NCBI RefSeq assembly: GCF_000265405.1
Contig: NC_018010.1
Span: forward strand, 1,612,001-1,676,000
DNA length: 64,000 nt
Direction of reading: 5' to 3'
Source: Belliella baltica DSM 15883
GTDB taxonomy: Bacteria; Bacteroidota; Bacteroidia; Cytophagales; Cyclobacteriaceae
Shown: positions 1 through 64,000 of the stretch, in pieces
Layout: every line of letters starts with the position of its first letter
Position numbering within the stretch: position 1 is the first letter of the stretch
The notes under the pieces: generated by a model
What the model saw: the letters and a program-made list of their open reading frames with translations, nothing else
Database searches by the model: none
What the model was told of the DNA's origin: nothing
Translations under genes and position numbers: made by a program

Positions 1-393
1 AAAATTGCACCTGACTTAACAGATGGCCAATTGGATGATATTGTAGAGATCGTTCAAGAGACAAAAATAGATGGAGTGATTGCTACGAACACAACAATTG
101 ATAGGAGTGGGTTGAAAACGGATGCTTCGCAAGTCGAATCTATCGGTGCAGGTGGTGTGAGTGGAAAAGTACTGGGGACAAGAAGTACAGAAGTTATTCG
201 TTATTTGGCTGATAAATCAAACAGATCTTTTCCAATCATTGGAGTTGGAGGGATTTTCACAACTCAAGATGCCATTGAAAAATTGGAAGCAGGAGCAAGT
301 TTGATTCAGGTTTACTCTGGAATGATTTATGAAGGTCCAGGAATGATCAAAAAAATCAAAAAAGGGCTTTTGTCACATTTCCAAAATCAATAA
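1..393 (+). CDS. pyrD: Dihydroorotate dehydrogenase, C-terminal part (5' end outside window)
   Basis: The reading frame is already open at base 1 ([10 protein letters not shown]...) and ends at 393, so about 130 C-terminal residues are visible. They cover the second half of the FMN-binding TIM barrel: the [11 protein letters not shown] segment, the glycine-rich [12 protein letters not shown] phosphate-binding loop, and the [10 protein letters not shown] strand that ends class 2 enzymes. The family oxidises dihydroorotate to orotate with quinone as acceptor, at the membrane, in pyrimidine synthesis. Two other pyrimidine genes, pyrF (3.7 kb) and pyrC (36.7 kb), lie in this window but are not adjacent. 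Class 2 assignment is an inference from these motifs; the N-terminal membrane segment is not visible. Confidence 0.93.
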
Positions 394-453
394 AATAGAA
401 TTCTGTATATTTCGAATAAATCACTTTCACATCAAGATTGATAAGTTCAAATT

Positions 454-2946
454 ATGGCGTCATCGACCCCCAAGACAAATACTTTTAGAAAAAAAAATGA
501 GTCTAGAGAAAAAGCTGGAGCGAAGCCTTCCAGAAAGTTTTCTTTAGAATTTATGAAAGATAAAAAAATCCCAATCACAATAGGAATAGTTCTTATAGTT
601 TTGGGTTTGGTGATGTTTTTTGCATTCATAAGTTTCTTGTTTACTGGAGAAGCTGATCAAAGTACCTTATCAGAGGTAGACTTGGGTTTACGAGAAAATG
701 CCACACAAACCAAGAACTGGCAGGGTTATTTTGGAGCTTATCTCGCAGAAGTTTTCATCAAAAGATGGTTTGGAATTGCTGCGTTTTTATTGCCTCCATT
801 TTTGATTTTATTGGGCATCAAACTCACGTTTAAGTATAGATTTATCTCCTTAACGCGTTACAGCATATTTGCCATTTTCTTCACGCTGTGGATTGGTTTA
901 TTGACTGGTTATATTGTTCAGCTAACTGAAGGATACTCAGCTCTGAATAACTTGAGTGGAGGCTTCGGTTATGAATTGGGGAAATTAGGAAATGACTTTC
1001 TAGGATGGGGAACTATAGCTCTGATCGCAGGTGCTTTATTGATTTTTGTTGTCTTTTTCTTCAATATTGATCAATTGAATTGGTTTTCAAATGCTGATAA
1101 ACACTTAGAAAATGAGGTGTCAAATGATGCAGATAATGAAGAAAGCGATATAGATGACACTGTATTAGAAAGTGATTTGAATGATGAATTTAAAGCATTG
1201 TACGGCTCCTCTGATGATGATATTGATGAATTAGAAAGTAAAAAAAATGATGATGGAAGTTCTTGGACAATCAACAAAAGTAAGGAAGATAAAAAGGCTA
1301 CACCAGAACTAGAATTCAGTATAGCAGGAGCCGAAGATTTGCCTGACGAAGAAGAAATTGAGGCTCAGGAAACGGAAGCAAAGAAATTTTCTGTAACTCC
1401 AGTAGGAGAAGAAAAAACAGCTGATGAAGTTTCAAATCTTGATCCTTATGATCCAACTTTAGACCTTCCAAAGTATCAATATCCTACGCTTGATTTGTTA
1501 AATGAATATGATGTCAAAAAAGTCACTGTAACACGCCAAGAACTAGAGGAAAATAAAAACAAGATTGTTGAGACCCTTGTCAACTTTAAAATAGGTATCC
1601 AAGAAATTAAAGCGACTATTGGGCCCACAGTTACTTTGTACGAAATAGTCCCAGATCCAGGAGTAAAAATTTCCAAAATCAAGAATTTGGAAGATGACAT
1701 TGCGCTAAGTTTGGCGGCTCTAGGAATTAGGATTATTGCTCCAATTCCTGGAAAGGGAACTATAGGCATTGAGGTTCCAAATAAGAATAGAGAATTAGTA
1801 CCTGCACGAGCAGTTTTAGGCACAGAAAAGTTTATGCACAGTGACAAAGACCTTCCTGTTGCTTTAGGGAAAACTATCTCTAACGAAGTTTTTGTAATGG
1901 ATTTGGCAAAAATGCCACACCTTCTGATGGCTGGAGCTACCGGACAAGGGAAGTCAGTAGGTTTGAATATGATTTTGGCTTCTTTGGTTTACAAAAAACA
2001 CCCTTCACAATTAAAGTTTGTACTTGTAGATCCAAAAAAAGTGGAATTGACATTGTTCAACAAAATCGAAAGACACTTTTTGGCAAAACTTCCAGGTTCT
2101 GAAGAGGCAATCATTACCGATACAAAAAAGGTGATCTATACACTCAACTCACTTTGTATTGAAATGGACAATCGCTACGATTTACTTAAGGATGCAGGAT
2201 GTAGAAATTTAAAAGAGTATAATGCCAAATTTGTAGCAAGGAAACTGAATCCAGAGAAGGGACATAGATTCATGCCTTATATTGTACTTGTCATTGATGA
2301 ATTGGCGGATTTAATGATGACTGCTGGTAAAGAAATTGAAGCACCAATAGCGAGATTGGCTCAATTGGCTAGAGCAATTGGGATTCACTTGGTTGTTGCG
2401 ACACAGCGTCCTTCAGTGAATGTGATTACAGGGATTATCAAAGCCAATTTTCCTGCAAGGCTTTCATTTAGGGTGACATCTAAGATTGATAGTAGAACAA
2501 TTTTGGATGCCGGAGGTGCAGATCAACTGATAGGGATGGGAGATATGTTGCTTTCTACGGGTTCGGAAATGACCCGTCTACAATGTGCCTTCTTAGATAC
2601 ACCTGAGGTTGATGCTATTTGTGATTGGATTGGAGAGCAAAAAGGATATCCAGACGCATACTTACTGCCTGAATTCGTCGGAGAAGAGGGAGACAGTAGT
2701 AACCTTGATGTTGATTTGGCTGACCGAGATCCTCTTTTTGATGATGCTGCTAGGTTAATAGTTATGCATCAGCAAGGAAGCACTTCCTTAATTCAAAGAA
2801 AATTGAAATTAGGCTATAATCGAGCAGGAAGAATAATTGATCAACTTGAAGCAGCTGGCGTGGTAGGTGCATTTGAAGGGAGCAAAGCAAGAGAAGTTTT
2901 GATTCAAGACGAGGCGAGTTTGGAACGGTTGTTGAGTAGTTTGTAA
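454..2946 (+). CDS. ftsK: DNA translocase FtsK/SpoIIIE
   Basis: An 830-residue protein with the classic FtsK layout. Hydrophobic segments lie at about residues 45-70, 105-130, 140-165 and 185-210. A long acidic low-complexity linker (about 225-350) follows, then the alpha and beta motor domains. Walker A is GATGQGKS, with the lysine at residue 500; Walker B is around VLVIDELADLMM. A C-terminal winged-helix gamma domain (about 755-825) should read KOPS-type orienting sequences. The protein pumps DNA at the division septum to help resolve chromosome dimers. The start ATG at 454 follows pyrD by 60 bases and precedes a basic, Ser/Thr-rich N-terminus, usual for Bacteroidota FtsK. The lolA-like gene begins 41 bases downstream. 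Confidence 0.97.
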   Translation: MASSTPKTNTFRKKNESREKAGAKPSRKFSLEFMKDKKIPITIGIVLIVLGLVMFFAFISFLFTGEADQSTLSEVDLGLRENATQTKNWQGYFGAYLAEVFIKRWFGIAAFLLPPFLILLGIKLTFKYRFISLTRYSIFAIFFTLWIGLLTGYIVQLTEGYSALNNLSGGFGYELGKLGNDFLGWGTIALIAGALLIFVVFFFNIDQLNWFSNADKHLENEVSNDADNEESDIDDTVLESDLNDEFKALYGSSDDDIDELESKKNDDGSSWTINKSKEDKKATPELEFSIAGAEDLPDEEEIEAQETEAKKFSVTPVGEEKTADEVSNLDPYDPTLDLPKYQYPTLDLLNEYDVKKVTVTRQELEENKNKIVETLVNFKIGIQEIKATIGPTVTLYEIVPDPGVKISKIKNLEDDIALSLAALGIRIIAPIPGKGTIGIEVPNKNRELVPARAVLGTEKFMHSDKDLPVALGKTISNEVFVMDLAKMPHLLMAGATGQGKSVGLNMILASLVYKKHPSQLKFVLVDPKKVELTLFNKIERHFLAKLPGSEEAIITDTKKVIYTLNSLCIEMDNRYDLLKDAGCRNLKEYNAKFVARKLNPEKGHRFMPYIVLVIDELADLMMTAGKEIEAPIARLAQLARAIGIHLVVATQRPSVNVITGIIKANFPARLSFRVTSKIDSRTILDAGGADQLIGMGDMLLSTGSEMTRLQCAFLDTPEVDAICDWIGEQKGYPDAYLLPEFVGEEGDSSNLDVDLADRDPLFDDAARLIVMHQQGSTSLIQRKLKLGYNRAGRIIDQLEAAGVVGAFEGSKAREVLIQDEASLERLLSSL

Positions 2947-2987
2947 AACTTAATATTCGATTATCAAACTGAGACAAGTTCACGGCC

Positions 2988-3647
2988 ATGTTACAAAGAT
3001 GTTTACTGTTTATACTTATATTTTCTATATCCTCGGGGTTAGCTTTTTCGCAAAAAGACCCAAAAGCCAAAGTGATTTTAGATGCCGTAAGTGAAAAATA
3101 CCAATCATTACCAGGTCTAAAAGCTATTTTTGAATACTCTTACAGCTTGGAAGGGGAATCTTCTCCTCAAAGTCAAACTGGTGAGATTGCGATCAAAGGA
3201 AATAAATATCATCTCTTACTTCCTGATCAAGGACAAGAAATTTTTAATGATGGTAAGACGGTTTGGACATTTATCAATTCTGGTACTTACAAAGAAGTAA
3301 CCATCAATTCTGCGAGTGATATGGAAGATGAATTAAAGCCTTCTTCTGTTTATACGATTTATAAAAAAGGATACAATTACGCTTTGAAAGGAGAGAAATC
3401 TCTAAACGGAGTCCTTGTTCAGATTATTGAGTTAACTGCCGAAAAATCGGGTGAGCCTTTCGAGAAAGTAACTCTAATGGTGGATAAAAATAAAAAAGAC
3501 TTAGTAGGTTGGGAAATCCTTGATGATCAAGGAGGTAAATTAATGTACCAATTTAAATCTGTAGATACTAAAACCTCCCTTCCTGATGATTACTTTGTTT
3601 TCAATGCTTCAAAATATGGAAAAGTAGAAGTTATTGATTTACGCTAA
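2988..3647 (+). CDS. LolA-like outer-membrane lipoprotein carrier protein
   Basis: A 219-residue secreted protein with a signal peptide over about residues 1-21, cleaved near the end of SGLAFSQ. The mature part matches the LolA/LolB-like beta-sheet fold: KYQSLPGLKAIFEYSY at the start, a GEIAIKGNKYHLLLPDQ segment, a DGKTVWTFINS segment, and a C-terminal strand with YFVFNASKYGKVEVIDLR. LolA ferries lipoproteins across the periplasm from the LolCDE exporter to the outer membrane. It sits directly after ftsK in the same direction, an arrangement familiar in Bacteroidota, so the two are probably co-transcribed. LolA family membership rests on fold-level motifs, so related periplasmic carriers remain possible. 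Confidence 0.85.
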   Translation: MLQRCLLFILIFSISSGLAFSQKDPKAKVILDAVSEKYQSLPGLKAIFEYSYSLEGESSPQSQTGEIAIKGNKYHLLLPDQGQEIFNDGKTVWTFINSGTYKEVTINSASDMEDELKPSSVYTIYKKGYNYALKGEKSLNGVLVQIIELTAEKSGEPFEKVTLMVDKNKKDLVGWEILDDQGGKLMYQFKSVDTKTSLPDDYFVFNASKYGKVEVIDLR

Positions 3648-3690
3648 AGAATAGCTTTGGTGCATTTTTATTTTTTAAGCTAAAATTACC

Positions 3691-3698
3691 TACTTTTG
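3691..3698 (+). promoter_or_regulatory. -7 box of pyrF promoter
   Basis: TACTTTTG matches the Bacteroidota -7 consensus TAnnTTTG and lies 18 bases before the pyrF ATG. No TTG sits at the usual distance upstream, so only the -7 element is supported. Confidence 0.55.
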
Positions 3699-3716
3699 CC
3701 CAAATCCAATAGAGGC

Positions 3717-4535
3717 ATGAACAAGGCAGAATTATTTGATCAAATCAAGCAAAAATCTTCATTTTTATGTGTCGGTCTAGATACCGACCTAACTAAAATC
3801 CCTCAACACCTTAGAAAAAATAGTGATCCACTTTTTGAATTCAATAAACAAATTATTGATGCAACAGCTGATTTGGCCATTGCATATAAGCCGAATATTG
3901 CTTTCTATGAAGCTCTTGGACCTAAAGGTTGGGAAAGCTTGCAAAAAACCTTGGAGTATATTCCAAATGATATTTTTACAATCGCCGATGCAAAACGCGG
4001 AGACATAGGAAACACCTCAAGTCTATATGCCAAGGCATTTTTTGAGACAATGGATTTTGATTCAATTACAGTAGCACCATACATGGGAGTGGACAGTGTT
4101 AAGCCATTTTTGACATTTGAAGGGAAATGGGTGATTTTGCTTGCATTGACATCAAATGAAGGCAGTTTGGATTTCCAATTGATCGCGTCAAAATCAGGAA
4201 AACCTCTATTTCAAGAAGTGCTAGAAAAAAGTCAACTTTGGGGAAATACCGACAACATGATGTATGTAGTAGGTGCGACAAGAGGAGAAAAAATTGCTGA
4301 GGTACGTCAAATTGTTCCTGAGCATTTTTTCTTAGTTCCTGGAGTAGGAGCACAAGGAGGAAGTCTTGAAGAGGTAGCGAAGTTTGGAATGAATGCGACT
4401 TGTGGGTTGCTAGTCAATTCTTCAAGGGGGATCATTTACGCAAGTCAAGAAAAGGATTTTGCTGCTGCTGCAAAAGTGGAGGCAATGAAATTACAGCAAG
4501 AAATGTCTGAGTTGTTGGACAAGTATTGTTATTAA
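3717..4535 (+). CDS. pyrF: Orotidine 5'-phosphate decarboxylase
   Basis: A 272-residue enzyme that decarboxylates OMP to UMP, the last step of UMP synthesis. The catalytic [11 protein letters not shown] motif is present (about residues 94-104), along with [10 protein letters not shown] near the N-terminus and VPGVGAQGG near the C-terminus. The length (about 270 rather than 230) and motif place it in the longer subfamily known from mycobacteria and Bacteroidota. The ATG at 3717 is preferred over a TTG 21 bases upstream because the promoter -7 box covers that TTG. Confidence 0.96.
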
Positions 4536-4609
4536 AGATTTTTGTAATAAAATTTTTTAGTTTATTTTTATTGTGTTGGTAATGATTGTTTTATATAAAA
4601 TTTTTAAAG

Positions 4610-5905
4610 ATGGATTTTCAAGAAAACTTCCTGCAATCTGTATGGAAATATCAATATTTTGATAAAAACGGCTTACAGACCACTGAAGGTACTCCGCTTT
4701 CGATCATCAAAATTGGCTATCATAATTTTTATGAAGGTCCAGATTTTTTGGAAGCTCAAATTCACCTAGGGAATTTTGATTATTATGGTCATGTGGAGAT
4801 TCATCGCAAATCTTCTGATTGGAAAAATCATGATCATGACAGTGATGACAGATACAATAGCGTAGTATTGCATGTAGTTTGGGATGATGATAAACCGATT
4901 CTTAGGAAAGATGGGACGTCGATTCCAACATTAGTTTTGAAGGGGAAAGTTCTTTTGGATGTCATTCGAAATTATGAAAGACTTCTGAATGGAGAGGGGG
5001 AACTGTTATGTGCAGCAGGACTTGATTTTATTCCTGATATTATTCGTTTTTCTACTTTGGAAAAAGCGCTAGTTGAGCGATTGGAAAGCAAGGCAAAACT
5101 AATTTTAGATTTGTTAGAGCAAAGTAATACTGACTGGGAGGAGACTTGCTTTCGGTGGTTGATGAATGCATTTGGTTTCAAAACGAATAGTGAATCCATG
5201 CTCAACTTGTCTCAGATGATTCAATTTAAGACACTAAAAAAACATAGTGGCAATAGTCTAATTATTCAAGCTTTAATGTTAGGTCAAGCAGGTTTGATTC
5301 CTGCATCTGTAAGTGACGATTATGGTCAGATGCTGAAGAGAGAATATGATTTTTATCACAAAAAATACAACTTAGGAAGTCCTATGCATTTTTCTGAATG
5401 GAAATTTATGGGGGTGAGACCAGGTAATTTTCCAACGTTGAGGATTGTACAAGTTGCTGAAATTATTGCCAAAAACCCAAGTTTGCTATCTGGTGTGCTT
5501 CATGAAACTAGTAGTTTTCTCAACTTCAAAAAATTCTTTTCAATTCAAATTCCTGAATATTGGCAGTATCATTATCAGGTAGATAAGCCTTCTACTGGAA
5601 ACCTGTCAAAATCGCTCAGTAATCAGACAATCAATTTGTTATTAATCAATTTTGTGGTGCCTTTGTGGTTTGCTTATGGAAAATATATTCAAGATAGCAC
5701 TTGGCAGGAAAAGTGTTTTGATCTCCTGCAAGAAATGGTCCCTGAGGAGAATTTTATTATTCGAAAGTTCAAAACTCATAATTGGGAACCAAAATCTGCT
5801 TTTGATACACAGGGAATGATTGGTCAATTTCATAGTTATTGTAAGCTCAAAAAATGTCTTGATTGTAAAGTTGGACAAAATCTACTCAAGCCAGCGAAAA
5901 AATGA
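4610..5905 (+). CDS. DUF2851 family protein
   Basis: A 431-residue cytoplasmic protein of the DUF2851 family, common in Bacteroidota and of unknown function. Recognisable parts are the N-terminal region (FYEGPDFLEAQIHLG, then YGHVEIHRKSSDW), the middle GVRPGNFPTLRI segment, and a C-terminal cysteine cluster (YCKLKKCLDC) that could bind a metal. The ATG at 4610 is used; an in-frame TTG 24 bases upstream would add a poorly conserved extension. It follows pyrF by 74 bases, and the NeuD-like gene downstream has its own promoter, so it is probably the last gene of its unit. Confidence 0.85.
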   Translation: MDFQENFLQSVWKYQYFDKNGLQTTEGTPLSIIKIGYHNFYEGPDFLEAQIHLGNFDYYGHVEIHRKSSDWKNHDHDSDDRYNSVVLHVVWDDDKPILRKDGTSIPTLVLKGKVLLDVIRNYERLLNGEGELLCAAGLDFIPDIIRFSTLEKALVERLESKAKLILDLLEQSNTDWEETCFRWLMNAFGFKTNSESMLNLSQMIQFKTLKKHSGNSLIIQALMLGQAGLIPASVSDDYGQMLKREYDFYHKKYNLGSPMHFSEWKFMGVRPGNFPTLRIVQVAEIIAKNPSLLSGVLHETSSFLNFKKFFSIQIPEYWQYHYQVDKPSTGNLSKSLSNQTINLLLINFVVPLWFAYGKYIQDSTWQEKCFDLLQEMVPEENFIIRKFKTHNWEPKSAFDTQGMIGQFHSYCKLKKCLDCKVGQNLLKPAKK

Positions 5906-5908
5906 CTT

Positions 5909-5939
5909 TTGTTAAAAACCGCAATAAGCAGTACTTTTG
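5909..5939 (+). promoter_or_regulatory. Promoter of the NeuD-like acyltransferase gene
   Basis: TTG at 5909-5911 and TACTTTTG at 5932-5939 are separated by 20 bases, matching the Bacteroidota -33/-7 pattern. The start codon follows 21 bases later. Confidence 0.6.
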
Positions 5940-5960
5940 CCATTCAATTAAGAAAGAATT

Positions 5961-6599
5961 ATGGAAAAACCAGTAATTATTTTAGGAGCTAAAGGTATTG
6001 CACACCCAGCATTAGAGATATTTAATAGCAATAAAGTGGTTGTGTATGGATTTTTGGATGAAGATGAAAAATTGCATGGTCAAGAAATCAACGTAGTCCC
6101 AATTCTTGGAAACCCAGAAGATGAAGGGTTTTTGAAGTTGGTGGGTAAAAAATGTGAGGCCTTCGTAGCTGTTGATGATAATAAATACAGACAGTTTTTG
6201 GTGAAGATGTTGAATGACAACCGGAAGGTGCAGCCAATCAATGCAATTCATCAAACTGCCTACATTTCTACAGATGCTACAATTGGTCATGGGAATTTTG
6301 TGAATGCAAAAGTTAATATAGGTGCAGGAACCATGATTGGAAGTCACTGTATTATCAATTCTGGAGCTATAGTAGATCACGGTTCGAAAGTTGGAGATTT
6401 TGTGCAGCTTGGTGCTGGCTCGATCGCAAACTCAAATGTTATTATCGAAGAAGGTGCATTTATTGGTTCAGGAGTTATTTTGGTGTCTGGAATCACGGTG
6501 GGTAAAAATGCAAGGATTGGTGCTGGTTCGGTAGTAATTTCAGATGTGAAAGCTAACGATACAGTATTTGGAAATCCAGCAGCTCCAATCAAAAAATAA
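5961..6599 (+). CDS. NeuD/PglD-type sugar O-acyltransferase
   Basis: A 212-residue protein with two parts. Residues 1-80 form a small Rossmann-like domain (KPVIILGAKGIAHPALEIF), and about residues 95-210 form a left-handed beta-helix of hexapeptide repeats (IGHGNF, IGAGTM, IGSHCI, VGDFVQ, IGSGVI, IGAGSV). The IVDHGSKVGDF segment carries the histidine that serves as general base in PglD/NeuD enzymes. Family members transfer acetyl groups to amino-sugars. No sugar biosynthesis genes are adjacent, so the substrate cannot be named. The ending FGNPAAPIKK is typical of the family. Confidence 0.88.
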   Translation: MEKPVIILGAKGIAHPALEIFNSNKVVVYGFLDEDEKLHGQEINVVPILGNPEDEGFLKLVGKKCEAFVAVDDNKYRQFLVKMLNDNRKVQPINAIHQTAYISTDATIGHGNFVNAKVNIGAGTMIGSHCIINSGAIVDHGSKVGDFVQLGAGSIANSNVIIEEGAFIGSGVILVSGITVGKNARIGAGSVVISDVKANDTVFGNPAAPIKK

Positions 6600-6683
6600 T
6601 AAATAAATAGGCTTTCGAGCTAGTATTAAATATTTCTTATTCAAAATAAACCAAAACACCTTGTCGGAAACAAGGCTCTAGTT

Positions 6684-7664
6684 ATGGAAAACAAAGACTA
6701 CAGTATCTTACTTTATTACTGCTATGCTGATATCGAGGATACAGAAGCATACAGAGAAGAACATCATTTGTTCTGTATTGAAAACAATATTCGCGGAAGA
6801 ATTATCATTTCTTCTGAGGGATTGAATGGTACCGTTTCGGGTCTCAAAGAGGACTGCGAAAAGTACATGGCTTATATCCACAGTGATGCTAGATTTGCCA
6901 AAACTGAATTTAAAGTAGAAGACCATGACAAGCATGCTTTTACCAAGATTCATGTAAGGGTAAAGCCTGAGATTGTTCACAGTAGTTTAAGACACATTGA
7001 TCCAAAAGTAAAAACAGGTAAGCATCTAGCCCCTAATGAATTTAAAGCACTCAAAGATCAGGAAGATGTGGTGATTTTGGATGTAAGATCAAATTACGAA
7101 CACGAATTAGGTCACTTCAAAAACGCCATTACTTTAGATATCGACAATTTCAGAGACTTTCCTGAAAAAGTAAAAGAACTTGAGCACCTGAAAGGAAAAA
7201 AAGTACTCACTTATTGTACAGGAGGAATTAAGTGTGAAAAAGCATCTGCATTTTTATTAGATCAAGGATTCGAAGATGTTTATCAGCTACATGGAGGAAT
7301 TATAAAGTATGGTTTGGAAGCAGGTGGAGAAGATTTTGAAGGGAAATGTTACGTATTTGATAATAGAATTGCAGTTGATGTCAATAAGGTAAACCCTACA
7401 ATCGTTTCCAAATGTCATGTTTGTGGAACAAACTCAGATAGAATGGTCAACTGCGCTAACCCTAAATGCAATGAACACTTAGCAATTTGTGAAAATTGTG
7501 GTTGGGAACTTGATGGCGCATGTTCCGTAGAATGTCAAGAACATCCCGAAAAGAGACCTTATGATGGAACAGGCTACTATCAGAAAATTACAAATGGATA
7601 CAATCCTTACAAAGGTTTGGTCCGTAAAAAAGATAAAGAAAAAACTAAATCGATCAGTTCATGA
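6684..7664 (+). CDS. trhO: tRNA uridine(34) 5-hydroxylase, rhodanese family (TrhO/YceA)
   Basis: A 326-residue protein with the TrhO layout. The N-terminal ferredoxin-like domain contains GRIIISSEGLNGTVSG. A rhodanese domain follows (about 110-215) with the active-site loop YCTGGIKCEKA; the catalytic cysteine is residue 178. The C-terminal region is cysteine-rich (CHVCGTNS, CANPKC, CENCGW, CSVEC) and probably zinc-binding. TrhO uses oxygen to hydroxylate the wobble uridine of certain tRNAs. The stop overlaps the start of the nucleoside phosphorylase gene by four bases (ATGA), so the two are translationally coupled. Confidence 0.93.
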   Translation: MENKDYSILLYYCYADIEDTEAYREEHHLFCIENNIRGRIIISSEGLNGTVSGLKEDCEKYMAYIHSDARFAKTEFKVEDHDKHAFTKIHVRVKPEIVHSSLRHIDPKVKTGKHLAPNEFKALKDQEDVVILDVRSNYEHELGHFKNAITLDIDNFRDFPEKVKELEHLKGKKVLTYCTGGIKCEKASAFLLDQGFEDVYQLHGGIIKYGLEAGGEDFEGKCYVFDNRIAVDVNKVNPTIVSKCHVCGTNSDRMVNCANPKCNEHLAICENCGWELDGACSVECQEHPEKRPYDGTGYYQKITNGYNPYKGLVRKKDKEKTKSISS

Positions 7665-8527
7665 CCAAGCGCATTCCTGAATCCGAGTTGATCATCAATC
7701 CTGATGGAAGTATTTACCACCTTAATTTGAAGCCAGAAGATCTGGCTTCAACTGTTATTGCTGTGGGTGATCCTGATAGGGTAGAGAAAGTCTCAAAGTA
7801 TTTCGACAGCATAGAGCTCAAAGTTTCCAAAAGGGAATTTGTGACACATACGGGTCACTTCAAGGGCAAAAGGATTACAGCGATCAGTACTGGAATGGGA
7901 ACTGACAATATTGAGATCTTTATGACAGAGCTGGATGCTCTGGTTAATGTAGATTTTAAAACACGTCTTCCAAAAAAGCAACATACAAGTCTGGATATCA
8001 TAAGAGTTGGAACTTCTGGAAGTATGCAAAAAGACATTCCTGCCGGTTCGATTCTAGCATCAGCCTATGGTATTGGCTTGGATACTTTGATGGCTTTTTA
8101 TACTACCAAATATTCTGAATTAGAAAAAAATGTAGCTAGAGCAGTTCAGGATTCATTGAATTTACCTTTTCTTCCATATTGTATTGAAGGGTCTCAAAAG
8201 TTATTAGATCTGTTAAGTGAAGGATTGATTATTGGAAATACCGCAACTTGTCCAGGTTTTTTTGGTCCCCAAGGAAGAGAAGTTAGAATAAAACCTGCAA
8301 TCCCAGATATCATTGAAAAGCTAGCTTCTGTAAACCTAGATAAATTCAGGATTACAAACTTTGAAATGGAAACTTCAGGATATTATGCCATGGGGAGGTT
8401 ATTGGGTCATGAAGTTTTAAGTTTGAATGCCATAGTGGCAAATAGAATTACTCAAGAGTTTGCTGACAATGCTTATGAAATCGTAGATGATCTGATCAAG
8501 CATACTTTAAAAAAAGTGGCGGAATAA
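7661..8527 (+). CDS. Nucleoside phosphorylase (uridine phosphorylase-like)
   Basis: A 288-residue member of the PNP/UDP phosphorylase family 1. Visible features are VIAVGDPDRVEKVSKYF (phosphate/ribose loop), ISTGMGTDNIEIFMTEL, the family signature RVGTSGSMQKDIPAG, and NFEMETSGYYAMGRLLGH with the ribose-contacting EME triad. The enzyme splits a pyrimidine (or purine) nucleoside with phosphate. Sequence alone does not settle uridine against purine preference. The gene overlaps trhO by four bases and ends inside a strong terminator hairpin. Confidence 0.88.
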   Translation: MTKRIPESELIINPDGSIYHLNLKPEDLASTVIAVGDPDRVEKVSKYFDSIELKVSKREFVTHTGHFKGKRITAISTGMGTDNIEIFMTELDALVNVDFKTRLPKKQHTSLDIIRVGTSGSMQKDIPAGSILASAYGIGLDTLMAFYTTKYSELEKNVARAVQDSLNLPFLPYCIEGSQKLLDLLSEGLIIGNTATCPGFFGPQGREVRIKPAIPDIIEKLASVNLDKFRITNFEMETSGYYAMGRLLGHEVLSLNAIVANRITQEFADNAYEIVDDLIKHTLKKVAE

Positions 8528-8543
8528 AATTCCGCCATTTTTT
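8517..8543 (+). terminator. Rho-independent terminator
   Basis: The perfect 9-bp stem TGGCGGAAT / ATTCCGCCA with a 3-base loop is followed by TTTTTT. The stem includes the last codons and stop of the phosphorylase gene. Confidence 0.85.
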
Positions 8544-8554
8544 GGTAATCACCC

Positions 8555-8830
8555 TTATGCTAATAATCGAGTTGAAAAAATTTCACTGTTAATCTTAAAA
8601 TGTTCCCAATCCCTGTAATCTATACTTTTAATTAACTCAATCAGTGTTTCGGCACATTCCTGTTTGCATACATAAACACCAAAAACAGATTCTTTTTTAT
8701 TTATCATAAAAATTCTACTACTACCAAATACTTTACTTAGGCTTTTCCATTTTGATACAATCAAAAGTTCGTCCTTGTTTTCCATTGTTTGCATGATCTT
8801 GAATGATCCAAAAGTGCATGTGATTTCCAT
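8555..8830 (-). CDS. Small hypothetical protein (91 residues)
   Basis: No family is recognised. The 91-residue protein has no signal peptide or membrane segment. It begins MEITCTFGSFKIM and contains a KWKSLSKVFGSSRIF segment and two cysteines in VYVCKQEC. The gene is supported by its own well-formed promoter on the minus strand (8853-8883) and by ending just before the phosphorylase terminator. An inverted repeat overlaps its -33 element, suggesting control by a DNA-binding regulator; the neighbouring NarL-type regulator gene is an obvious candidate, but this is inference. Confidence 0.6.
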   Translation of the reverse strand: MEITCTFGSFKIMQTMENKDELLIVSKWKSLSKVFGSSRIFMINKKESVFGVYVCKQECAETLIELIKSIDYRDWEHFKINSEIFSTRLLA

Positions 8831-8852
8831 AAGAATTAAATTTAACTTTAAT

Positions 8853-8883
8853 CAAAGGTACTTAGAGAACAGCCGCTTGGCAA
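8853..8883 (-). promoter_or_regulatory. Promoter of the 91-residue protein gene
   Basis: On the minus strand, TACCTTTG (8853-8860 complement) lies 20 bases from TTG (8881-8883 complement), fitting the Bacteroidota -33/-7 consensus. The start codon is 23 bases beyond the -7 box. Confidence 0.65.
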
Positions 8884-8901
8884 TACGTAGTAACACGTAT
8901 T
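8882..8901. promoter_or_regulatory. Candidate operator: 7-bp inverted repeat AATACGT-N6-ACGTATT
   Basis: A perfect inverted repeat with 7-bp arms and a 6-bp spacer overlaps the -33 element of the divergent small gene. It lies 30 bases beyond the 3' end of the NarL/LuxR-type response regulator gene. The size suits a dimeric helix-turn-helix regulator. Which regulator binds is unknown. Confidence 0.5.
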
Positions 8902-8930
8902 TTTAGGGGGTAATCGACAAAAAAATGGTT

Positions 8931-9557
8931 TTAGAATAAGATTCCTTTATTGTTTTTGGCCCAAATAAGTAAAGAGTTATGCTTTTTGTCTAACTTTAAC
9001 TTGTTGATAATGTTGCTTCTATGTTTTTCTACAGTCCTCTCTGCAATAAATAATTTATCTGCTATTTCCTTCGAAGTAACACCGTCTGCAATAAGCCTAA
9101 GAATTTTAATTTCTGATGGAGTGAGTTTGTCAGAAGTGCTGGTAGGGCTCAGGTTTTTGTCTTTTGGAAAAATCAAATTACTAAAATAATCTTCTCCTTC
9201 ACTTACCTTTTGAATACAATTAATCAAGTCTTCGGTAGCAAAATTCTTCAATAAATATCCTGAAATATTCAAGTTTTTAGCTTGCTGAATAATATATTTT
9301 TCTCTATGAAGTGTTAATAAAATGATACGAGTTTTGAGCCCTCTTTTTAGGCATTCTTTTGCTACTTCCATACCTGTCATTTTGGGCATTTCTAAATCTA
9401 GGATTGCGATAGGAGGATTGAATTTCTCAATCATTTGTAAAGCAATGACGCCATCTGAGGCTGCTCCTAAGATTTCATAATTATTCTCTTCCAAAAAGTC
9501 TTTGAGGCCTTTCAAAAGGAGAGGATGATCATCTGCAATAATGAGTTTTACTGACAT
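8931..9557 (-). CDS. NarL/LuxR-family response regulator
   Basis: A 208-residue two-component response regulator. The N-terminal receiver domain (about 3-120) has the acidic pair D9-D10, the phospho-acceptor D54 in ILDLEMPKM, and the lysine in LLKNF. A C-terminal LuxR-type helix-turn-helix follows (about 142-205: LTPSEIKILRLIADGVTSKE, then VEKHRSNIINKL). The start MSVKLIIADD is chosen over an ATG 54 bases upstream, which lies inside the kinase gene and would add a non-conserved extension. Only one base separates it from the histidine kinase stop, so the pair is one operon and almost certainly one signalling pair. Confidence 0.93.
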   Translation of the reverse strand: MSVKLIIADDHPLLLKGLKDFLEENNYEILGAASDGVIALQMIEKFNPPIAILDLEMPKMTGMEVAKECLKRGLKTRIILLTLHREKYIIQQAKNLNISGYLLKNFATEDLINCIQKVSEGEDYFSNLIFPKDKNLSPTSTSDKLTPSEIKILRLIADGVTSKEIADKLFIAERTVEKHRSNIINKLKLDKKHNSLLIWAKNNKGILF

Positions 9558-9558
9558 T

Positions 9559-11610
9559 TTATGGATAAAATAAAAATGAAAAACTCGTTCCTTTAGCTTT
9601 TTCAGAATCAACTTTCATTATTCCTCCAAGTGTAGCTGTTCTTTCTTTGAGGGTTTTCAAACCCAAACTTTGGAAGTCTTGAAATTTCTTAGAAAAATCA
9701 AATCCAATTCCATTATCTGCAATGGAAAGGTGTACCATTTTTTCATCTCGAATTATAGTTACCCTAACCGCTGAAGCTTTCGCATGTTTCAAAATATTAT
9801 TAAATGTTTCCTGAACAATTCTGTAAATATGAAGCTGTTGATCAGCATCAAACAAATCATCTACTTCATCTAGCTCCGATGAAACAAAAATATCTGTTTC
9901 CTCGTCAATCTGATCTAATACATTACGAATGGCATTTGTCAATCCTAATTCTTCTAGTTGAAATGGATGAAGTGATCTTGAAATCCCTCGAAGTTCTTCT
10001 ATTGCTAGATTGAGTAGGTTCGTTGCAGACTCATCTTTGTCCATTGCCACTTTGTTTTTGATAAGGAGGAGACTTTGTCCAAGGCCATCATGTAGATCCT
10101 TAGAAATTCTTTTTCGCTCAGTTTCTTGACTGAGCAAGAGGTCTCTAGAAAAATTTTCTTGAAGGATTTTTGCTTTCTGTGCGGCCTTTAAGTTTTTCAG
10201 TAAAAACCATAAGATAAGTCCAGCAATTATAGATAAGCTAATAGTGACAATTGTAATAATTTTTGTTCTTGTGGAGGTTGTAATTTGTTCTATTTCTCGA
10301 GTTTTATTGAGAATTTCACGTTCTTTTTTTTCTGTTTCGTATAGTGTCTGATAATATGCAAAGCTATTTGCTTGATTACTTTGAAAAAGGGAATCTTTAA
10401 ATGATTTATATTTTTCTAATGCTTCAAATGCCGTTTTGAAGTCTCCAACATTTTTTGAAATTCGAGACTCAATCAAATAAGCATCTATAATTTGATCCAT
10501 ATTTGCAGCTTCCAAGGCATCTTCTCTATATTGTTGAATCAAGTTTTTTGCTTCACTTAAGTTTCCTCTACTTTCTTCAATCAGTGTTTTTGATTTGAGG
10601 AATGGGAGTTTGATAAAAGAATTCCCATCGAGTTCGTCTTCAATGATTTGTTTTGCCTCTTGATATAGTTTTTCTTGATTTTCATAATCTTGGATTTCTG
10701 AATAATGATTTGAAAGTGAAAGACAGACTATTGCTCTTACCTCTGAATCTGCAATTGAATCTTTTCCGATTTTTTGATAGACCCGGTTTAGAAAATCAAA
10801 TCTTTCATCATTTCTATCTTGCTTATCATAATCTCTGGATTGGTTGTAAAGTATGATGCTCCAATCATAAATATTTCCTTGATCAAGGTAATTTTCTGCA
10901 AGTTGTTTTCTTATTTTTTCTGCCTCTGAATAGATGCCATACTTGCTAAAAAGTACTGCCATACCATTGTTAACATAGTTGACATAATCTTGATCCTCAA
11001 GATTCTCGTAATAGGTTCTAGCCAACTGATAATCATTCATGGCGCTAATCAACTCTCCTCTATAATCCTTTGCCTGTGCTCTGAAAAATAAGGCATCTGC
11101 CACAAAAATGGAGTCCTTTTCTGAGAAATAATTCATTGCGAGGGTGTAAGCTTCAATTGCTTCAGAAAAGTCCGTTTGGTTGTAATGGGCAGCAGCTAGT
11201 TTTAAATAAATATTCCCTTGGGTTCTACTTTGATCAATCTGAGGTACAAACTTTGATGCATGAAGCATCAGTTCTAATGCTTTCTCTTCTGTGTTTGATT
11301 CACTATTCAAAATTTCAAAAAGCTGTACTGACCAAATACCTAATTCTCTAAAATTCCCTGTTTTTTCAGCTAGCTTAATTCCTTGTTCATAAAAAAATAT
11401 AACATCTTCCTGTTTGTTGTCTTGAGTTAATCCATCAATGATTGCCTTTAATTTTTCGAATTTATCATTCTCAGATGATTCAGAGACTAAATAATTTTTT
11501 ATCGAGTCCTTTAAAGAAATTTGAAAGGCTGATAATTCAAGACTAAATATGAAAAAAATACACAATATTAATGGTAAAAATATAGATTGAATTCTTTTTG
11601 TTAGATGCAT
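9559..11610 (-). CDS. TPR-containing sensor histidine kinase (HisKA_3 type)
   Basis: A 683-residue membrane kinase. It has an N-terminal signal/anchor (about 8-28), a periplasmic array of TPR-like helices (about 40-400), a coiled stretch, one transmembrane segment (about 448-470: ITIVTISLSIIAGLILWFLL), and a dimerisation/phospho-acceptor domain with H507 in ISKDLHDGLGQS. The C-terminal HATPase domain (about 590-683) has ADNGIGFDF and GLKTLKERTATLGG. This is the common Bacteroidota pairing of a periplasmic TPR sensor with a NarL-type regulator; the signal is unknown. A minus-strand promoter lies at 11651-11680. Confidence 0.92.
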   Translation of the reverse strand: MHLTKRIQSIFLPLILCIFFIFSLELSAFQISLKDSIKNYLVSESSENDKFEKLKAIIDGLTQDNKQEDVIFFYEQGIKLAEKTGNFRELGIWSVQLFEILNSESNTEEKALELMLHASKFVPQIDQSRTQGNIYLKLAAAHYNQTDFSEAIEAYTLAMNYFSEKDSIFVADALFFRAQAKDYRGELISAMNDYQLARTYYENLEDQDYVNYVNNGMAVLFSKYGIYSEAEKIRKQLAENYLDQGNIYDWSIILYNQSRDYDKQDRNDERFDFLNRVYQKIGKDSIADSEVRAIVCLSLSNHYSEIQDYENQEKLYQEAKQIIEDELDGNSFIKLPFLKSKTLIEESRGNLSEAKNLIQQYREDALEAANMDQIIDAYLIESRISKNVGDFKTAFEALEKYKSFKDSLFQSNQANSFAYYQTLYETEKKEREILNKTREIEQITTSTRTKIITIVTISLSIIAGLILWFLLKNLKAAQKAKILQENFSRDLLLSQETERKRISKDLHDGLGQSLLLIKNKVAMDKDESATNLLNLAIEELRGISRSLHPFQLEELGLTNAIRNVLDQIDEETDIFVSSELDEVDDLFDADQQLHIYRIVQETFNNILKHAKASAVRVTIIRDEKMVHLSIADNGIGFDFSKKFQDFQSLGLKTLKERTATLGGIMKVDSEKAKGTSFSFLFYP

Positions 11611-11650
11611 GTAAACTAAAACTCTTTAAAAGATTAATTATCTAGAATAT

Positions 11651-11680
11651 CAAAAATAGCTGAATATTAACTTTTAACAA
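11651..11680 (-). promoter_or_regulatory. Promoter of the histidine kinase/response regulator operon
   Basis: Minus-strand TATTTTTG (11651-11658 complement) and TTG (11678-11680 complement) are 19 bases apart, matching the Bacteroidota promoter pattern. The kinase ATG follows 41 bases downstream. Confidence 0.6.
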
Positions 11681-11713
11681 CTCCCCTTACATAAAAATAT
11701 TTCAGGACAACAG

Positions 11714-11745
11714 CATATATGACCATATATGTATATACATGTATT
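11714..11745. promoter_or_regulatory. Cluster of palindromes in the divergent intergenic region
   Basis: The 366-base gap between the kinase operon and the outer-membrane barrel gene contains CATATATG twice (11714-11721 and 11724-11731), directly followed by the palindrome ATACATGTAT (11735-11744). The cluster lies upstream of the kinase promoter and could be an activator site for either gene. The rest of the gap is AT-rich with no other clear feature. Confidence 0.4.
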
Positions 11746-11976
11746 TTGTGAACAATGTAATTTCTATGCCGTTTAATAATGTGTATAGATAAAGTAAAAA
11801 TTTATTTTATACTATACATCATGTCTAGGGAATCCCATCAAAAGTAGCATTTTCAGAGTCCTTTTGATTTCTAATATTTCTATTTCCCTTTCAACTTCCA
11901 GAATACTCTATTATCAATCAGATTTGAGTGACACATATCCTTGTGTGCGTTCAAAATAATCTATAAATACAAAAAC

Positions 11977-14409
11977 ATGAAGACCATTTTACCGCATTTA
12001 TTGCTGTCACTTTTATTGCTATCAACTCTTCCTTTGACAGCACAAGAAATATCTATTCGTGGGAAAGTTATCGAAGCTGAAACATCCAATCCACTAGAAT
12101 TCGCAAATATTGCCTTGCTTGCAGAAAGTGACTCTGCTTTAGTTACGGGTGTTGTGAGTGAATTGGATGGTACATTTTCATTTACTACTACAGCGGGAGA
12201 TTACATTTTAAGAGTTGGGTTTATTGGTTATGAAAGCCGGTTCAAAAACATTTCACTTGGAGATAAAACAGAAGAGAATGTGGGTAATGTTAGGTTAAGA
12301 AAAGATGCTCAAAGTCTTGATGAAGTAGTAGTAGAAGGTGTGACATCCATGTTTGAAAGTGATATTGATAAACGTCGCTATAATGTGGAAAATAGTATTG
12401 TCGCAGAAGGGGCAACAGCATCTGAGTTACTTAGTACACTTCCCTCAATTCAAATGGATGATGAAGGAAGTATTTCAATGCGAGGTAGTGGTAACATACT
12501 TATTTATATCAATGGACGCCCTTCCAACCTTTCAGGGGATGATGCAGAAAGTGTATTGGCTCAATTTCCAGCAAATAGTATAAAGACTGTTGAACTAATT
12601 ACAAACCCATCATCTAGATATGATGCAGCGGGAGTAGGCGGAATAATCGATATTATTCTAAAAAAGAACGAAAAAACAGGTCTAAATGGGCAAGTTAATG
12701 CTTCAATTGGTACGCGAGATAAATATAACGCTGGTCTCAACATGAATTATGGAACTGAAAAGGCAAACTATTATATGTCCTATAATTTTCAAGATAGAAG
12801 GAGATTCAGAGAAAGTGAATCTTTTAGAGAATCAAATTTAACGGGAGTTTCCCCAATCCTAGATCAAGATTCTTACCAGCTAAATAGAGACATTAATCAT
12901 TTGATAAGGGGTGGAATCGATTGGAGATTGACAGAAAATCAAACTTTTGGGGTGTATGCTCAAGGTAATTTTAGAGATCGAAGTGGTTCTGAATTGTTAA
13001 ACCAAAGGAATATCAATTCAAGCCAAGAATTGGATAGCTTATTTGTTCGAGATATTGATGAAACGAGAGTTTCTACAAATTTTGAATCAGGGATAAATTA
13101 TTCTATTGAGCTTGACACATTAGGACAAAGACTTTTTACATCAGCTTCATTCTCTAGAGATGAGCGGTCACAGGAAGAAATATATAATCAGACATTTTTC
13201 AATCAAAATAGCCAAGAAGTTCCTTCTAATAGAATTTTACAATTAAATGATCGCCCACAGACTAGTAATTTATATGTATTTCAATTAGACTACGAAAAGC
13301 CTTTTTTAAATGGAGGAAGTTTAGAGACTGGTCTAAAAGGTACATTTGGAAAGTGGAACAGGTCACAGAATTTTTCTGAAGGAAATGAGGAGAATGATTT
13401 TAATCCTGTATTGAATGATTTCTTCAGCGATGGGTTCAATTTCAAAGAGGATGTCTATGCATCATACTTAAGTTACAGAAATAAAATTGGAAAGTTAGGC
13501 TATCAAGGTGGTTTAAGGGCAGAATATACAGAGACGATTTCACGACTTGAAAGCACGCAAGAGCCTTTTGTAAATAATTATTTTAATCTTTTTCCGAGTG
13601 CATACTTGAGTTATGAAATTAAGCCCGAAGAAGAGTTTACGGCTAATTTTAGTAGAAGAATTTCAAGACCAAATATTTGGGCTCTAGCTCCGATTTATAG
13701 AGTTGGAGATTTATATAATCTGAGTATCGGAAATCAAAGACTTCAACCAGAATTCACGAATAGTTATGAAGTGGGATACATGAAAGGCTGGGAAAATTAC
13801 CTTTTAAATGCAACAGTCTATCATCGATATTCTACAGATGTTGAGACAAGAGTGATTCGCTTAAATGAAGATAATGTGGCAGTCCAAATGAGAGAAAATG
13901 CAAATAGTAGAGCCAGTACAGGTTTTGAGTTGATCAATCAAATTCAGGTTACACAGTGGTTTGATGCGACATTATCAGGTAACTTTTTCTATTCAGAAAT
14001 TCAAGGTGACAACATTGAGTCAGGTTTCAATAATTCAAATTTCTCTTGGACACTGAATTTACTTGCTAATATGGCTATCCCAAAATTTGCTACACTGCAA
14101 ATTCAGGGAGATTATCGAGGGCCTATTGTTTTGCCACAAGGCGAAATAGAACCTCTTTGGGGAGTAAATTTAGGTTTAAGAAAAGATATTTTAGATAACA
14201 AAGCTACCATTAGCTTAAATGTCAGTGATATTTTCAACACTAGAATCTTCAAAATCAGAATAGAAGATCAGCGTTTTACTCAGGATAGGCTATTTAATAG
14301 AGAAACTAGGATAGGAACCTTGTCATTTACCTACCGATTTGAGGGATTTAAAGAGAAGCGAAGTGGAGAGGAAAGAGAAAGAGACGGTTTTGAAGACGAT
14401 GATTTTTAA
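11977..14409 (+). CDS. TonB-dependent receptor-like outer-membrane beta-barrel protein
   Basis: An 810-residue outer-membrane protein. Residues 1-22 form a signal peptide (ending LPLTAQE). Residues 23-115 form a CarboxypepD-regulatory-like domain (ISIRGKVIEAETSNPLEFAN). A plug-like domain at about 120-225 contains MRGSGNILIYINGRPSNLSG and YDAAGVGGIIDIILKK. The rest is a beta-barrel of the outer membrane beta-barrel family type, ending in an aromatic strand (TLSFTYRFEGF) plus a charged tail. Such proteins are usually linked to import or surface assembly; no substrate can be inferred. The ATG at 11977 is chosen over a TTG 36 bases upstream because it begins the signal peptide. The gene ends in a strong terminator. 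Confidence 0.9.
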   Translation: MKTILPHLLLSLLLLSTLPLTAQEISIRGKVIEAETSNPLEFANIALLAESDSALVTGVVSELDGTFSFTTTAGDYILRVGFIGYESRFKNISLGDKTEENVGNVRLRKDAQSLDEVVVEGVTSMFESDIDKRRYNVENSIVAEGATASELLSTLPSIQMDDEGSISMRGSGNILIYINGRPSNLSGDDAESVLAQFPANSIKTVELITNPSSRYDAAGVGGIIDIILKKNEKTGLNGQVNASIGTRDKYNAGLNMNYGTEKANYYMSYNFQDRRRFRESESFRESNLTGVSPILDQDSYQLNRDINHLIRGGIDWRLTENQTFGVYAQGNFRDRSGSELLNQRNINSSQELDSLFVRDIDETRVSTNFESGINYSIELDTLGQRLFTSASFSRDERSQEEIYNQTFFNQNSQEVPSNRILQLNDRPQTSNLYVFQLDYEKPFLNGGSLETGLKGTFGKWNRSQNFSEGNEENDFNPVLNDFFSDGFNFKEDVYASYLSYRNKIGKLGYQGGLRAEYTETISRLESTQEPFVNNYFNLFPSAYLSYEIKPEEEFTANFSRRISRPNIWALAPIYRVGDLYNLSIGNQRLQPEFTNSYEVGYMKGWENYLLNATVYHRYSTDVETRVIRLNEDNVAVQMRENANSRASTGFELINQIQVTQWFDATLSGNFFYSEIQGDNIESGFNNSNFSWTLNLLANMAIPKFATLQIQGDYRGPIVLPQGEIEPLWGVNLGLRKDILDNKATISLNVSDIFNTRIFKIRIEDQRFTQDRLFNRETRIGTLSFTYRFEGFKEKRSGEERERDGFEDDDF

Positions 14410-14417
14410 TCATTCTC

Positions 14418-14455
14418 AAAAAATCCAAAAGGCTTAGCTTTTTGGATTTTTTATT
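14418..14455 (+). terminator. Rho-independent terminator after the barrel gene
   Basis: The stem AAATCCAAAAgGC / GCtTTTTGGATTT is followed by a T-rich tract, starting about ten bases after the stop codon. Confidence 0.8.
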
Positions 14456-14496
14456 TTTAGAGAGGATAAGTCTTTAGAAGTCTCTTTCTTTGCAAG

Positions 14497-14970
14497 ATGA
14501 TTTCGATTTATACAGATGGTGCAGCAAAAGGTAATCCAGGTCCAGGTGGATTTGGAACAGTATTGCTCTACAATCAACATAGAAAAGAGCTTTCAGAAGG
14601 CTTTAGACTTACTACTAACAACAGAATGGAACTTTTGGCAGTGATCAGAGGGCTTCAGGAGCTGAAAGTCCAAGGAATCCCAGTTTCTATTTATTCTGAC
14701 AGTAAATATGTCGTTGATTCTGTTGAAAAAGGTTGGATTTGGTCCTGGCAGAAAAAGGGTTTCAAAGACAAGAAAAATGTTGATTTGTGGAAAAAATACA
14801 TTCCTCTTCATATGAAATTTAAACCGAAGTTTATTTGGGTAAAAGGACACGCTGGGAATCCATTGAATGAACGATGTGATCAGCTTGCTGTAGCTGCCGC
14901 AGAAGGGAAAAACCTGAAAGCAGATATTGGATACGAGTCGGAGAATAAAAGTCCGTCTGGTTTGTTTTGA
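14497..14970 (+). CDS. rnhA: Ribonuclease HI
   Basis: A 157-residue enzyme that cuts the RNA strand of RNA:DNA hybrids. All catalytic elements are visible: the first aspartate in IYTDGAAKGNPGPGG, the glutamate in NNRMELLAVIRGL, the second aspartate in IYSDSKYVVDS, and the C-terminal WVKGHAGNPLNERCDQLA with the active-site loop histidine and final aspartate. The length is close to the usual 155 residues. trmN6 follows after 16 bases, so they are probably co-transcribed. Confidence 0.97.
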   Translation: MISIYTDGAAKGNPGPGGFGTVLLYNQHRKELSEGFRLTTNNRMELLAVIRGLQELKVQGIPVSIYSDSKYVVDSVEKGWIWSWQKKGFKDKKNVDLWKKYIPLHMKFKPKFIWVKGHAGNPLNERCDQLAVAAAEGKNLKADIGYESENKSPSGLF

Positions 14971-14986
14971 TTTTCAATAAAAACTT

Positions 14987-15700
14987 ATGTCAAATACTTT
15001 TTTTAAGTTTAAGCAATTCATTGTAAATCAAGATCGATGCGGGATGAAAGTCAGTACTGATGCAGTCGTTTTAGGTGCTTTGGCTGGCAAAAAATCACCT
15101 CTTTCAATCTTGGATGTAGGAGTTGGTACAGGTGTGATTTCTTTGATGCTTGCACAGAGATTTGACAATGCTACTGTGTTTGGTGTGGAGATTGAAGATA
15201 GTGCTTTTGGTCAAGCTTTAGAAAATATTCAAGCGTCAAAATTTGCGAAAAGAGTTAGCGTAAAACACCAAGACTTTCAAACTTATTCAGACAAATCAGA
15301 CCAGCAATTTGATATGATCGTGAGTAACCCTCCATACTTTCCAGATCATATCAAAACTAATGATGCTCAAAGAAATAAAGCGCTTCACAATGATTCATTA
15401 AGTTTTGAGGATCTTGTGGCAGGAGTGATTAAATGCCTAGATGAATCAGGAGAATTTTGGGTTATACTTCCTCCTCGGCAAATGCAGGATTTGGAAGAAA
15501 TTTGCAAAATACATCAGCTGCTTCCATTTCATAAAGTAAACCTAAAAGACAAGCAGGAAACAAAAGTAATTCGTGTGATTCAAGGTTTTTCATACGGGAG
15601 CGAATTCACTTTAGAAAATGAATTATTTATCAAAAACCCTGATGGTTCTTTTGCCAAAGCTTATCAAAAACTTTTGAAAGACTTCTTGTTGATTTTCTAA
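14987..15700 (+). CDS. trmN6: tRNA1(Val) (adenine(37)-N6)-methyltransferase
   Basis: A 237-residue class I SAM-dependent methyltransferase. It has the N-terminal FKFKQFIVNQDRCGMKVSTD motif typical of YfiC/TrmN6, the SAM-binding LDVGVGTGVISLMLAQR (about 42-58), the acidic loop VEIEDSAFGQA, and the catalytic NPPYF motif (about 117-121) that marks N6-adenine methylation. The family modifies A37 of tRNA-Val. The gene overlaps the convergent saccharopine dehydrogenase gene by four bases, so no terminator lies between them. Confidence 0.9.
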   Translation: MSNTFFKFKQFIVNQDRCGMKVSTDAVVLGALAGKKSPLSILDVGVGTGVISLMLAQRFDNATVFGVEIEDSAFGQALENIQASKFAKRVSVKHQDFQTYSDKSDQQFDMIVSNPPYFPDHIKTNDAQRNKALHNDSLSFEDLVAGVIKCLDESGEFWVILPPRQMQDLEEICKIHQLLPFHKVNLKDKQETKVIRVIQGFSYGSEFTLENELFIKNPDGSFAKAYQKLLKDFLLIF

Positions 15701-17028
15701 TTAAAACTCACTTTTTCAAGAAATCCAATATTTTCTTTTTCTAGCATTTTCAGAATTGGTTCATAAATTTCAGGGATGATTGGCGTATGAAGACCTCTTA
15801 CTTTTATTTTCCCATCAAGAAAAAGGTCGACAGCCATCGCAAGTGGCAATCCAACAGTTTTGGCCATAGCAGTATAAGTTTGGTTTGTGCCCTTACAGAC
15901 TAGACTTGAAGTGAGTTTTTTTGTTCCGCGAGGAGTTTCTATCTCAAATAAATGCTGCATGACTATCATGTCTTTGTCTCCTGATTCCAAGCTCCATTTG
16001 TCTTCTAAAATCACCTGTAAAATAGCCGCAGGACTTCCTTTTCTAAGTGGAAGTTCTATTTCTTCGAAGAGTCCAAGCCAAGCTATTTTTTCTAAAATCT
16101 CTTCTGTCACCCAAGGGAGTAGCTCTTTAATTTTGTTTTCGACAGATTGGATTTCATCATAGGGCAAAAATGAATTGATAAACATTTTGTAAGTAAATCC
16201 ATCGGGAAGATCCATTGTGAAGCTGTCATCAGTCATTCCTAATTGAACAAATACATCCCAACTTTGACAAAATCCTGCCCTACGGAGCGTTCCTCTTAAA
16301 AGTGTTGGGATCTCATCAAGTCCATAAATTTGTCTATAACTTAGAGAGTCCCTATTTGGATAGCCATCAAAATCACCGACATCTTCAAAACTTATCGTCT
16401 CAAGTCTCCTAAAAAGCATGTGATAAGGAATGTATTTGTACTTTCCATTTCTTATAAATCTGGAAACACCTTGACCTGCCAAAACCACATTTCTCGCATT
16501 CCAGGTGAATTTATATTTCCACGGATTGTTCTCACTTTCAGGGGTCAAAACTCCACCCGTATAGGACTTGAAGCTTTTAATTTTATTTCCCTTTGCTTTT
16601 TCTTGGTCGATAATTTTCATCGCTGACATGTGGTCTATACCAGGGTCTAAACCACATTCATTCAAAAAGAGCAAACCCTTTTCTTCAACATCTAGCTTCA
16701 TGCTTCTGATTTCTTCAGACTCATATGAGGCTGTAAACAAATGTTTGTGAAGTTCAAGACAATCTTTAGCGATCAATGGATGCAAGAAGGCAGGCAGCAT
16801 AGAAATTACTACATCCGATAATTTTATGATTTCTTGTCGATTTTTGTCGTCTTTTAGATTAATTGCTTTTGCAGTTACGAAAGTACTTTGTCCGCTTTTT
16901 TGGGCAGCTATTTTTTCACTGATATCAGCTAATATGATTTGTCTATTTTTTGCTTCTGCCGTTCCAATTAAGTAATCTATCAAATAAGTTGAGGATTTTC
17001 CAGTTCCTAAAATTAAAATGGTGTGCAT
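15697..17028 (-). CDS. Saccharopine dehydrogenase-like protein
   Basis: A 443-residue NAD(P)-dependent enzyme of the saccharopine dehydrogenase family. The N-terminal Rossmann domain begins TILILGTGKSSTYLIDYL. The central part carries NECGLDPGIDHMSAMKIID and the KSYTGGVLTPESENNPWKYK substrate loop characteristic of saccharopine reductase. In lysine degradation such enzymes interconvert saccharopine with aminoadipate semialdehyde plus glutamate. No other lysine genes are adjacent, so the physiological direction is uncertain. The 3' end overlaps trmN6 by four bases in the convergent orientation. Confidence 0.88.
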   Translation of the reverse strand: MHTILILGTGKSSTYLIDYLIGTAEAKNRQIILADISEKIAAQKSGQSTFVTAKAINLKDDKNRQEIIKLSDVVISMLPAFLHPLIAKDCLELHKHLFTASYESEEIRSMKLDVEEKGLLFLNECGLDPGIDHMSAMKIIDQEKAKGNKIKSFKSYTGGVLTPESENNPWKYKFTWNARNVVLAGQGVSRFIRNGKYKYIPYHMLFRRLETISFEDVGDFDGYPNRDSLSYRQIYGLDEIPTLLRGTLRRAGFCQSWDVFVQLGMTDDSFTMDLPDGFTYKMFINSFLPYDEIQSVENKIKELLPWVTEEILEKIAWLGLFEEIELPLRKGSPAAILQVILEDKWSLESGDKDMIVMQHLFEIETPRGTKKLTSSLVCKGTNQTYTAMAKTVGLPLAMAVDLFLDGKIKVRGLHTPIIPEIYEPILKMLEKENIGFLEKVSFN

Positions 17029-17166
17029 AGTAAAAGATATTTGAGAGTAATGGTATTCGAAGATGTGAAAAATGAATGATTGTAAAAAATCGAGATCAAT
17101 AAAAACATCATTATTAACAAAAACCGATTTTTTTTTGTTAATTCAATCCCTTTTTTAAATTAAAAC

Positions 17167-17649
17167 ATGGTGAAAAAAATAGAAATAAACGTGTCTTTGG
17201 AGATTTTCCCGAAAGAGGAGTGGTTGGAAGTGGATGCAAAATTGATAGAAAAAGCTAAATCAATCCTCGAACATGCCCACGCGCCCTATTCCAACTTTTT
17301 GGTTGGAGCTGCATTGCTTTTGGAAAATGGACAGGTTTTCACTGCCAATAATCAAGAAAACGTCTCTTTTCCTGTTGGTGTATGTGCGGAACGAGCAGTC
17401 TTAAGCTATGCCATGGCAAATTCTCCGGGAGTCAGGCCATTGAAAATTGCAATTGTAGCAAAGAGAAGGGTTGAAAAGAAGTTTGCTACAGTAACTCCTT
17501 GTGGGCTTTGCCGGCAGACGATCAATGAATATGAGATCAAATTCGAAAGCCCAATAGAGATTTTGATGCTAAATCCTCAGGAAGAAATTCTCAAAGCTTC
17601 AGGGATTGAACAATTGCTGCCATTTAGATTTAATGATTTGAATAGTTGA
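17167..17649 (+). CDS. cdd: Cytidine deaminase
   Basis: A 160-residue zinc enzyme converting cytidine to uridine in pyrimidine salvage. The zinc and catalytic motifs are intact: CAERAVLSYAMA (zinc cysteine plus the proton-shuttling glutamate) and PCGLCRQTINE (the other two zinc cysteines). The substrate motif ENVSFPVGVCAER is also present. This is the short, homotetrameric class with an N-terminal extension of about 25 residues. Its TGA stop overlaps the ATG of the next gene (TGATG frame overlap), so the two are translationally coupled. Confidence 0.96.
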   Translation: MVKKIEINVSLEIFPKEEWLEVDAKLIEKAKSILEHAHAPYSNFLVGAALLLENGQVFTANNQENVSFPVGVCAERAVLSYAMANSPGVRPLKIAIVAKRRVEKKFATVTPCGLCRQTINEYEIKFESPIEILMLNPQEEILKASGIEQLLPFRFNDLNS

Positions 17650-18287
17650 TGAAATTTGAAATTGCTTACAAGCACACTGCACAATATCACCTTTCTCAGG
17701 TTCCAACGGGAAAAGAAAAAGAGGTTTGGATTTTATTCCATGGTTATGGGCAATTGGCAGAGTATTTTTTGAGAAAGTTTAAGACACTTTTTTCAGAAAA
17801 TCGTCTTTTTGTTGTTCCTGAGGCTACGAATTATGGATATCTCCAAGGATTCCAAGGAAGAGTTGGTGCAAACTGGATGACCAAGCATGAAAGAGAGTTG
17901 GCTATTGACAATAATCATCAATATTTGAATAAACTCCTTGATCATATCTTGGAAGAATATGATGAAATTCCGAAGATCAATGTGCTAGGCTTTTCTCAAG
18001 GTGCAGCAACAGCAAGTAGGTGGCTTGGACAGGTTGATTTTTCTATAGGAAAACTGATTCTCTGGGGTGGAGGGTTTGCGCATGATTTGAATATCGGAAA
18101 AATAGGAGATCATCTTAAAAAAACTTCAGTCACACTAGTCTTGGGTGATGAAGATGAATTTATCACAAAGGAATCTATTCAAAAACAAGATGAGCTAATT
18201 TCAGTTTTAGATATTCAAGTAGATAAATATGAATATCCTGGAGGTCATGAACTTCATCTACCGACTTTAGAAAAACTAATTGAATAA
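17649..18287 (+). CDS. Alpha/beta-hydrolase (phospholipase/carboxylesterase-like)
   Basis: A 212-residue cytoplasmic hydrolase. It has LFHGYGQLAEYF near the start (oxyanion region), the nucleophile elbow NVLGFSQGAATASRW with serine in GFSQG at about residue 118, an aspartate in LVLGDEDEF, and a final histidine in YPGGHELH. It is closest in style to the Abhydrolase_2 family of small esterases. The substrate is unknown. The start ATG overlaps the cdd stop codon, so it is co-translated with cdd, although no metabolic link is evident. Confidence 0.82.
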   Translation: MKFEIAYKHTAQYHLSQVPTGKEKEVWILFHGYGQLAEYFLRKFKTLFSENRLFVVPEATNYGYLQGFQGRVGANWMTKHERELAIDNNHQYLNKLLDHILEEYDEIPKINVLGFSQGAATASRWLGQVDFSIGKLILWGGGFAHDLNIGKIGDHLKKTSVTLVLGDEDEFITKESIQKQDELISVLDIQVDKYEYPGGHELHLPTLEKLIE

Positions 18288-18369
18288 AATTTAATCGTTT
18301 CATGACCTTAAAAAGTTTGATTTTAAACAACAGTTACTTAATTTTCTAAAAATTTACATACACTCTGTA

Positions 18370-18810
18370 ATGCTATCCCTCACAGAAAAAGAAATTGAGA
18401 AAATCGCCTCCTTACTTCAAAAAGGAATGATTTGTTTTTATCAATTAAACAACAAAAAAATCTATCATCTACCAGATGACGAAGACTATTTCAATTATGA
18501 TCTAACTCCCGACGAAGAGGATGTCTTGGATGAAATAGATGAAAATCCAGATAATTATGCTGAGTTTACCAAGATGGATTCCAATCAGGAACATCAAATG
18601 ATGGAAAATTTTGCAGATCGGGTTGTAAAGGAAAAAACTTTCCAAGACGAGCTCTTCAATGCCTTGAGCAAGCCTAAGGCTGCGACCGGTTTCAAGTTCT
18701 TGATAGACAATTCTGGTAAATACAATGGACTTTGGTCAGAATATAAACTAGACAAATACAAAGACTGGGTGCTTGAGCAAGTAGATGCTTTCAATTATGC
18801 TGATGAATAG
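18370..18810 (+). CDS. UPF0158-like family protein
   Basis: A 146-residue acidic cytoplasmic protein. The pattern IEKIASLLQKGMICFYQLNNKKIYHLPDD at the N-terminus and FKFLIDNSGKYNGLWSEYKLDKYKDWVLEQ at the C-terminus resembles the UPF0158 family, whose function is unknown. No signal peptide or membrane segment is present. The gene ends in a strong bidirectional terminator shared with lipA on the other strand. Confidence 0.72.
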   Translation: MLSLTEKEIEKIASLLQKGMICFYQLNNKKIYHLPDDEDYFNYDLTPDEEDVLDEIDENPDNYAEFTKMDSNQEHQMMENFADRVVKEKTFQDELFNALSKPKAATGFKFLIDNSGKYNGLWSEYKLDKYKDWVLEQVDAFNYADE

Positions 18811-18811
18811 A

Positions 18812-18848
18812 AAAAAAACAGGCTGTGAAATTCACAGCCTGTTTTTTT
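18812..18848. terminator. Bidirectional terminator between UPF0158-like gene and lipA
   Basis: The stem AACAGGCTGTGAA / TTCACAGCCTGTT is flanked by an A-run on the left and a T-run on the right, so it can stop transcription from both converging genes. Confidence 0.85.
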
Positions 18849-19725
18849 ATACATTAACATGTCTTTCGGCATGGTAAGATGACCTTACCAATGGTCCCGA
18901 TTCTACATATTTCAATCCTCTTTTTAGTCCTTCTTCTCGATATATCGCAAACATATCCGGATGGATAAATTCAGCTACTTCGATGTGCATTTTTGTTGGT
19001 TGAAGGTATTGGCCCAAAGTAAGGATGTCACAGCCATTTGCTGCAAGATCATCCATCGCTTTGAACACCTCATCTTTGCTTTCTCCCAATCCAAGCATAA
19101 TGCCCGTTTTGGTTCTTTTACCATATTCTTTGGTCAACTTGATTTGTTCTAAAGATCTCGCATACTTGGCTTGTGGACGTACTCTTCTATATAAACTTTC
19201 CACTGTTTCCATGTTGTGAGAAACTACTTCTTGTCCTCCACTGATCATTCTATAAAGAGCGTCCCAATTTGACTTCACGTCTGGGATAAGCGTTTCAATG
19301 GTAGTCTGAGGAGAAAGTTTTTTAGTTTCTACGACAGTTTGATACCAGATTTCTGCACCTTTATCTTTCAATTCATCCCTGTTTACAGAAGTAATTACAG
19401 CATGTTTTACTCCCATAAGTTGAATGGCTTCTGCCACTCTTCTAGGTTCATCAGTGTCATACTCTGGCGGTCTTCCTGTAGCTACGGCACAGAAAGAACA
19501 AGATCTCGTACACACATTTCCTAAAATCATGAAAGTGGCTGTGCCAGCTCCCCAGCATTCACCCATATTTGGGCAATTTCCACTTTCACAAATGGTATTT
19601 AATTTATGTTGATCGACGAGTTTTCTGACTTTAGCATATTCTTTTCCAACAGGCAACTTCACCCTGAGCCAGTCAGGTTTTTTTCTTTTTGTCGTCTCTT
19701 CGGAAATTACAGGTAATTCAATCAT
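18847..19725 (-). CDS. lipA: Lipoyl synthase
   Basis: A 292-residue radical-SAM enzyme that inserts two sulfurs into octanoyl-protein to make lipoyl groups for the glycine cleavage H protein and 2-oxoacid dehydrogenases. Both cluster motifs are visible: the auxiliary cluster [12 protein letters not shown] (CX4CX5C) and the radical-[11 protein letters not shown] (CX3CX2C). [16 protein letters not shown] and a C-terminal [10 protein letters not shown] with the serine ligand are also present. It has its own promoter upstream (19748-19779). gcvP in the same window depends on a lipoylated partner. Confidence 0.97.
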
Positions 19726-19747
19726 CTCTTTTAGCTTATTGATTGGG

Positions 19748-19779
19748 CAAAATTAAAGGTATTAGGTTTATAAACCCAA
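19748..19779 (-). promoter_or_regulatory. lipA promoter
   Basis: Minus-strand TAATTTTG (19748-19755 complement) and TTG (19777-19779 complement) are 21 bases apart. The lipA start is 22 bases beyond the -7 box. Confidence 0.55.
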
Positions 19780-19787
19780 TGGTTTGG

Positions 19788-20519
19788 CTACTTCCTGAAG
19801 CCATAATATAAAGTGAAATAGGCTGATTGGAAAAACTGTCTGTTTTCAGTCGTCGGCATCAATTCTATTTCCTTTGTAAAACCCTCTAATTGGTAACCAA
19901 GTTCCAATCCAATGGCACTTGATTTAAATGTACCAAATTCGAAAAATAGTGCTGCCTTTGCATTTCCTCCGAAAGCGATTTCTGATTCACTCAGTCCTTC
20001 GAAAATTCTTCCAGGACCTAAAATATTGAATCTACTTTGATGCACTTCTGGATTATATTGCTCGCGAACTGTCTCTACTCTGCTCACTGCATATTCTATA
20101 ATGTATGGAGAAATTAGTCCGATTGATGGACCTACTGCTGCTAATGCTGAAATCTGAACACCTTGTTGTGGGGCTTTTTTGAATAGAATAATCTCTCTTC
20201 CATAATAAGGTCTAATGGCGTAGAGATAGTTTGATTTGCCAAAAACATAGGAGTTGCCCAATACTGTGGTGTATCTTACTTCTTTTGGGTTTTTGACATT
20301 GGCTAGATCAAGACCGAACAACTGAAAATTAGTATCGTCCAATCTGAAACCCATTTTAAAAGAAGCACCTCCAATTAGCCCTCCATTCGTGTTTTCATTA
20401 AGACCGAAAAAAACTTCCTGGTCATATTCATAATTCCCAGCATCTTCTCTCTGTCCATACCCGTTGATCCAAATCAATGCAAACAGGCCTGTGATGATAT
20501 ATTTTAATCCCTTTGTCAT
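19788..20519 (-). CDS. Predicted outer-membrane beta-barrel protein, unknown function
   Basis: A 243-residue exported protein with a signal peptide over about residues 1-22 (ending NGYGQ). The mature part alternates hydrophobic and polar residues, as in an 8-12-stranded barrel (GGASFKMGFRLDD, AALFFEFGTFKSSAIGLELG), and ends in an aromatic strand (QSAYFTLYYGFRK), a usual signal for Bam-dependent insertion. No named family is recognised. A -7-like TATTTTTG lies on the minus strand at 20565-20572, but without a convincing upstream partner. Confidence 0.7.
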   Translation of the reverse strand: MTKGLKYIITGLFALIWINGYGQREDAGNYEYDQEVFFGLNENTNGGLIGGASFKMGFRLDDTNFQLFGLDLANVKNPKEVRYTTVLGNSYVFGKSNYLYAIRPYYGREIILFKKAPQQGVQISALAAVGPSIGLISPYIIEYAVSRVETVREQYNPEVHQSRFNILGPGRIFEGLSESEIAFGGNAKAALFFEFGTFKSSAIGLELGYQLEGFTKEIELMPTTENRQFFQSAYFTLYYGFRK

Positions 20520-20585
20520 AGTTATCAGGAAATTAACGCTAATTTTGGTTCTAAGTTACTAAACCAAAAATAAAAGTAAGAGTTT

Positions 20586-20990
20586 ATGCCTACTATTAAA
20601 AGTTCATATCTAGGAAATCTGAGAACTCAAATGAATCACCTTCAATCTGGGACTGAAGTAATCACTGATGCGCCTTTAGATAACAATGGAAAAGGAGAAG
20701 CTTTTTCTCCAACAGATCTAGTAGCCGCTGCTTTGGGAAGTTGCATGGTGACGATCATGGGAATCGTAGCGGAAAGAGATGGATTGGAGATGGAAGGATT
20801 GAGTTGGGAAGTAACCAAAGTCATGAATCCTCAACCTAGAAAAATTGCAGAAATAATCGTTGAGTTTCATTGGGAAAATGCCCCTCAGGATGAAAAAATG
20901 CTTCAAAAACTAAAAAACGCAGCAAAAACCTGCCCGGTTGCCCTAAGCCTACATCCAGAACTCAAGCAAACAATTATATTTAATTTTTAA
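20586..20990 (+). CDS. OsmC family protein
   Basis: A 134-residue OsmC/Ohr-family protein. The fold markers are FSPTDLVAAALGSCMVTIMGI, with the first redox cysteine, and AAKTCPVALSLHPELK, with the second. These two cysteines reduce organic hydroperoxides in the family. The gene is transcribed away from the barrel gene (19788-20519); the 66-base gap is shared by both promoters. The substrate is not predictable from sequence. Confidence 0.9.
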   Translation: MPTIKSSYLGNLRTQMNHLQSGTEVITDAPLDNNGKGEAFSPTDLVAAALGSCMVTIMGIVAERDGLEMEGLSWEVTKVMNPQPRKIAEIIVEFHWENAPQDEKMLQKLKNAAKTCPVALSLHPELKQTIIFNF

Positions 20991-21081
20991 AGGAGTAATT
21001 CCAACATAATTCTTTTTTCTTTGTAGCACTTTCATAATTTTTTGCGTCTTATCAATATACCTAGGAAAATTAACCGGTTCG

Positions 21082-21630
21082 TTGGAGCAGCACCTTATTC
21101 AAAAAGCTAGAAATGGAGATCCAAAATCTTTGGAAATGCTTTATAAGCATTTCTATGGCTATGCTATAAGTATTGCTTTGCGATACTCCAATTCTAGAGA
21201 CGAAGCTTGTGAAATTGTCAATGATAGCTTTATGAAGATGTTTGATAAGCTTGATCAGTATAAAGAAAACAATTCCTTCAAAGGCTGGTTTAGAAGAATT
21301 TTGGTCAATACCTCAATTGATTACTATAGAAAAAATGTAAAGCACTTTGCAGTGATGGACATTGATCACGCGGAGCTTGAAAGTAGCAATCCTGAGATTA
21401 TTGATCAGCTCTCTTTAGAGGATATTCTACTAGCCTTGAGAAGTCTTCCAGAAATATTGAGGATAATCTTTAATATGTACGAGATCGAGGGTTTTTCTCA
21501 CAAAGAAATTGGAGAAAAACTTGGCATTCCTGCAAGTTCGTCAAGGACCTATCTTGCGCGAGCAAAACAAAATTTAAGAGAAAAAATAATAGCACTTAAT
21601 CATATCAATAATGAAGGAGCAGTTCGATAA
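21082..21630 (+). CDS. ECF-type RNA polymerase sigma factor
   Basis: A 182-residue sigma-70 family factor of the extracytoplasmic-function type. Region 2 is at about 12-80 (MLYKHFYGYAISIALRYS, then FKGWFRRILVNTSIDYYRK) and region 4 at about 115-170 (LRSLPEILRIIFNMYEIEGF, with the helix-turn-helix HKEIGEKLGIPASSSRTYLA). No ATG precedes the conserved start, so translation probably begins at TTG 21082 (reads M-EQHLIQKARNGD). The 3' end overlaps the following membrane/barrel gene by 20 bases, so the pair is translationally coupled and that partner is a candidate anti-sigma factor. Confidence 0.92.
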   Translation: MEQHLIQKARNGDPKSLEMLYKHFYGYAISIALRYSNSRDEACEIVNDSFMKMFDKLDQYKENNSFKGWFRRILVNTSIDYYRKNVKHFAVMDIDHAELESSNPEIIDQLSLEDILLALRSLPEILRIIFNMYEIEGFSHKEIGEKLGIPASSSRTYLARAKQNLREKIIALNHINNEGAVR

Positions 21631-23026
21631 AAAACTTGCTGAAAAAATCAAAGACTCCTTTGCTAATCACCAAGAGCCTTTTGATCCCAAACAATGGGAG
21701 AAATTCTCAGCTTCTTATTTTACCTCAAAAACTCCAAACAAACGCTTTGGATGGACGTGGTGGGCTTCTGGTATCGCAGCAAGTTTGTTGATCGGTGCAT
21801 TCCTTTTTTTAGCAAGTATTGATGAAGATCAATTTGAACAGGAAATGATCTCTTTACTAGAACATACAGAAGAAGTAAATCAAGATATTCAATCAAATTC
21901 AAAGGATGAAATTCCTTCAATTGATGAACCTAAATATGAAATTGAAAAAAATACAGCAGAAGGAAACAAAAAAGAAATAACACAAAGTATCAATGAAGTA
22001 ACCACTAAGATTGAAAATGATCAAATTGAATCTAGCAAAAATTTGGCTCAACAACAGAATTTAAAGAAAGAGCTTTACCTTGATCCAATGTCGGCATTAA
22101 CAGACAAATCTACCACACCTAATAGCAAAGACGAAAATAGAACTTTAATCACCAAGGATATTCAAGAGAACAATAGTTCGACAAATAAGCTTTTGGAAAA
22201 GGAAAAAGTAGGAAAATCAAAAGACCTTGTTACAGAATTCAACTTTAAAAATGCATTGGCTACAGATGAGCAAAATGCTCAAAAGGTTATTGATAATTGG
22301 CTAAATGAAGATTTGCCCAAAAGTGGCTTAGATGAAAAATCAAAAAAAGATCTTGATAAAGTGATGAGATTGGGAGTGATTTTAGCTCCACAGACTATTT
22401 CTAGCAACACGCAAACAATGAATTTAGGAGCTGGCTTGATGTCGGAATTTTCTTTTTCTAAAAGGTTAAAACTTGATGTTGGTCTCGCATATGCACAACA
22501 ATCTATTAGTCCAAGTATCAATCAAGAAGTGATAGCGACTAGTAGGATGGGTAGTCCACTTGGAGATTTTCGCACGGCGAGTTTCTCAAATAATTTCGTA
22601 AATGCAAGGTATGAATTGAGTTTTGGTCAGTTAGAAATCCCCCTGAATCTTAAGTATAAGATCATTGAAAACAAAGATTCAGATTTTTATCTAATTACAG
22701 GTGTGTCGAATATGGTTTATTTGAATCAAAAGAATGTTGGAACATTTACTTCGGCTAACTTTGCAAGTAGCGGACTGATGTTCAATCAGCAAGCTGTGCA
22801 GACATTTACCGAAACAGTCACGCCAAGTAGTTCGAATGATGGAAGTGATGTCAATGTTGGTCAAATGTTGAATCTTTCCATGGGCTATGAATATAGTTTG
22901 AAAAACGGAACGTTTATTTCTGTAGAGCCTTTTTACAAGTTATCAGTAGGAGGTCAAACTTTCGTCAATCAACAATTTGCCATAGGCGGATTAAACTTGA
23001 GAATGAATTTTCAAATCAAAAAGTAA
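21611..23026 (+). CDS. Membrane protein with C-terminal barrel-like domain; candidate anti-sigma partner
   Basis: A 471-residue protein with a composite layout. An N-terminal cytoplasmic region of about 45 residues (KIKDSFANHQEPFDPKQWEK) precedes one transmembrane segment (about 51-68, WWASGIAASLLIGAFLFLA). A long charged, Asn/Lys/Glu-rich linker follows (about 75-245). The C-terminal 220 residues look like an outer-membrane barrel or PorT-like beta domain (MNLGAGLMSEFSFSKRLKLD; LNLRMNFQIKK end). It overlaps the ECF sigma gene by 20 bases and is followed after 10 bases by an FKBP lipoprotein gene. The anti-sigma role is inferred from position and topology only. Confidence 0.7.
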   Translation: MKEQFDKKLAEKIKDSFANHQEPFDPKQWEKFSASYFTSKTPNKRFGWTWWASGIAASLLIGAFLFLASIDEDQFEQEMISLLEHTEEVNQDIQSNSKDEIPSIDEPKYEIEKNTAEGNKKEITQSINEVTTKIENDQIESSKNLAQQQNLKKELYLDPMSALTDKSTTPNSKDENRTLITKDIQENNSSTNKLLEKEKVGKSKDLVTEFNFKNALATDEQNAQKVIDNWLNEDLPKSGLDEKSKKDLDKVMRLGVILAPQTISSNTQTMNLGAGLMSEFSFSKRLKLDVGLAYAQQSISPSINQEVIATSRMGSPLGDFRTASFSNNFVNARYELSFGQLEIPLNLKYKIIENKDSDFYLITGVSNMVYLNQKNVGTFTSANFASSGLMFNQQAVQTFTETVTPSSSNDGSDVNVGQMLNLSMGYEYSLKNGTFISVEPFYKLSVGGQTFVNQQFAIGGLNLRMNFQIKK

Positions 23027-23036
23027 TCTATAAAGT

Positions 23037-23993
23037 ATGAAATTAATGAAAATACCGATGCTACTAATCGCATTGGTTACAGTGATGGCAAGTTGTATTA
23101 CCGACCAAGAATCTGATTATGAAAGAATCGTAAGCAGAGATACGAGGTTGTTGGAAGCTTACTTGGAGAGAAATGGAATTGATGCCATTGAAAATCCTTT
23201 GGGTTATTTCTATCAAAAAACAGAATCCAATGACGTAGGAAACCAAATTGTGAATAAAGATATTTTGGGGATTTATTATGAAATCAAAACGATAGATGGT
23301 CAAATGATTGATAGCTATCTTGATGAGACAAAGCCACCAAGAATTTTTCTTCATGATGAAGGAGGTCTAATTCCTCGTGTGATGAATTTCAGTGCAGGCT
23401 TAGCGAAAGAAGGAGAGACATTTAAGATTTATGCACCTTCCTACCTAGCATATCAAGAATATAGTTTCCAACAGCTGATTTTGCCAAACTCAAACCTAGA
23501 AATCAAAATAAAGTATGCAAATATACTTTCTGAAGAAGAGGTTGAAGAATTAGAGGATAGTTTGATTCATGCTTACTTGGAAGAGCAGGGGAAGGTTGGT
23601 TTTGAAAGAACGGAAGAAGGTCTTTATGTCAAAGTTATAGATGAAAGCGAAGCGGACGCAGAATTAGCAGCTGTGGACGATATAGTAGTTTTTGATTTTG
23701 AATTAACTCAAATGGGATCTGATGCAGTAATTTCTAAATCTACTGAAAACTCACCTTTGCAAGTAAAGGTGGGAGATCAGGGGAATTTAGATTTCTTAAA
23801 TTTAATTTTAAAGGATTCTAAAGCGGGGATGCAAATCGAAGTGTTCTCACCCTCGCAATTGGCCTTTGGGATTACTGCTCAGGTTTTTCCATATCAAATT
23901 AGGCAAGATTTATTCAATAGAGGAGTACTCAACTCAGTAGCGAGGCCATTCGAACCGATTTATTTTAAGGCAACCATAAAAGAAGTCAAGTAA
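23037..23993 (+). CDS. FKBP-type peptidyl-prolyl isomerase-like lipoprotein
   Basis: A 318-residue lipoprotein with signal peptide MKLMKIPMLLIALVTVMASC; the lipid-bearing cysteine is residue 20. Two FKBP-like modules are suggested: about 75-165 (DILGIYYEIKTIDGQMIDSY ... IPRVMNFSAGLAKEGETFKI) and about 215-318 (DDIVVFDFELTQMGSDAVIS ... FEPIYFKATIKEVK). Such proteins assist folding at the outer membrane or in the periplasm. The second module is short of conserved aromatic active-site residues, so activity is uncertain. It is probably the last gene of the sigma operon and ends in a strong terminator. Confidence 0.78.
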   Translation: MKLMKIPMLLIALVTVMASCITDQESDYERIVSRDTRLLEAYLERNGIDAIENPLGYFYQKTESNDVGNQIVNKDILGIYYEIKTIDGQMIDSYLDETKPPRIFLHDEGGLIPRVMNFSAGLAKEGETFKIYAPSYLAYQEYSFQQLILPNSNLEIKIKYANILSEEEVEELEDSLIHAYLEEQGKVGFERTEEGLYVKVIDESEADAELAAVDDIVVFDFELTQMGSDAVISKSTENSPLQVKVGDQGNLDFLNLILKDSKAGMQIEVFSPSQLAFGITAQVFPYQIRQDLFNRGVLNSVARPFEPIYFKATIKEVK

Positions 23994-24001
23994 GCTTTTT
24001 T

Positions 24002-24035
24002 ATCCCCTTCAGTTAGTTTTGAAGGGGATTTTTTT
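24002..24035 (+). terminator. Rho-independent terminator
   Basis: The stem ATCCCCTTCA / TGAAGGGGAT with an 8-base loop is followed by seven or more T residues, just after the FKBP lipoprotein gene. Confidence 0.87.
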
Positions 24036-24102
24036 AATCTCTTGAAATTTGTTTTGTGCGTTTCATTGTTCAACTTTGTTCAGTTATAAACCCAAATAAA
24101 TT

Positions 24103-25011
24103 ATGAGTTTTCTTTTTAACAGTTTTGAAGGCTGGAAACAGTATTGTGAAGCGAATAAAGTACAATTGTTCGAGGCGGTAATCGAATACGAGACAGTCCA
24201 AAAGGGGAAGCAAGAGCAAGCCATTTGGGATGGATTGCAACATGCTTATGAAGTCATGAAAGATGCCGTAGAAACAGGCCTAAACGAAGAAATGACTTCT
24301 CGATCAGGCATGATCAATAATGGAGCAAAGAAAGTTTATAAACATCCTGTTTCTGTTTTATCCCCCGAGTTTCAAAGATTGATTTCCAGAGCACTAGCAG
24401 CGAAAGAAGTAAACTCTTGCATGGGTAGAGTTGTGGCAGCACCTACTGCAGGAGCCTCAGGGATTCTACCAGGAACCTTATACACACTCCAAGAAATTCA
24501 CGAACTCGCAGATAGAAAAATCCTCGAGGGGCTACTTGTCGGAGCAGGAATCGCTTTAATTATTGAAGAGAAAGCAAGTTTAGCGGGAGCTGTTGGGGGC
24601 TGTCAGGCAGAAACTGGCTCTGCTGCGGCGATGGCTGCAGGAGCAATGGTTTATTGTCTTGGAGGATCGATTGATCAAATTTTTAATGCAGTAGCGATAA
24701 CCATTCAATGCATGTTGGGATTAGTTTGCGATCCGGTAGCAGGTCTAGTAGAGGTTCCTTGTGTGGTCAGAAATGCAAGTGCAGCAGCTATTGCGAACAG
24801 TTCTGCTCAAATTGCCTTGGCCAATGTAAGTGCTGTAATTCCCGTAGATGAATGTGTAGAAGCAATGGGTGAAATTGGCTCAAGTATGGAGAGCAAGTAT
24901 AAAGAAACCGCTATGGGAGGATTGGCAGCGACGCTCACTGGTCAAAATATATCAAAAAGAGTTTTGATTCAGGACATTGAAATGCTTCCTGATGAAGATG
25001 TAGAGGAATGA
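24103..25011 (+). CDS. sdaAA: L-serine dehydratase, iron-sulfur dependent, alpha subunit
   Basis: A 302-residue protein of the SdaA alpha family that deaminates L-serine to pyruvate using a [4Fe-4S] cluster. Conserved elements are VNSCMGRVVAAPTAGASGIL, GGCQAETGSAAAMAAGAMVY, and CMLGLVCDPVAGLVEVPC with the cluster cysteines. It corresponds to the alpha chain of two-subunit enzymes. No beta subunit gene is adjacent, so the partner must be encoded elsewhere if the enzyme is of that type. It lies alone between a terminator and the era promoter. Confidence 0.9.
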   Translation: MSFLFNSFEGWKQYCEANKVQLFEAVIEYETVQKGKQEQAIWDGLQHAYEVMKDAVETGLNEEMTSRSGMINNGAKKVYKHPVSVLSPEFQRLISRALAAKEVNSCMGRVVAAPTAGASGILPGTLYTLQEIHELADRKILEGLLVGAGIALIIEEKASLAGAVGGCQAETGSAAAMAAGAMVYCLGGSIDQIFNAVAITIQCMLGLVCDPVAGLVEVPCVVRNASAAAIANSSAQIALANVSAVIPVDECVEAMGEIGSSMESKYKETAMGGLAATLTGQNISKRVLIQDIEMLPDEDVEE

Positions 25012-25148
25012 TTTTTTAGAAGAAAAATTTTCAATTTTTTTTTAGAAAATGGACAGTTTTTCACGCCAGTATTTAAAGAAAAGATAAAATTGTCCAAACT
25101 TTCTTTGGTTTATTTCTGATGATGTATTATCCCTCGGAAAAAATCAAG

Positions 25149-25156
25149 TACCTTTG
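25149..25156 (+). promoter_or_regulatory. -7 box of era promoter
   Basis: TACCTTTG matches TAnnTTTG, 16 bases before the chosen era start codon. No well-placed TTG was seen upstream. Confidence 0.5.
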
Positions 25157-25171
25157 TGCAAAATTATTGTC

Positions 25172-26062
25172 ATGACCGAAAACACACACAAAGCAGGCTT
25201 TGTCAACATCGTTGGGAAACCCAATGTAGGCAAGTCCACCTTAATGAATGTGCTTATAGGTGAAAGACTTTCGATTATCTCCTCCAAGGCTCAGACCACC
25301 CGACATAGGATTATGGGCTTGATCAATGATGATGACTATCAGATTGTTTTCTCGGATACTCCGGGGATGTTGAAGCCAAAATATGAGCTTCACAAAAACA
25401 TGATGAGTTTTGTCCACATGTCATTGGAGGATGCAGATGTGATACTTTTCGTAACCGATCTATTCGAAACAGACGAAGAAATAGAAGACGTAATAGAAAA
25501 GATCAACCAGTCAGGAGTACCTGTACTCCTTGTTATCAATAAAGTGGATCTTTCTAAGGAAGGACAGCTTGAAGAGGTGACAGCCTATTGGACACAGCGC
25601 ATCAAAACAGAAGCCGTCATTCCGATTTCTGCAACCGAAAGCTTCAACACCGAGCGAATTCTTCAAGAAATTCTAGATCGATTGCCAGTTCACCCGCCAT
25701 TTTATGACAAGGCAGAGCTGACAGATAAACCAGAGCGATTCTTTGCCTCTGAAATCGTACGCGAAAAGATTTTCCTTAATTATAAAAAAGAAATCCCATA
25801 CAGTACAGAAGTTGCTATTGAGGATTTTTATGAAGAAGAAAATATCATCAGGGTACGTGCCATCATCTATGTAGAGCGCAATAGCCAAAAAGGGATCATC
25901 ATCGGCGAAGGTGGAAAAGCACTCAAGCGAGTTGGTATCCAAGCAAGGGCTGAAATGGAAAATTTCTTTGGAAAGAAAATCTTTCTTGAGACGTATGTCA
26001 AAGTGGAAGATGATTGGAGAAAGAACAAAAATAAGTTGAAGAAATTTGGTTACGACCAATAA
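25172..26062 (+). CDS. era: GTPase Era
   Basis: A 296-residue ribosome-assembly GTPase that binds 16S rRNA near its 3' end. G motifs: GKPNVGKSTLMN (G1), the TTRHR switch I region, DTPGM (G3) and NKVD (G4). A C-terminal KH RNA-binding domain is visible at about 205-285 (GIIIGEGGKALKRVGIQAR). The ATG at 25172 is used rather than a TTG 18 bases upstream, because the promoter -7 box overlaps that TTG. der follows after 11 bases, so the two GTPases form an operon. Confidence 0.96.
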   Translation: MTENTHKAGFVNIVGKPNVGKSTLMNVLIGERLSIISSKAQTTRHRIMGLINDDDYQIVFSDTPGMLKPKYELHKNMMSFVHMSLEDADVILFVTDLFETDEEIEDVIEKINQSGVPVLLVINKVDLSKEGQLEEVTAYWTQRIKTEAVIPISATESFNTERILQEILDRLPVHPPFYDKAELTDKPERFFASEIVREKIFLNYKKEIPYSTEVAIEDFYEEENIIRVRAIIYVERNSQKGIIIGEGGKALKRVGIQARAEMENFFGKKIFLETYVKVEDDWRKNKNKLKKFGYDQ

Positions 26063-26073
26063 GAAATAAGAAA

Positions 26074-27387
26074 ATGTCAAATATAGTAGCAATTGTAGGG
26101 AGACCTAATGTAGGGAAGTCTACCTTTTTCAACCGCTTGGTTGAAGAAAGAAAAGCGATAGAAGACAATATGTCTGGGGTAACCCGTGATAGACATTATG
26201 GTCATGCGCAGTGGGGCGGAAAATACTTTTCAGTGATTGACACTGGAGGTTATGTAATCGGTTCGGATGATGTATTCGAAGCTGAGATCAGAAAGCAAGT
26301 GACCTTGGCAATAGAAGAAGCCAACGTTATCCTTTTTGTAGTGGATTGTCATGATGGATTGACTGACTTGGATAAGGACTTTGCCAATGTGCTTAGATCT
26401 TCTAAAAAACCAGTTTATATCGTCGCCAACAAAGCCGACACGCAAGAAAAAGAATTGAATGCATCTGAATTCTATGCTTTAGGGCTGGGTGACAATGATG
26501 TATTTCCAATTGCAGCTGTTTCTGGAAGTGGTACAGGTGACTTGCTTGATGAAGTAATCAAGCATTTTCCAGAAGGCGGTATAGAGGATCCAGACGAGGG
26601 AATTCCAAAAATTTCGATTCTTGGAAGACCTAATGTTGGAAAATCATCTTTTTTAAACGCACTTCTTGGAACTGAAAGGTCTATCGTAACTAATGAAGCT
26701 GGAACCACAAGAGACGCTATCAATACAAGATACAAACTTTATGGGCAGGATTTCATAATCACAGATACTGCGGGTATTCGTAAGAAAGCCAAAGTAAAAG
26801 AAGATATCGAATTTTATTCAGTGATGCGCTCTTTAAGAACATTAGAGGAGTCTGATGTGATTATTGTGATGATCGATGCTGAGAGAGGATTTGAAGCTCA
26901 GGATATGAACTTGATCTCTCTAGGGATAAAAAATAATAAGGGAATCATGATCATGGTGAATAAATGGGATTTGGTCGAAAAAGATCACAAGACCATGGAT
27001 ACCATTAAAAAGGATATGCTTGAGAAGTTGGGTGAGAATCGCTGGATTCCAATGATCTTCACTTCGGTGCTGACTAAGCAAAGAATTTTTCAAGCAATTG
27101 AGCTTGCTGTAAAGGTTTATGAAAATAAAACCAGAAAGGTTCCGACTTCAAAAATCAATGATGTTATGTTGGCTGAGATTGAAAAATATCCACCGCCAGC
27201 ATGGAAAGGAAAGTACATTAAGATCAAGTATGTGACTCAACTTCCGACCAAAAATCCGGTTTTTGCTTTCTTCTGTAATTTACCTCAATATATCAAGAAT
27301 CCTTACACGAGATACTTGGAAAATAGATTAAGAGAAAACTTTGATTTTGAGGGTGTTCCGATCAAAATCACGTATAAAAAGAAGTAA
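26074..27387 (+). CDS. der: GTPase Der (EngA)
   Basis: A 437-residue GTPase for 50S ribosome assembly, with two tandem G domains. The first (about 3-165) has GRPNVGKSTFFN, DTGG and NKAD. The second (about 178-350) has GRPNVGKSSFLN, DTAGI and NKWD. A C-terminal KH-like domain (about 355-435) contains PPPAWKGKYIKIKYVTQ. The length and order are canonical. It lies directly downstream of era. Confidence 0.97.
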   Translation: MSNIVAIVGRPNVGKSTFFNRLVEERKAIEDNMSGVTRDRHYGHAQWGGKYFSVIDTGGYVIGSDDVFEAEIRKQVTLAIEEANVILFVVDCHDGLTDLDKDFANVLRSSKKPVYIVANKADTQEKELNASEFYALGLGDNDVFPIAAVSGSGTGDLLDEVIKHFPEGGIEDPDEGIPKISILGRPNVGKSSFLNALLGTERSIVTNEAGTTRDAINTRYKLYGQDFIITDTAGIRKKAKVKEDIEFYSVMRSLRTLEESDVIIVMIDAERGFEAQDMNLISLGIKNNKGIMIMVNKWDLVEKDHKTMDTIKKDMLEKLGENRWIPMIFTSVLTKQRIFQAIELAVKVYENKTRKVPTSKINDVMLAEIEKYPPPAWKGKYIKIKYVTQLPTKNPVFAFFCNLPQYIKNPYTRYLENRLRENFDFEGVPIKITYKKK

Positions 27388-27409
27388 AAAATAAATTTGT
27401 GTAAAACAC

Positions 27410-27439
27410 TTGACAGTTACATAAACGGTGTTACATTTG
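27410..27439 (+). promoter_or_regulatory. Promoter of the acidic lipoprotein gene
   Basis: TTG at 27410-27412 (within TTGACA) and TACATTTG at 27432-27439 are 19 bases apart, a near-perfect Bacteroidota promoter. The start codon is 29 bases downstream. Confidence 0.7.
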
Positions 27440-27468
27440 CATGCTTAATTTAAGAAACAAACAAAAAA

Positions 27469-27666
27469 ATGAAAAAGGTATTTGCATTATTCGCTGTAGC
27501 AGGAATGTTATTCACTGCATCTTGTGGCAACAAAGAAGTTTCTGAAGAAACTGAGATTGAAGTAGTAATCGAAGAGACTGAAGAGGCAACTGAAGAAGTA
27601 ATCGAAGAAGCTGTTGAAGCTACTGAAGAGGTTGCTGTTGAAGTTGAAGAAACTGTTGAAGGTTAA
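27469..27666 (+). CDS. Small glutamate-rich lipoprotein
   Basis: A 65-residue lipoprotein. The signal peptide is MKKVFALFAVAGMLFTASC, with the lipid-bearing cysteine at residue 19. The mature part is an almost pure Glu/Val/Thr/Ala repeat of the type EETEEATEEVIEEAVEATEE, with no lysine after its first few residues. It has no recognisable fold and is probably extended or helical and strongly negative. Its own strong promoter and terminator argue that it is a real, well-expressed gene. Function unknown. Confidence 0.82.
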   Translation: MKKVFALFAVAGMLFTASCGNKEVSEETEIEVVIEETEEATEEVIEEAVEATEEVAVEVEETVEG

Positions 27667-27689
27667 TCAACCCTCAATTCTAAAATTTA

Positions 27690-27720
27690 AAAACCCTCTG
27701 AGCAATCAGAGGGTTTTTTT
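27690..27720 (+). terminator. Terminator of the acidic lipoprotein gene
   Basis: The perfect stem AACCCTCTGA / TCAGAGGGTT with loop GCAA is followed by a T-run. Confidence 0.9.
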
Positions 27721-27775
27721 GTTTTAAAATATTCAGAAAATGTTAAAAAAATTATTTAAAGATTTTATCTAACAA

Positions 27776-27811
27776 AAATCCCCCATCGTTTTCCGATAGG
27801 GGATTTTTTGT
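27776..27811 (-). terminator. Terminator after gcvP
   Basis: The stem AATCCCCcATCG / CGATaGGGGATT (one mismatch) has an A-run on the left and a T-run on the right. It lies three bases beyond the gcvP stop on the minus strand and can act in both directions. Confidence 0.75.
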
Positions 27812-27813
27812 TT

Positions 27814-30714
27814 TTATCCTTCTACTTCCGAAGCGTATTCCTCAACAGGAATACAGCTACAGATTAGATTTCTATCTCCGAAGGCTGAGTCAATTCTTCT
27901 GACAGTTGGCCAGAATTTGTTTCCCCTCACATAAGGAAGTGGATAAACTGCTTTTTCTCTTGAATAAGGAAGTTCCCAATTCTCTGCCAAAGCTAGATTT
28001 GCTGTATGTGGTGCGTTTTTCAACACATTATTTTCTTTGTCAGCTATTCCATCATAGACTTCTTGAATTTCAGCTCTGATTGCGATCATCGCGTCACAGA
28101 ACCTGTCTAATTCTGAAACTGTTTCTGATTCAGTAGGTTCTACCATCAAGGTGCCAGCTACTGGGAATGAAACTGTCGGCGCGTGGAATCCATAATCCAT
28201 CAATCGCTTAGCGATATCTTCTACTTCTATTCCTACTTCCTTGAAAGCACGACAATCCAAAATCATCTCGTGTGCAGCTCTTCCTCCTTTACCAGTGTAC
28301 AAAATTGGATAATGAGCTTCTAATTTTGCTTTGATATAATTTGCATTGAGAATGGCGATTCTTGTAGCATTAGTTAAGCCTTCTCCCCCCATCATAGCAA
28401 TATAGGCATAAGAAATAGGCAAGATACTCGCACTACCAAATGGAGCCGCTGAAATTGCATTGATCGCCTGCGTTCCGCCTGTCTGAACCAAAGGGTTTCC
28501 AGGAAGGAAAGGTACCAATTGCTCTGCTACTGAAATAGGTCCCATGCCAGGTCCACCGCCACCATGTGGAATACAGAAGGTCTTGTGAAGATTCAAGTGA
28601 CAAACATCAGCCCCAATTCTGCCTGGGCTTGTCAATCCAACTTGTGCATTCATATTTGCTCCATCCATATAGACTTGTCCACCATGGTCGTGGATGATTT
28701 GACAAATTTTCTGGATTGCTTCTTCAAACACACCGTGAGTAGAAGGATAAGTAACCATCAAAGCAGCCAATTCATTGCTGTGTGCTTCTGCTTTTTGTCT
28801 TAAATCATCGATATCTATATTTCCTTTTTCATCACACTTCACTAAGACCACTTTCATTCCTGCCATGACAGCAGAAGCAGGGTTTGTTCCGTGAGCAGAG
28901 GTTGGGATGATAGCGATATTTCTGTGATGATCACCTCTGCTCATGTGGTAAGCTCTGATGACCATCAAGCCAGCATATTCTCCTTGAGCACCAGAGTTTG
29001 GCTGCAATGAAGTGTCAGCAAAACCAGTGATCTCTGTTAGCCAATTTCTTAAGTTTTGGAACAATTCATAATATCCTGCTGCTTGATCCTGTGGACAGAA
29101 TGGATGCAATTGACCGAACTCTGGCCAAGTAACAGGAATCATTTCTGTTGTTGCATTCAATTTCATGGTACATGAACCCAATGAAATCATTGAATGAACT
29201 AAGGAAAGATCTTTGTTTTCTAAGCGCTTGATATATCTGAGCATTTCATGCTCTGAATGGAATTGATTGAAAACTGGATGAGTTAGGTATTCAGAAGTTC
29301 TCTCAAGACCATCAGGTAAGTTGAGTTCTAATCCATTGACTAAAGTGTCCCAGTTGATTTCCGCTTTTTGATTGGTTGATTTAGCAAATACTTCAATTAC
29401 ATCTTTTACATCTTCAAGCGTTTTTGGTTCATCAAAAGAAAGGAAAATAGCTCCTTCTTCATATCTGAAGTTCATTTCCGCGGAAAGTGCAAACGCTTGA
29501 ATTTTTGATTGCTGAACAGGATCTACTTTGATCTTTATCGTATCGAAGAAATTATTGTTTTCTTGTTCAAATCCCATTTCTTTGAGGGCTTGAGCGGTCA
29601 AACTCGCTAAACCATGAGTTTTTGCTGCAATTTCTTTCAAGCCTTTTGGTCCGTGATATACAGAATACATTCCTGCCATCACTGCAAGCAATACTTGGGC
29701 TGTACAGATGTTGGAAGTTGCTTTTTCTCTTTTAATATGTTGCTCACGGGTTTGCAAAGCCATTCTGTAGGCTTTGTTACCATCTCTGTCCTGAGACACA
29801 CCGATGATTCTACCTGGAACTTGTCTCTTGTAAGTTTCTTTTGTTGCGAAAAATGCTGCGTGAGGTCCTCCAAATCCCATTGGAACACCCAGTCTTTGGC
29901 TTGTACCTACTACCACATCCGCTCCCATTTCTCCTGGAGGTGTTAATAGCGTTAAGCTCAAAAGATCAGTTGAAAATGCAGTCAATACATTATTTTCTTT
30001 GGCAGCAGCGACAAGAGCAGCGTGATCGATTACTTCTCCATCCATATTTGGATACTGGATCAGTACACCGAAAATATCAGCATCAGTCAAGTCCAACTCA
30101 GATAAAGGTGCAATCACCAGTTCAATTCCAACAGGAATAGATCTCGTAATCAACAAATCTCTCGTTTGAGGGAATACTTTTTCATCTACAAAAAATTTGT
30201 TTGCGTTTTTCTTTTCTCTAGGCTTAGAGGCGTGTAACATCGTCATCGCTTCAGCAGCAGCCGTTGCTTCATCAAGAAGAGACGCATTTGCCATTTCCAT
30301 TTTCGTCAAATCCATGACCATCGTCTGGTAGTTGATCAAAGCTTCAAGTCTTCCTTGAGCGATTTCAGCTTGATAAGGAGTGTAAGCGGTATACCATCCT
30401 GGATTTTCAAGCACATTTCTCAAAATCACTCCAGGAACAATAGTATCATAATACCCCAAACCAATAAATGATTTGAAGATTTTATTCTTAGAAGCCAAAG
30501 TCTTGAATTCTTTCAAAAAAGCAGCTTCAGATTTTGCGCTTGGCAAGTCCAAAGGCTTCGTCAATTGAATAGATTTTGGGATGGTTTGATCAATTAACTC
30601 GTCAATTGAAGCGGCACCAATTTTCTCAAGCATCATGTTCACATCTTCCTGAGATGATCCATTATGCCTATTTTCAAACTTTGTAGATGGGGAAAGATTA
30701 ATCTTCATAATCAA
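27814..30714 (-). CDS. gcvP: Glycine dehydrogenase (decarboxylating), P protein
   Basis: A 966-residue PLP enzyme, the decarboxylating component of the glycine cleavage system. It is the long single-chain form with two homologous halves. The PLP lysine is about residue 711, in [18 protein letters not shown]. Other markers are NRHNG near the start, [14 protein letters not shown] at mid-length, and [16 protein letters not shown] [14 protein letters not shown]. An alternative ATG lies six bases downstream (MKINLSP). No gcvT or gcvH is adjacent. The H protein it needs is lipoylated, a job that depends on lipA (18.8 kb). A promoter lies upstream at 30766-30794. Confidence 0.97.
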
Positions 30715-30765
30715 TAATGTAAAGGGAATTTATTGGGGTTATATCCTCATTGATTTTTCGTAGCG

Positions 30766-30794
30766 CAAAGGTATAAATTATTGCAGTATATCAA
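30766..30794 (-). promoter_or_regulatory. gcvP promoter
   Basis: Minus-strand TACCTTTG (30766-30773 complement) and TTG (30792-30794 complement) are 18 bases apart. The gcvP start is 51 bases beyond the -7 box. No glycine riboswitch-like structure was recognised in the short leader. Confidence 0.6.
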
Positions 30795-30910
30795 TTTGAT
30801 AACTTCAAGATTTATACCTTCGTAACAGTTCAAATTGATAAACGGTTTTATTCTATTAAGAAATATTTCTAAGTTTATCGTCTAGTTTAGAAAACCATTA
30901 GATTTTATTT

Positions 30911-32407
30911 ATGAAGAGAAATTATTTGATAGCAGGAATGTTATCCTTGTGCCTAACCTATCAGGTAAGCGCACAAGATGCTACAGCACTGAAATATGCA
31001 GAAAAAATCACTGCTGCTGGCTTAGAAGAAAAACTAACTTACCTAGCTTCTGACGAAATGGAAGGAAGAGATACAGGTGAAAAAGGTCAAAAAATGGCTG
31101 CGGAATACCTAGTAAATCATTATAAAAATTTAGGCTTAGCAGGCCCTGTGAATGGTGAGTACCTTCAAAAATTCAACTTAGCCTCAGTTTCTTTCTCCGA
31201 AGTCAGTATGACAGTTGGAAAACAGAAATTAGTCAACAATGAAGATTTTGTTTTCATAGGTGATGGCGATATGAAAAAAGCTGCCAAAGCTGACTTGGTA
31301 TTCTTGGGTCTTGCTTCTGAAGAGAATTTAGCCAAAGTAGATGTAAAAGGTAAGCTTGTCGGCCTTTGGGCGATTGGTGAAAGAGCACAGACTGTTGTGA
31401 GAGATGTGATGGATGCAGGTGCTGCAGGTATCGTAATCGTAACTATGGAAGGTCAGGCAAATTTTGATAGACTGGCAAACAGATATAAATCACTTAGCGG
31501 TAGGGGTAGATTAGGGTTCGAACAACCTTCTAAACAAGAACCGATCTTCCTAGTGAGCTCAGATAAAATGTCTTCTTTATTTGGAACTCCTGTGGAGATT
31601 TTGAAAGAAGCAGCTAAAAACAATCCTGAATCTATCAAGTCTCAAAAAGCTTCTTATTTGATTAAGAAAAGTACAAAATTGGTTCCTACTGAAAATGTAA
31701 TGGGCTACTTGGAAGGAACTGACAAGAAAGAGGAAGTTTTGGTGATTTCATCTCACTATGACCATACTGGTATCGACAGCCAAGGAAGAATCAACAATGG
31801 TGCAGATGATGACGGTTCTGGAACTGTCTCTGTAATGCAGATTGCTGAGGCTTTTGCTGCTGCCGCCAAAGACGGTATCAGACCAAGAAGAAGCATTCTT
31901 TTCTTGAACGTCACAGGTGAAGAAAAAGGGCTTTTGGGTTCTGAATACTATTCCAATAACCCAATTTTCCCATTGGAAAATACTGTGAACAACATCAACA
32001 TCGATATGGTCGGTAGAATTGATTATGAATATCAAGACGCCGAAAACCAAGACTATGTGTATGTCATCGGTTCTGAGATGCTTTCTTCACAATTGAAAGT
32101 GATCAACGAATACAATAACATTACTTACACTGGTTTGAAATTGGATTACAGATATGATGCAGAGGATGATCCAAACAGATTTTACTACAGATCGGATCAT
32201 TACAACTTTGCTAAAAACAATATTCCTGTAATCTTCTTCTTCAATGGTGTTCATGATGACTATCATCAGCACACGGACACAGTGGACAAAATCGAATTCC
32301 CATTGATGACAAAAAGAGCAAAATTAATCTTCCATACCTCTTGGGACCTAGCCAACAGAGAGCAAAGAACTCCTGTAGACGGAACGAACACAAGAACAGA
32401 CAGATAA
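30911..32407 (+). CDS. M28 family metallopeptidase (PA-domain aminopeptidase-like), exported
   Basis: A 498-residue exported zinc peptidase with a signal peptide (about 1-21, ending QVSAQD). A protease-associated domain is inserted at about 110-230 (GKLVGLWAIGERAQTVVRDV ... AAGIVIVTMEG), and the M28 catalytic domain follows (about 255-495). Zinc and catalytic residues are intact: SSHYDHTG (His), GADDDGSGT (bridging Asp), VTGEEKGLLGS (catalytic Glu and ligand), NIDMVGR (Asp) and HQHTDT (His). Such enzymes remove N-terminal residues from peptides in the periplasm or outside the cell. A terminator lies about 100 bases downstream. Confidence 0.92.
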   Translation: MKRNYLIAGMLSLCLTYQVSAQDATALKYAEKITAAGLEEKLTYLASDEMEGRDTGEKGQKMAAEYLVNHYKNLGLAGPVNGEYLQKFNLASVSFSEVSMTVGKQKLVNNEDFVFIGDGDMKKAAKADLVFLGLASEENLAKVDVKGKLVGLWAIGERAQTVVRDVMDAGAAGIVIVTMEGQANFDRLANRYKSLSGRGRLGFEQPSKQEPIFLVSSDKMSSLFGTPVEILKEAAKNNPESIKSQKASYLIKKSTKLVPTENVMGYLEGTDKKEEVLVISSHYDHTGIDSQGRINNGADDDGSGTVSVMQIAEAFAAAAKDGIRPRRSILFLNVTGEEKGLLGSEYYSNNPIFPLENTVNNINIDMVGRIDYEYQDAENQDYVYVIGSEMLSSQLKVINEYNNITYTGLKLDYRYDAEDDPNRFYYRSDHYNFAKNNIPVIFFFNGVHDDYHQHTDTVDKIEFPLMTKRAKLIFHTSWDLANREQRTPVDGTNTRTDR

Positions 32408-32503
32408 TAAAAGGATGAAATCTAAGGGATGAAGAATCTTACAATTAAGATTTAAGATTTTAGAATTCAGATTTTAGATTTATCTCAAAAAATTATAAAA
32501 TAA

Positions 32504-32537
32504 GACCTGCTGGACATTAAGTCTGGCAGGTTTTTTT
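32504..32537 (+). terminator. Terminator downstream of the M28 peptidase gene
   Basis: The imperfect stem ACCTGCtgGAC / GTCtgGCAGGT is followed by TTTTTTT. It lies in the 378-base gap between the peptidase and the peptide gene, which otherwise holds AT-rich sequence partly similar to that upstream of the second cassette copy. Confidence 0.7.
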
Positions 32538-32700
32538 GTTTTATTTTGGCAAGGGAAATGATTTGAAAATTTAAATTTGAAACTTTAAATATAAGAAGCG
32601 AAACGTAAGAATTTAGAAAGAAGATTTTTATAGTGACTTTTTTGACAAGCTAATTAACTCTAATCTACTTTAAAATCTTTATTAAAAAATAAACTAATTC

Positions 32701-32721
32701 TTGCGTATAATAATAATATTG
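32701..32721 (+). promoter_or_regulatory. Promoter-like elements with ATA microsatellite spacer, copy 1 (4 units)
   Basis: TTG at 32701-32703 and TAATATTG (one mismatch to TAnnTTTG) at 32714-32721 are only 10 bases apart. The spacer is largely an ATA repeat of four units (32707-32718, overlapping the -7-like box). In copy 2 the same elements are 19 bases apart. The promoter role is inferred from the motif and position, 65 bases before the peptide gene. Confidence 0.4.
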
Positions 32722-32744
32722 CAAAAGCTCTTAGGCGAGAGTTG

Positions 32745-32758
32745 ACTTTGGCCAAAGT
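32745..32758. promoter_or_regulatory. 14-bp perfect palindrome upstream of the peptide gene, copy 1
   Basis: ACTTTGGCCAAAGT is a perfect palindrome 27 bases before the start codon and is conserved in copy 2 (47382-47395). It could be an operator or a leader RNA element. Confidence 0.4.
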
Positions 32759-32785
32759 TTTTTATTTATTTTACTTTAGTGAATT

Positions 32786-32971
32786 ATGAAAAAGTACACA
32801 TTATTAATGGCGATTCTTGGAGTTTTTGCATTTTATTCGAACCCTGTGGTAGGTCAAGAAGAAGTGCCGGATGATGAATATGAGTGGTGTCAATTTATTG
32901 ATAGACCAGATAGACCTGAAATAGATGGTTGTAAAGTTGCTTATTTCGATCATATTTGTCCTTGCGAATAA
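32786..32971 (+). CDS. Small secreted cysteine-containing peptide, copy 1
   Basis: A 61-residue precursor with a signal peptide over about residues 1-23 (MKKYTLLMAILGVFAFYSNPVVGQ). The short acidic mature peptide has four cysteines (WCQF, DGCKV, ICPCE) and a repeated DRPDRPE segment. No family is recognised. The arrangement, a short secreted peptide directly before a beta-propeller-type lipoprotein, recalls the NVEALA peptides of Bacteroides, but the NVEALA motif itself is absent. The nucleotide sequence of this gene is identical in copy 2 (47423-47608). A terminator-like hairpin follows immediately. Confidence 0.75.
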   Translation: MKKYTLLMAILGVFAFYSNPVVGQEEVPDDEYEWCQFIDRPDRPEIDGCKVAYFDHICPCE

Positions 32972-32978
32972 TTTCTTT

Positions 32979-33012
32979 AGCCCACTTCAATCATTTTTGA
33001 AGTGGGCTTTAT
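32979..33012 (+). terminator. Terminator/attenuator hairpin between peptide and DUF4221 genes, copy 1
   Basis: The stem AGCCCACTTCAA / TTGAAGTGGGCT is followed by a short T-rich tract. It separates the peptide gene from DUF4221 in both copies, so DUF4221 expression may depend on read-through. Confidence 0.75.
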
Positions 33013-33030
33013 TAATTAAAAAACAAAAAT

Positions 33031-34172
33031 ATGTATTTAAAAAAAAATTGATACCGGTAATTTTCATTTTCATTTTCTCATGTAATGATCAAGATTATGG
33101 AAAATTTATTTTAAAGGAATTGGATGAGATTGTTGTCCCTGTTAATGATTTCGCATTATCCAATCCAGGAATGATTAGTATTTACGACTCAGACTCTGGA
33201 GAACATGTAATGATTTACAATCATGTAATCAACAAACTGCAGATTTCAGAATTTCCATCTGGAAAATTGAAATTAAATATTCCATTAGAGTTTGAGAGCG
33301 AGAAAAGAACTAAGCGATTTACAGGAGGAACTCTGATTGCTGAAGATTCGATTTTTGTGACATTTTATCCTCCTTCACTTGGAATGATAAATTTTAAAGG
33401 TGATTTAACCTTTGAACAAAAATTACCTGAATCTAATTATAGAGTTTCACATATCGGGAATGGGAGCATGATCCCACTTTTCAAATCGAATGGTAGAATT
33501 TATGGTGCTCAGCCATTCCTAATGGATCATCATAGAATGTCAAAGGAAGATGTTCAAAAACAGCAGTTGGTTTACAGTGTGAGTTTGGAGGAAGATGGTG
33601 CGGCCTGGCATGAAGTTTTTTATAGTCCGACTTATTGGGATGAAGGGAAAAAGCTTTCCTATTTTTCTTGGGCAAAGCGTGGTGATTTGATTTATATTTC
33701 TCCATTTTACGATCATCAAATTCAGGTTTTTGATACCAAAACAAATCAAGTTGTAAATGTCAAAACCGTCAAGTCAAGTCAAGTGGATAATTTCAATGTG
33801 GTGAATCAAATGCCTGAAAACGAAAGTAAATCAGTAATCGCTACCTTGGAGTCAGGTCAATATGAGACTTTTTTATATGATAAATATAGAGATGTTTTTT
33901 ATAGAGTTTTCCTCCCACCTTATCCGATCGAAAAGCAGTATGAAATAGAGGAACTTAGATTAATGGAAAGATCAAGACCAAAAACAGGAATCATGGTTCT
34001 TGATGCAGATTTGAATATTCTTTCAGAGCATATATTTGATTTATTTCAAGTTCACTCTTCAGATAATTTTCTTGTTGGTAAAGAAGGGCTTTATGTCTCA
34101 ACTAATAATATGAATAGTCCGAGCTTTACCGATGATCAAATGAGCTATGTTAAGTTGAAACTGGATCAATAA
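33031..34172 (+). pseudogene. DUF4221 family lipoprotein, copy 1, out of frame at its start codon
   Basis: The coding sequence matches the intact 380-residue DUF4221 protein of copy 2. The ATG at 33031 is followed by a run of nine A (33039-33047) instead of ten, so it reads only six codons before TGA at 33049-33051. The long frame itself remains open from there to 34172. An in-frame TTG at 33048, just before the lipoprotein signal segment, might allow weak initiation, and slippage on the A-run could restore the frame. The gene is otherwise intact, so it may be a phase-OFF allele rather than a decayed gene. A base-calling error in the homopolymer is the main alternative. Confidence 0.8.
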
Positions 34173-34309
34173 CAGTATCTTTAATATTCTAATTTTACAT
34201 TAAGCTTCTCTAAACTAAATCGAAACTGTGTTATAATCATGCATAGTCCAGATTTCCCTTTTCACTGATTATTCCCTAACTTTAAGAGAACCCCAAACTA
34301 TGAGAAGCT

Positions 34310-34897
34310 ATGAAATACCACATCACTTTTATCGTATTGATACTTTGTTTATCGCTGGCAAAAGCTCAAGAAATTCCAAGCAAAGAAATCCAAATCAAAA
34401 CAGCCTTGCTCGCTGCTCCAGAAGAAATGAAAGCTGGTGCCATGGTCTATGGATATGATGAAAAAGGAGAATTTATCATCTTGCGCAAAGGAACCAATGA
34501 GCTCATCTGCCTCGCGGACGATCCAAAAAGTCCGGGATTTAATGCTTCTTGCTACTTTAAGGAACTGGATATTTTTATGGAAAGAGGTAGACAGCTGAAA
34601 AAGGAAGGAAAAAACACTAAGGAAATTTTTGATATTAGAGAAGCAGAGGCAAAGAGTGGAAAATTAAAAATGCCTAAGGATGGAGCGACGCTTTTTGTAT
34701 TGACAGCCGAAGATGCTGATTACAATCGGAATACTGGAGAAGTCAAAGATTCTTATCTCCGCTATGTGGTCTATATCCCATGGGCAACTTCAGAAAGTAC
34801 AGGTTTGCCACTTCGCCCTTCTGGACCAGCTATGCCATGGATCATGGATCCCGGAACACACCGCGCCCACATCATGATCAATCCACCGAGGAATTAG
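34310..34897 (+). CDS. Secreted protein of unknown function (195 residues)
   Basis: A 195-residue protein with a signal peptide over about residues 1-19 (ILCLSLAKAQE). The mature part has YGYDEKGEFIILRKGTNELI, two cysteines near residues 67 and 81, and a proline-rich end (LPLRPSGPAMPWIMDPGTHR) with histidines that could bind a metal. No family is recognised. It is the third gene of the duplicated cassette; only here is it complete. Copy 2 is cut after about 84 residues by the IS21 element. Confidence 0.75.
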   Translation: MKYHITFIVLILCLSLAKAQEIPSKEIQIKTALLAAPEEMKAGAMVYGYDEKGEFIILRKGTNELICLADDPKSPGFNASCYFKELDIFMERGRQLKKEGKNTKEIFDIREAEAKSGKLKMPKDGATLFVLTAEDADYNRNTGEVKDSYLRYVVYIPWATSESTGLPLRPSGPAMPWIMDPGTHRAHIMINPPRN

Positions 34898-34937
34898 GGT
34901 AGTTATTTGTTGATTAAGTGATTGGTCAAAAATCTTT

Positions 34938-35040
34938 AACCACAAGGGTTACGAAGAATTCACAAGGGTCACAAAGTCTAACTCCCCTAAGGAATATCAC
35001 TGTGCTCTTTGTGCAACCTTGGCGTTTTTTGTAGTAAAAA
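34938..35040. repeat. Imperfect inverted repeat element in intergenic region
   Basis: CACAAGGGTCACAAAG (about 34961-34976) faces CTTTGTGCAACCTTGG (about 35007-35022) as an imperfect inverted repeat, with a further CACAAGGGTTAC unit before it. It resembles dispersed ACAAAG-rich palindromic repeats found between genes in many Bacteroidota; that resemblance is from memory. Confidence 0.45.
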
Positions 35041-35127
35041 GATTATTTTGCGTTAGCCAACTTTAAAACATCAGAATCTTCTAACATTTCAACCTTCCCA
35101 AAAAATTCTAATCAACAATGGCGGGCA

Positions 35128-35242
35128 AGTTTTTCCAATCTTTCAATCCGCCACGTCTGACAAGTTTTTCCAATCTTCTATCCTCTCCCAAAATCGAGCT
35201 TTTCCAACCTTCCAATCTTCCAACTTTCCCAATCTTCCAACG
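35128..35242. repeat. Degenerate TTCCAATCTT-type repeats
   Basis: Units such as TTTTTCCAATCTT, CTTCCAATCTTCCAAC and TTCCCAATCTTCCAAC recur at least six times just beyond the helicase stop codon. The rest of the 346-base gap (34898-35243) contains only this and the inverted repeat element. Confidence 0.5.
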
Positions 35243-35243
35243 T

Positions 35244-36608
35244 CTACCCCCCTTTCTTCTTCCATTTCCCTTGGGTTTTCATTTGGTTTCTGTTGCGTTT
35301 GGCCTTAGAGTTTTTGTTTCCACGTTTTTCTTTTGGCTTGTTGGGGTTGGGTCTTGGGATCGCTTTTTTCTCGTGAAAGCCCCCTTTGAAATCAGGGTTT
35401 TCCTTCCGCTTCTGACCATCAATCTCACGATCATAGATTTGTTTTTCTATAAATGGCGTTGGAGTAATGGAAACTTCATCTGGAATGTTGGCTTCCATAA
35501 CAGTCATTCGGATGATTTCTTCTATCCTTTCGAAGTGATAGATTTCCGCAGGATTGACAAAAGTAATGGCCGCACCATCTTGCTCTGCGCGACCTGTTCT
35601 TCCAATTCGGTGAACATAATCTTCATAGATCAAAGGCACATCAAAATTGATCACATGACTCACCATGGTGATGTCAAGCCCTCTTGCCGCCACGTCTGTT
35701 GCAACCAGAATTCTTACATCACCCGCTTTAAAATCCTCCATGGAGTTGATCCGTGTATTTTGTCCTTTGTTGGCGTGAATCACACGGATTTCTCCAAGAT
35801 TTTTCCTGCTTAAATATGTAAAAACAGATTCCGCATTTTTTCTCGATTTGGTAAAAACGATCACTCGTTTTACATTTTCGTCTGCTAGAATGTGTTCAAG
35901 GAGATTTGTTTTGGTTTTGATATTTGGGACAAGATACTTGATCTGATAAATGGTCTCAGCTGTTGTCGCTTGTGCTGAGATTTCTACCCTTTCAGGAAAT
36001 TCTAAAAATTCTGTAGAAAGTCGTTCTACTTTTTCACTGAAAGTGGCAGAGAAAAGAAGGTTTTGTCTTTTGGTAGGGATCACTTCTAGAATTGCTCTGA
36101 TTTGTGGGGTGAATCCCATGTCTAGCATCTTATCGGCTTCATCCATGACCATGGTTTTGATTTCACGGACGAAGATTTCACCTTTTTTGTACAGATCCAT
36201 AAATCTGCCTGGGGTCGAAATGATAATATCAACTCCTGCTTTTAATTTTTCGATTTGCGGTTTAGGGCCAAGTCCACCATAAAGACATACAAATCTCAAG
36301 TCTGTGAATTTCCCAAAATCAATCACAGCTTCCTCAATTTGCATGCAAAGTTCACGTGTTGGAGCAAGGATTAGAACTCTCGGATGTTGTCCTTGAGCAT
36401 ATTTTGCTTTAAATAAAATCGGTAGCACATAGGCTGCGGTCTTGCCTGTTCCGGTCTGCGCAATACCTAAAACATCATGTCCAGCTAAAGCAAGTGGTAT
36501 AGCTTTTTCCTGAATTGGGGTAGGTTTGGTGTAGCCTGCCTCTTTGACTGCTTCTAAAAGCTGTTTATTTAATTTAAAATTTTCAAAAGATGGAGTGCTA
36601 TCGGACAT
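35244..36608 (-). CDS. DEAD-box RNA helicase (RhlE-like)
   Basis: A 454-residue ATP-dependent RNA helicase. Motifs in order: the Q motif (FENFKLNKQL ... YTKPTPIQ), Walker A AQTGTGKT (about 45-52), PTRELC, VMDEADKMLDMG, LFSATFS, then the C-terminal helicase half with VIVFTKSRKNAE, VATDVAARGLDI and HRIGRTGRAEQDG. A basic Lys/Arg/Asn-rich tail of about 60 residues (RPNPNKPKEKRGNKNSKAKR) probably adds RNA affinity. It is likely involved in ribosome assembly or RNA turnover. It is divergent from pyrC, with 137 bases between them. Confidence 0.94.
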   Translation of the reverse strand: MSDSTPSFENFKLNKQLLEAVKEAGYTKPTPIQEKAIPLALAGHDVLGIAQTGTGKTAAYVLPILFKAKYAQGQHPRVLILAPTRELCMQIEEAVIDFGKFTDLRFVCLYGGLGPKPQIEKLKAGVDIIISTPGRFMDLYKKGEIFVREIKTMVMDEADKMLDMGFTPQIRAILEVIPTKRQNLLFSATFSEKVERLSTEFLEFPERVEISAQATTAETIYQIKYLVPNIKTKTNLLEHILADENVKRVIVFTKSRKNAESVFTYLSRKNLGEIRVIHANKGQNTRINSMEDFKAGDVRILVATDVAARGLDITMVSHVINFDVPLIYEDYVHRIGRTGRAEQDGAAITFVNPAEIYHFERIEEIIRMTVMEANIPDEVSITPTPFIEKQIYDREIDGQKRKENPDFKGGFHEKKAIPRPNPNKPKEKRGNKNSKAKRNRNQMKTQGKWKKKGG

Positions 36609-36745
36609 GATTGATTATTTTTGAAGAATTGGGAAAACATTAGAAATTAAACTCAAACAAAGTTTTTCTGGTTGATTTTTGTAATTGATTTTCTCCCAAT
36701 GTCAATTACAGATATGAACAACCTTTCATACAAAATTAAAATTCC

Positions 36746-38086
36746 ATGAAAAGTATCTTGATCACCGGTGCAAATATAGTAAATGAAGGCAAGATTACCC
36801 CTCTAGATATTCTTATCCAAGATGGCTTATTTTATAATGTTGGAAATGATCTGTCAGAATTTGATGCGGATATCAAAATTGATGCAAAGGGAAAATACAT
36901 TTTTCCTGGCCTTATTGATGATCAAGTTCATTTTAGAGAGCCAGGATTGACGCATAAGGCTGACATTTATACAGAAAGTAAATCTGCCGTAGCAGGCGGG
37001 ATCACCACTTATATGGAAATGCCCAATACTGTTCCTCAAGCTACTACGATAGAATTGCTTGAAGACAAATACAAAATCGCATCCGAAAAATCTTTGGCGA
37101 ATTATTCTTTTTATTTAGGGGCAACCAATGATAATATTGATGAAATTTTAAAAGTAGATCCAGAAAATGTTTGTGGGATTAAGGTTTTTCAAGGTTCATC
37201 CACCGGGAATATGCTGGTCGATAATCAAGAAAGTCTCAAAAGAATTTTTTCTGAATGTAAACTCTTGATCGCTACACACAGTGAAAATGACAATATCATC
37301 AAAGAAAATCTAGAAAAGTACAAAGCAGAGTTTGGTGAAGATATCCCGACTGAATATCATCCTAAAATTCGAACAGAGGAGGCCTGTTACGATGCATCAA
37401 AAAGAGTAGTAGATTTAGCGAGACAGTATGGATCCAAATTGCATGTTTTACATATAAGTACAGCCCGGGAAGTCGAGCTGTTTGATAATCGATTACCTCT
37501 AGAGGAAAAAAGGATCACAGCAGAAGCTTGTGTTCACCACCTTTGGTTTTCGGAGGAAGATTATCAAGAGAAGGGAAATTTTATCAAATGGAATCCAGCG
37601 ATCAAAACTGCTGAAGATAGAGCAGGGATATTAAAGGGTGTTCTGGAAGGTAATATAGATGTGATTGCGACAGATCATGCGCCGCATACATTGGAAGAGA
37701 AAAGCGAAAAGTATCTCAAAGCTCCATCTGGAGGCCCTTTGGCACAGCACAGCTTAGTCGCTTTATTGGATCTATACCATGACCGCAAGATTAGACTTGA
37801 GGAGATAGCTCAAAAGACGAGTCATAATGTTGCGATTTTATTTGAAATCGAAAAAAGGGGATATATCAGACCAGGATACCATGCGGATTTGGTCATTGTA
37901 GATTTAGATAGTCCATGGGAAGTAAATAGAGAAAATGTACTATCTAAATGTGGTTGGTCACCTTTTGAAGGCCATACATTCAAGTCAAAAATCACGCATA
38001 CGATCGTTTCGGGTCACTTGGCGTACGATAATGGTACATTCAATGAAGAAAAGAAAGGAGAGCGAATAAAATTTTCAAGAAAATAA
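36746..38086 (+). CDS. pyrC: Dihydroorotase
   Basis: A 446-residue amidohydrolase of the type I dihydroorotase group, closing carbamoyl-aspartate to dihydroorotate. Visible motifs are FPGLIDDQVHFREPGLTHKA, MEMPNTVPQ, a metal-binding histidine in LHISTAREVELF, EACVHHLWFSEEDY, and the catalytic aspartate in IATDHAPHT. In the first metal motif the usual HxH reads QVH; I believe this Gln form is common in Bacteroidota, so it need not mean loss of function. Type I enzymes can also resemble allantoinases, but motif choice and length favour PyrC. Confidence 0.92.
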   Translation: MKSILITGANIVNEGKITPLDILIQDGLFYNVGNDLSEFDADIKIDAKGKYIFPGLIDDQVHFREPGLTHKADIYTESKSAVAGGITTYMEMPNTVPQATTIELLEDKYKIASEKSLANYSFYLGATNDNIDEILKVDPENVCGIKVFQGSSTGNMLVDNQESLKRIFSECKLLIATHSENDNIIKENLEKYKAEFGEDIPTEYHPKIRTEEACYDASKRVVDLARQYGSKLHVLHISTAREVELFDNRLPLEEKRITAEACVHHLWFSEEDYQEKGNFIKWNPAIKTAEDRAGILKGVLEGNIDVIATDHAPHTLEEKSEKYLKAPSGGPLAQHSLVALLDLYHDRKIRLEEIAQKTSHNVAILFEIEKRGYIRPGYHADLVIVDLDSPWEVNRENVLSKCGWSPFEGHTFKSKITHTIVSGHLAYDNGTFNEEKKGERIKFSRK

Positions 38087-38097
38087 ATTGATTTTGT

Positions 38098-38128
38098 TTG
38101 CTTACAAAAATCCGAAATACTACTTTTG
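38098..38128 (+). promoter_or_regulatory. tRNA-His promoter
   Basis: TTG at 38098-38100 and TACTTTTG at 38121-38128 are 20 bases apart, 39 bases before the mature tRNA. Confidence 0.7.
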
Positions 38129-38167
38129 CAGTCCGTTCAGATAGATGATCTGAAAAGTAATTTATAT

Positions 38168-38242
38168 GGTGGTTGTAGCTCAGCTGGTTAGAGCACTGGT
38201 TTGTGGATCCAGGGGTCGCCGGTTCGAACCCGGTCTTCCACC
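38168..38242 (+). tRNA. tRNA-His (anticodon GTG)
   Basis: The D arm GCTC/GAGC, anticodon loop TTGTGGA with GTG at 38203-38205, and T arm GCCGG-TTCGAAC-CCGGT are clear. G38168 pairs with C38242 as the extra G-1:C73 pair that marks tRNA-His. CCA is not encoded. Two T·T mismatches occur in the acceptor stem (38173/38237, 38174/38236) and one at the anticodon stem end (38200/38208). It has its own promoter and a terminator five bases downstream. Confidence 0.9.
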
Positions 38243-38246
38243 CTTT

Positions 38247-38271
38247 GACCCCTCCTATGGAGGGGTTTTTT
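38247..38271 (+). terminator. Terminator of tRNA-His
   Basis: The stem CCCCTCC / GGAGGGG with loop TAT is followed by TTTTTT. Confidence 0.9.
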
Positions 38272-38351
38272 CATTTTTCAGGAATAAAAATGAACTCAAA
38301 TGGCATATATTTTGTCTAAAAAAAGTAAAAAAACAAATCAACTATACTGTA

Positions 38352-38492
38352 ATGTTTACATTATTTAAAGCTTCACCAAAATTCCCAAAGGTGCAACCGC
38401 TAAATGTTAAATTCATTCAGCGATATTTTGAGAAGTTTGAAGAGTCAATTAAGACTTTTGAAGAACTCCAAAAAGAAAGTGTTAGCTCTTAA
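38352..38492 (+). CDS. Small protein of 46 residues, unknown function
   Basis: A 46-codon frame, MFTLFKASPKFPKVQPLNVK to the end EELQKESVSS. It is amphipathic and charged, with no signal or membrane segment. It lies in the 360-base gap between the tRNA terminator and the debranching enzyme gene and is followed 17 bases later by its own perfect terminator hairpin, which argues for a transcribed unit. No family is recognised. Confidence 0.5.
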   Translation: MFTLFKASPKFPKVQPLNVKFIQRYFEKFEESIKTFEELQKESVSS

Positions 38493-38508
38493 TTTGAGCA
38501 TAGATTTA

Positions 38509-38539
38509 AAGGTTATGGAAACATAACCTTTATTTTTTG
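38509..38539 (+). terminator. Terminator after the 46-residue gene
   Basis: The perfect 10-bp stem AAAGGTTATG / CATAACCTTT with loop GAAA is followed by ATTTTTT. Confidence 0.88.
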
Positions 38540-38604
38540 TCTAATTAGTTTTTCTTTCAATTAGTATAAACTATTTTTATGGAAATCTCCAAACTTTTAA
38601 CCAA

Positions 38605-40521
38605 ATGAGTTATATCCATTTTGACAAAACCCAACTAATAAATCTTAATTATTCTCTCGATCGCGAAATAATCAGAACTAATAGAGGAGGTTCTTACACC
38701 AGCACAACAATCATTGGATGTAATACAAGAAAATATCACGGGCTTTTGGTGTCTCCTCAACCACAAATAGACTCACAGCTCCATGTTTTGCTTTCTACAG
38801 TTCATGAAACAGTTATACAAAGAGGAGCTAGTTTTAACTTAGGTATCAATAAGTATCCGGGAAATTATTCCCCTCGTGGGCATAAATATTTGGAGGATTT
38901 TGATTCGGAGCCTATTCCAAAATTGACCTATCGTGTGGGAGGTGTTGTCTTGCAAAAAGAACTGATTCTTGACACCAATCGAGATAGAGTGATGATTAGA
39001 TATACTCTTTTGGATGCCCATTCACCAACCAAAATCAGAATCAGCCCTTTCTTAGCATTCCGAGGTTATCACAGTCTTTCAAAAGAAAATGGTGATATCA
39101 ACAAAGATTTTCAAAAGGCCCCAAATGGTGCGATTTTCCAGTTGTATCCAAATTATTCACCATTATTTTTACAATTGTCAAAGAAAAACCACTTTGAATC
39201 TAACCCTAATTGGTACAACAATATTGAGTATATCCTAGAAAGAGAACGTGGTTATGATTACCAGGAAGATTTGTTTGTACCAGGGTTTTTTGAATTTGAC
39301 ATTGAAAAAGGAGAATCTGTAATATTTTCCGCAGGTTTGACAGAAGCTGATCCAAGTACTAGGCAACGTGCTTTTGAAAAAGAATTAGCAAGAAGAATCC
39401 CAAGAAGTAATTTTGAAAATTGTCTTAAAAACTCTGCTGGTCAGTTTATTCAAAAAAGAGAAGGGAAAACACATGTGATTGCTGGATATCCTTGGTTTGG
39501 TTGGTGGGGAAGAGATACCTTTATCGCCTCACCTGGATTGACCTTGCCAAATGGAGATAAAGATACTTTTTTAGAAATTATGGATACCATGGTCGCTGAT
39601 TTGCATGGACCGCTTTTCCCCAATGTAGGTAGTGGAGTAATGCGAAACATGAACTCTATGGATGCTCCACTTTGGTTTTTTTGGTCACTGCAGCAATATA
39701 TTGCCTTTACTGGAGATTCGAAAACTGTCAAAAAGAAGTATTTGGAAAAAATGAAAGGGATTATTGAAGGCTATAAGGCGGGAACAGACTACAATATCCA
39801 CATGCTTGAAAATGGACTAATGTTCGGTGGTGAAGAAGGTATTGCTCTTACTTGGATGGATGCCGTCAACTCAGATGGACCTGTTACTCCTAGAATCGGC
39901 TGTCCAGTAGAAATAAATGCACTTTGGTACAATGCACTTTCCTTTTATCATGAATTGACTGGGGATAAGGAGATAGAAGATTTGGCATTGAAGGTCAAAA
40001 CAAGTTTTATTGAAGAGTTTTGGGATGAAAAGAAAGGCTATTTGGCAGACTTTTTTAACAATGAGTATAAAGATTGGTCAATTAGACCAAATATGGTTAT
40101 TGCTACTTCATTGCCATATAGTGCTTTAGAAGAAAGTCAGATGGATAGTGTTTTGGAAATTGTAAAATCTAAATTGCTTACACCAAGAGGGTTGAGGTCC
40201 TTATCTCCAGATGACCCCGGGTATAAAGGGTATTACTTTGGCAACCAATATACTCGTGATATTGCTTATCATAATGGAACAGTCTGGGCATGGCTTTTAG
40301 GTCATTTTTCAGAGGCTTACCTGAAGCTTCATGGAAAGTCAGGAAAGAATTTTATTGAAAAAATTATTAAAGGGTTTGATAGTGTGATGACCCAATATGG
40401 AGTTGGTACTGTTGCTGAGATTTTTGATGGGGATCCCCCACATCGTGCTAAAGGGGCTATTTCTCAAGCTTGGAGTATTGGTGAATTATTGAGAATGATG
40501 TATCTAGTGAACAAAGTTTAA
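38605..40521 (+). CDS. Glycogen debranching enzyme (amylo-alpha-1,6-glucosidase)
   Basis: A 638-residue cytoplasmic enzyme. The N-terminal GDE_N beta-sandwich domain occupies about residues 15-230 (REIIRTNRGGSYTSTTIIGC, TRKYHGLLVSPQP). An (alpha/alpha)6 GDE_C catalytic domain follows (about 270-635) with AGYPWFGWWGRDTFIASPGL, GLMFGGEEGIALTWMDA and the conserved WSIGELLRM end. It hydrolyses alpha-1,6 branch points. It is the first gene of a tight operon with a GT4 glycosyltransferase (9-base gap) and a GH57 amylase (2-base gap), pointing to storage-glucan metabolism. Confidence 0.93.
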   Translation: MSYIHFDKTQLINLNYSLDREIIRTNRGGSYTSTTIIGCNTRKYHGLLVSPQPQIDSQLHVLLSTVHETVIQRGASFNLGINKYPGNYSPRGHKYLEDFDSEPIPKLTYRVGGVVLQKELILDTNRDRVMIRYTLLDAHSPTKIRISPFLAFRGYHSLSKENGDINKDFQKAPNGAIFQLYPNYSPLFLQLSKKNHFESNPNWYNNIEYILERERGYDYQEDLFVPGFFEFDIEKGESVIFSAGLTEADPSTRQRAFEKELARRIPRSNFENCLKNSAGQFIQKREGKTHVIAGYPWFGWWGRDTFIASPGLTLPNGDKDTFLEIMDTMVADLHGPLFPNVGSGVMRNMNSMDAPLWFFWSLQQYIAFTGDSKTVKKKYLEKMKGIIEGYKAGTDYNIHMLENGLMFGGEEGIALTWMDAVNSDGPVTPRIGCPVEINALWYNALSFYHELTGDKEIEDLALKVKTSFIEEFWDEKKGYLADFFNNEYKDWSIRPNMVIATSLPYSALEESQMDSVLEIVKSKLLTPRGLRSLSPDDPGYKGYYFGNQYTRDIAYHNGTVWAWLLGHFSEAYLKLHGKSGKNFIEKIIKGFDSVMTQYGVGTVAEIFDGDPPHRAKGAISQAWSIGELLRMMYLVNKV

Positions 40522-40530
40522 CGCTATTTT

Positions 40531-41811
40531 ATGAAGGTTTTAATGTTTGGGTGGGAATTTCCACCACATATATCTGGAGGACTTGGAACTGCCTGTTATG
40601 GCTTGGTTAAGGGACTTGTGCATCATAAGCAAGATATAATTTTTGTTGTGCCAAAATTATGGGGTGATGAAGAACCACTTGCAGATTTTGTTAATGCCAG
40701 TGGGGTTACCATCGATTACAGAGAAAAGAAATTCAAGCAGATTTGGAAAAATCTCACCTATTTAGAAGTAGGTAGTTTCTTGGTTCCTTATTTAAGTCCA
40801 GAAGAATTTAAGAAATACACTGATTATGCTATGCACGATAGAGTTGATGTAGATGAAAGTGTGTTTAGCAACAAGTTTGAGTTTAGTGGTAAATATGGGA
40901 AAGACTTGATGAAGGAAGTTTCTAGATACGCCTTAGTTGCAGCTCAAATAGCAAAATCAAAAGATCATGATGTCATTCATGCCCATGATTGGTTAGCCTA
41001 CCCTGCTGGGATTGCTGCCAAACACATGAGCGGTAAGCCACTTGTAGCACATATTCACGCCACTGAATTTGATCGTTCTGGAGAATCAGTAAACAAGCCT
41101 GTTTTTGATATTGAATATGCCGGGCTTCATGCTGCTGACCATGTAGTAGCAGTAAGTCATTTGACTAGGAATATTGTAATTAACAAATATGGTGTTCATC
41201 CAGATAAAGTCAGTGTACTTCACAATGCCGTTTTGGATGCAAGCATCATTGAGTCTAAAGTAAAGAAGAAGGTTCCTGAAAAAATCGTGACTTTCTTAGG
41301 TAGGATTACTTTCCAAAAAGGACCAGAGTATTTTGTAGAAGCTGCCAAGAAAGTTATCGACAGAGACCCAAATGTACGATTTGTGATGGCAGGTAATGGG
41401 GATTTGCTCAATCGGATGATTGACCGAGTTGCTGAATTGGGAATGGGAACGCGATTTCATTTTACAGGATTCCTCAAAGGTCAAGATGTTGATGACATGT
41501 ATGCCATGTCAGATGTTTATGTGATGCCGTCTGTTTCTGAGCCATTTGGAATTGCACCTCTAGAGGCGGTGAGGCACAATACTCCTGTGATTATTTCAAA
41601 ACAATCAGGGGTAGCAGAAGTGCTTCAAAATGCAGTTAAAATTGATTTTTGGGATGTTGATGCCATGGCAGATGCTGTTTTTGCGCTACTTCATTATCCC
41701 AGCATTTCTAAAATGTTTAAAGAGTTGGGTAGCGAAGAATTGAAAAATTTGAAATGGGAACACGTCGCTGCCAAATTAGTCACTGTTTATGAAAAAATAA
41801 CTAAAGAATAG
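40531..41811 (+). CDS. GT4-family glycosyltransferase, glycogen synthase-like
   Basis: A 426-residue GT-B glycosyltransferase. The N-terminal GT5/GT4-type domain begins MKVLMFGWEFPPHISGGLGT, with the donor-loop motif SGGLGTA, and DVIHAHDWLAYPAG follows. The C-terminal nucleotide-binding domain has VTFLGRITFQKGPEYFVEAA and the EX7E region MPSVSEPFGIAPLEAV. Its placement between a debranching enzyme and a GH57 amylase suggests an alpha-glucan (glycogen) synthase rather than a cell-surface sugar transferase; this role is inferred from context. Confidence 0.88.
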   Translation: MKVLMFGWEFPPHISGGLGTACYGLVKGLVHHKQDIIFVVPKLWGDEEPLADFVNASGVTIDYREKKFKQIWKNLTYLEVGSFLVPYLSPEEFKKYTDYAMHDRVDVDESVFSNKFEFSGKYGKDLMKEVSRYALVAAQIAKSKDHDVIHAHDWLAYPAGIAAKHMSGKPLVAHIHATEFDRSGESVNKPVFDIEYAGLHAADHVVAVSHLTRNIVINKYGVHPDKVSVLHNAVLDASIIESKVKKKVPEKIVTFLGRITFQKGPEYFVEAAKKVIDRDPNVRFVMAGNGDLLNRMIDRVAELGMGTRFHFTGFLKGQDVDDMYAMSDVYVMPSVSEPFGIAPLEAVRHNTPVIISKQSGVAEVLQNAVKIDFWDVDAMADAVFALLHYPSISKMFKELGSEELKNLKWEHVAAKLVTVYEKITKE

Positions 41812-41813
41812 CT

Positions 41814-43022
41814 ATGAGAACGATTTGTTTTTATTTTCAAGTACATCAACCTTTAAGGATTAAGCCTTATCGTTTTTTTGACATAGGGGATGATCATTAT
41901 TATTGGGATGATTATAGCAATAAAAGTATCATGCGTAAAGTAGCTCAAAAATGCTATTTACCTATGAATGCGCTTTTGTTAGATTTGATCAATCAATATA
42001 ATGGTGCATTTAAAGTAAGTTTTTCAATCTCAGGCGTTTGTTTAGATCAATTTGAAGCTTATGCTCCAGATGTGCTTGATAGTTTCAAAAAACTAGTTGC
42101 TACGGGGCATGTAGAGCTTTTGAGTGAAACAGATGGACATGCTCTATGTGCTTTAAAAAGCAAGGATGAATTTACCAGAATGGTCAAAAAGCATAAGGAA
42201 AAAATAAAAAAACATTTTGATGGATATGAGCCAAAGGTATTTAGAAACACCGAGTTGATTTATTCTGATACTATTGGGGCAACGGTGTCAGAAATGGGTT
42301 ACGAGGGAATATTGACTGAAGGAGCAAAGCATATATTAGGTTGGAAAAGTCCAAACTATGTTTATCAAAATTCAATCAAGCCTGAATTAAAAGTTCTCTT
42401 GAAAAACTTCCAACTCAGTGATGATATTGCTTTCAGGTTTTCAAATAAAACTTGGGCTGATTACCCTTTGACCACTGATAAATTTGTAAAGTGGATCAAT
42501 AACATTCCAAAAGAAGAAGAAACTCTCAATCTTTTTATGGATTATGAAACTTTTGGAGAGCATCAGTGGGCAGACTCAGGGATATTTGAATTTATGAAGG
42601 CTTTGCCTAATGCTGTGTTTAATGGAAGTGATTTTGGTTTTTCTACACCTTCAGAAGTTCTTAAGCATGCCAAGATGATTTCGCCAATTCACGTACCAAC
42701 ACCGATTTCTTGGGCCGATGAAGAACGAGATTTGACAGCTTGGTTGGGTAATGATTTGCAAGATGAAGCTTTTGGGAAATTATATGAATTGGAAGATAAG
42801 GTAAAGAAAATCGATGATGCTGAAATTCAGAGGGATTGGGTTTATTTACAAACTTCAGATCACTTCTATTATATGTGCACCAAGTTTTTCTCTGATGGAG
42901 ATATTCACGCTTACTTTAGCCCGTATGATTCTCCTTATGATGCATTTATCAACTATATGAATGTTCTGAGCGATTTTATTCTTAGAGTTGAAAAGAAAAT
43001 CAAGGAAATAAAGACAGTTTGA
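41814..43022 (+). CDS. Glycoside hydrolase family 57 (alpha-amylase/4-alpha-glucanotransferase-like)
   Basis: A 402-residue GH57 enzyme. The N-terminus ICFYFQVHQPLRIKPYRFFD is the GH57 signature with its first conserved histidine. The nucleophile is E147 in FRNTELIYSDTIG and the likely acid is D243 in FMDYETFGEHQWAD. It probably cleaves or remodels alpha-1,4-glucans in the cytoplasm. It starts two bases after the glycosyltransferase stop, so the debranching enzyme, glycosyltransferase and GH57 genes form one operon. Confidence 0.92.
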   Translation: MRTICFYFQVHQPLRIKPYRFFDIGDDHYYWDDYSNKSIMRKVAQKCYLPMNALLLDLINQYNGAFKVSFSISGVCLDQFEAYAPDVLDSFKKLVATGHVELLSETDGHALCALKSKDEFTRMVKKHKEKIKKHFDGYEPKVFRNTELIYSDTIGATVSEMGYEGILTEGAKHILGWKSPNYVYQNSIKPELKVLLKNFQLSDDIAFRFSNKTWADYPLTTDKFVKWINNIPKEEETLNLFMDYETFGEHQWADSGIFEFMKALPNAVFNGSDFGFSTPSEVLKHAKMISPIHVPTPISWADEERDLTAWLGNDLQDEAFGKLYELEDKVKKIDDAEIQRDWVYLQTSDHFYYMCTKFFSDGDIHAYFSPYDSPYDAFINYMNVLSDFILRVEKKIKEIKTV

Positions 43023-43064
43023 TAGAATCAGTTTAAAGGTCTTAGAAAAATAAAAAAACATGAT

Positions 43065-43589
43065 ATGAAAAATAAGGGATTGTTTTCTTTATTCGTCTTA
43101 TTATTGGCTTTAAATTCCTGTGTTTTAAAAACCGAAGATAAAGCAGATGTTACGAGCAGTGAAGAATTAGAAACTACGATCACTAGATTTGATAGACCAG
43201 ATGCTAGTATTTTGAAGGGGGTGCATATTCCTTCTGATAAAGAATATTTTTATACTTCCGGATTAGTTGCTGATGTTATCAACCCCAATGTAGAAGCAGG
43301 TACCTACGAACGCTACGGTAATACTTATCAACAAAGCATAAGCACGTTAGAAAAAATAAAAGCAACCTTGAAAGAAGCTGATTTTGAGATGAAAGATGTG
43401 TTTTTTCTCCGAGTTTACTTAGCTCCAAATCAAGAAGGTGAAGTAGATTGGCAGGCTTGGTTTGATGCGTATGGTGAGTATTTCAACAATGATGAAAATC
43501 CAAATAAAGTGGCTAGAAGCACCATAGCCGTTTATGCTTTGGCTAACCCTGATTTATTGATAGAAATTGAAGCCGTAGCTGCCAAATGA
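43065..43589 (+). CDS. RidA-family protein with lipoprotein signal
   Basis: A 174-residue lipoprotein with signal MKNKGLFSLFVLLLALNSC (cysteine at residue 19) followed by a RidA/YjgF/UK114 domain (about 45-172). Family elements are FYTSGLVADVI, the central helix STLEKIKATLKEADFEMKDV, the conserved arginine in VARSTIAVYAL, and LIEIEAVA at the end. Typical RidA enzymes are cytosolic and hydrolyse reactive enamines/imines; an exported form is unusual. Its TGA overlaps an ATG (43586) that was the original start of the next lipoprotein gene, now displaced by an IS66 element. Confidence 0.87.
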   Translation: MKNKGLFSLFVLLLALNSCVLKTEDKADVTSSEELETTITRFDRPDASILKGVHIPSDKEYFYTSGLVADVINPNVEAGTYERYGNTYQQSISTLEKIKATLKEADFEMKDVFFLRVYLAPNQEGEVDWQAWFDAYGEYFNNDENPNKVARSTIAVYALANPDLLIEIEAVAAK

Positions 43590-43599
43590 AAAAACACTC
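43586..43599 (+). pseudogene. Original 5' end of the downstream lipoprotein gene, split off by IS66
   Basis: ATGAAAAAACACTC is the severed start (M-K-K-H-S) of the lipoprotein gene now beginning at 45165. Rejoining it across the 8-base target duplication gives one continuous frame, M-K-K-H-S-I-L-L-A. The ATG overlaps the RidA stop codon by ATGA, so the two genes were formerly translationally coupled. Confidence 0.8.
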
Positions 43600-45182
43600 G
43601 TAACTACTCAGGTTGTAAATTAGCTATATGATTTAGATTTTCTAAGATATTTCCCGAACGTTTGATCAGGGTATCCACGACGGATCTTATAACACAGAAG
43701 TTTTCAGCTCCATTGTTGGATTTGAACTGTCCTGATATTTTTTGTTTCACCTTGATGTTGCGTATGGCTCTTTCAGAGGCATTGTTATCCGGTGGTACTT
43801 TTTGGTGATAGAGAAAAGTAAAAAGTGACTTTCTGTATTTCAGGAGTCTTTTTTGTAGGGATACTGCTTCTTTATGTTTTGACTCTACAGGTTGGGCGAG
43901 TAGGTTATCCATCTTCTCTTCAATGGAAGCAATACTCCTGCTATTCTCTGGATCTGGTAGTTTTTTGAGTTTTCTCTTCAGTGAGATAGCTTCCCTGAAC
44001 AGGGCCCTAAGGCTGTCAGCCCATTTAGATTTATAGCGTTCAACAATGTAGTTGAGCTCCCTAAGCAGATGTGCACAACAGAGCTGGTGCAGGTTTTCCG
44101 AATAGTTGAAGTATGCCCTCCATGCATCGTGGCACAATACTGCCTTTCCGAACCCATCGGGAAAATGTGTATTCATCGCCTTAAGTCCACGTGATTCAGA
44201 TATAGCTAACAGGGTGAGTTCCTCGGTCTGATAAGTCCAGACCCACTGTTTGTTTCCATCCACTTTAGCCCCAGTCTCGTCAGCTCCTATCACAGGACTT
44301 TTAGAGACTGCCGTCTTTATCTTTGCATATATTGGTGCAGACTTGCGGGCAAACCTACCGATAATGTTATCGATACTCCCCTCGCTGAGATTAATACCGA
44401 AGCAGTCCCTGAGAAGTTCTTTCATCCTTCTATAGGGAACATACTGTCTGGCATGCAGATAACCGACAATGGTTTCAACACCGCTCCCGTACTGTATGGG
44501 GGCATTGATATTGTCAGGGAATGACCCACTGATCTTTTCTCCACAGGAACAGTTTTTGGAAAAGATTCTATGCTCGGTACATACCACTTTAATCACAGGA
44601 AGATCCAGGACCTGTCTTTTGGAGGACAGTTCTGCTGGAACCGCCGACAGATCACCACCACAGCAGGTACAGAATAAAGGGATGTGGTTTTCTATTATGT
44701 CCGGGGAGGATGTCATTTCAAGGGTATGGCCTTTGTGTCCAGGCTGACCGCCGGTTTTGCGCCCTGTATCCTGACGGAGACTCTGATTTTTTTTGGGGCG
44801 GTTCTCGTCTTTTGAAGGGGGAACCGAGCTGTTGCGGCTGTTTTTTGGATTACGGTAACGGGCAAGCTCATTTTCCAAATCGGATACCCTAGATTTTAAA
44901 GACTTGACCTGCTCCATAAGCTGGAGGTTCATCTTGATCAGTTCCTGAATAAGCGTATCCCTGTGGTCCAATATACTATAGAAATGTTTCCTGAATATCA
45001 GCACATAATCCCATGAATACCAATAATCCACGCTGTTTTTCCCCACAAAAAAATGTGGATAAACCAACTTTAAAGCTGATTTTCGTACATTCACATACAA
45101 ATACGCATCAATACACCACAGAGGGCAACAAGACTCCAAATACTTGAATATCGGTCAGTAAATAATGTACCTGAGTAGTTAC
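43600..45182 (-). mobile_element. IS66-family insertion sequence, copy A (1583 bp, intact)
   Basis: The element is bounded by perfect 14-bp inverted repeats GTAACTACTCAGGT / ACCTGAGTAGTTAC. An 8-bp target duplication AAACACTC lies at 43592-43599 and 45183-45190, the IS66 length. It carries one long transposase gene on the minus strand and none of the accessory tnpA/tnpB genes, so it is a single-gene IS66 type. It interrupts a lipoprotein gene at its fourth codon. Confidence 0.95.
43604..44932 (-). CDS. IS66-family transposase (TnpC-like), copy A
   Basis: A DDE transposase of about 442 residues from the ATG at 44932; the frame stays open to 45139, so a longer start cannot be excluded. Parts in order: a leucine-rich coiled coil (MEQVKSLKSRVSDLENELAR), the SRNSSVPPSKDENRPKKN linker, a zinc-finger region (FCTCCGGD ... 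CTEHRIFSKNCSCGEK), and the catalytic core with GADETGAKVDGNKQWVW, CHDAWRAYF and NNASERAIRNIKVKQK. All catalytic acids are present, so it is probably functional. Confidence 0.93.
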   Translation of the reverse strand: MNLQLMEQVKSLKSRVSDLENELARYRNPKNSRNSSVPPSKDENRPKKNQSLRQDTGRKTGGQPGHKGHTLEMTSSPDIIENHIPLFCTCCGGDLSAVPAELSSKRQVLDLPVIKVVCTEHRIFSKNCSCGEKISGSFPDNINAPIQYGSGVETIVGYLHARQYVPYRRMKELLRDCFGINLSEGSIDNIIGRFARKSAPIYAKIKTAVSKSPVIGADETGAKVDGNKQWVWTYQTEELTLLAISESRGLKAMNTHFPDGFGKAVLCHDAWRAYFNYSENLHQLCCAHLLRELNYIVERYKSKWADSLRALFREAISLKRKLKKLPDPENSRSIASIEEKMDNLLAQPVESKHKEAVSLQKRLLKYRKSLFTFLYHQKVPPDNNASERAIRNIKVKQKISGQFKSNNGAENFCVIRSVVDTLIKRSGNILENLNHIANLQPE

Positions 45183-45599
45183 AAACACTCTATTTTATTA
45201 GCCCTTTTCTTGGTTTTTTCCCTGTCTTCTTGTGATGTGGAGGATGTATTTAAGGTATTTAAATGGAGTGTAGATAGTTTCATTGGAGAAGGCTTTTTGC
45301 CTTCTGAGGAAATAATTGCTTTAGGAGCTTTTCAACGAACTGAAGTGAATGTTCAGCAGAAAACAGAAAATGGTGAATCAGCCGGAACCATTGAATTGAA
45401 GCTTTATAATGGAAATTCTGAAGCACTGAGACTCAATGAAGAAGGAACAGCGAGAAAATGTGCTGAACTTTATGCAGAAGGCTTTTCAAAAATAGAAGAT
45501 TATCAAAAAATCATGATCTATTTTATTCAAACAGACCCCAATAATCCTGATAATATAGCGATTACCGAATATGCATTTGAAGTCAAAGATTTCCTTTAA
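45165..45599 (+). CDS. Small lipoprotein with IS66-supplied start codon
   Basis: A 144-residue lipoprotein of unknown family. Its ATG and first six codons (MYLSSY) lie in the terminal repeat of IS66 copy A; native sequence begins at KHSILLALFLVFSLSSC, a complete lipoprotein signal with lipid-bearing cysteine at residue 23. The mature part contains FKWSVDSFIGEGFLPSEEII and ends FEVKDFL. Before the insertion the protein began MKKHSILLAL and was coupled to the RidA gene. Expression now depends on a promoter inside or beyond the element, which I cannot identify. IS66 copy B begins 11 bases after the stop. Confidence 0.78.
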   Translation: MYLSSYKHSILLALFLVFSLSSCDVEDVFKVFKWSVDSFIGEGFLPSEEIIALGAFQRTEVNVQQKTENGESAGTIELKLYNGNSEALRLNEEGTARKCAELYAEGFSKIEDYQKIMIYFIQTDPNNPDNIAITEYAFEVKDFL

Positions 45600-45610
45600 T
45601 TAAAAGTTAT

Positions 45611-47192
45611 GTAACTACTCAGGTTGTAAATTAGCTATATGATTTAGATTTTCTAAGATATTTCCCGAACGTTTGATCAGGGTATCCACGACGGATCTTA
45701 TAACACTGAAGTTTTCAGCTCCATTGTTGGATTTGAACTGTCCTGATATTTTTTGTTTCACCTTGATGTTGCGTATGGCTCTTTCAGAGGCATTGTTATC
45801 CGGTGGTACTTTTTGGTGATAGAGAAAAGTAAAAAGTGACTTTCTGTATTTCAGGAGTCTTTTTTGTAGGGATACTGCTTCTTTATGTTTTGACTCTACA
45901 GGTTGGGCGAGTAGGTTATCCATCTTCTCTTCAATGGAAGCAATACTCCTGCTATTCTCTGGATCTGGTAGTTTTTTGAGTTTTCTCTTCAGTGAGATAG
46001 CTTCCCTGAACAGGGCCCTAAGGCTGTCAGCCCATTTAGATTTATAGCGTTCAACAATGTAGTTGAGCTCCCTAAGCAGATGTGCACAACAGAGCTGGTG
46101 CAGGTTTTCCGAATAGTTGAAGTATGCCCTCCATGCATCGTGGCACAATACTGCCTTTCCGAACCCATCGGGAAAATGTGTATTCATCGCCTTAAGTCCA
46201 CGTGATTCAGATATAGCTAACAGGGTGAGTTCCTCGGTCTGATAAGTCCAGACCCACTGTTTGTTTCCATCCACTTTAGCCCCAGTCTCGTCAGCTCCTA
46301 TCACAGGACTTTTAGAGACTGCCGTCTTTATCTTTGCATATATTGGTGCAGACTTGCGGGCAAACCTACCGATAATGTTATCGATACTCCCCTCGCTGAG
46401 ATTAATACCGAAGCAGTCCCTGAGAAGTTCTTTCATCCTTCTATAGGGAACATACTGTCTGGCATGCAGATAACCGACAATGGTTTCAACACCGCTCCCG
46501 TACTGTATGGGGGCATTGATATTGTCAGGGAATGACCCACTGATCTTTCTCCACAGGAACAGTTTTTGGAAAAGATTCTATGCTCGGTACATACCACTTT
46601 AATCACAGGAAGATCCAGGACCTGTCTTTTGGAGGACAGTTCTGCTGGAACCGCCGACAGATCACCACCACAGCAGGTACAGAATAAAGGGATGTGGTTT
46701 TCTATTATGTCCGGGGAGGATGTCATTTCAAGGGTATGGCCTTTGTGTCCAGGCTGACCGCCGGTTTTGCGCCCTGTATCCTGACGGAGACTCTGATTTT
46801 TTTTGGGGCGGTTCTCGTCTTTTGAAGGGGGAACCGAGCTGTTGCGGCTGTTTTTGGGATTACGGTAACGGGCAAGCTCATTTTCCAAATCGGATACCCT
46901 AGATTTTAAAGACTTGACCTGCTCCATAAGCTGGAGGTTCATCTTGATCAGTTCCTGAATAAGCGTATCCCTGTGGTCCAATATACTATAGAAATGTTTC
47001 CTGAATATCAGCACATAATCCCATGAATACCAATAATCCACGCTGTTTTTCCCCACAAAAAAATGTGGATAAACCAACTTTAAAGCTGATTTTCGTACAT
47101 TCACATACAAATACGCATCAATACACCACAGAGGGCAACAAGACTCCAAATACTTGAATATCGGTCAGTAAATAATGTACCTGAGTAGTTAC
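45611..47192 (-). mobile_element. IS66-family insertion sequence, copy B (1582 bp, frameshifted)
   Basis: It has the same 14-bp terminal repeats as copy A and differs at three positions: one T missing in a T-run (46546-46548) and two substitutions. The flanks do not form a target duplication (AAAGTTAT on the left, GAAAATTT on the right), so the present junctions arose by recombination or deletion rather than simple insertion. Its right end is the left boundary of the second cassette copy. Confidence 0.92.
45615..46942 (-). pseudogene. IS66 transposase, copy B, split by a 1-base deletion
   Basis: The sequence is nearly identical to copy A, but loss of one T near 46546 shifts the frame just after the zinc-finger region. 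The N-terminal part reads into unrelated residues and stops near 46433, and the catalytic half (45615-46436) is left in another frame. A cysteine in the FCVIRS segment of copy A is serine here. The copy is probably inactive but could be mobilised by copy A because its ends are intact. Confidence 0.9.
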
Positions 47193-47328
47193 GAAAATTT
47201 AAATTTGAAAAGTCAAATTTTAGAAACAAAACGTAATAATTAATATATAAGATTTTTTTGTGACTTTTCTGATAAACTAATTAACTCTGATCCACTTTAG
47301 AATCTTATAAAAAAAATCAAACTAACTA

Positions 47329-47358
47329 TTGCGTATAATAATAATAATAATAATATTG
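47329..47358 (+). promoter_or_regulatory. Promoter-like elements with ATA microsatellite spacer, copy 2 (7 units)
   Basis: TTG at 47329-47331 and TAATATTG at 47351-47358 are 19 bases apart, the usual Bacteroidota spacing. The spacer is built of an ATA repeat of seven units (47335-47355, overlapping the -7-like box). The -7 box has one mismatch to TAnnTTTG. Confidence 0.5.
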
Positions 47359-47381
47359 CAAAAGCTCTTAGGCGAGAGTTG

Positions 47382-47395
47382 ACTTTGGCCAAAGT
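47382..47395. promoter_or_regulatory. 14-bp perfect palindrome upstream of the peptide gene, copy 2
   Basis: ACTTTGGCCAAAGT, identical to that in copy 1 and at the same distance from the start codon. Confidence 0.4.
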
Positions 47396-47422
47396 TTTTT
47401 ATTTATTTTACTTTAGTGAATT

Positions 47423-47608
47423 ATGAAAAAGTACACATTATTAATGGCGATTCTTGGAGTTTTTGCATTTTATTCGAACCCTGTGGTAGGTCAAGAAGAA
47501 GTGCCGGATGATGAATATGAGTGGTGTCAATTTATTGATAGACCAGATAGACCTGAAATAGATGGTTGTAAAGTTGCTTATTTCGATCATATTTGTCCTT
47601 GCGAATAA
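47423..47608 (+). CDS. Small secreted cysteine-containing peptide, copy 2
   Basis: The 61-residue precursor is identical to that at 32786-32971: signal peptide, acidic mature part, and cysteines in WCQF, DGCKV and ICPCE. Here the upstream promoter-like elements have the favourable 19-base spacing and the downstream DUF4221 gene is in frame, so this is the copy more likely to be expressed. Confidence 0.75.
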   Translation: MKKYTLLMAILGVFAFYSNPVVGQEEVPDDEYEWCQFIDRPDRPEIDGCKVAYFDHICPCE

Positions 47609-47615
47609 TTTCTTT

Positions 47616-47650
47616 AGCCCACTTCAATCATTTTTGAAGTGGGCTTTATT
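47616..47650 (+). terminator. Terminator/attenuator hairpin between peptide and DUF4221 genes, copy 2
   Basis: Same stem as in copy 1, AGCCCACTTCAA / TTGAAGTGGGCT, followed by a T-rich tract, 18 bases before the DUF4221 start codon. Confidence 0.75.
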
Positions 47651-47667
47651 AATTAAAAAACAAAAAT

Positions 47668-48810
47668 ATGTATTTAAAAAAAAAATTGATACCGGTAATT
47701 TTCATTTTCATTTTCTCATGTAATGATCAAGATTATGGAAAATTTATTTTAAAGGAATTGGATGAGATTGTTGTCCCTGTTAATGATTTCGCATTATCCA
47801 ATCCAGGAATGATTAGTATTTACGACTCAGACTCTGGAGAACATGTAATGATTTACAATCATGTAATCAACAAACTGCAGATTTCAGAATTTCCATCTGG
47901 AAAATTGAAATTAAATATTCCATTAGAGTTTGAGAGCGAGAAAAGAACTAAGCGATTTACAGGAGGAACTCTGATTGCTGAAGATTCGATTTTTGTGACA
48001 TTTTATCCTCCTTCACTTGGAATGATAAATTTTAAAGGTGATTTAACCTTTGAACAAAAATTACCTGAATCTAATTATAGAGTTTCACATATCGGGAATG
48101 GGAGCATGATCCCACTTTTCAAATCGAATGGTAGAATTTATGGTGCTCAGCCATTCCTAATGGATCATCATAGAATGTCAAAGGAAGATGTTCAAAAACA
48201 GCAGTTGGTTTACAGTGTGAGTTTGGAGGAAGATGGTGCGGCCTGGCATGAAGTTTTTTATAGTCCGACTTATTGGGATGAAGGGAAAAAGCTTTCCTAT
48301 TTTTCTTGGGCAAAGCGTGGTGATTTGATTTATATTTCTCCATTTTACGATCATCAAATTCAGGTTTTTGATACCAAAACAAATCAAGTTGTAAATGTCA
48401 AAACCGTCAAGTCAAGTCAAGTGGATAATTTCAATGTGGTGAATCAAATGCCTGAAAACGAAAGTAAATCAGTAATCGCTACCTTGGAGTCAGGTCAATA
48501 TGAGACTTTTTTATATGATAAATATAGAGATGTTTTTTATAGAGTTTTCCTCCCACCTTATCCGATCGAAAAGCAGTATGAAATAGAGGAACTTAGATTA
48601 ATGGAAAGATCAAGACCAAAAACAGGAATCATGGTTCTTGATGCAGATTTGAATATTCTTTCAGAGCATATATTTGATTTATTTCAAGTTCACTCTTCAG
48701 ATAATTTTCTTGTTGGTAAAGAAGGGCTTTATGTCTCAACTAATAATATGAATAGTCCGAGCTTTACCGATGATCAAATGAGCTATGTTAAGTTGAAACT
48801 GGATCAATAA
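47668..48810 (+). CDS. DUF4221 family lipoprotein, copy 2 (intact)
   Basis: A 380-residue lipoprotein. The start MYLKKKLIPVIFIFIFSC is read through a run of ten A (47676-47685); the lipid-bearing cysteine is residue 18. The mature part is rich in short beta-strands with recurring aromatic and aspartate positions (HVMIYNHVINKLQISEF; HQIQVFDTKTNQVV), as in a six-bladed propeller. It ends with the family-typical YDKYRDVFYRVFLPPYP region. DUF4221 proteins are known mainly in Bacteroidota and have no assigned function. The preceding secreted peptide and following secreted protein suggest a surface or periplasmic unit. Confidence 0.82.
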   Translation: MYLKKKLIPVIFIFIFSCNDQDYGKFILKELDEIVVPVNDFALSNPGMISIYDSDSGEHVMIYNHVINKLQISEFPSGKLKLNIPLEFESEKRTKRFTGGTLIAEDSIFVTFYPPSLGMINFKGDLTFEQKLPESNYRVSHIGNGSMIPLFKSNGRIYGAQPFLMDHHRMSKEDVQKQQLVYSVSLEEDGAAWHEVFYSPTYWDEGKKLSYFSWAKRGDLIYISPFYDHQIQVFDTKTNQVVNVKTVKSSQVDNFNVVNQMPENESKSVIATLESGQYETFLYDKYRDVFYRVFLPPYPIEKQYEIEELRLMERSRPKTGIMVLDADLNILSEHIFDLFQVHSSDNFLVGKEGLYVSTNNMNSPSFTDDQMSYVKLKLDQ

Positions 48811-48947
48811 CAGTATCTTTAATATTCTAATTTTACATTAAGCTTCTCTAAACTAAATCGAAACTGTGTTATAATCATGCATAGTCCAGATTTCCCTTTT
48901 CACTGATTATTCCCTAACTTTAAGAGAACCCCAAACTATGAGAAGCT

Positions 48948-49259
48948 ATGAAATACCACATCACTTTTATCGTATTGATACTTTGTTTATCGCTGGCAAA
49001 AGCTCAAGAAATTCCAAGCAAAGAAATCCAAATCAAAACAGCCTTGCTCGCTGCTCCAGAAGAAATGAAAGCTGGTGCCATGGTCTATGGATATGATGAA
49101 AAAGGAGAATTTATCATCTTGCGCAAAGGAACCAATGAGCTCATCTGCCTCGCGGACGATCCAAAAAGTCCGGGATTTAATGCTTCTTGCTACTTTAAGG
49201 TGCATATAGCGGTCAAAGTGACCCCCTATCAGCGCTGCAAAGTGACCCCCCGGAGTTAA
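48948..49259 (+). pseudogene. Truncated copy of the 195-residue secreted protein, cut by IS21
   Basis: The first 84 codons equal those of the gene at 34310. At 49201 the sequence switches to the IS21 left end and the frame runs 19 codons into it (ending KVTPRS). The missing C-terminal 111 residues are not found on the other side of the element, so this was not a simple insertion. Confidence 0.88.
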
Positions 49260-49303
49260 GTAGTTTTTTTGGTCAGGAATAGTGGACTTACATCGCGTTA
49301 AAG

Positions 49304-50047
49304 TTATTGTTTTTCGGGATTAATATTACGTTTTCTTCTCAGGGATTCTCCCTTTAGTTCTATCCGGTGAGCATCGTGCACAATTCTATCCAAAATAGCA
49401 TCTGCAAGAGTTTGATCTCCGATTATTTCATACCATGCACTGACCGGTAACTGCGAAGTGATGATGGTGGACTTTTTACCATGTCGGTCCTCTATAATCT
49501 CCATCAGCAACATTCTGCTCTGAACATCCAGGGGTTGTATCCCAAAGTCATCGAGTATCAACACATCAAGTTTTTCGAGTTTGAGCATCTCTTTGATAGA
49601 AGATCCATCAGCCTTAGCCATTTTCAGTTGGGTAAGCAACTTAGTCGTATTCGCATAAAGGACTTTGTGTCCCTTGCTACAAGCCTGATTGCCCAAGGCA
49701 CAGGCAAGATAACTCTTACCTGTGCCTGTACTTCCTGTCATCAGAATGTTTTCTCCTTTGTGGATGTATGCTCCGTCTGCGAGTCTCAATAGTTGATTTT
49801 TGTCCAGTTCACGCCCGGGACGAAAATCCAGTTCCTCGACAGTGGCTTTGTATCGGAAACGTGCACCACGAAGGCTTCGATCCATCCTGCGGTTTTGACG
49901 GTCATCCCATTCGTTTTCCACGAGCAGACTAATCAGTTCATCCGGTGTAAGGGATGACAGAGAGCCGGATTCTGTGGCATGACTGAAGCTTCGTGACATG
50001 CCGTAAAGCTTCATTTTTCTCATTTTTTCAATTGTTTCTTGTATCAT
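49304..50047 (-). CDS. istB: IS21 transposition helper ATPase IstB
   Basis: A 247-residue AAA+ ATPase related to DnaC. Walker A is GSTGTGKSYLA (about 105-115), Walker B is VLILDDFGIQ, and sensor motif TSQLPV follows. IstB remodels target DNA and delivers it to the IstA transposase. It starts 15 bases after istA, the standard order. Confidence 0.95.
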   Translation of the reverse strand: MIQETIEKMRKMKLYGMSRSFSHATESGSLSSLTPDELISLLVENEWDDRQNRRMDRSLRGARFRYKATVEELDFRPGRELDKNQLLRLADGAYIHKGENILMTGSTGTGKSYLACALGNQACSKGHKVLYANTTKLLTQLKMAKADGSSIKEMLKLEKLDVLILDDFGIQPLDVQSRMLLMEIIEDRHGKKSTIITSQLPVSAWYEIIGDQTLADAILDRIVHDAHRIELKGESLRRKRNINPEKQ

Positions 50048-50062
50048 TGGAATTGGTGTTTG

Positions 50063-51619
50063 TTAACTGAAGTATCTGTTGCCACGGATGTTGTGGTGTT
50101 TGGGCATCTGGGAAGACTCATCCAGCTGTTCATCGGAAAAACTGATTGCGTCTAAATTTTTGGAAAGGATCTGTTCAATCATAGGATAGGTGTAAACACC
50201 ATACTCTGACGCTCTTTTGCAGGCTCCAGTGATCCGCTGTGAACCCACTTTACGGGCAAGATGAAGGATTCCGGAGCAGGATCTATAACCTTGCTCCGGA
50301 TGGGGAATAGATTCCATCAGGCTGGATAGGAATTTCCCTACCTCCTTGCTGATCTTATTGCCTTCACTTACAAAGAATTCATAACTCCAATCGGATACAT
50401 ACTTCTGGTTTCCGGCCAGATGATCCCTTAGTGTCGTGTACTTATGCTTCCTTTTATCGCGTTTGTGTTTGGCTATAGGATGATACTTGTAAAAGATCTC
50501 TACCTGGTCATCATTGAAAAGGACTTTGACTTTCTTTCCCATATACTGATGGGGAACACTGTAGTAGTGTTTATCCTCCCCAAGACATATGTGGGTGTTT
50601 TTCATTACAGTGCACACTTTGACACTCATCAGCTGATAAGGAAGTTCGGGAAGTGCCAGCAGACTGTTCCGCTCAAGTGTCTCAAACTGTTCCCTGCGAC
50701 TTTCCTCACCTCTGAGTGCATAGTCATTGTAGTTGGATACCAAAGGAACAAGTGCTTCATTAAGGCTTTCTAAGGATAAAAACACCTTTCCCTGAAGAGC
50801 TACATAAATCCGCTGATATACCAGTCTTACAGCACCTTCGACCAGAGACTTTTCTCTTGGCTGACGCGGTCTTGCCGGAATGATAGTGGTGTTGTAATGC
50901 TCAGCAAAGGTTTCAAAGGTCTCGTTCAGGACTGGAGAGTATTTGCTGCCTTTGGTAACTGCAGACCGGAGGTTGTCAGGCACGATTACCCTTGGAACCC
51001 CGCCGAAGAACTCCAGCATCCTTGTGCAGCTTCCGATGAAGTCGGGTTTCTTCTGGGTGTAAGTGGCTTCCACATAAGTGTATTGAGTACAGCCCAGCGT
51101 AGCCACAAATACCTCTACAGGAAAATGCTCCCCTGTATCGGGATCAGTGACATAGAGCTTTTTACCCGCATAGTCGATGAATACTTTATCTCCGGCTAGG
51201 TGCTCAAAATGCATCGTTAGCCCCTGCTTACCCACGTATTGCCGAATATGTTTGCGGAACTGGCTGGCCTGAAAACCGTCAGGATGCTTCTGTCGGTATT
51301 CTTCCCAGAGACGCTGACGTGTCATGCCTTTTATTCGCAACTTCTTAACGATCCCAGGCAATAAAGGAAGTAATACTTCCAGCCTGTCACTTTGCTGCAC
51401 AGGGGCTGGTGGACCTAATATTAATTCAGCTAAACCTTCATCGGAAAGCTGATTAACCTCTTCAAAGGAAAGGCCTGTTTGTTGAAATCTTTTAAGATAG
51501 GACTTGACAGTATTGCGGGAGACTCCCGTCAATTTGCTGAGCTGCTTGGAGCCATGGCCTTCAAAATGGCCTCGTAAAATTTGTTTGATCTTGTTCATGG
51601 TAAGAGTGCGATTGGCCAT
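50063..51619 (-). CDS. istA: IS21 transposase IstA
   Basis: A 518-residue DDE transposase. The N-terminal helix-turn-helix is GHGSKQLSKLTGVSRNTVKS (about 22-41). The rve-type catalytic core has the first aspartate in KVFIDYAGKK, the second in VPDNLRSAV, and the glutamate in REKSLVEGAV. A basic C-terminal domain follows. An alternative in-frame ATG seven codons downstream is possible. The full catalytic triad suggests an active enzyme. Confidence 0.95.
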   Translation of the reverse strand: MANRTLTMNKIKQILRGHFEGHGSKQLSKLTGVSRNTVKSYLKRFQQTGLSFEEVNQLSDEGLAELILGPPAPVQQSDRLEVLLPLLPGIVKKLRIKGMTRQRLWEEYRQKHPDGFQASQFRKHIRQYVGKQGLTMHFEHLAGDKVFIDYAGKKLYVTDPDTGEHFPVEVFVATLGCTQYTYVEATYTQKKPDFIGSCTRMLEFFGGVPRVIVPDNLRSAVTKGSKYSPVLNETFETFAEHYNTTIIPARPRQPREKSLVEGAVRLVYQRIYVALQGKVFLSLESLNEALVPLVSNYNDYALRGEESRREQFETLERNSLLALPELPYQLMSVKVCTVMKNTHICLGEDKHYYSVPHQYMGKKVKVLFNDDQVEIFYKYHPIAKHKRDKRKHKYTTLRDHLAGNQKYVSDWSYEFFVSEGNKISKEVGKFLSSLMESIPHPEQGYRSCSGILHLARKVGSQRITGACKRASEYGVYTYPMIEQILSKNLDAISFSDEQLDESSQMPKHHNIRGNRYFS

Positions 51620-51694
51620 GGGAATGCTTAATTGTTTGCACTCCTAACAGGACTTAAAAGCCTCTTATTCCATTCCAGAAAAATAACTTTTGAC

Positions 51695-51778
51695 GGGGGT
51701 CAATTTACATCACCAGCCGGGGGTCAATTTGAATCACCAGCTGGGGGTCAATTTAAATCGTCAGAAGGGGGTCAACTT
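51695..51778 (+). repeat. Four 24-bp-spaced repeats at the IS21 right end
   Basis: GGGGGTCAA(T/C)TT begins at 51695, 51719, 51743 and 51767, with partly conserved spacers (ATCACCAGC). These match the multiple terminal binding sites typical of IS21 elements. Confidence 0.85.
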
Positions 51779-51901
51779 CATCATTTTTTGCAGATTGGTC
51801 ATATTGTGAACAAAAAGCCCGGAAATAAGTCCTAGAAGGAAGAGTAACAGCCCTAAAAAGATCAATTGATTGGACTGATTTGATTTGAGTGATTCAGTCA
51901 T
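51761..51901 (-). pseudogene. 5' fragment of a small membrane protein gene, truncated by IS21
   Basis: From ATG 51901 the minus strand reads about 36 native residues (MTESLKSNQSNQLIFLGLLL ... FVHNMTN) with one transmembrane helix, then enters the IS21 end and stops at 51761. The LLLFLLGLISGLFVHNMTN pattern resembles the first helix of hydroxylaminobenzene mutase-like proteins, where Pro-Arg-Met-Gly would come next; this is a tentative match. The rest of the gene is missing from the window. Confidence 0.55.
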
Positions 51902-52083
51902 GATGTGGGTTGATTTGGTGATACTTAAAGTTATGAAAAAATTTTGAATCCTCTGAAAATGAGGTGGTTTAGTTGTACGCGATTGATCTGTGTTCCAATT
52001 ATTTTGCTGAATGAACGGAGAACATAAATCGCTCTTCATGAAAAAAATCAACTGTATCCAAAATATAAATTTTTCTGTTTCAC

Positions 52084-55000
52084 TTAAATTCTGTCAAGCG
52101 TTTTTGTTTGCTCATTTTGTGGGTTTTGTTGATAATCCCTAGGAGAAACACCATACTCCTTTTTAAAGCATTTTGCGAAATAGGAAAGGTTAGAAAAACC
52201 AACTTCATACATGATTTCGGAAATATTTCCTTCTTTATTTCTTAAAAGAATGGAGGCCTTTTTCAATCTGTATTTCCGGATGATTTCTTTTGCTGAATAA
52301 TGGGTCAATGCCTTAAGTTTTCTATAGAGATGTGCAGTGCTCATGCCTATTTCCTCGCTTAGTAGCTCTACGGTAAACTCAGGGTTAGAAATATTGGCTT
52401 CTATTATGCCTACAACTTTTTTCACAAACTTATCATCTATGTTTTCACCTTCTTCTTTGAATTCTGGTTGCGTTATGATCTCGGCTTTGAAATAGTTTAG
52501 TAAAACATCTTTTCTTTTGATAAGCTGCTCAATGTTTGCTTTTAACAATTCCAGGTCAAAGGGCTTTGTTATGTAGGCATCTGCACCTGTTCTCAGCCCT
52601 TCCACTTTTTGTGAGGTAAGACTTTTTGCGGAAAGGAGTATGACACCGATATGACTTGTTTTTGGATTTTGTTTTACCTTTTTACACAAGGTCAACCCGT
52701 CCATAACGGGCATCATAATATCGCTGATAATCACTTCAGGAGTAAAGTTTCTGGTTTTATCCAATGCTTCCTGTCCATTCTGTGCCACCACAATGTGATA
52801 ACTTTCCCTTAAATGTAAAAGGAGATAATCAACCATATCGGGATAATCTTCCACTACCAAGATCACAGGCTTGGAAGTGTCAAAATCATATTCGTATTCC
52901 TCAAAGTTGTCAGCGTCCTTACTCACCAAAAGATTTATGGTTTCGTCTTTTTGCTCAACCTCAACAGGGAAATGTACATTGCCCAATGGCAAGGTGACTG
53001 TAAAATAAGACCCTTCACCTGGCTGGCTCTCCACATTGACTTCTCCAAAGTGAAGTTTTGTATATTCCTTCACCATAGAAAGTCCAATGCCCGAACCTGA
53101 ATCAACCTGTCTGCCCCTGCTGCCCTGATAGAAGCGGTCAAAAACCTTTGGTATCTCTTGAGGCTCTATTCCTATACCTGTATCATGGACCTGGATATCT
53201 ACTGCACCGTTCTTATAGTGATTTTTATCAGGGTGTTTTCTAATACTTAACTCAACAGTCCCCTGATCTGGGGTGAATTTGAATGCATTGGACAGCAGGT
53301 TGTAAAGTACCGTCTCAAGCTTCTCACTGTCTGCCCATATTTCACAGGATTCTATTTCTGAATTAAACCGGAAATTGATATTTTTTCTTGCAGCTTTGTC
53401 TTTAAACAGCTCACACACTTCCCTACTAAAGCTGACAAGGTCAAAAACCCGTACTTTCAGCTCGAGACTATCCTGCTCAAGTTTTCTGAAATCAAGAATC
53501 TGATTGACAACCCTTAATAACCTATTGGAGTTTTTTTCAGCCAATCTAAGGAGTTCCTTGGATTTTAGGTCAAGTTCTTTTGAGCTAAGGGCCTGTTGGA
53601 TAGGGGGAAGGATCAGACTGATAGGCGTCCTGAGTTCATGGGAAATGTTGGTGAAAAACTGTTGTTTGGTTTTTGCGATTTCCTCACTGTGCTGCTTCTC
53701 AATTTTGGCAAGGTTGACTTCATTTTTGAAGTGTATGCGCAAAGTGTAAAACCTGAAAGCGAAGGCCAACAATGCCAGGACAAGAAAAATATAAATGACA
53801 ATGAAAGGGGTGCTTAAAAAAAGTGGTGGCTTGACTTCTATGTCCAAAGTATGGATTTCATCTGACCAAATACCATGATTGTTGCTCCCTTTGAGCTTTA
53901 AGATATATTTCCCTGAAGGAAGTTTGGAATAGACAGCTGTATTTGTGGAGCCTGAAGCATATGACCAATCTTCATCAAATCCTTCAAGCTTGTAGGCATA
54001 GATATTCCTTTTCGGTTGCCAATAATGCAGAGCAGAAAAATCAATTGCAAATGACCTTTGGGCATAATTCAGACTGAGCTTTTTCATGAATGCAATATCC
54101 ATGGGCAGTTCAAGGCCCGAATCCGTATTTTTTCCGGGAAGAATCCTTTCATTATTGATTCTTAGATTGGAGAAAAACAGTTTTGGCTTGAAGCTGCTGG
54201 CTTCTGCATCAGTGGCTAGCCTTATAAAACCGTTGTCCCCTCCAAAAAATAGCCTTCCTTCTTTATCCTTGGATAAGCAGCCTTCAAAGAAACTTTTGAT
54301 AGGCAGTCCACTATCCAAAGGAAATAGTTCATAGGCATCCAATCCAGGCTTGAACTTAATCAAAAGCCCTGATGCGGCACCCCAAATATTTCCCTGATTG
54401 TCCTCAGTGATACTGTTAAAAAGAAAATCTGTACCCATCTGTATAGGATGGTAAACAGCTTTGTCATTCTGTGGTTGGTACTCTATAAGTCCATTGGTAG
54501 TAGCAGCCCACAAAACTCCTTTTTTGGAAAAGTAAATGGCATTTAGGCTTCTTCTGTTTGACACTTCGTTAAAAATACTGACACTACTGTTTCTGTGTGT
54601 CTGTAAATCGATCCTAAACAATTCATCATAGTTGACAGCCCATAGGGCATTGGCCCCTGTAGCTACCTTTTCAGAACCTACCTCACTGGCTTTTTCAAAA
54701 TATAAACTCTCGATATCATTCAATTTGCCTGATACTTTATATAAACCGCCTTCCCATGCACTTACCCAGAAAGTCCCATCACTCGCTTTTATAAATTTTG
54801 CGATGTAATTGCTGTCAAGTCCATTTTGGTTACCAGAACTTATCGAATGCATTTTTAAGATTTTCGGATCCCAGATATTGATCCCCCCAGCTGTTCCTAT
54901 CCAGATTCTTCCCAGATCATCTTCCTCTAATGCATACACATTGTTAAGAAGGAGTTGCTTCCCCATTCCGGAGTGGATATCAAAAACTTCTTCCTTACCA

Positions 55001-56148
55001 TCAGGACTTATTCGTATTACTCCATTAAGAGTCGCCAACCAAGTATCTCCGTTTTTGGTATGCAGGATAGACTTTACCTGGCTTCCGATTTTTTGGTTAT
55101 TTTGCCTATGGTTGATCTCATGAAAGCTGTAAAAACTGTTGTTTTTGTTAGTGAAACTTAAACCGTTGGAAGTCACAAACCAAACCACCCCGCCAGAATC
55201 CTCAAAAATTTGCCAATTGACATTGCTGCCTACTGAGTAGGCCAGTTCTGGATGGTTGAAAAGCTGCTTGATGTCACCATTTTCGGGGTTCAGAATGTTT
55301 ATCCCGAAATCAGTCCCCAAAGCAAGGCTGCCATCGGTAGAAGTATAAATACTTTTTATTACCTCATTGCTTAAAGCTGTGTTTGCTTCGTTATAGGTTT
55401 TCTTTTCTCCGGTATGAATATGAAAGTGTACCAGACCGGTTTCAGTTCCGAGCCATAACCACTCTGGGTTGTAGTTGTCGGGCTGTATGTCCATGATCAG
55501 GTTATTTTGGAGAGAAGGCTTGTAATTTTCTTTTAATTCGAACTGCTCAAACTTTTCGCTGCCCGGACTTAGTTTATTCAACTTGTCATATGTACCCACC
55601 CAAAGGTTGTCAAAACGGTCCATAAAAACTGATCTGATCATGTTATGGCTTAACCCACTGTTTTCCCTGTCCAGTTTTCCTGTTTTTCCTTCCTTAAAGT
55701 AGAAAAGCCCCGCAGGGGTGCCTACCCAGACTGTACCCTCAGGATCCAAATAAATTGTTCTTACGGCAATGGAAGCGCCCAGCTCAACGGGAATTACCTC
55801 AAAATTGTAAATATTGATCTTCGAAAGACCTTTCCAGGTACCTATCCAAATTTCATCTCCAACAGCTTCCAGAGCACTTATTTCATTGGCTGCCAATAGT
55901 GGGAACACCTCTTTTTTGAAGTTCTGAAAACTGTTGCCATCATACCTGGAGACCCCGTTGGCAGTACCTACCCAAATAAAATCATTTTTATCCTGGGTAA
56001 TCGCACTGATGGTGTTGGAAGGTAATCCGTCCTGAGTTGTTAAAGTGAAAAAATAGGGATTCTTTTGGGCATTGGCTGACCAGAAAAGAAGTAGAAAGGT
56101 ACTAAATAAAAACACGAAGAACCTGTAAATCATTTTGGGTTTTGGCAA
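52084..56148 (-). CDS. Hybrid two-component system regulator (propeller sensor/kinase/receiver/AraC)
   Basis: A 1354-residue one-protein signalling system of the HTCS type that controls polysaccharide utilisation loci. Order: signal peptide (about 1-27), a periplasmic two-bladed set of Reg_prop repeats (about 30-690; GLPSNTISAITQD, WVGTANGVSRYDG and many WVGT/WIGT repeats), a Y_Y_Y domain (about 700-770), and one transmembrane helix (about 782-803). The kinase follows, with phospho-histidine H837 (FFTNISHELRTP) and an ATPase domain (about 935-1050, DTGIGI and GSGIGLS). Next are a receiver with D1143 (IISDIMMPVMDG) and a C-terminal AraC helix-turn-helix (about 1240-1345). It is divergent from the GH53 gene and probably senses galactan oligosaccharides. 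Confidence 0.95.
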   Translation of the reverse strand: MPKPKMIYRFFVFLFSTFLLLFWSANAQKNPYFFTLTTQDGLPSNTISAITQDKNDFIWVGTANGVSRYDGNSFQNFKKEVFPLLAANEISALEAVGDEIWIGTWKGLSKINIYNFEVIPVELGASIAVRTIYLDPEGTVWVGTPAGLFYFKEGKTGKLDRENSGLSHNMIRSVFMDRFDNLWVGTYDKLNKLSPGSEKFEQFELKENYKPSLQNNLIMDIQPDNYNPEWLWLGTETGLVHFHIHTGEKKTYNEANTALSNEVIKSIYTSTDGSLALGTDFGINILNPENGDIKQLFNHPELAYSVGSNVNWQIFEDSGGVVWFVTSNGLSFTNKNNSFYSFHEINHRQNNQKIGSQVKSILHTKNGDTWLATLNGVIRISPDGKEEVFDIHSGMGKQLLLNNVYALEEDDLGRIWIGTAGGINIWDPKILKMHSISSGNQNGLDSNYIAKFIKASDGTFWVSAWEGGLYKVSGKLNDIESLYFEKASEVGSEKVATGANALWAVNYDELFRIDLQTHRNSSVSIFNEVSNRRSLNAIYFSKKGVLWAATTNGLIEYQPQNDKAVYHPIQMGTDFLFNSITEDNQGNIWGAASGLLIKFKPGLDAYELFPLDSGLPIKSFFEGCLSKDKEGRLFFGGDNGFIRLATDAEASSFKPKLFFSNLRINNERILPGKNTDSGLELPMDIAFMKKLSLNYAQRSFAIDFSALHYWQPKRNIYAYKLEGFDEDWSYASGSTNTAVYSKLPSGKYILKLKGSNNHGIWSDEIHTLDIEVKPPLFLSTPFIVIYIFLVLALLAFAFRFYTLRIHFKNEVNLAKIEKQHSEEIAKTKQQFFTNISHELRTPISLILPPIQQALSSKELDLKSKELLRLAEKNSNRLLRVVNQILDFRKLEQDSLELKVRVFDLVSFSREVCELFKDKAARKNINFRFNSEIESCEIWADSEKLETVLYNLLSNAFKFTPDQGTVELSIRKHPDKNHYKNGAVDIQVHDTGIGIEPQEIPKVFDRFYQGSRGRQVDSGSGIGLSMVKEYTKLHFGEVNVESQPGEGSYFTVTLPLGNVHFPVEVEQKDETINLLVSKDADNFEEYEYDFDTSKPVILVVEDYPDMVDYLLLHLRESYHIVVAQNGQEALDKTRNFTPEVIISDIMMPVMDGLTLCKKVKQNPKTSHIGVILLSAKSLTSQKVEGLRTGADAYITKPFDLELLKANIEQLIKRKDVLLNYFKAEIITQPEFKEEGENIDDKFVKKVVGIIEANISNPEFTVELLSEEIGMSTAHLYRKLKALTHYSAKEIIRKYRLKKASILLRNKEGNISEIMYEVGFSNLSYFAKCFKKEYGVSPRDYQQNPQNEQTKTLDRI

Positions 56149-56320
56149 GGTTTATAAACTAAACACAGGTTTTTGGATCTTGAATTTTTCGAATTGTTCT
56201 CTCCTTGATCCAAGGTTAATAATAAGTCTTTTGAAGTGAAAAATCAGCATTTTTTTCAGCTCTGAATGATTTGTGTCATTATCTGTACGATTTGAATCGA
56301 TGCTTGGTCTCAATAAAAAG

Positions 56321-56328
56321 TACTTTTG
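56321..56328 (+). promoter_or_regulatory. -7 box upstream of the GH53 gene
   Basis: TACTTTTG lies 56 bases before the GH53 ATG in the 236-base divergent region. The nearest TTG (56304-56306) is only 14 bases upstream, so full activity may need the HTCS activator; this is inference. Confidence 0.5.
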
Positions 56329-56384
56329 AGTATCTACTTTCCAAGACTATTGTCAGGAAAGCAAACCCAAAATACCCAAACCCA

Positions 56385-57593
56385 ATGACCGGAATAAAAA
56401 AGGCTTTTTATTTTGTTCTTTTTGTTGCAATGCTGTGCACGGCATGTGATCAAGATACTGGACAAACTCCTGAAGTGGAGGAACCGCATGATCAGGAAGT
56501 GGATTTTTTATTTGGCGCAGATCTTTCCTATCTCAACCAAATCCTGGATCACGGAGGAATTTACAGTGTAGGTGGAGAACAACAGGACCCCTACAGGATA
56601 TTTGCTGAAGCCGGAACACAATTGGCCAGGTTTAGAATTTGGCATAATCCACTATGGACGGGAGAAATTTATGGACGGGAAACACCTTTATACAATGACT
56701 TAGAGGATGTCGAATCGGCCATAGGTAAGGCAAAATCTGAAGGAATGGAAATTCTCCTTGATTTTCACTATTCAGATGTTTGGGCTGATCCTGGAAGACA
56801 GGAAATTCCAGCAGCATGGAGGGAAATAGAAAGTCTTGAAGTACTACAGGACTCCATTTATCAATATACCTACAAGACCCTGAAATATCTAGGATCAAAA
56901 GGCCTTTTCCCTGAATATGTTCAGATAGGTAATGAAACCAACTGCGGTATGTTATTTACCGATGCACCGGAGAACTTCCCGAAGCTGAACGTCTGTGAGG
57001 GGAACTGGCAGAATTTTAAATCAGTAGCAAAAGCTGCTGTAAATGCCGTTCATGATGCTGCCGGTCATTCCGAAACCAAAGTTATTTTTCATGTGGCCGA
57101 TCCCGAAAATCTGGACTGGTGGTTTGAAAATTTTACCGGATCGCCCAATGAAGTGGATTTTGATATTATTGGCTTTTCCTATTATCCTTTATGGCATACC
57201 ACGATTTCCCTCACCCAGTTGGAAAGTGCTGTTTCCCGTATCAAATCAAGATTCGCTAAGGATATAATGATGCTGGAAACCGCCTATCCCTGGACTTTGG
57301 AAGGTAACGATGACTATACTAATATTTTTGGGGGACAAGCTCCTCTTCCCGGCTTTCCTTATACCATTGAGGGACAAAGAGAAATCATGGTTAGTATGTC
57401 CGAAAGTATGATCAATGCAGGTGGCTTGGGTATCATCTATTGGGAGCCAGGATGGATATCTTCTGATATGAAAGATTTATGGGGAACAGGTTCGTCCTGG
57501 GAAAACTGTGCTTTTTTTGACTTTGAAGGGAATCTCCATGATGGAGCTGATTATGTGAATTTGTTGAATAATAAATATAAAATCAATCCATGA
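56385..57593 (+). CDS. GH53 arabinogalactan endo-beta-1,4-galactanase, lipoprotein
   Basis: A 402-residue secreted lipoprotein with signal MTGIKKAFYFVLFVAMLCTAC (cysteine at residue 21). The following DQD is acidic, as in surface-export signals of Bacteroidota lipoproteins. The GH53 TIM barrel occupies about 40-400. Markers are FLFGADLSYLNQI, LARFRIWHNP, LLDFHYSDVWADPG, the acid/base E184 in VQIGNETNCG, and the nucleophile E298 in IMMLETAYPW. It cuts internal beta-1,4-galactosyl links in galactan or type I arabinogalactan. An upstream in-frame ATG (56271) would precede the signal peptide and is rejected. The stop overlaps the next gene by four bases. Confidence 0.93.
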   Translation: MTGIKKAFYFVLFVAMLCTACDQDTGQTPEVEEPHDQEVDFLFGADLSYLNQILDHGGIYSVGGEQQDPYRIFAEAGTQLARFRIWHNPLWTGEIYGRETPLYNDLEDVESAIGKAKSEGMEILLDFHYSDVWADPGRQEIPAAWREIESLEVLQDSIYQYTYKTLKYLGSKGLFPEYVQIGNETNCGMLFTDAPENFPKLNVCEGNWQNFKSVAKAAVNAVHDAAGHSETKVIFHVADPENLDWWFENFTGSPNEVDFDIIGFSYYPLWHTTISLTQLESAVSRIKSRFAKDIMMLETAYPWTLEGNDDYTNIFGGQAPLPGFPYTIEGQREIMVSMSESMINAGGLGIIYWEPGWISSDMKDLWGTGSSWENCAFFDFEGNLHDGADYVNLLNNKYKINP

Positions 57594-60181
57594 ATGATAT
57601 TAAGAAGATAGTACCTATATTCTTTCTCTTACCTGCTTTGCTGTTTCAGGTTCTGCCGGGGTATTCCCAAAACCAGAATAGAATGGAGGATATTGTGAGG
57701 ATAAGTGATGAGGGACTTCTTGTATGGGAAAGTGATGGTGTGGAAGCTTCCTTTTTTGGAGTCAACTATTCCTCTCCCTTTGCTTATGGATTCAGGGCCT
57801 TGACCAGGAAACAAATTAACATTGAGGAAAGTATTACCGGAGATGTTTATCATATGGCAAGGCTTGGTTTTTCAGCCTTCCGGGTTCATGTTTGGGATAC
57901 TGAAATTTCCGATGTCGAGGGGAACTTACTAGAGAATGAACACCTTCGCCTTTTTGATTTTCTATTGGCAGAATTAAAGAAAAGAAATATAAAGGCTATC
58001 ATCACACCCATAGCATTTTGGGGTAACGGCTACCCTGAACCTAACTATGAAACTCCTGGATTTTCACATTATTATGGAAGATCCCGTCTGACCACAGATC
58101 AGGAAGCCATCAAGGCCCAAGAAAACTATTTAAAGCAGTTTTTGAACCATGTCAACCCTTATACCGGAATAGCCTACAAAGATGATCCCGCAATAATTGC
58201 TGTGGAAATCAACAATGAGCCAGCCCATAGTGGTTCAGCAGAAGGTGTTACCTCCTACATCAATAGCCTTTACCATGCCGTCAAAGAGGCCGGTTTTATT
58301 AAGCCGATTTTTTATAACATTGCTCAGAATCCTTCTTATGCTGATGCTGTGGCCAGATCCAAAGCTGATGGCTTTAGCTTTCAGTGGTATCCGTCTGGAT
58401 TGGTTTCAGGTAGGACATTAAAGGAAAATTACCTTCATCATGTTAATGCTTACACCATTCCATTTGACTCTATTCCGGAATTTTCAGGCAAGCCACTTAT
58501 GGTTTATGAATTTGATGCAGCCGATATAATGGGGCCTTATATGTACCCGGCAATGGCCAGGAGTTTCAGGGAAGCTGGCTTTCAATGGGCAACCCAATTT
58601 GCCTATGACCCCATGCATATAGCCAATGACAATACGGAATATCAAACACATTACCTAAACCTGCTCTATACCCCTCCTAAGGCCATTAGCATGATGATAG
58701 CCGCGAAAGTATTTACACAGACTGGAATTAGGGAAAGTTTTGGGGACTACCCTGATAACAATAAGTTTGGAAACGCATCTGTAAGCTTTGAAGAAAACAG
58801 CAGTGAGTGGATCTCTGATGAAGAATTTATATATACAGGCCATACCCAAAGTGTGGCCCCAAAGCCTGAGCAATTGAAGAAGATTGCAGGTACAGGATCA
58901 TCCCACCTTGTCAGGTACCATGGTTCTGGAGCTTACTTTCTGGATAAATTGGGAAGTGGTGCCTGGAGATTGGAGGTTTACCCTGATGCCACTCAGGTAA
59001 GAGATCCCTTTGCGAGGACTTCTCCCGAAAGGGATGTAGCAGTTCTCAAATGGGATACCCATGAAATGCAATTGTCTATTGAGGCGCTAGGGCAGGATTT
59101 TCAGGTCTTACCTTTAAATGAGGGGAACAGTTTTACCACCGGAGTCGAGGGTGGGAGGTTTAAAATTAAACCGGGTACCTATTTGCTCTTAGCTCAAGGT
59201 GAAAATTTTGAAATTGAAGAAAATACCAAAATCGGAAATCTTGGAATCAAGGAATTCAAAGCCCTGGATCCTGACTTTCAAAAAGTATATGTCTTCCATC
59301 AAGCACCTAAAGAGGTTCTTGATTCTAGGGATCTCGATATCAAAGCCATTGTTTTTTCTAATGATCCTATGGATGTGGTTTTGGAATATAGAAATGGACA
59401 GGGCAGGATAATGGAAACTAAAATGGAGCATGATAATGGGTATAAATATGTTGCCATGGTCAACAAAGATCAGTTTTCTTCAGGGATCTTTGAGTATAGG
59501 ATTAAAGTGGAAACAGCAAATGATACCCTGATATACCCAGGAGCTGTTTCAAAAGATGATCTGGAATGGTACTCTGAAATACCTGAACCGTACAAGGTTT
59601 TTGTTTCTTCGGAAGCAGCAGATGTATTGCTTTTTGACCCAGCACATCACAAGGATATTCAATACCATCCTAATTATGATCCGGGGTTTGCAACTGCCTT
59701 ATCAGCAGGACAAAGAACAGGAGATCTTTTGCTGGGGCTACAGGTGAAAAATCCCTCCAAAAATGATCTTATAGCAGTCCAACATTCTATCAAAGAAAGC
59801 CTTGACAACAGAGCCCCTGTTGTATCCGGGTTTGCGAAAATAATCGTGGAAGCTAAGGTGGAAGGAAAGGAAAGCAAAACCATTGAAATTGGCTTGACTG
59901 ATTCTGAAGGAAGGGCATATGTGGCTGAGTTGAATCTGTCAGGGGAGCTGGAGAAGCATGAAGTATCACTGGATGATCTCAAAGAAACAAAAGCAGTATT
60001 GTTGCCAAGGCCATACCCCGGCTTTATGCCGCTTTATACCAAAGCTAGGATATCCGGGGGATCTTTGAATTGGGATAATATTGAAAAGCTACAGATAAAA
60101 TTTGACCAGACTGAAGGAGAAATGGAAAGTAACGGTGCTTACCAGATAAAAATAGGTAAGATTTGGATTCAGCCAGACTGA
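57590..60181 (+). CDS. Clan GH-A glycosidase, multi-domain, probably beta-galactosidase-like
   Basis: An 863-residue exported enzyme with a signal peptide over about residues 1-26 (LLFQVLPGYSQ). The clan-A TIM barrel occupies about 35-400: FFGVNYSSPFAYGF, GFSAFRVHVWDTE, IIAVEINNEPAHSG with acid/base E210, and MVYEFDAADIMGP with nucleophile E307. About 450 C-terminal residues form beta-sandwich-type domains, the last with LQIKFDQTEGEMESNGAYQI, like a carbohydrate-binding module. It is translationally coupled to the GH53 galactanase, so it probably processes galacto-oligosaccharides. It might belong to GH147 or a GH2/GH5-like group; I cannot decide from sequence alone. Confidence 0.8.
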   Translation: MNDIKKIVPIFFLLPALLFQVLPGYSQNQNRMEDIVRISDEGLLVWESDGVEASFFGVNYSSPFAYGFRALTRKQINIEESITGDVYHMARLGFSAFRVHVWDTEISDVEGNLLENEHLRLFDFLLAELKKRNIKAIITPIAFWGNGYPEPNYETPGFSHYYGRSRLTTDQEAIKAQENYLKQFLNHVNPYTGIAYKDDPAIIAVEINNEPAHSGSAEGVTSYINSLYHAVKEAGFIKPIFYNIAQNPSYADAVARSKADGFSFQWYPSGLVSGRTLKENYLHHVNAYTIPFDSIPEFSGKPLMVYEFDAADIMGPYMYPAMARSFREAGFQWATQFAYDPMHIANDNTEYQTHYLNLLYTPPKAISMMIAAKVFTQTGIRESFGDYPDNNKFGNASVSFEENSSEWISDEEFIYTGHTQSVAPKPEQLKKIAGTGSSHLVRYHGSGAYFLDKLGSGAWRLEVYPDATQVRDPFARTSPERDVAVLKWDTHEMQLSIEALGQDFQVLPLNEGNSFTTGVEGGRFKIKPGTYLLLAQGENFEIEENTKIGNLGIKEFKALDPDFQKVYVFHQAPKEVLDSRDLDIKAIVFSNDPMDVVLEYRNGQGRIMETKMEHDNGYKYVAMVNKDQFSSGIFEYRIKVETANDTLIYPGAVSKDDLEWYSEIPEPYKVFVSSEAADVLLFDPAHHKDIQYHPNYDPGFATALSAGQRTGDLLLGLQVKNPSKNDLIAVQHSIKESLDNRAPVVSGFAKIIVEAKVEGKESKTIEIGLTDSEGRAYVAELNLSGELEKHEVSLDDLKETKAVLLPRPYPGFMPLYTKARISGGSLNWDNIEKLQIKFDQTEGEMESNGAYQIKIGKIWIQPD

Positions 60182-60228
60182 AGTATGTATGGAATACAAT
60201 CATTACAATAACCTAAAATATACAAAAT

Positions 60229-63174
60229 ATGCGTAAAGACTTTACTGCCATCAAAATTGCAGTAATCATGCTACTGACGCTGTTTGCTCAGCAACTGAGT
60301 GCACAGCAGAGAACAGTGACAGGTAAGGTGTTTGACAGTGACTCAGGGGAAGAAATGCCCTTTGTAAATGTAACTGTTAAAGGAACTGACATAGGCGTGA
60401 TTACAGACATTGACGGAGCTTTTTCCATCAATGTAAATTCATCTGAAGACATCCTCGTATTCACCTTTATAGGGTACGGGAGAAGGGAGGCTAGGGTAGG
60501 TAACCAATCGGACATTACAGTTAACATGGATCCGGAAACTGCCCAGCTGAATGAAATTGTTGTAATTGGCTACGGTACGCAAAGGAAATCCGATATTACT
60601 GGGTCTGTGGGTTCAGTGACACGTGAAGATTTCAATGTGGGACAGGTTACTAATGCCGAACAGCTCATAACAGGAAAAATTGCCGGGGTGCAGATCACTC
60701 CCAATTCCGGAGCTCCGGGAGCTGGGGGTAGGATAAGGATTCGGGGCGGCTCCTCTCTAAATGCCAATAACGATCCATTGATTGTCATTGATGGGGTACC
60801 GCTTGACAATTCTTCAGTGGCCGGTGCAGCAAATCCATTAAGTTTTCTCAACCCAAATGACATTGAAACTTTTGATGTTCTGAAAGATGCCTCTGCAACT
60901 GCTATTTACGGTTCAAGGGCTTCCAATGGCGTGATTTTGATCACTACAAGAAAAGGGAAAAAAGGTCAGGACCTCAGTCTTAATGTGAGTTCTCTGGTAT
61001 CGGTTTCCCAAATTGCCAACAACATAGATGTCCTCAATGCTGATCAATATAGGGATGCGGTAGCTGCACAGGCTTCCCCTTCCCAACAAGCTTTGATCGG
61101 CTCTGAAAGTACCAACTGGCAGGATGTGATCTTTAGGGATGCGATAAGTATTGACAATAATGTAAGCTTAAGTGGTTCCATTAACAACATCCCGTACAGA
61201 CTTTCGGTAGGAAACCTGGAACAGAACGGTGTGCTAAGAAGAGATAACCTAAACAGGACAACGGCAGCCCTGAGCTTGACCCCCTCATTGCTAGATGATA
61301 GGTTGAAGATCAACTTTAATGTCAGAGGTACTTATTCCTACAGCCAATTTGCTGATCAGGGAGCTATCGGGGCGGCAGCAATTTTTGACCCAACACAGGC
61401 CATTTATGATCCTGAAGGTTTTGGAGGGTATTGGGAATGGTTAAATGAAGATGGCTCCCCTCAGACCTTGGCTCCAAGAAATCCACTTGGTTTGCTGGAG
61501 CAAAGGGATGACAGAGGTGAAGTTAAAAGAAGTATAGGAAACCTACAACTGGATTATGCCCTGCCATTTATTGATGGATTGCGGGCCAACTTGAACCTTG
61601 GATATGACATTAGTCAAAGTGAGGGAAGGGTAGTCATACCATCTTCATCCGCAGCAGGTGTAAATGAAGGAGGTTCACTCTTGGATTATGCTCAGAATAA
61701 ACGAAACCTACTGGCGGATTTTTACCTGAACTATGTAAAGGATTTTGGGAGCGCAGGTAGACTCGATGCAACTGCAGGATATTCATGGCAGGATTTCCTG
61801 ATAGAAAACCCGGCGTTTCCAAGAATAAATGAAGCAGGCACAGTACTTGAACCGGCTGGAGTGGAAACCAGACCCCAATATAGGCTTATTTCATTCTTTG
61901 GAAGGGTTAACTATAGCCTAAAAGACAGGTACCTCCTCACCGCGACACTAAGGACAGATGGATCTTCAAGATTCAGCCAGGAAAACAGATGGGGAGTTTT
62001 TCCATCTGTGGCAGCAGCATGGAGGGTAAGTGAGGAAGATTTTCTTATCAACAACAACGCCATCACAGACCTGAAGTTAAGGTTGGGATATGGAGTGACC
62101 GGTCAGCAGGATATTGGCTCTTTTTTCCCTTTCCTTCCCAGATATACCTTCAGTGATGATGCGGCAAGGTACAGGTTTGGGAATAACTTCTTCAACACAT
62201 TAAGGCCAGAAGGGTATGATAGAAACATCAAATGGGAAGAGACAGTAACCTACAATGCCGGATTGGATTATGAATTTTTTAATGGAAAGTTTTATGGTAG
62301 CCTGGATTATTATTACCGGGTGACCAATGACCTTCTTGCCGTCATACCTGTTCCTGCAGGCACCAACCTTACCAATCAGCTTTTCACGAATGTAGGGAAC
62401 ATAGAAAGTTATGGTTTTGAGGCAGGCCTGACATATAATGTCGTCCGTACCAATGAACTTAATTGGGATATAGGTGCCAACTTCACCTACAACAGGGTGA
62501 ATATCCTCAGCCTGAGTAATGTGGAAGAGGATGCAGTTGGGATTCTTGTTGGTTCAATTGGAGGAGGAACCGGCAACACGATCCAGGTACAGACAGTAGG
62601 CTTTCAGCCCAACTCATTTTATGTATGGGAGCAGGTATATGGAACAGATGGGGCTCCTCTGGAAAATGTATATGTGGATCAAAATGGGGACGGAATAGTC
62701 AATGAACAGGACCTCATCAGAAGGGGATTCCCTGATCCAAGGTATTTTTTCGGGTTCAATTCCCAGCTTAGATACAGGAATTGGGATTTTGGATTTGTGC
62801 TAAGAGGCAATATAGGTCAGACAGTATACAACAATGTCAGATCTGCGAATGGTGCCTATCAAAGCCTAAGATTCCCTGATTATCTGATCAATATGACTTC
62901 GGATGTTTTGGAAACGAATTTTCAAAACTACAGGCTGAGATCCAGCCACTACCTTGAAGACGCCTCGTTTTTGAGAATGGAAAACATCAGCGTCGGGTAT
63001 AATTTCGGAAATGTCTTCGCTTCAAGGGTCAACCTTCAGGTGAATGCCACGGTACAGAATGCCTTTGTGATTACTGGGTATTCGGGAATAGATCCGGAAA
63101 TTCCGGGAGGGATAGACAATAATTTCTACCCTTTTCCTAGGATATTCTCTTTCGGAGTAAACTTTGGTTTTTGA
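60229..63174 (+). CDS. SusC-like TonB-dependent transporter
   Basis: A 981-residue outer-membrane transporter. It has a signal peptide (about 1-25, ending QLSAQQ), a CarboxypepD-regulatory-like domain (about 27-110, RTVTGKVFDSDSGEEMPFVN), and a plug (about 115-230, VVIGYGTQRKSDITGSVGSV and the SusC signature DVLKDASATAIYGSRASNGV). A 22-strand barrel ends RIFSFGVNFGF. With the SusD-like lipoprotein that follows it would import oligosaccharides released by the upstream GH53 enzyme. It is 47 bases after the GH-A gene, in the same operon. Confidence 0.96.
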   Translation: MRKDFTAIKIAVIMLLTLFAQQLSAQQRTVTGKVFDSDSGEEMPFVNVTVKGTDIGVITDIDGAFSINVNSSEDILVFTFIGYGRREARVGNQSDITVNMDPETAQLNEIVVIGYGTQRKSDITGSVGSVTREDFNVGQVTNAEQLITGKIAGVQITPNSGAPGAGGRIRIRGGSSLNANNDPLIVIDGVPLDNSSVAGAANPLSFLNPNDIETFDVLKDASATAIYGSRASNGVILITTRKGKKGQDLSLNVSSLVSVSQIANNIDVLNADQYRDAVAAQASPSQQALIGSESTNWQDVIFRDAISIDNNVSLSGSINNIPYRLSVGNLEQNGVLRRDNLNRTTAALSLTPSLLDDRLKINFNVRGTYSYSQFADQGAIGAAAIFDPTQAIYDPEGFGGYWEWLNEDGSPQTLAPRNPLGLLEQRDDRGEVKRSIGNLQLDYALPFIDGLRANLNLGYDISQSEGRVVIPSSSAAGVNEGGSLLDYAQNKRNLLADFYLNYVKDFGSAGRLDATAGYSWQDFLIENPAFPRINEAGTVLEPAGVETRPQYRLISFFGRVNYSLKDRYLLTATLRTDGSSRFSQENRWGVFPSVAAAWRVSEEDFLINNNAITDLKLRLGYGVTGQQDIGSFFPFLPRYTFSDDAARYRFGNNFFNTLRPEGYDRNIKWEETVTYNAGLDYEFFNGKFYGSLDYYYRVTNDLLAVIPVPAGTNLTNQLFTNVGNIESYGFEAGLTYNVVRTNELNWDIGANFTYNRVNILSLSNVEEDAVGILVGSIGGGTGNTIQVQTVGFQPNSFYVWEQVYGTDGAPLENVYVDQNGDGIVNEQDLIRRGFPDPRYFFGFNSQLRYRNWDFGFVLRGNIGQTVYNNVRSANGAYQSLRFPDYLINMTSDVLETNFQNYRLRSSHYLEDASFLRMENISVGYNFGNVFASRVNLQVNATVQNAFVITGYSGIDPEIPGGIDNNFYPFPRIFSFGVNFGF

Positions 63175-63208
63175 TTTAAACATGAAATCTAATTTGAATT
63201 AAGGATTC

Positions 63209-64000
63209 ATGAAAAAGACAGAAAAAATGAAAAAGAAATTTATCAAAAAGACAGCAATACTTCTGGTGACCATATTCGCCATCGGAGGATGTACAGATCT
63301 TGACCTTGAACCTTTCGGGGAGTTTACCTCAGTTCAGGTATATCAGGATTTTGATAACTACATACAGGTATTGGCCAAGATGTATGCAGGGCTTGCAACC
63401 AGTGGACAATCTGGCCCTGATGGACGTGGGGATATAGGTGGACAGGATGAAGGAGCATCTACTTATTTAAGGGCTTTTTGGAAGTTGCAGGAATTGCCTA
63501 CCGATGAAGCCATAATATCCTGGAACGATGAAGGGCTTCCTACTTTGAATACCCTTACCTTCTCTTCAGACAATGGCTTTATTGCAGCCATGTACTACAG
63601 GATTTTCTATCAGATTACCTTGGCCAATGAGTTTATCAGGGAGCTAAGTGATGAGAACCTTGATAGCAGAGGTATTTCTGAGGCCAACCAGCAGACAGCA
63701 AGACTGTACAGAGAGGAAGCCAGGTTTTTAAGGGCATTGAGCTATTATCATGCCTTGGATTTATTTGGCAATGTGCCATTCGTCACGGAGCAGGATGCCG
63801 TTGGATCCTTCTTTCCTGAGCAGATCAATAGGCAAGACCTGTTTTCTTACATTGAATCTGAATTGTTGGATGTCATACCCAACCTAGTGCCGGCCGGACA
63901 GAATGAGTATGCAAGAGCAGATCAGGCTGCGGCAAGAATGCTTTTGGCAAAAATGTACCTCAATGCAGAAGTATATACAGGCCAGCAAAGGTATTCTGAG
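63209..64000 (+). CDS. SusD/RagB-like nutrient-binding lipoprotein (3' end outside window)
   Basis: The first 264 codons are visible and the frame is still open at the window end. It starts MKKTEKMKKKFIKKTAILLV, with the lipid-bearing cysteine in AIGGCTDLDLEPFGE. SusD features are the N-terminal YQDFDNYIQVLAKMYAGLAT helix, WKLQELPTDEAIISWND, and TPR-like helices ending EEARFLRALSYYHALDLFG-type (EEARFLRALSYYHALDLF). An alternative ATG lies six codons downstream. SusD caps the SusC barrel and binds the glycan at the cell surface. Confidence 0.94.
   Translation, partial: MKKTEKMKKKFIKKTAILLVTIFAIGGCTDLDLEPFGEFTSVQVYQDFDNYIQVLAKMYAGLATSGQSGPDGRGDIGGQDEGASTYLRAFWKLQELPTDEAIISWNDEGLPTLNTLTFSSDNGFIAAMYYRIFYQITLANEFIRELSDENLDSRGISEANQQTARLYREEARFLRALSYYHALDLFGNVPFVTEQDAVGSFFPEQINRQDLFSYIESELLDVIPNLVPAGQNEYARADQAAARMLLAKMYLNAEVYTGQQRYSE

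Follow-up and report, generated by a model that had tools for sequence, protein, structure and literature searches.

Cassettes pairing a small Cys-rich peptide with a propeller lipoprotein are common in the genus of Belliella baltica DSM 15883. Most likely they undergo phase variation by means of a simple repeat situated between a -33-like TTTGC and a -7-like TTG. We give this reading a probability of about two in three, jointly with the proposal that two loci of the window (the whole stretch analysed, 64,000 nucleotides of contig NC_018010.1) are duplicates of one cassette comprising a presumed promoter, a small Cys-rich secreted-type peptide, a hairpin and a DUF4221 beta-propeller lipoprotein. 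The upstream repeats, which differ in the two copies and recur before many such pairs in the genus, suggest a random on/off switch, and appear a stronger candidate for that role than the A-run within the lipoprotein gene. The first-pass annotation had proposed a slippage-controlled ON/OFF gene; its phase-variable kind is supported, but by way of upstream repeats that it had left unmentioned.

Two copies of a peptide-lipoprotein cassette

The features of both loci are the following (positions within the window):

32543..34251, + strand: copy 1 cassette segment, ends approximate; missing at the corresponding place in 5/5 congeners having both neighbours
32701..32722, + strand: copy 1 presumed promoter repeat, TTGC-GT-(ATA)4-TTGC, TTG-to-TTG 18
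32786..32971, + strand: copy 1 gene for the small secreted-type Cys peptide, 61 aa, intact
32979..33008, + strand: copy 1 hairpin in the peptide-lipoprotein gap, 12-bp perfect stem, terminator- or attenuator-like
33031..34172, + strand: copy 1 DUF4221 lipoprotein gene, reading frame interrupted at A9, stop after 6 codons
34310..34897, + strand: 195-aa gene, right neighbour of copy 1, present in 5/7 other genus genomes
43600..45182, - strand: second IS66-type element, intact, with AAACACTC on either side
45611..47192, - strand: IS66-type element left of copy 2, with a split transposase (273 + 238 aa)
47329..47359, + strand: copy 2 presumed promoter repeat, TTGC-GT-(ATA)7-TTGC, TTG-to-TTG 27
47423..47608, + strand: copy 2 gene for the small Cys peptide, 61 aa, same sequence as copy 1
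47616..47645, + strand: copy 2 hairpin, same as copy 1
47668..48810, + strand: copy 2 DUF4221 lipoprotein gene encoding 380 aa, with A10 at 47676-47685
48948..49200, + strand: second copy of the 195-aa gene, its first 253 bases alone, cut at the IS21-type element
49304..51619, - strand: IS21-type istB (49304-50047) and istA-like gene (50063-51619), right of copy 2

As had been claimed beforehand, the copies are nearly identical over about 1.84 kb (32719-34562 and 47356-49200), the sole difference being nine A in one and ten in the other. Directly 5' of this stretch lies an ATA repeat, (ATA)4 at 32707-32718 and (ATA)7 at 47335-47355, and farther 5' (32565-32706 and 47193-47334) 116/143 columns are identical. 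Copy 2 is flanked by the IS66-type element, whose flanking 8-mers do not match each other, and by the IS21-type element starting at about 49200; the gene following copy 2 is devoid of its 3' part. Since the ATA tracts, the diverged upstream segments and the IS junctions differ, the copies represent two real, separate loci, an argument that is silent on the length of the A-run.

The copy 2 lipoprotein matches PF13970 (DUF4221) with 53.8 bits, over a curated Pfam cut-off of 23.4. Its structure model has a pLDDT of 82.6 and finds its best fold match in 3s9j (BVU_1028), itself a DUF4221 protein (TM 0.68 by query length), the likeness in Pfam family and fold being one at the protein level. The lipoprotein would presumably be exported and exposed at the cell surface. 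The frame of its copy 1 counterpart is open back to 32925, forming a 415-codon ORF whose start at that position is unsupported. Comparable small peptides precede other DUF4221 genes. The NVEALA-type small peptides of Bacteroidota were considered for the small Cys peptide, and this assignment was rejected as neither Pfam nor NCBIfam gave a match above cut-off for the window peptide; 13 other small peptides gave no Pfam match above cut-off either. A perfect stem of at least 8 separates peptide and lipoprotein genes in 25 of 34 cassettes (40 minus six peptide detections judged false), against 1.9 expected from base shuffles, and the copy 1 hairpin structure has a z of -6.1.

Repeats in the presumed promoters

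Unlike units (TA, AT, ATA, TAT, TTCT) occupy the same region of these presumed promoters, following a TTTGC- or TTGC-like sequence and often ending in TTG, positions that were read from sequence alone. Only 21/30 TTCT tracts are followed by G and thus end in TTG; in L112, L139 and L216 the tract does not end in TTG, and the 56-locus set employed for the presumed promoter repeats holds a few genes entered twice. Boxes of the phylum have been published as -7 TAnnTTTG and -33 TTTG (PMC2483708, PMC7366714), the latter not having been found in Flavobacterium by one study cited in PMC7366714; the -7 box at the cassettes is not a clean TAnnTTTG.

Fifteen cassettes were found in this genome. Both of its (TA)>=7 loci found by a pattern that misses (TA)/(AT) runs starting with A and ending with T sit just upstream of such genes, as do all four loci of the 15-mer CTTTCTTTCTTTCTT, and the two loci of the 15-mer TAATAATAATAATAA are the copy 2 promoter and another cassette. 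Pooled, seven of these loci precede peptide-lipoprotein cassettes and one precedes a 522-aa lipoprotein, counted with 15-mers that miss other repeat phases (e.g., L111). The same repeats occur outside such promoters at 1/4 (TA), 3/7 (TAA) and 2/29 TTCT loci over the eight genomes. The control counts point to one further (AT)n run, in genome G002, that escaped the pattern.

Enrichment was assessed on the 40 peptide genes that a detector blind to repeats picked out before 156 propeller-lipoprotein hits (203 matches tallied, 158 entered; those left out were mostly in G006, weak, or fragments). A 2-6-base repeat lies within 140 bp upstream of 18/40 peptide genes (8/14 in this genome alone), and of 0/248 controls with mostly intergenic upstream DNA (0/135 here, 0/113 in seven congeners; Fisher 6.7e-18), a frequency beyond chance, although the 18 loci are not independent, since promoters of the TTCT class have a common origin and the two window copies are among the 18. 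Controls without the intergenic filter gave 1/271, 0/44, 0/152 and 0/193. On visual inspection six of the 40 detections looked false (L201 twice, L161, L144, L123, L149); none of them has a repeat, and they were retained in the 18/40 count. Among the remaining 34 peptides, 16 lack a 2-6-base repeat by the thresholds used.

Repeat number varies between species and paralogues (one genome per species). The 25 TTCT tracts with a conserved upstream flank measure 15, 19, 23, 27 or 31 bases (6, 14, 3, 1 and 1 tracts), in one-unit steps. Loci L260 and L265, identical in peptide (107/107) and at 143/146 promoter positions, are one TTCT unit apart; L113 and L181 (promoter 140/143) carry T10 and T17; and L105 and L165 (123/129) have tracts of 31 and 11. 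L139 and L216 differ by a substitution. Strand slippage would add or remove repeat units and so change the spacing of the presumed boxes, by which transcription of the peptide and lipoprotein genes would be switched or tuned together. The TTG-to-TTG distance is 22-28 in seven other ATA, TAT or TA promoters, a range that copy 2 (seven units, 27) fits and below which copy 1 (four units, 18) falls, so that the latter may be weak or off. In the TTCT class, 20 tracts span distances of 19 to 35, and L165 and L212 have one of 15; copy 1 is thus not the shortest.

That the upstream repeats are instead fixed binding or bending elements, with no switch involved, seems rather unlikely. Their flanks are strongly conserved, 14 of the 25 TTCT tracts share the length 19, and tract length is equal in 5 of 14 related pairs compared, all of which fit a fixed element; yet unrelated units share one slot, and in L260/L265, L113/L181 and L105/L165 length changes by whole units within nearly constant flanks.

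The A-run of the lipoprotein gene

Nine A at 33039-33047 in copy 1 and ten at 47676-47685 in copy 2 were said to yield a stop after six codons and a 380-residue protein, respectively, with copy 1 otherwise undamaged. Translation confirmed this: from the ATG at 33031 copy 1 reads MYLKKN and stops, copy 2 (47668-48810) encodes 380 aa, and the copies are identical apart from that one A. The run is a weak candidate for the switch function ascribed to it, judging from its distribution: orthologues at 52-74% identity have no such run, the longest being A7, and the two window copies are the only ones with A>=9 inside the coding start among the 156 genus hits. A start with A10 in locus L047, a 36% relative, looks independent. 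As genomic background, 14 A/T runs of at least 9 were counted in 464 kb, half of them (7 of 14) within ORFs, and the overlapping 9-mer of A has 188 matches genome-wide, both strands counted.

A poly-A run selected as an ON/OFF lipoprotein switch, reversible among 9, 10 and 11 A, has a precedent in the 5' poly(A) tract of inlA, where a run a few codons past the start, one base shorter, leads to a very short product that ends after residue 8 (PMC2831843). In the window, likewise, the run lies two codons past the ATG, and the one-base change ends translation early in an otherwise undamaged copy. The inlA case differs in that strains carry different alleles and reversion has been measured, whereas here two copies within one genome are concerned and relatives do not keep the tract; its absence from orthologues and from the coding start of the remaining 154 hits in the genus led us to reject a conserved family switch, and renders a selected one quite unlikely. 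Furthermore, inlA run variation is reported to exceed average point mutation about 1,000-fold, with deletion much rarer (A6 to A7 about 5.5e-7, A7 to A6 about 3.9e-8) (PMC2831843). Given such mutability, a long run is a likely site for a fresh duplicate to diverge first, and the A9/A10 difference is thus expected without selection; it would be an incidental, second slippage event in a mutable stretch that encodes the lysines of the lipoprotein signal peptide.

Copy 1 might, however, be less silent than its frame implies. A -1 slip at A_AAA_AAA, or one extra A in its mRNA, gives exactly the copy 2 protein, so its OFF state may be leaky. It is possible, if less than probable, that A9 is slippery for RNA polymerase or ribosome, in which case copy 1 would also make the lipoprotein in full, with its level alone tuned by the difference in DNA; coding DNA of AT-rich bacterial genomes avoids long A/T runs, which the authors tie to transcriptional slippage (PMC1088944), while the structure after the run is not unusually stable (z 0.4), and frameshifting with a stimulating structure 3' of the run was accordingly rejected. 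Under the promoter-spacing proposal too, slippage may still yield some full-length lipoprotein from copy 1. A sequencing or assembly error in the nine-A run is very unlikely. Homopolymers are usual error sites, but no widespread errors were seen across runs of at least 8 in 464 kb, where 5/101 look frame-breaking, one convincingly, by a simple test unable to flag copy 1 itself; the differing ATA tracts, upstream segments and IS junctions again mark two loci, irrespective of run length.

Known systems and significance

Slippage-controlled promoters are best known from host-adapted pathogens, phase variation in Bacteroidota is known mainly as promoter inversion, and the bacterium studied here is, judging from its genus, presumably free-living. 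The hifA/hifB fimbrial promoter of Haemophilus influenzae, with (TA)9-11, likewise carries a short repeat, which is proposed there to change the spacing of two promoter boxes; the number of units, and even the kind of unit, differs there from locus to locus and strain to strain, and here among loci of the genus. It belongs to another phylum and promoter type (PMC2651432). Unlike it, the present cassettes, known from sequence, encode a Cys peptide and a propeller lipoprotein, are many per genome, and show several unit types per slot. The invertible promoters of Bacteroides share phase variation and the phylum, and differ in relying on DNA inversion instead of repeat slippage (PMC10939037). Among the open-access papers searched, subscription papers being mostly outside this scope, none was found on DUF4221 or NVEALA, and the titles obtained for contingency loci or promoters under repeat control in this phylum included none on these genes.

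Whole-unit repeats precede a large family of uncharacterised peptide-lipoprotein pairs. Tentatively, and at somewhat under even odds, the genus may possess a repertoire of peptide and propeller-lipoprotein cassettes in which differing repeats in one slot give random per-cell combinations, a combinatorial bet-hedging that would perhaps serve recognition, antagonism or phage evasion. If true, phase variation of these cassettes would be the first biological clue to these peptide and lipoprotein families.

Poly-A run and origin of the two copies

The genome holding the window is a single contig of 4,196,595 bases. Sequence comparison of 32719-34562 (copy 1) with 47356-49200 (copy 2) bore out the difference in poly-A length described by the first-pass annotation, one A being all that distinguishes both segments:

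33039-33047: nine A after the lipoprotein start codon of copy 1
47676-47685: ten A at the same place in copy 2

The lipoprotein frame of copy 1 reads MYLKKN and then stops, while copy 2 encodes a 380-residue DUF4221 protein (Pfam PF13970, 53.8 bits) with a lipobox-like FSC (judged by eye), a predicted fold of mean pLDDT 82.6, and the DUF4221 structure 3s9j as the best fold match of its model. A protein search gave three member sequences on two contigs for the copy 2 protein, the second contig perhaps belonging to another strain.

The same annotation had interpreted the run as an ON/OFF switch. The likeness of its position and form to the run in inlA holds (PMC2831843, excerpt), but the run is missing from orthologues at 52-74% identity, and A runs of at least nine in the 170 bp ahead of the family match are found only three times among the 156 propeller-lipoprotein hits of the genus, namely in both window copies and at the locus L163, where the run precedes the start codon. 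The excerpt on inlA puts run variation ~1,000-fold higher than average point mutation, deletions being far less frequent than insertions there (PMC2831843); because such runs vary at this rate, the run is a likely site of the first change in 1.84 kb of identical DNA. Its slip would fit a copy 1 under little selection. As computed from the sequence, copy 1 would yield exactly the copy 2 protein after a -1 slip at A_AAA_AAA or with one additional A in the mRNA. In a 464-kb sample of the genome, holding no G or C run of 8 or more, 101 runs of at least 8 were counted (14 of at least 9, seven of these in ORFs), five of the 101 being frame-breaking by appearance and one convincingly so. The latter, an A8 run at L065 12165 (G000:C1 about 912165, this genome), would join two frames by a one-base change (98 to 376 codons), and is a possible pseudogene, error or switch.

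Regarding the history of the locus, the 195-aa gene to the right of copy 1 is present in five of the seven other genus genomes, and each of these five has the left-hand peptidase gene beside it, without the cassette (about 32543-34251); since the cassette is absent between the same neighbours there, copy 1 is an additional segment relative to those genomes. Because the 195-aa gene is represented in copy 2 by its first 253 bases, copy 2 descends from a copy 1-like arrangement. Its left border is an IS66-type element, whose flanking 8-mers do not match each other, and its right border an IS21-type element. Copy 2 appears mosaic, because only 116 of 143 positions are identical left of the ATA repeat (32565-32706 vs 47193-47334), with identity downstream apart from the one A; the change point lies at the repeat, as if recombination or conversion had stopped there. 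The second IS66-type copy is short of one T (TTT instead of TTTT) at 46525-46570, compared with 44515-44560, splitting the transposase into 273 and 238 aa.

Repeats upstream of the cassettes

In both copies the lipoprotein gene is preceded by the same peptide of 61 aa, which has a signal-type start and contains four cysteines, and by a hairpin with a 12-bp stem after the peptide gene (z -6.1). Small Cys peptides lie upstream of many other DUF4221 genes; the count of cassettes in this genome came to 15 (L252 included). Of 34 cassettes, 25 have a perfect stem of at least 8 between peptide and lipoprotein genes, vs 1.9 expected from base shuffles. No Cys peptide was detected before the tandem DUF4221 arrays L101 (G000:C1:1205828-1209062) and L218 (G006:C106), with 3 and 8 listed matches, respectively.

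The upstream repeat is TTGCGT-(ATA)4-TTGC in copy 1 and TTGCGT-(ATA)7-TTGC in copy 2, with distances of 18 and 27 from the TTG of the upstream box to that at the end of the repeat (TTG-to-TTG). An initial scan of 600 bp upstream gave repeats at 6 of 56 DUF4221 loci (4 of 6 in this genome) and at none of 229 control genes. In a repeat-blind survey of 156 of the 203 DUF4221 and TolB_like matches, 40 had a detected Cys peptide ahead of them. A 2-6-base repeat lies no more than 140 bp upstream of the peptide start in 18 of these (8 of 14 in this genome), vs 1/271, 0/44, 0/152 and 0/193 control genes. Controls with mostly intergenic upstream DNA had none (0/135 and 0/113), the comparison with cassettes giving a Fisher value of 6.7e-18 that ignores shared ancestry. 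The 18 leave out the homopolymers T10 (L113), T17 (L181), T9 (L154) and G8 (L118), 11-base TTCT tracts (L165, L212), and the octamer repeat of L196. The latter is repeated about six times upstream of a cassette peptide; the G8 run holds a similar place in an AT-rich genome.

Pattern searches covered eight genus genomes. (TA)n of at least seven units was found at two loci in this genome, both cassettes, and at four across the eight, three of them cassettes; the control counts imply an additional (AT)n run in G002 outside this tally. The 15-mer TAATAATAATAATAA occurs at two loci here (both cassettes) and seven across the eight genomes (four cassettes), and CTTTCTTTCTTTCTT at four and 29 loci. 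By reading ORFs by eye, as was also done for the false-peptide count, 22 of these 29 precede a Cys peptide; three stand directly before a 510-522-aa lipoprotein, two are uncertain (L254, L258) and two unrelated (L267, L269). The peptide at L257 is followed by a gene that is not recognisable as a propeller. TTCT-repeat promoters directly in front of 510-522-aa lipoprotein-type genes without the small peptide were observed at:

L251, 361-383: TTCT tract
L270, 4888-4910: TTCT tract
L266, 308-326, reverse strand: TTCT tract

Cassettes in other genera of the family have T-runs in the 200 bp that precede the peptide start, of only 6 and 7 at L013 and L053, and elsewhere as follows:

L038: 9 T
L039: 10 T
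L042: 10 T
L047: 10 T
L051: 12 T
L060: 15 T

At L034 (G027, another genus), TTTGTC and then a 16-base TAT repeat lie upstream of a DUF4221 gene, with no peptide in the roughly 50 bp that separate the beginning of the repeat from the projected gene start.

Repeat length and presumed promoter spacing

Variation was compared between loci, with one genome per species. The 25 TTCT tracts with conserved flank, a class related by descent, measure 15, 19, 23, 27 or 31 bases (n=6, 14, 3, 1 and 1). Tract length is unchanged in 5 of 14 aligned related pairs, not all strict orthologues (L252/L264, L251/L270, L111/L128, L261/L271, L263/L270b), and some pairs differ by whole units with close flanks. L260 and L265 are one TTCT apart (promoter 143/146, peptide 107/107); tracts are 31 vs 11 bases in L105/L165, 19 vs 11 in L121/L212 and 16 vs 13 in L111/L191, and L113/L181 have T10 vs T17 in near-identical promoters. 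The L139/L216 difference is a substitution.

Promoter boxes of the phylum are given as TAnnTTTG at -7 and TTTG at -33 in excerpts of two reports, the -33 TTTG not being found in Flavobacterium by one RNA-seq study (PMC2483708, PMC7366714). The repeats begin downstream of a box resembling TTTGC or TTGC, and many of them end in TTG (boxes judged by eye); a G follows 21 of 30 TTCT tracts. TTG-to-TTG distances are 22 to 28 at L109, L170, L156, L111, L128, L191 and L117, a range that includes copy 2 (27) and lies above copy 1 (18); TTCT promoters span 15 to 35. Because the repeat starts after the upstream box and often ends in TTG, the number of its units would set the spacing of the promoter boxes, as has likewise been proposed for the (TA)n of hifA/hifB (PMC2651432, excerpt); the cassettes are probably subject to phase variation through promoter spacing.
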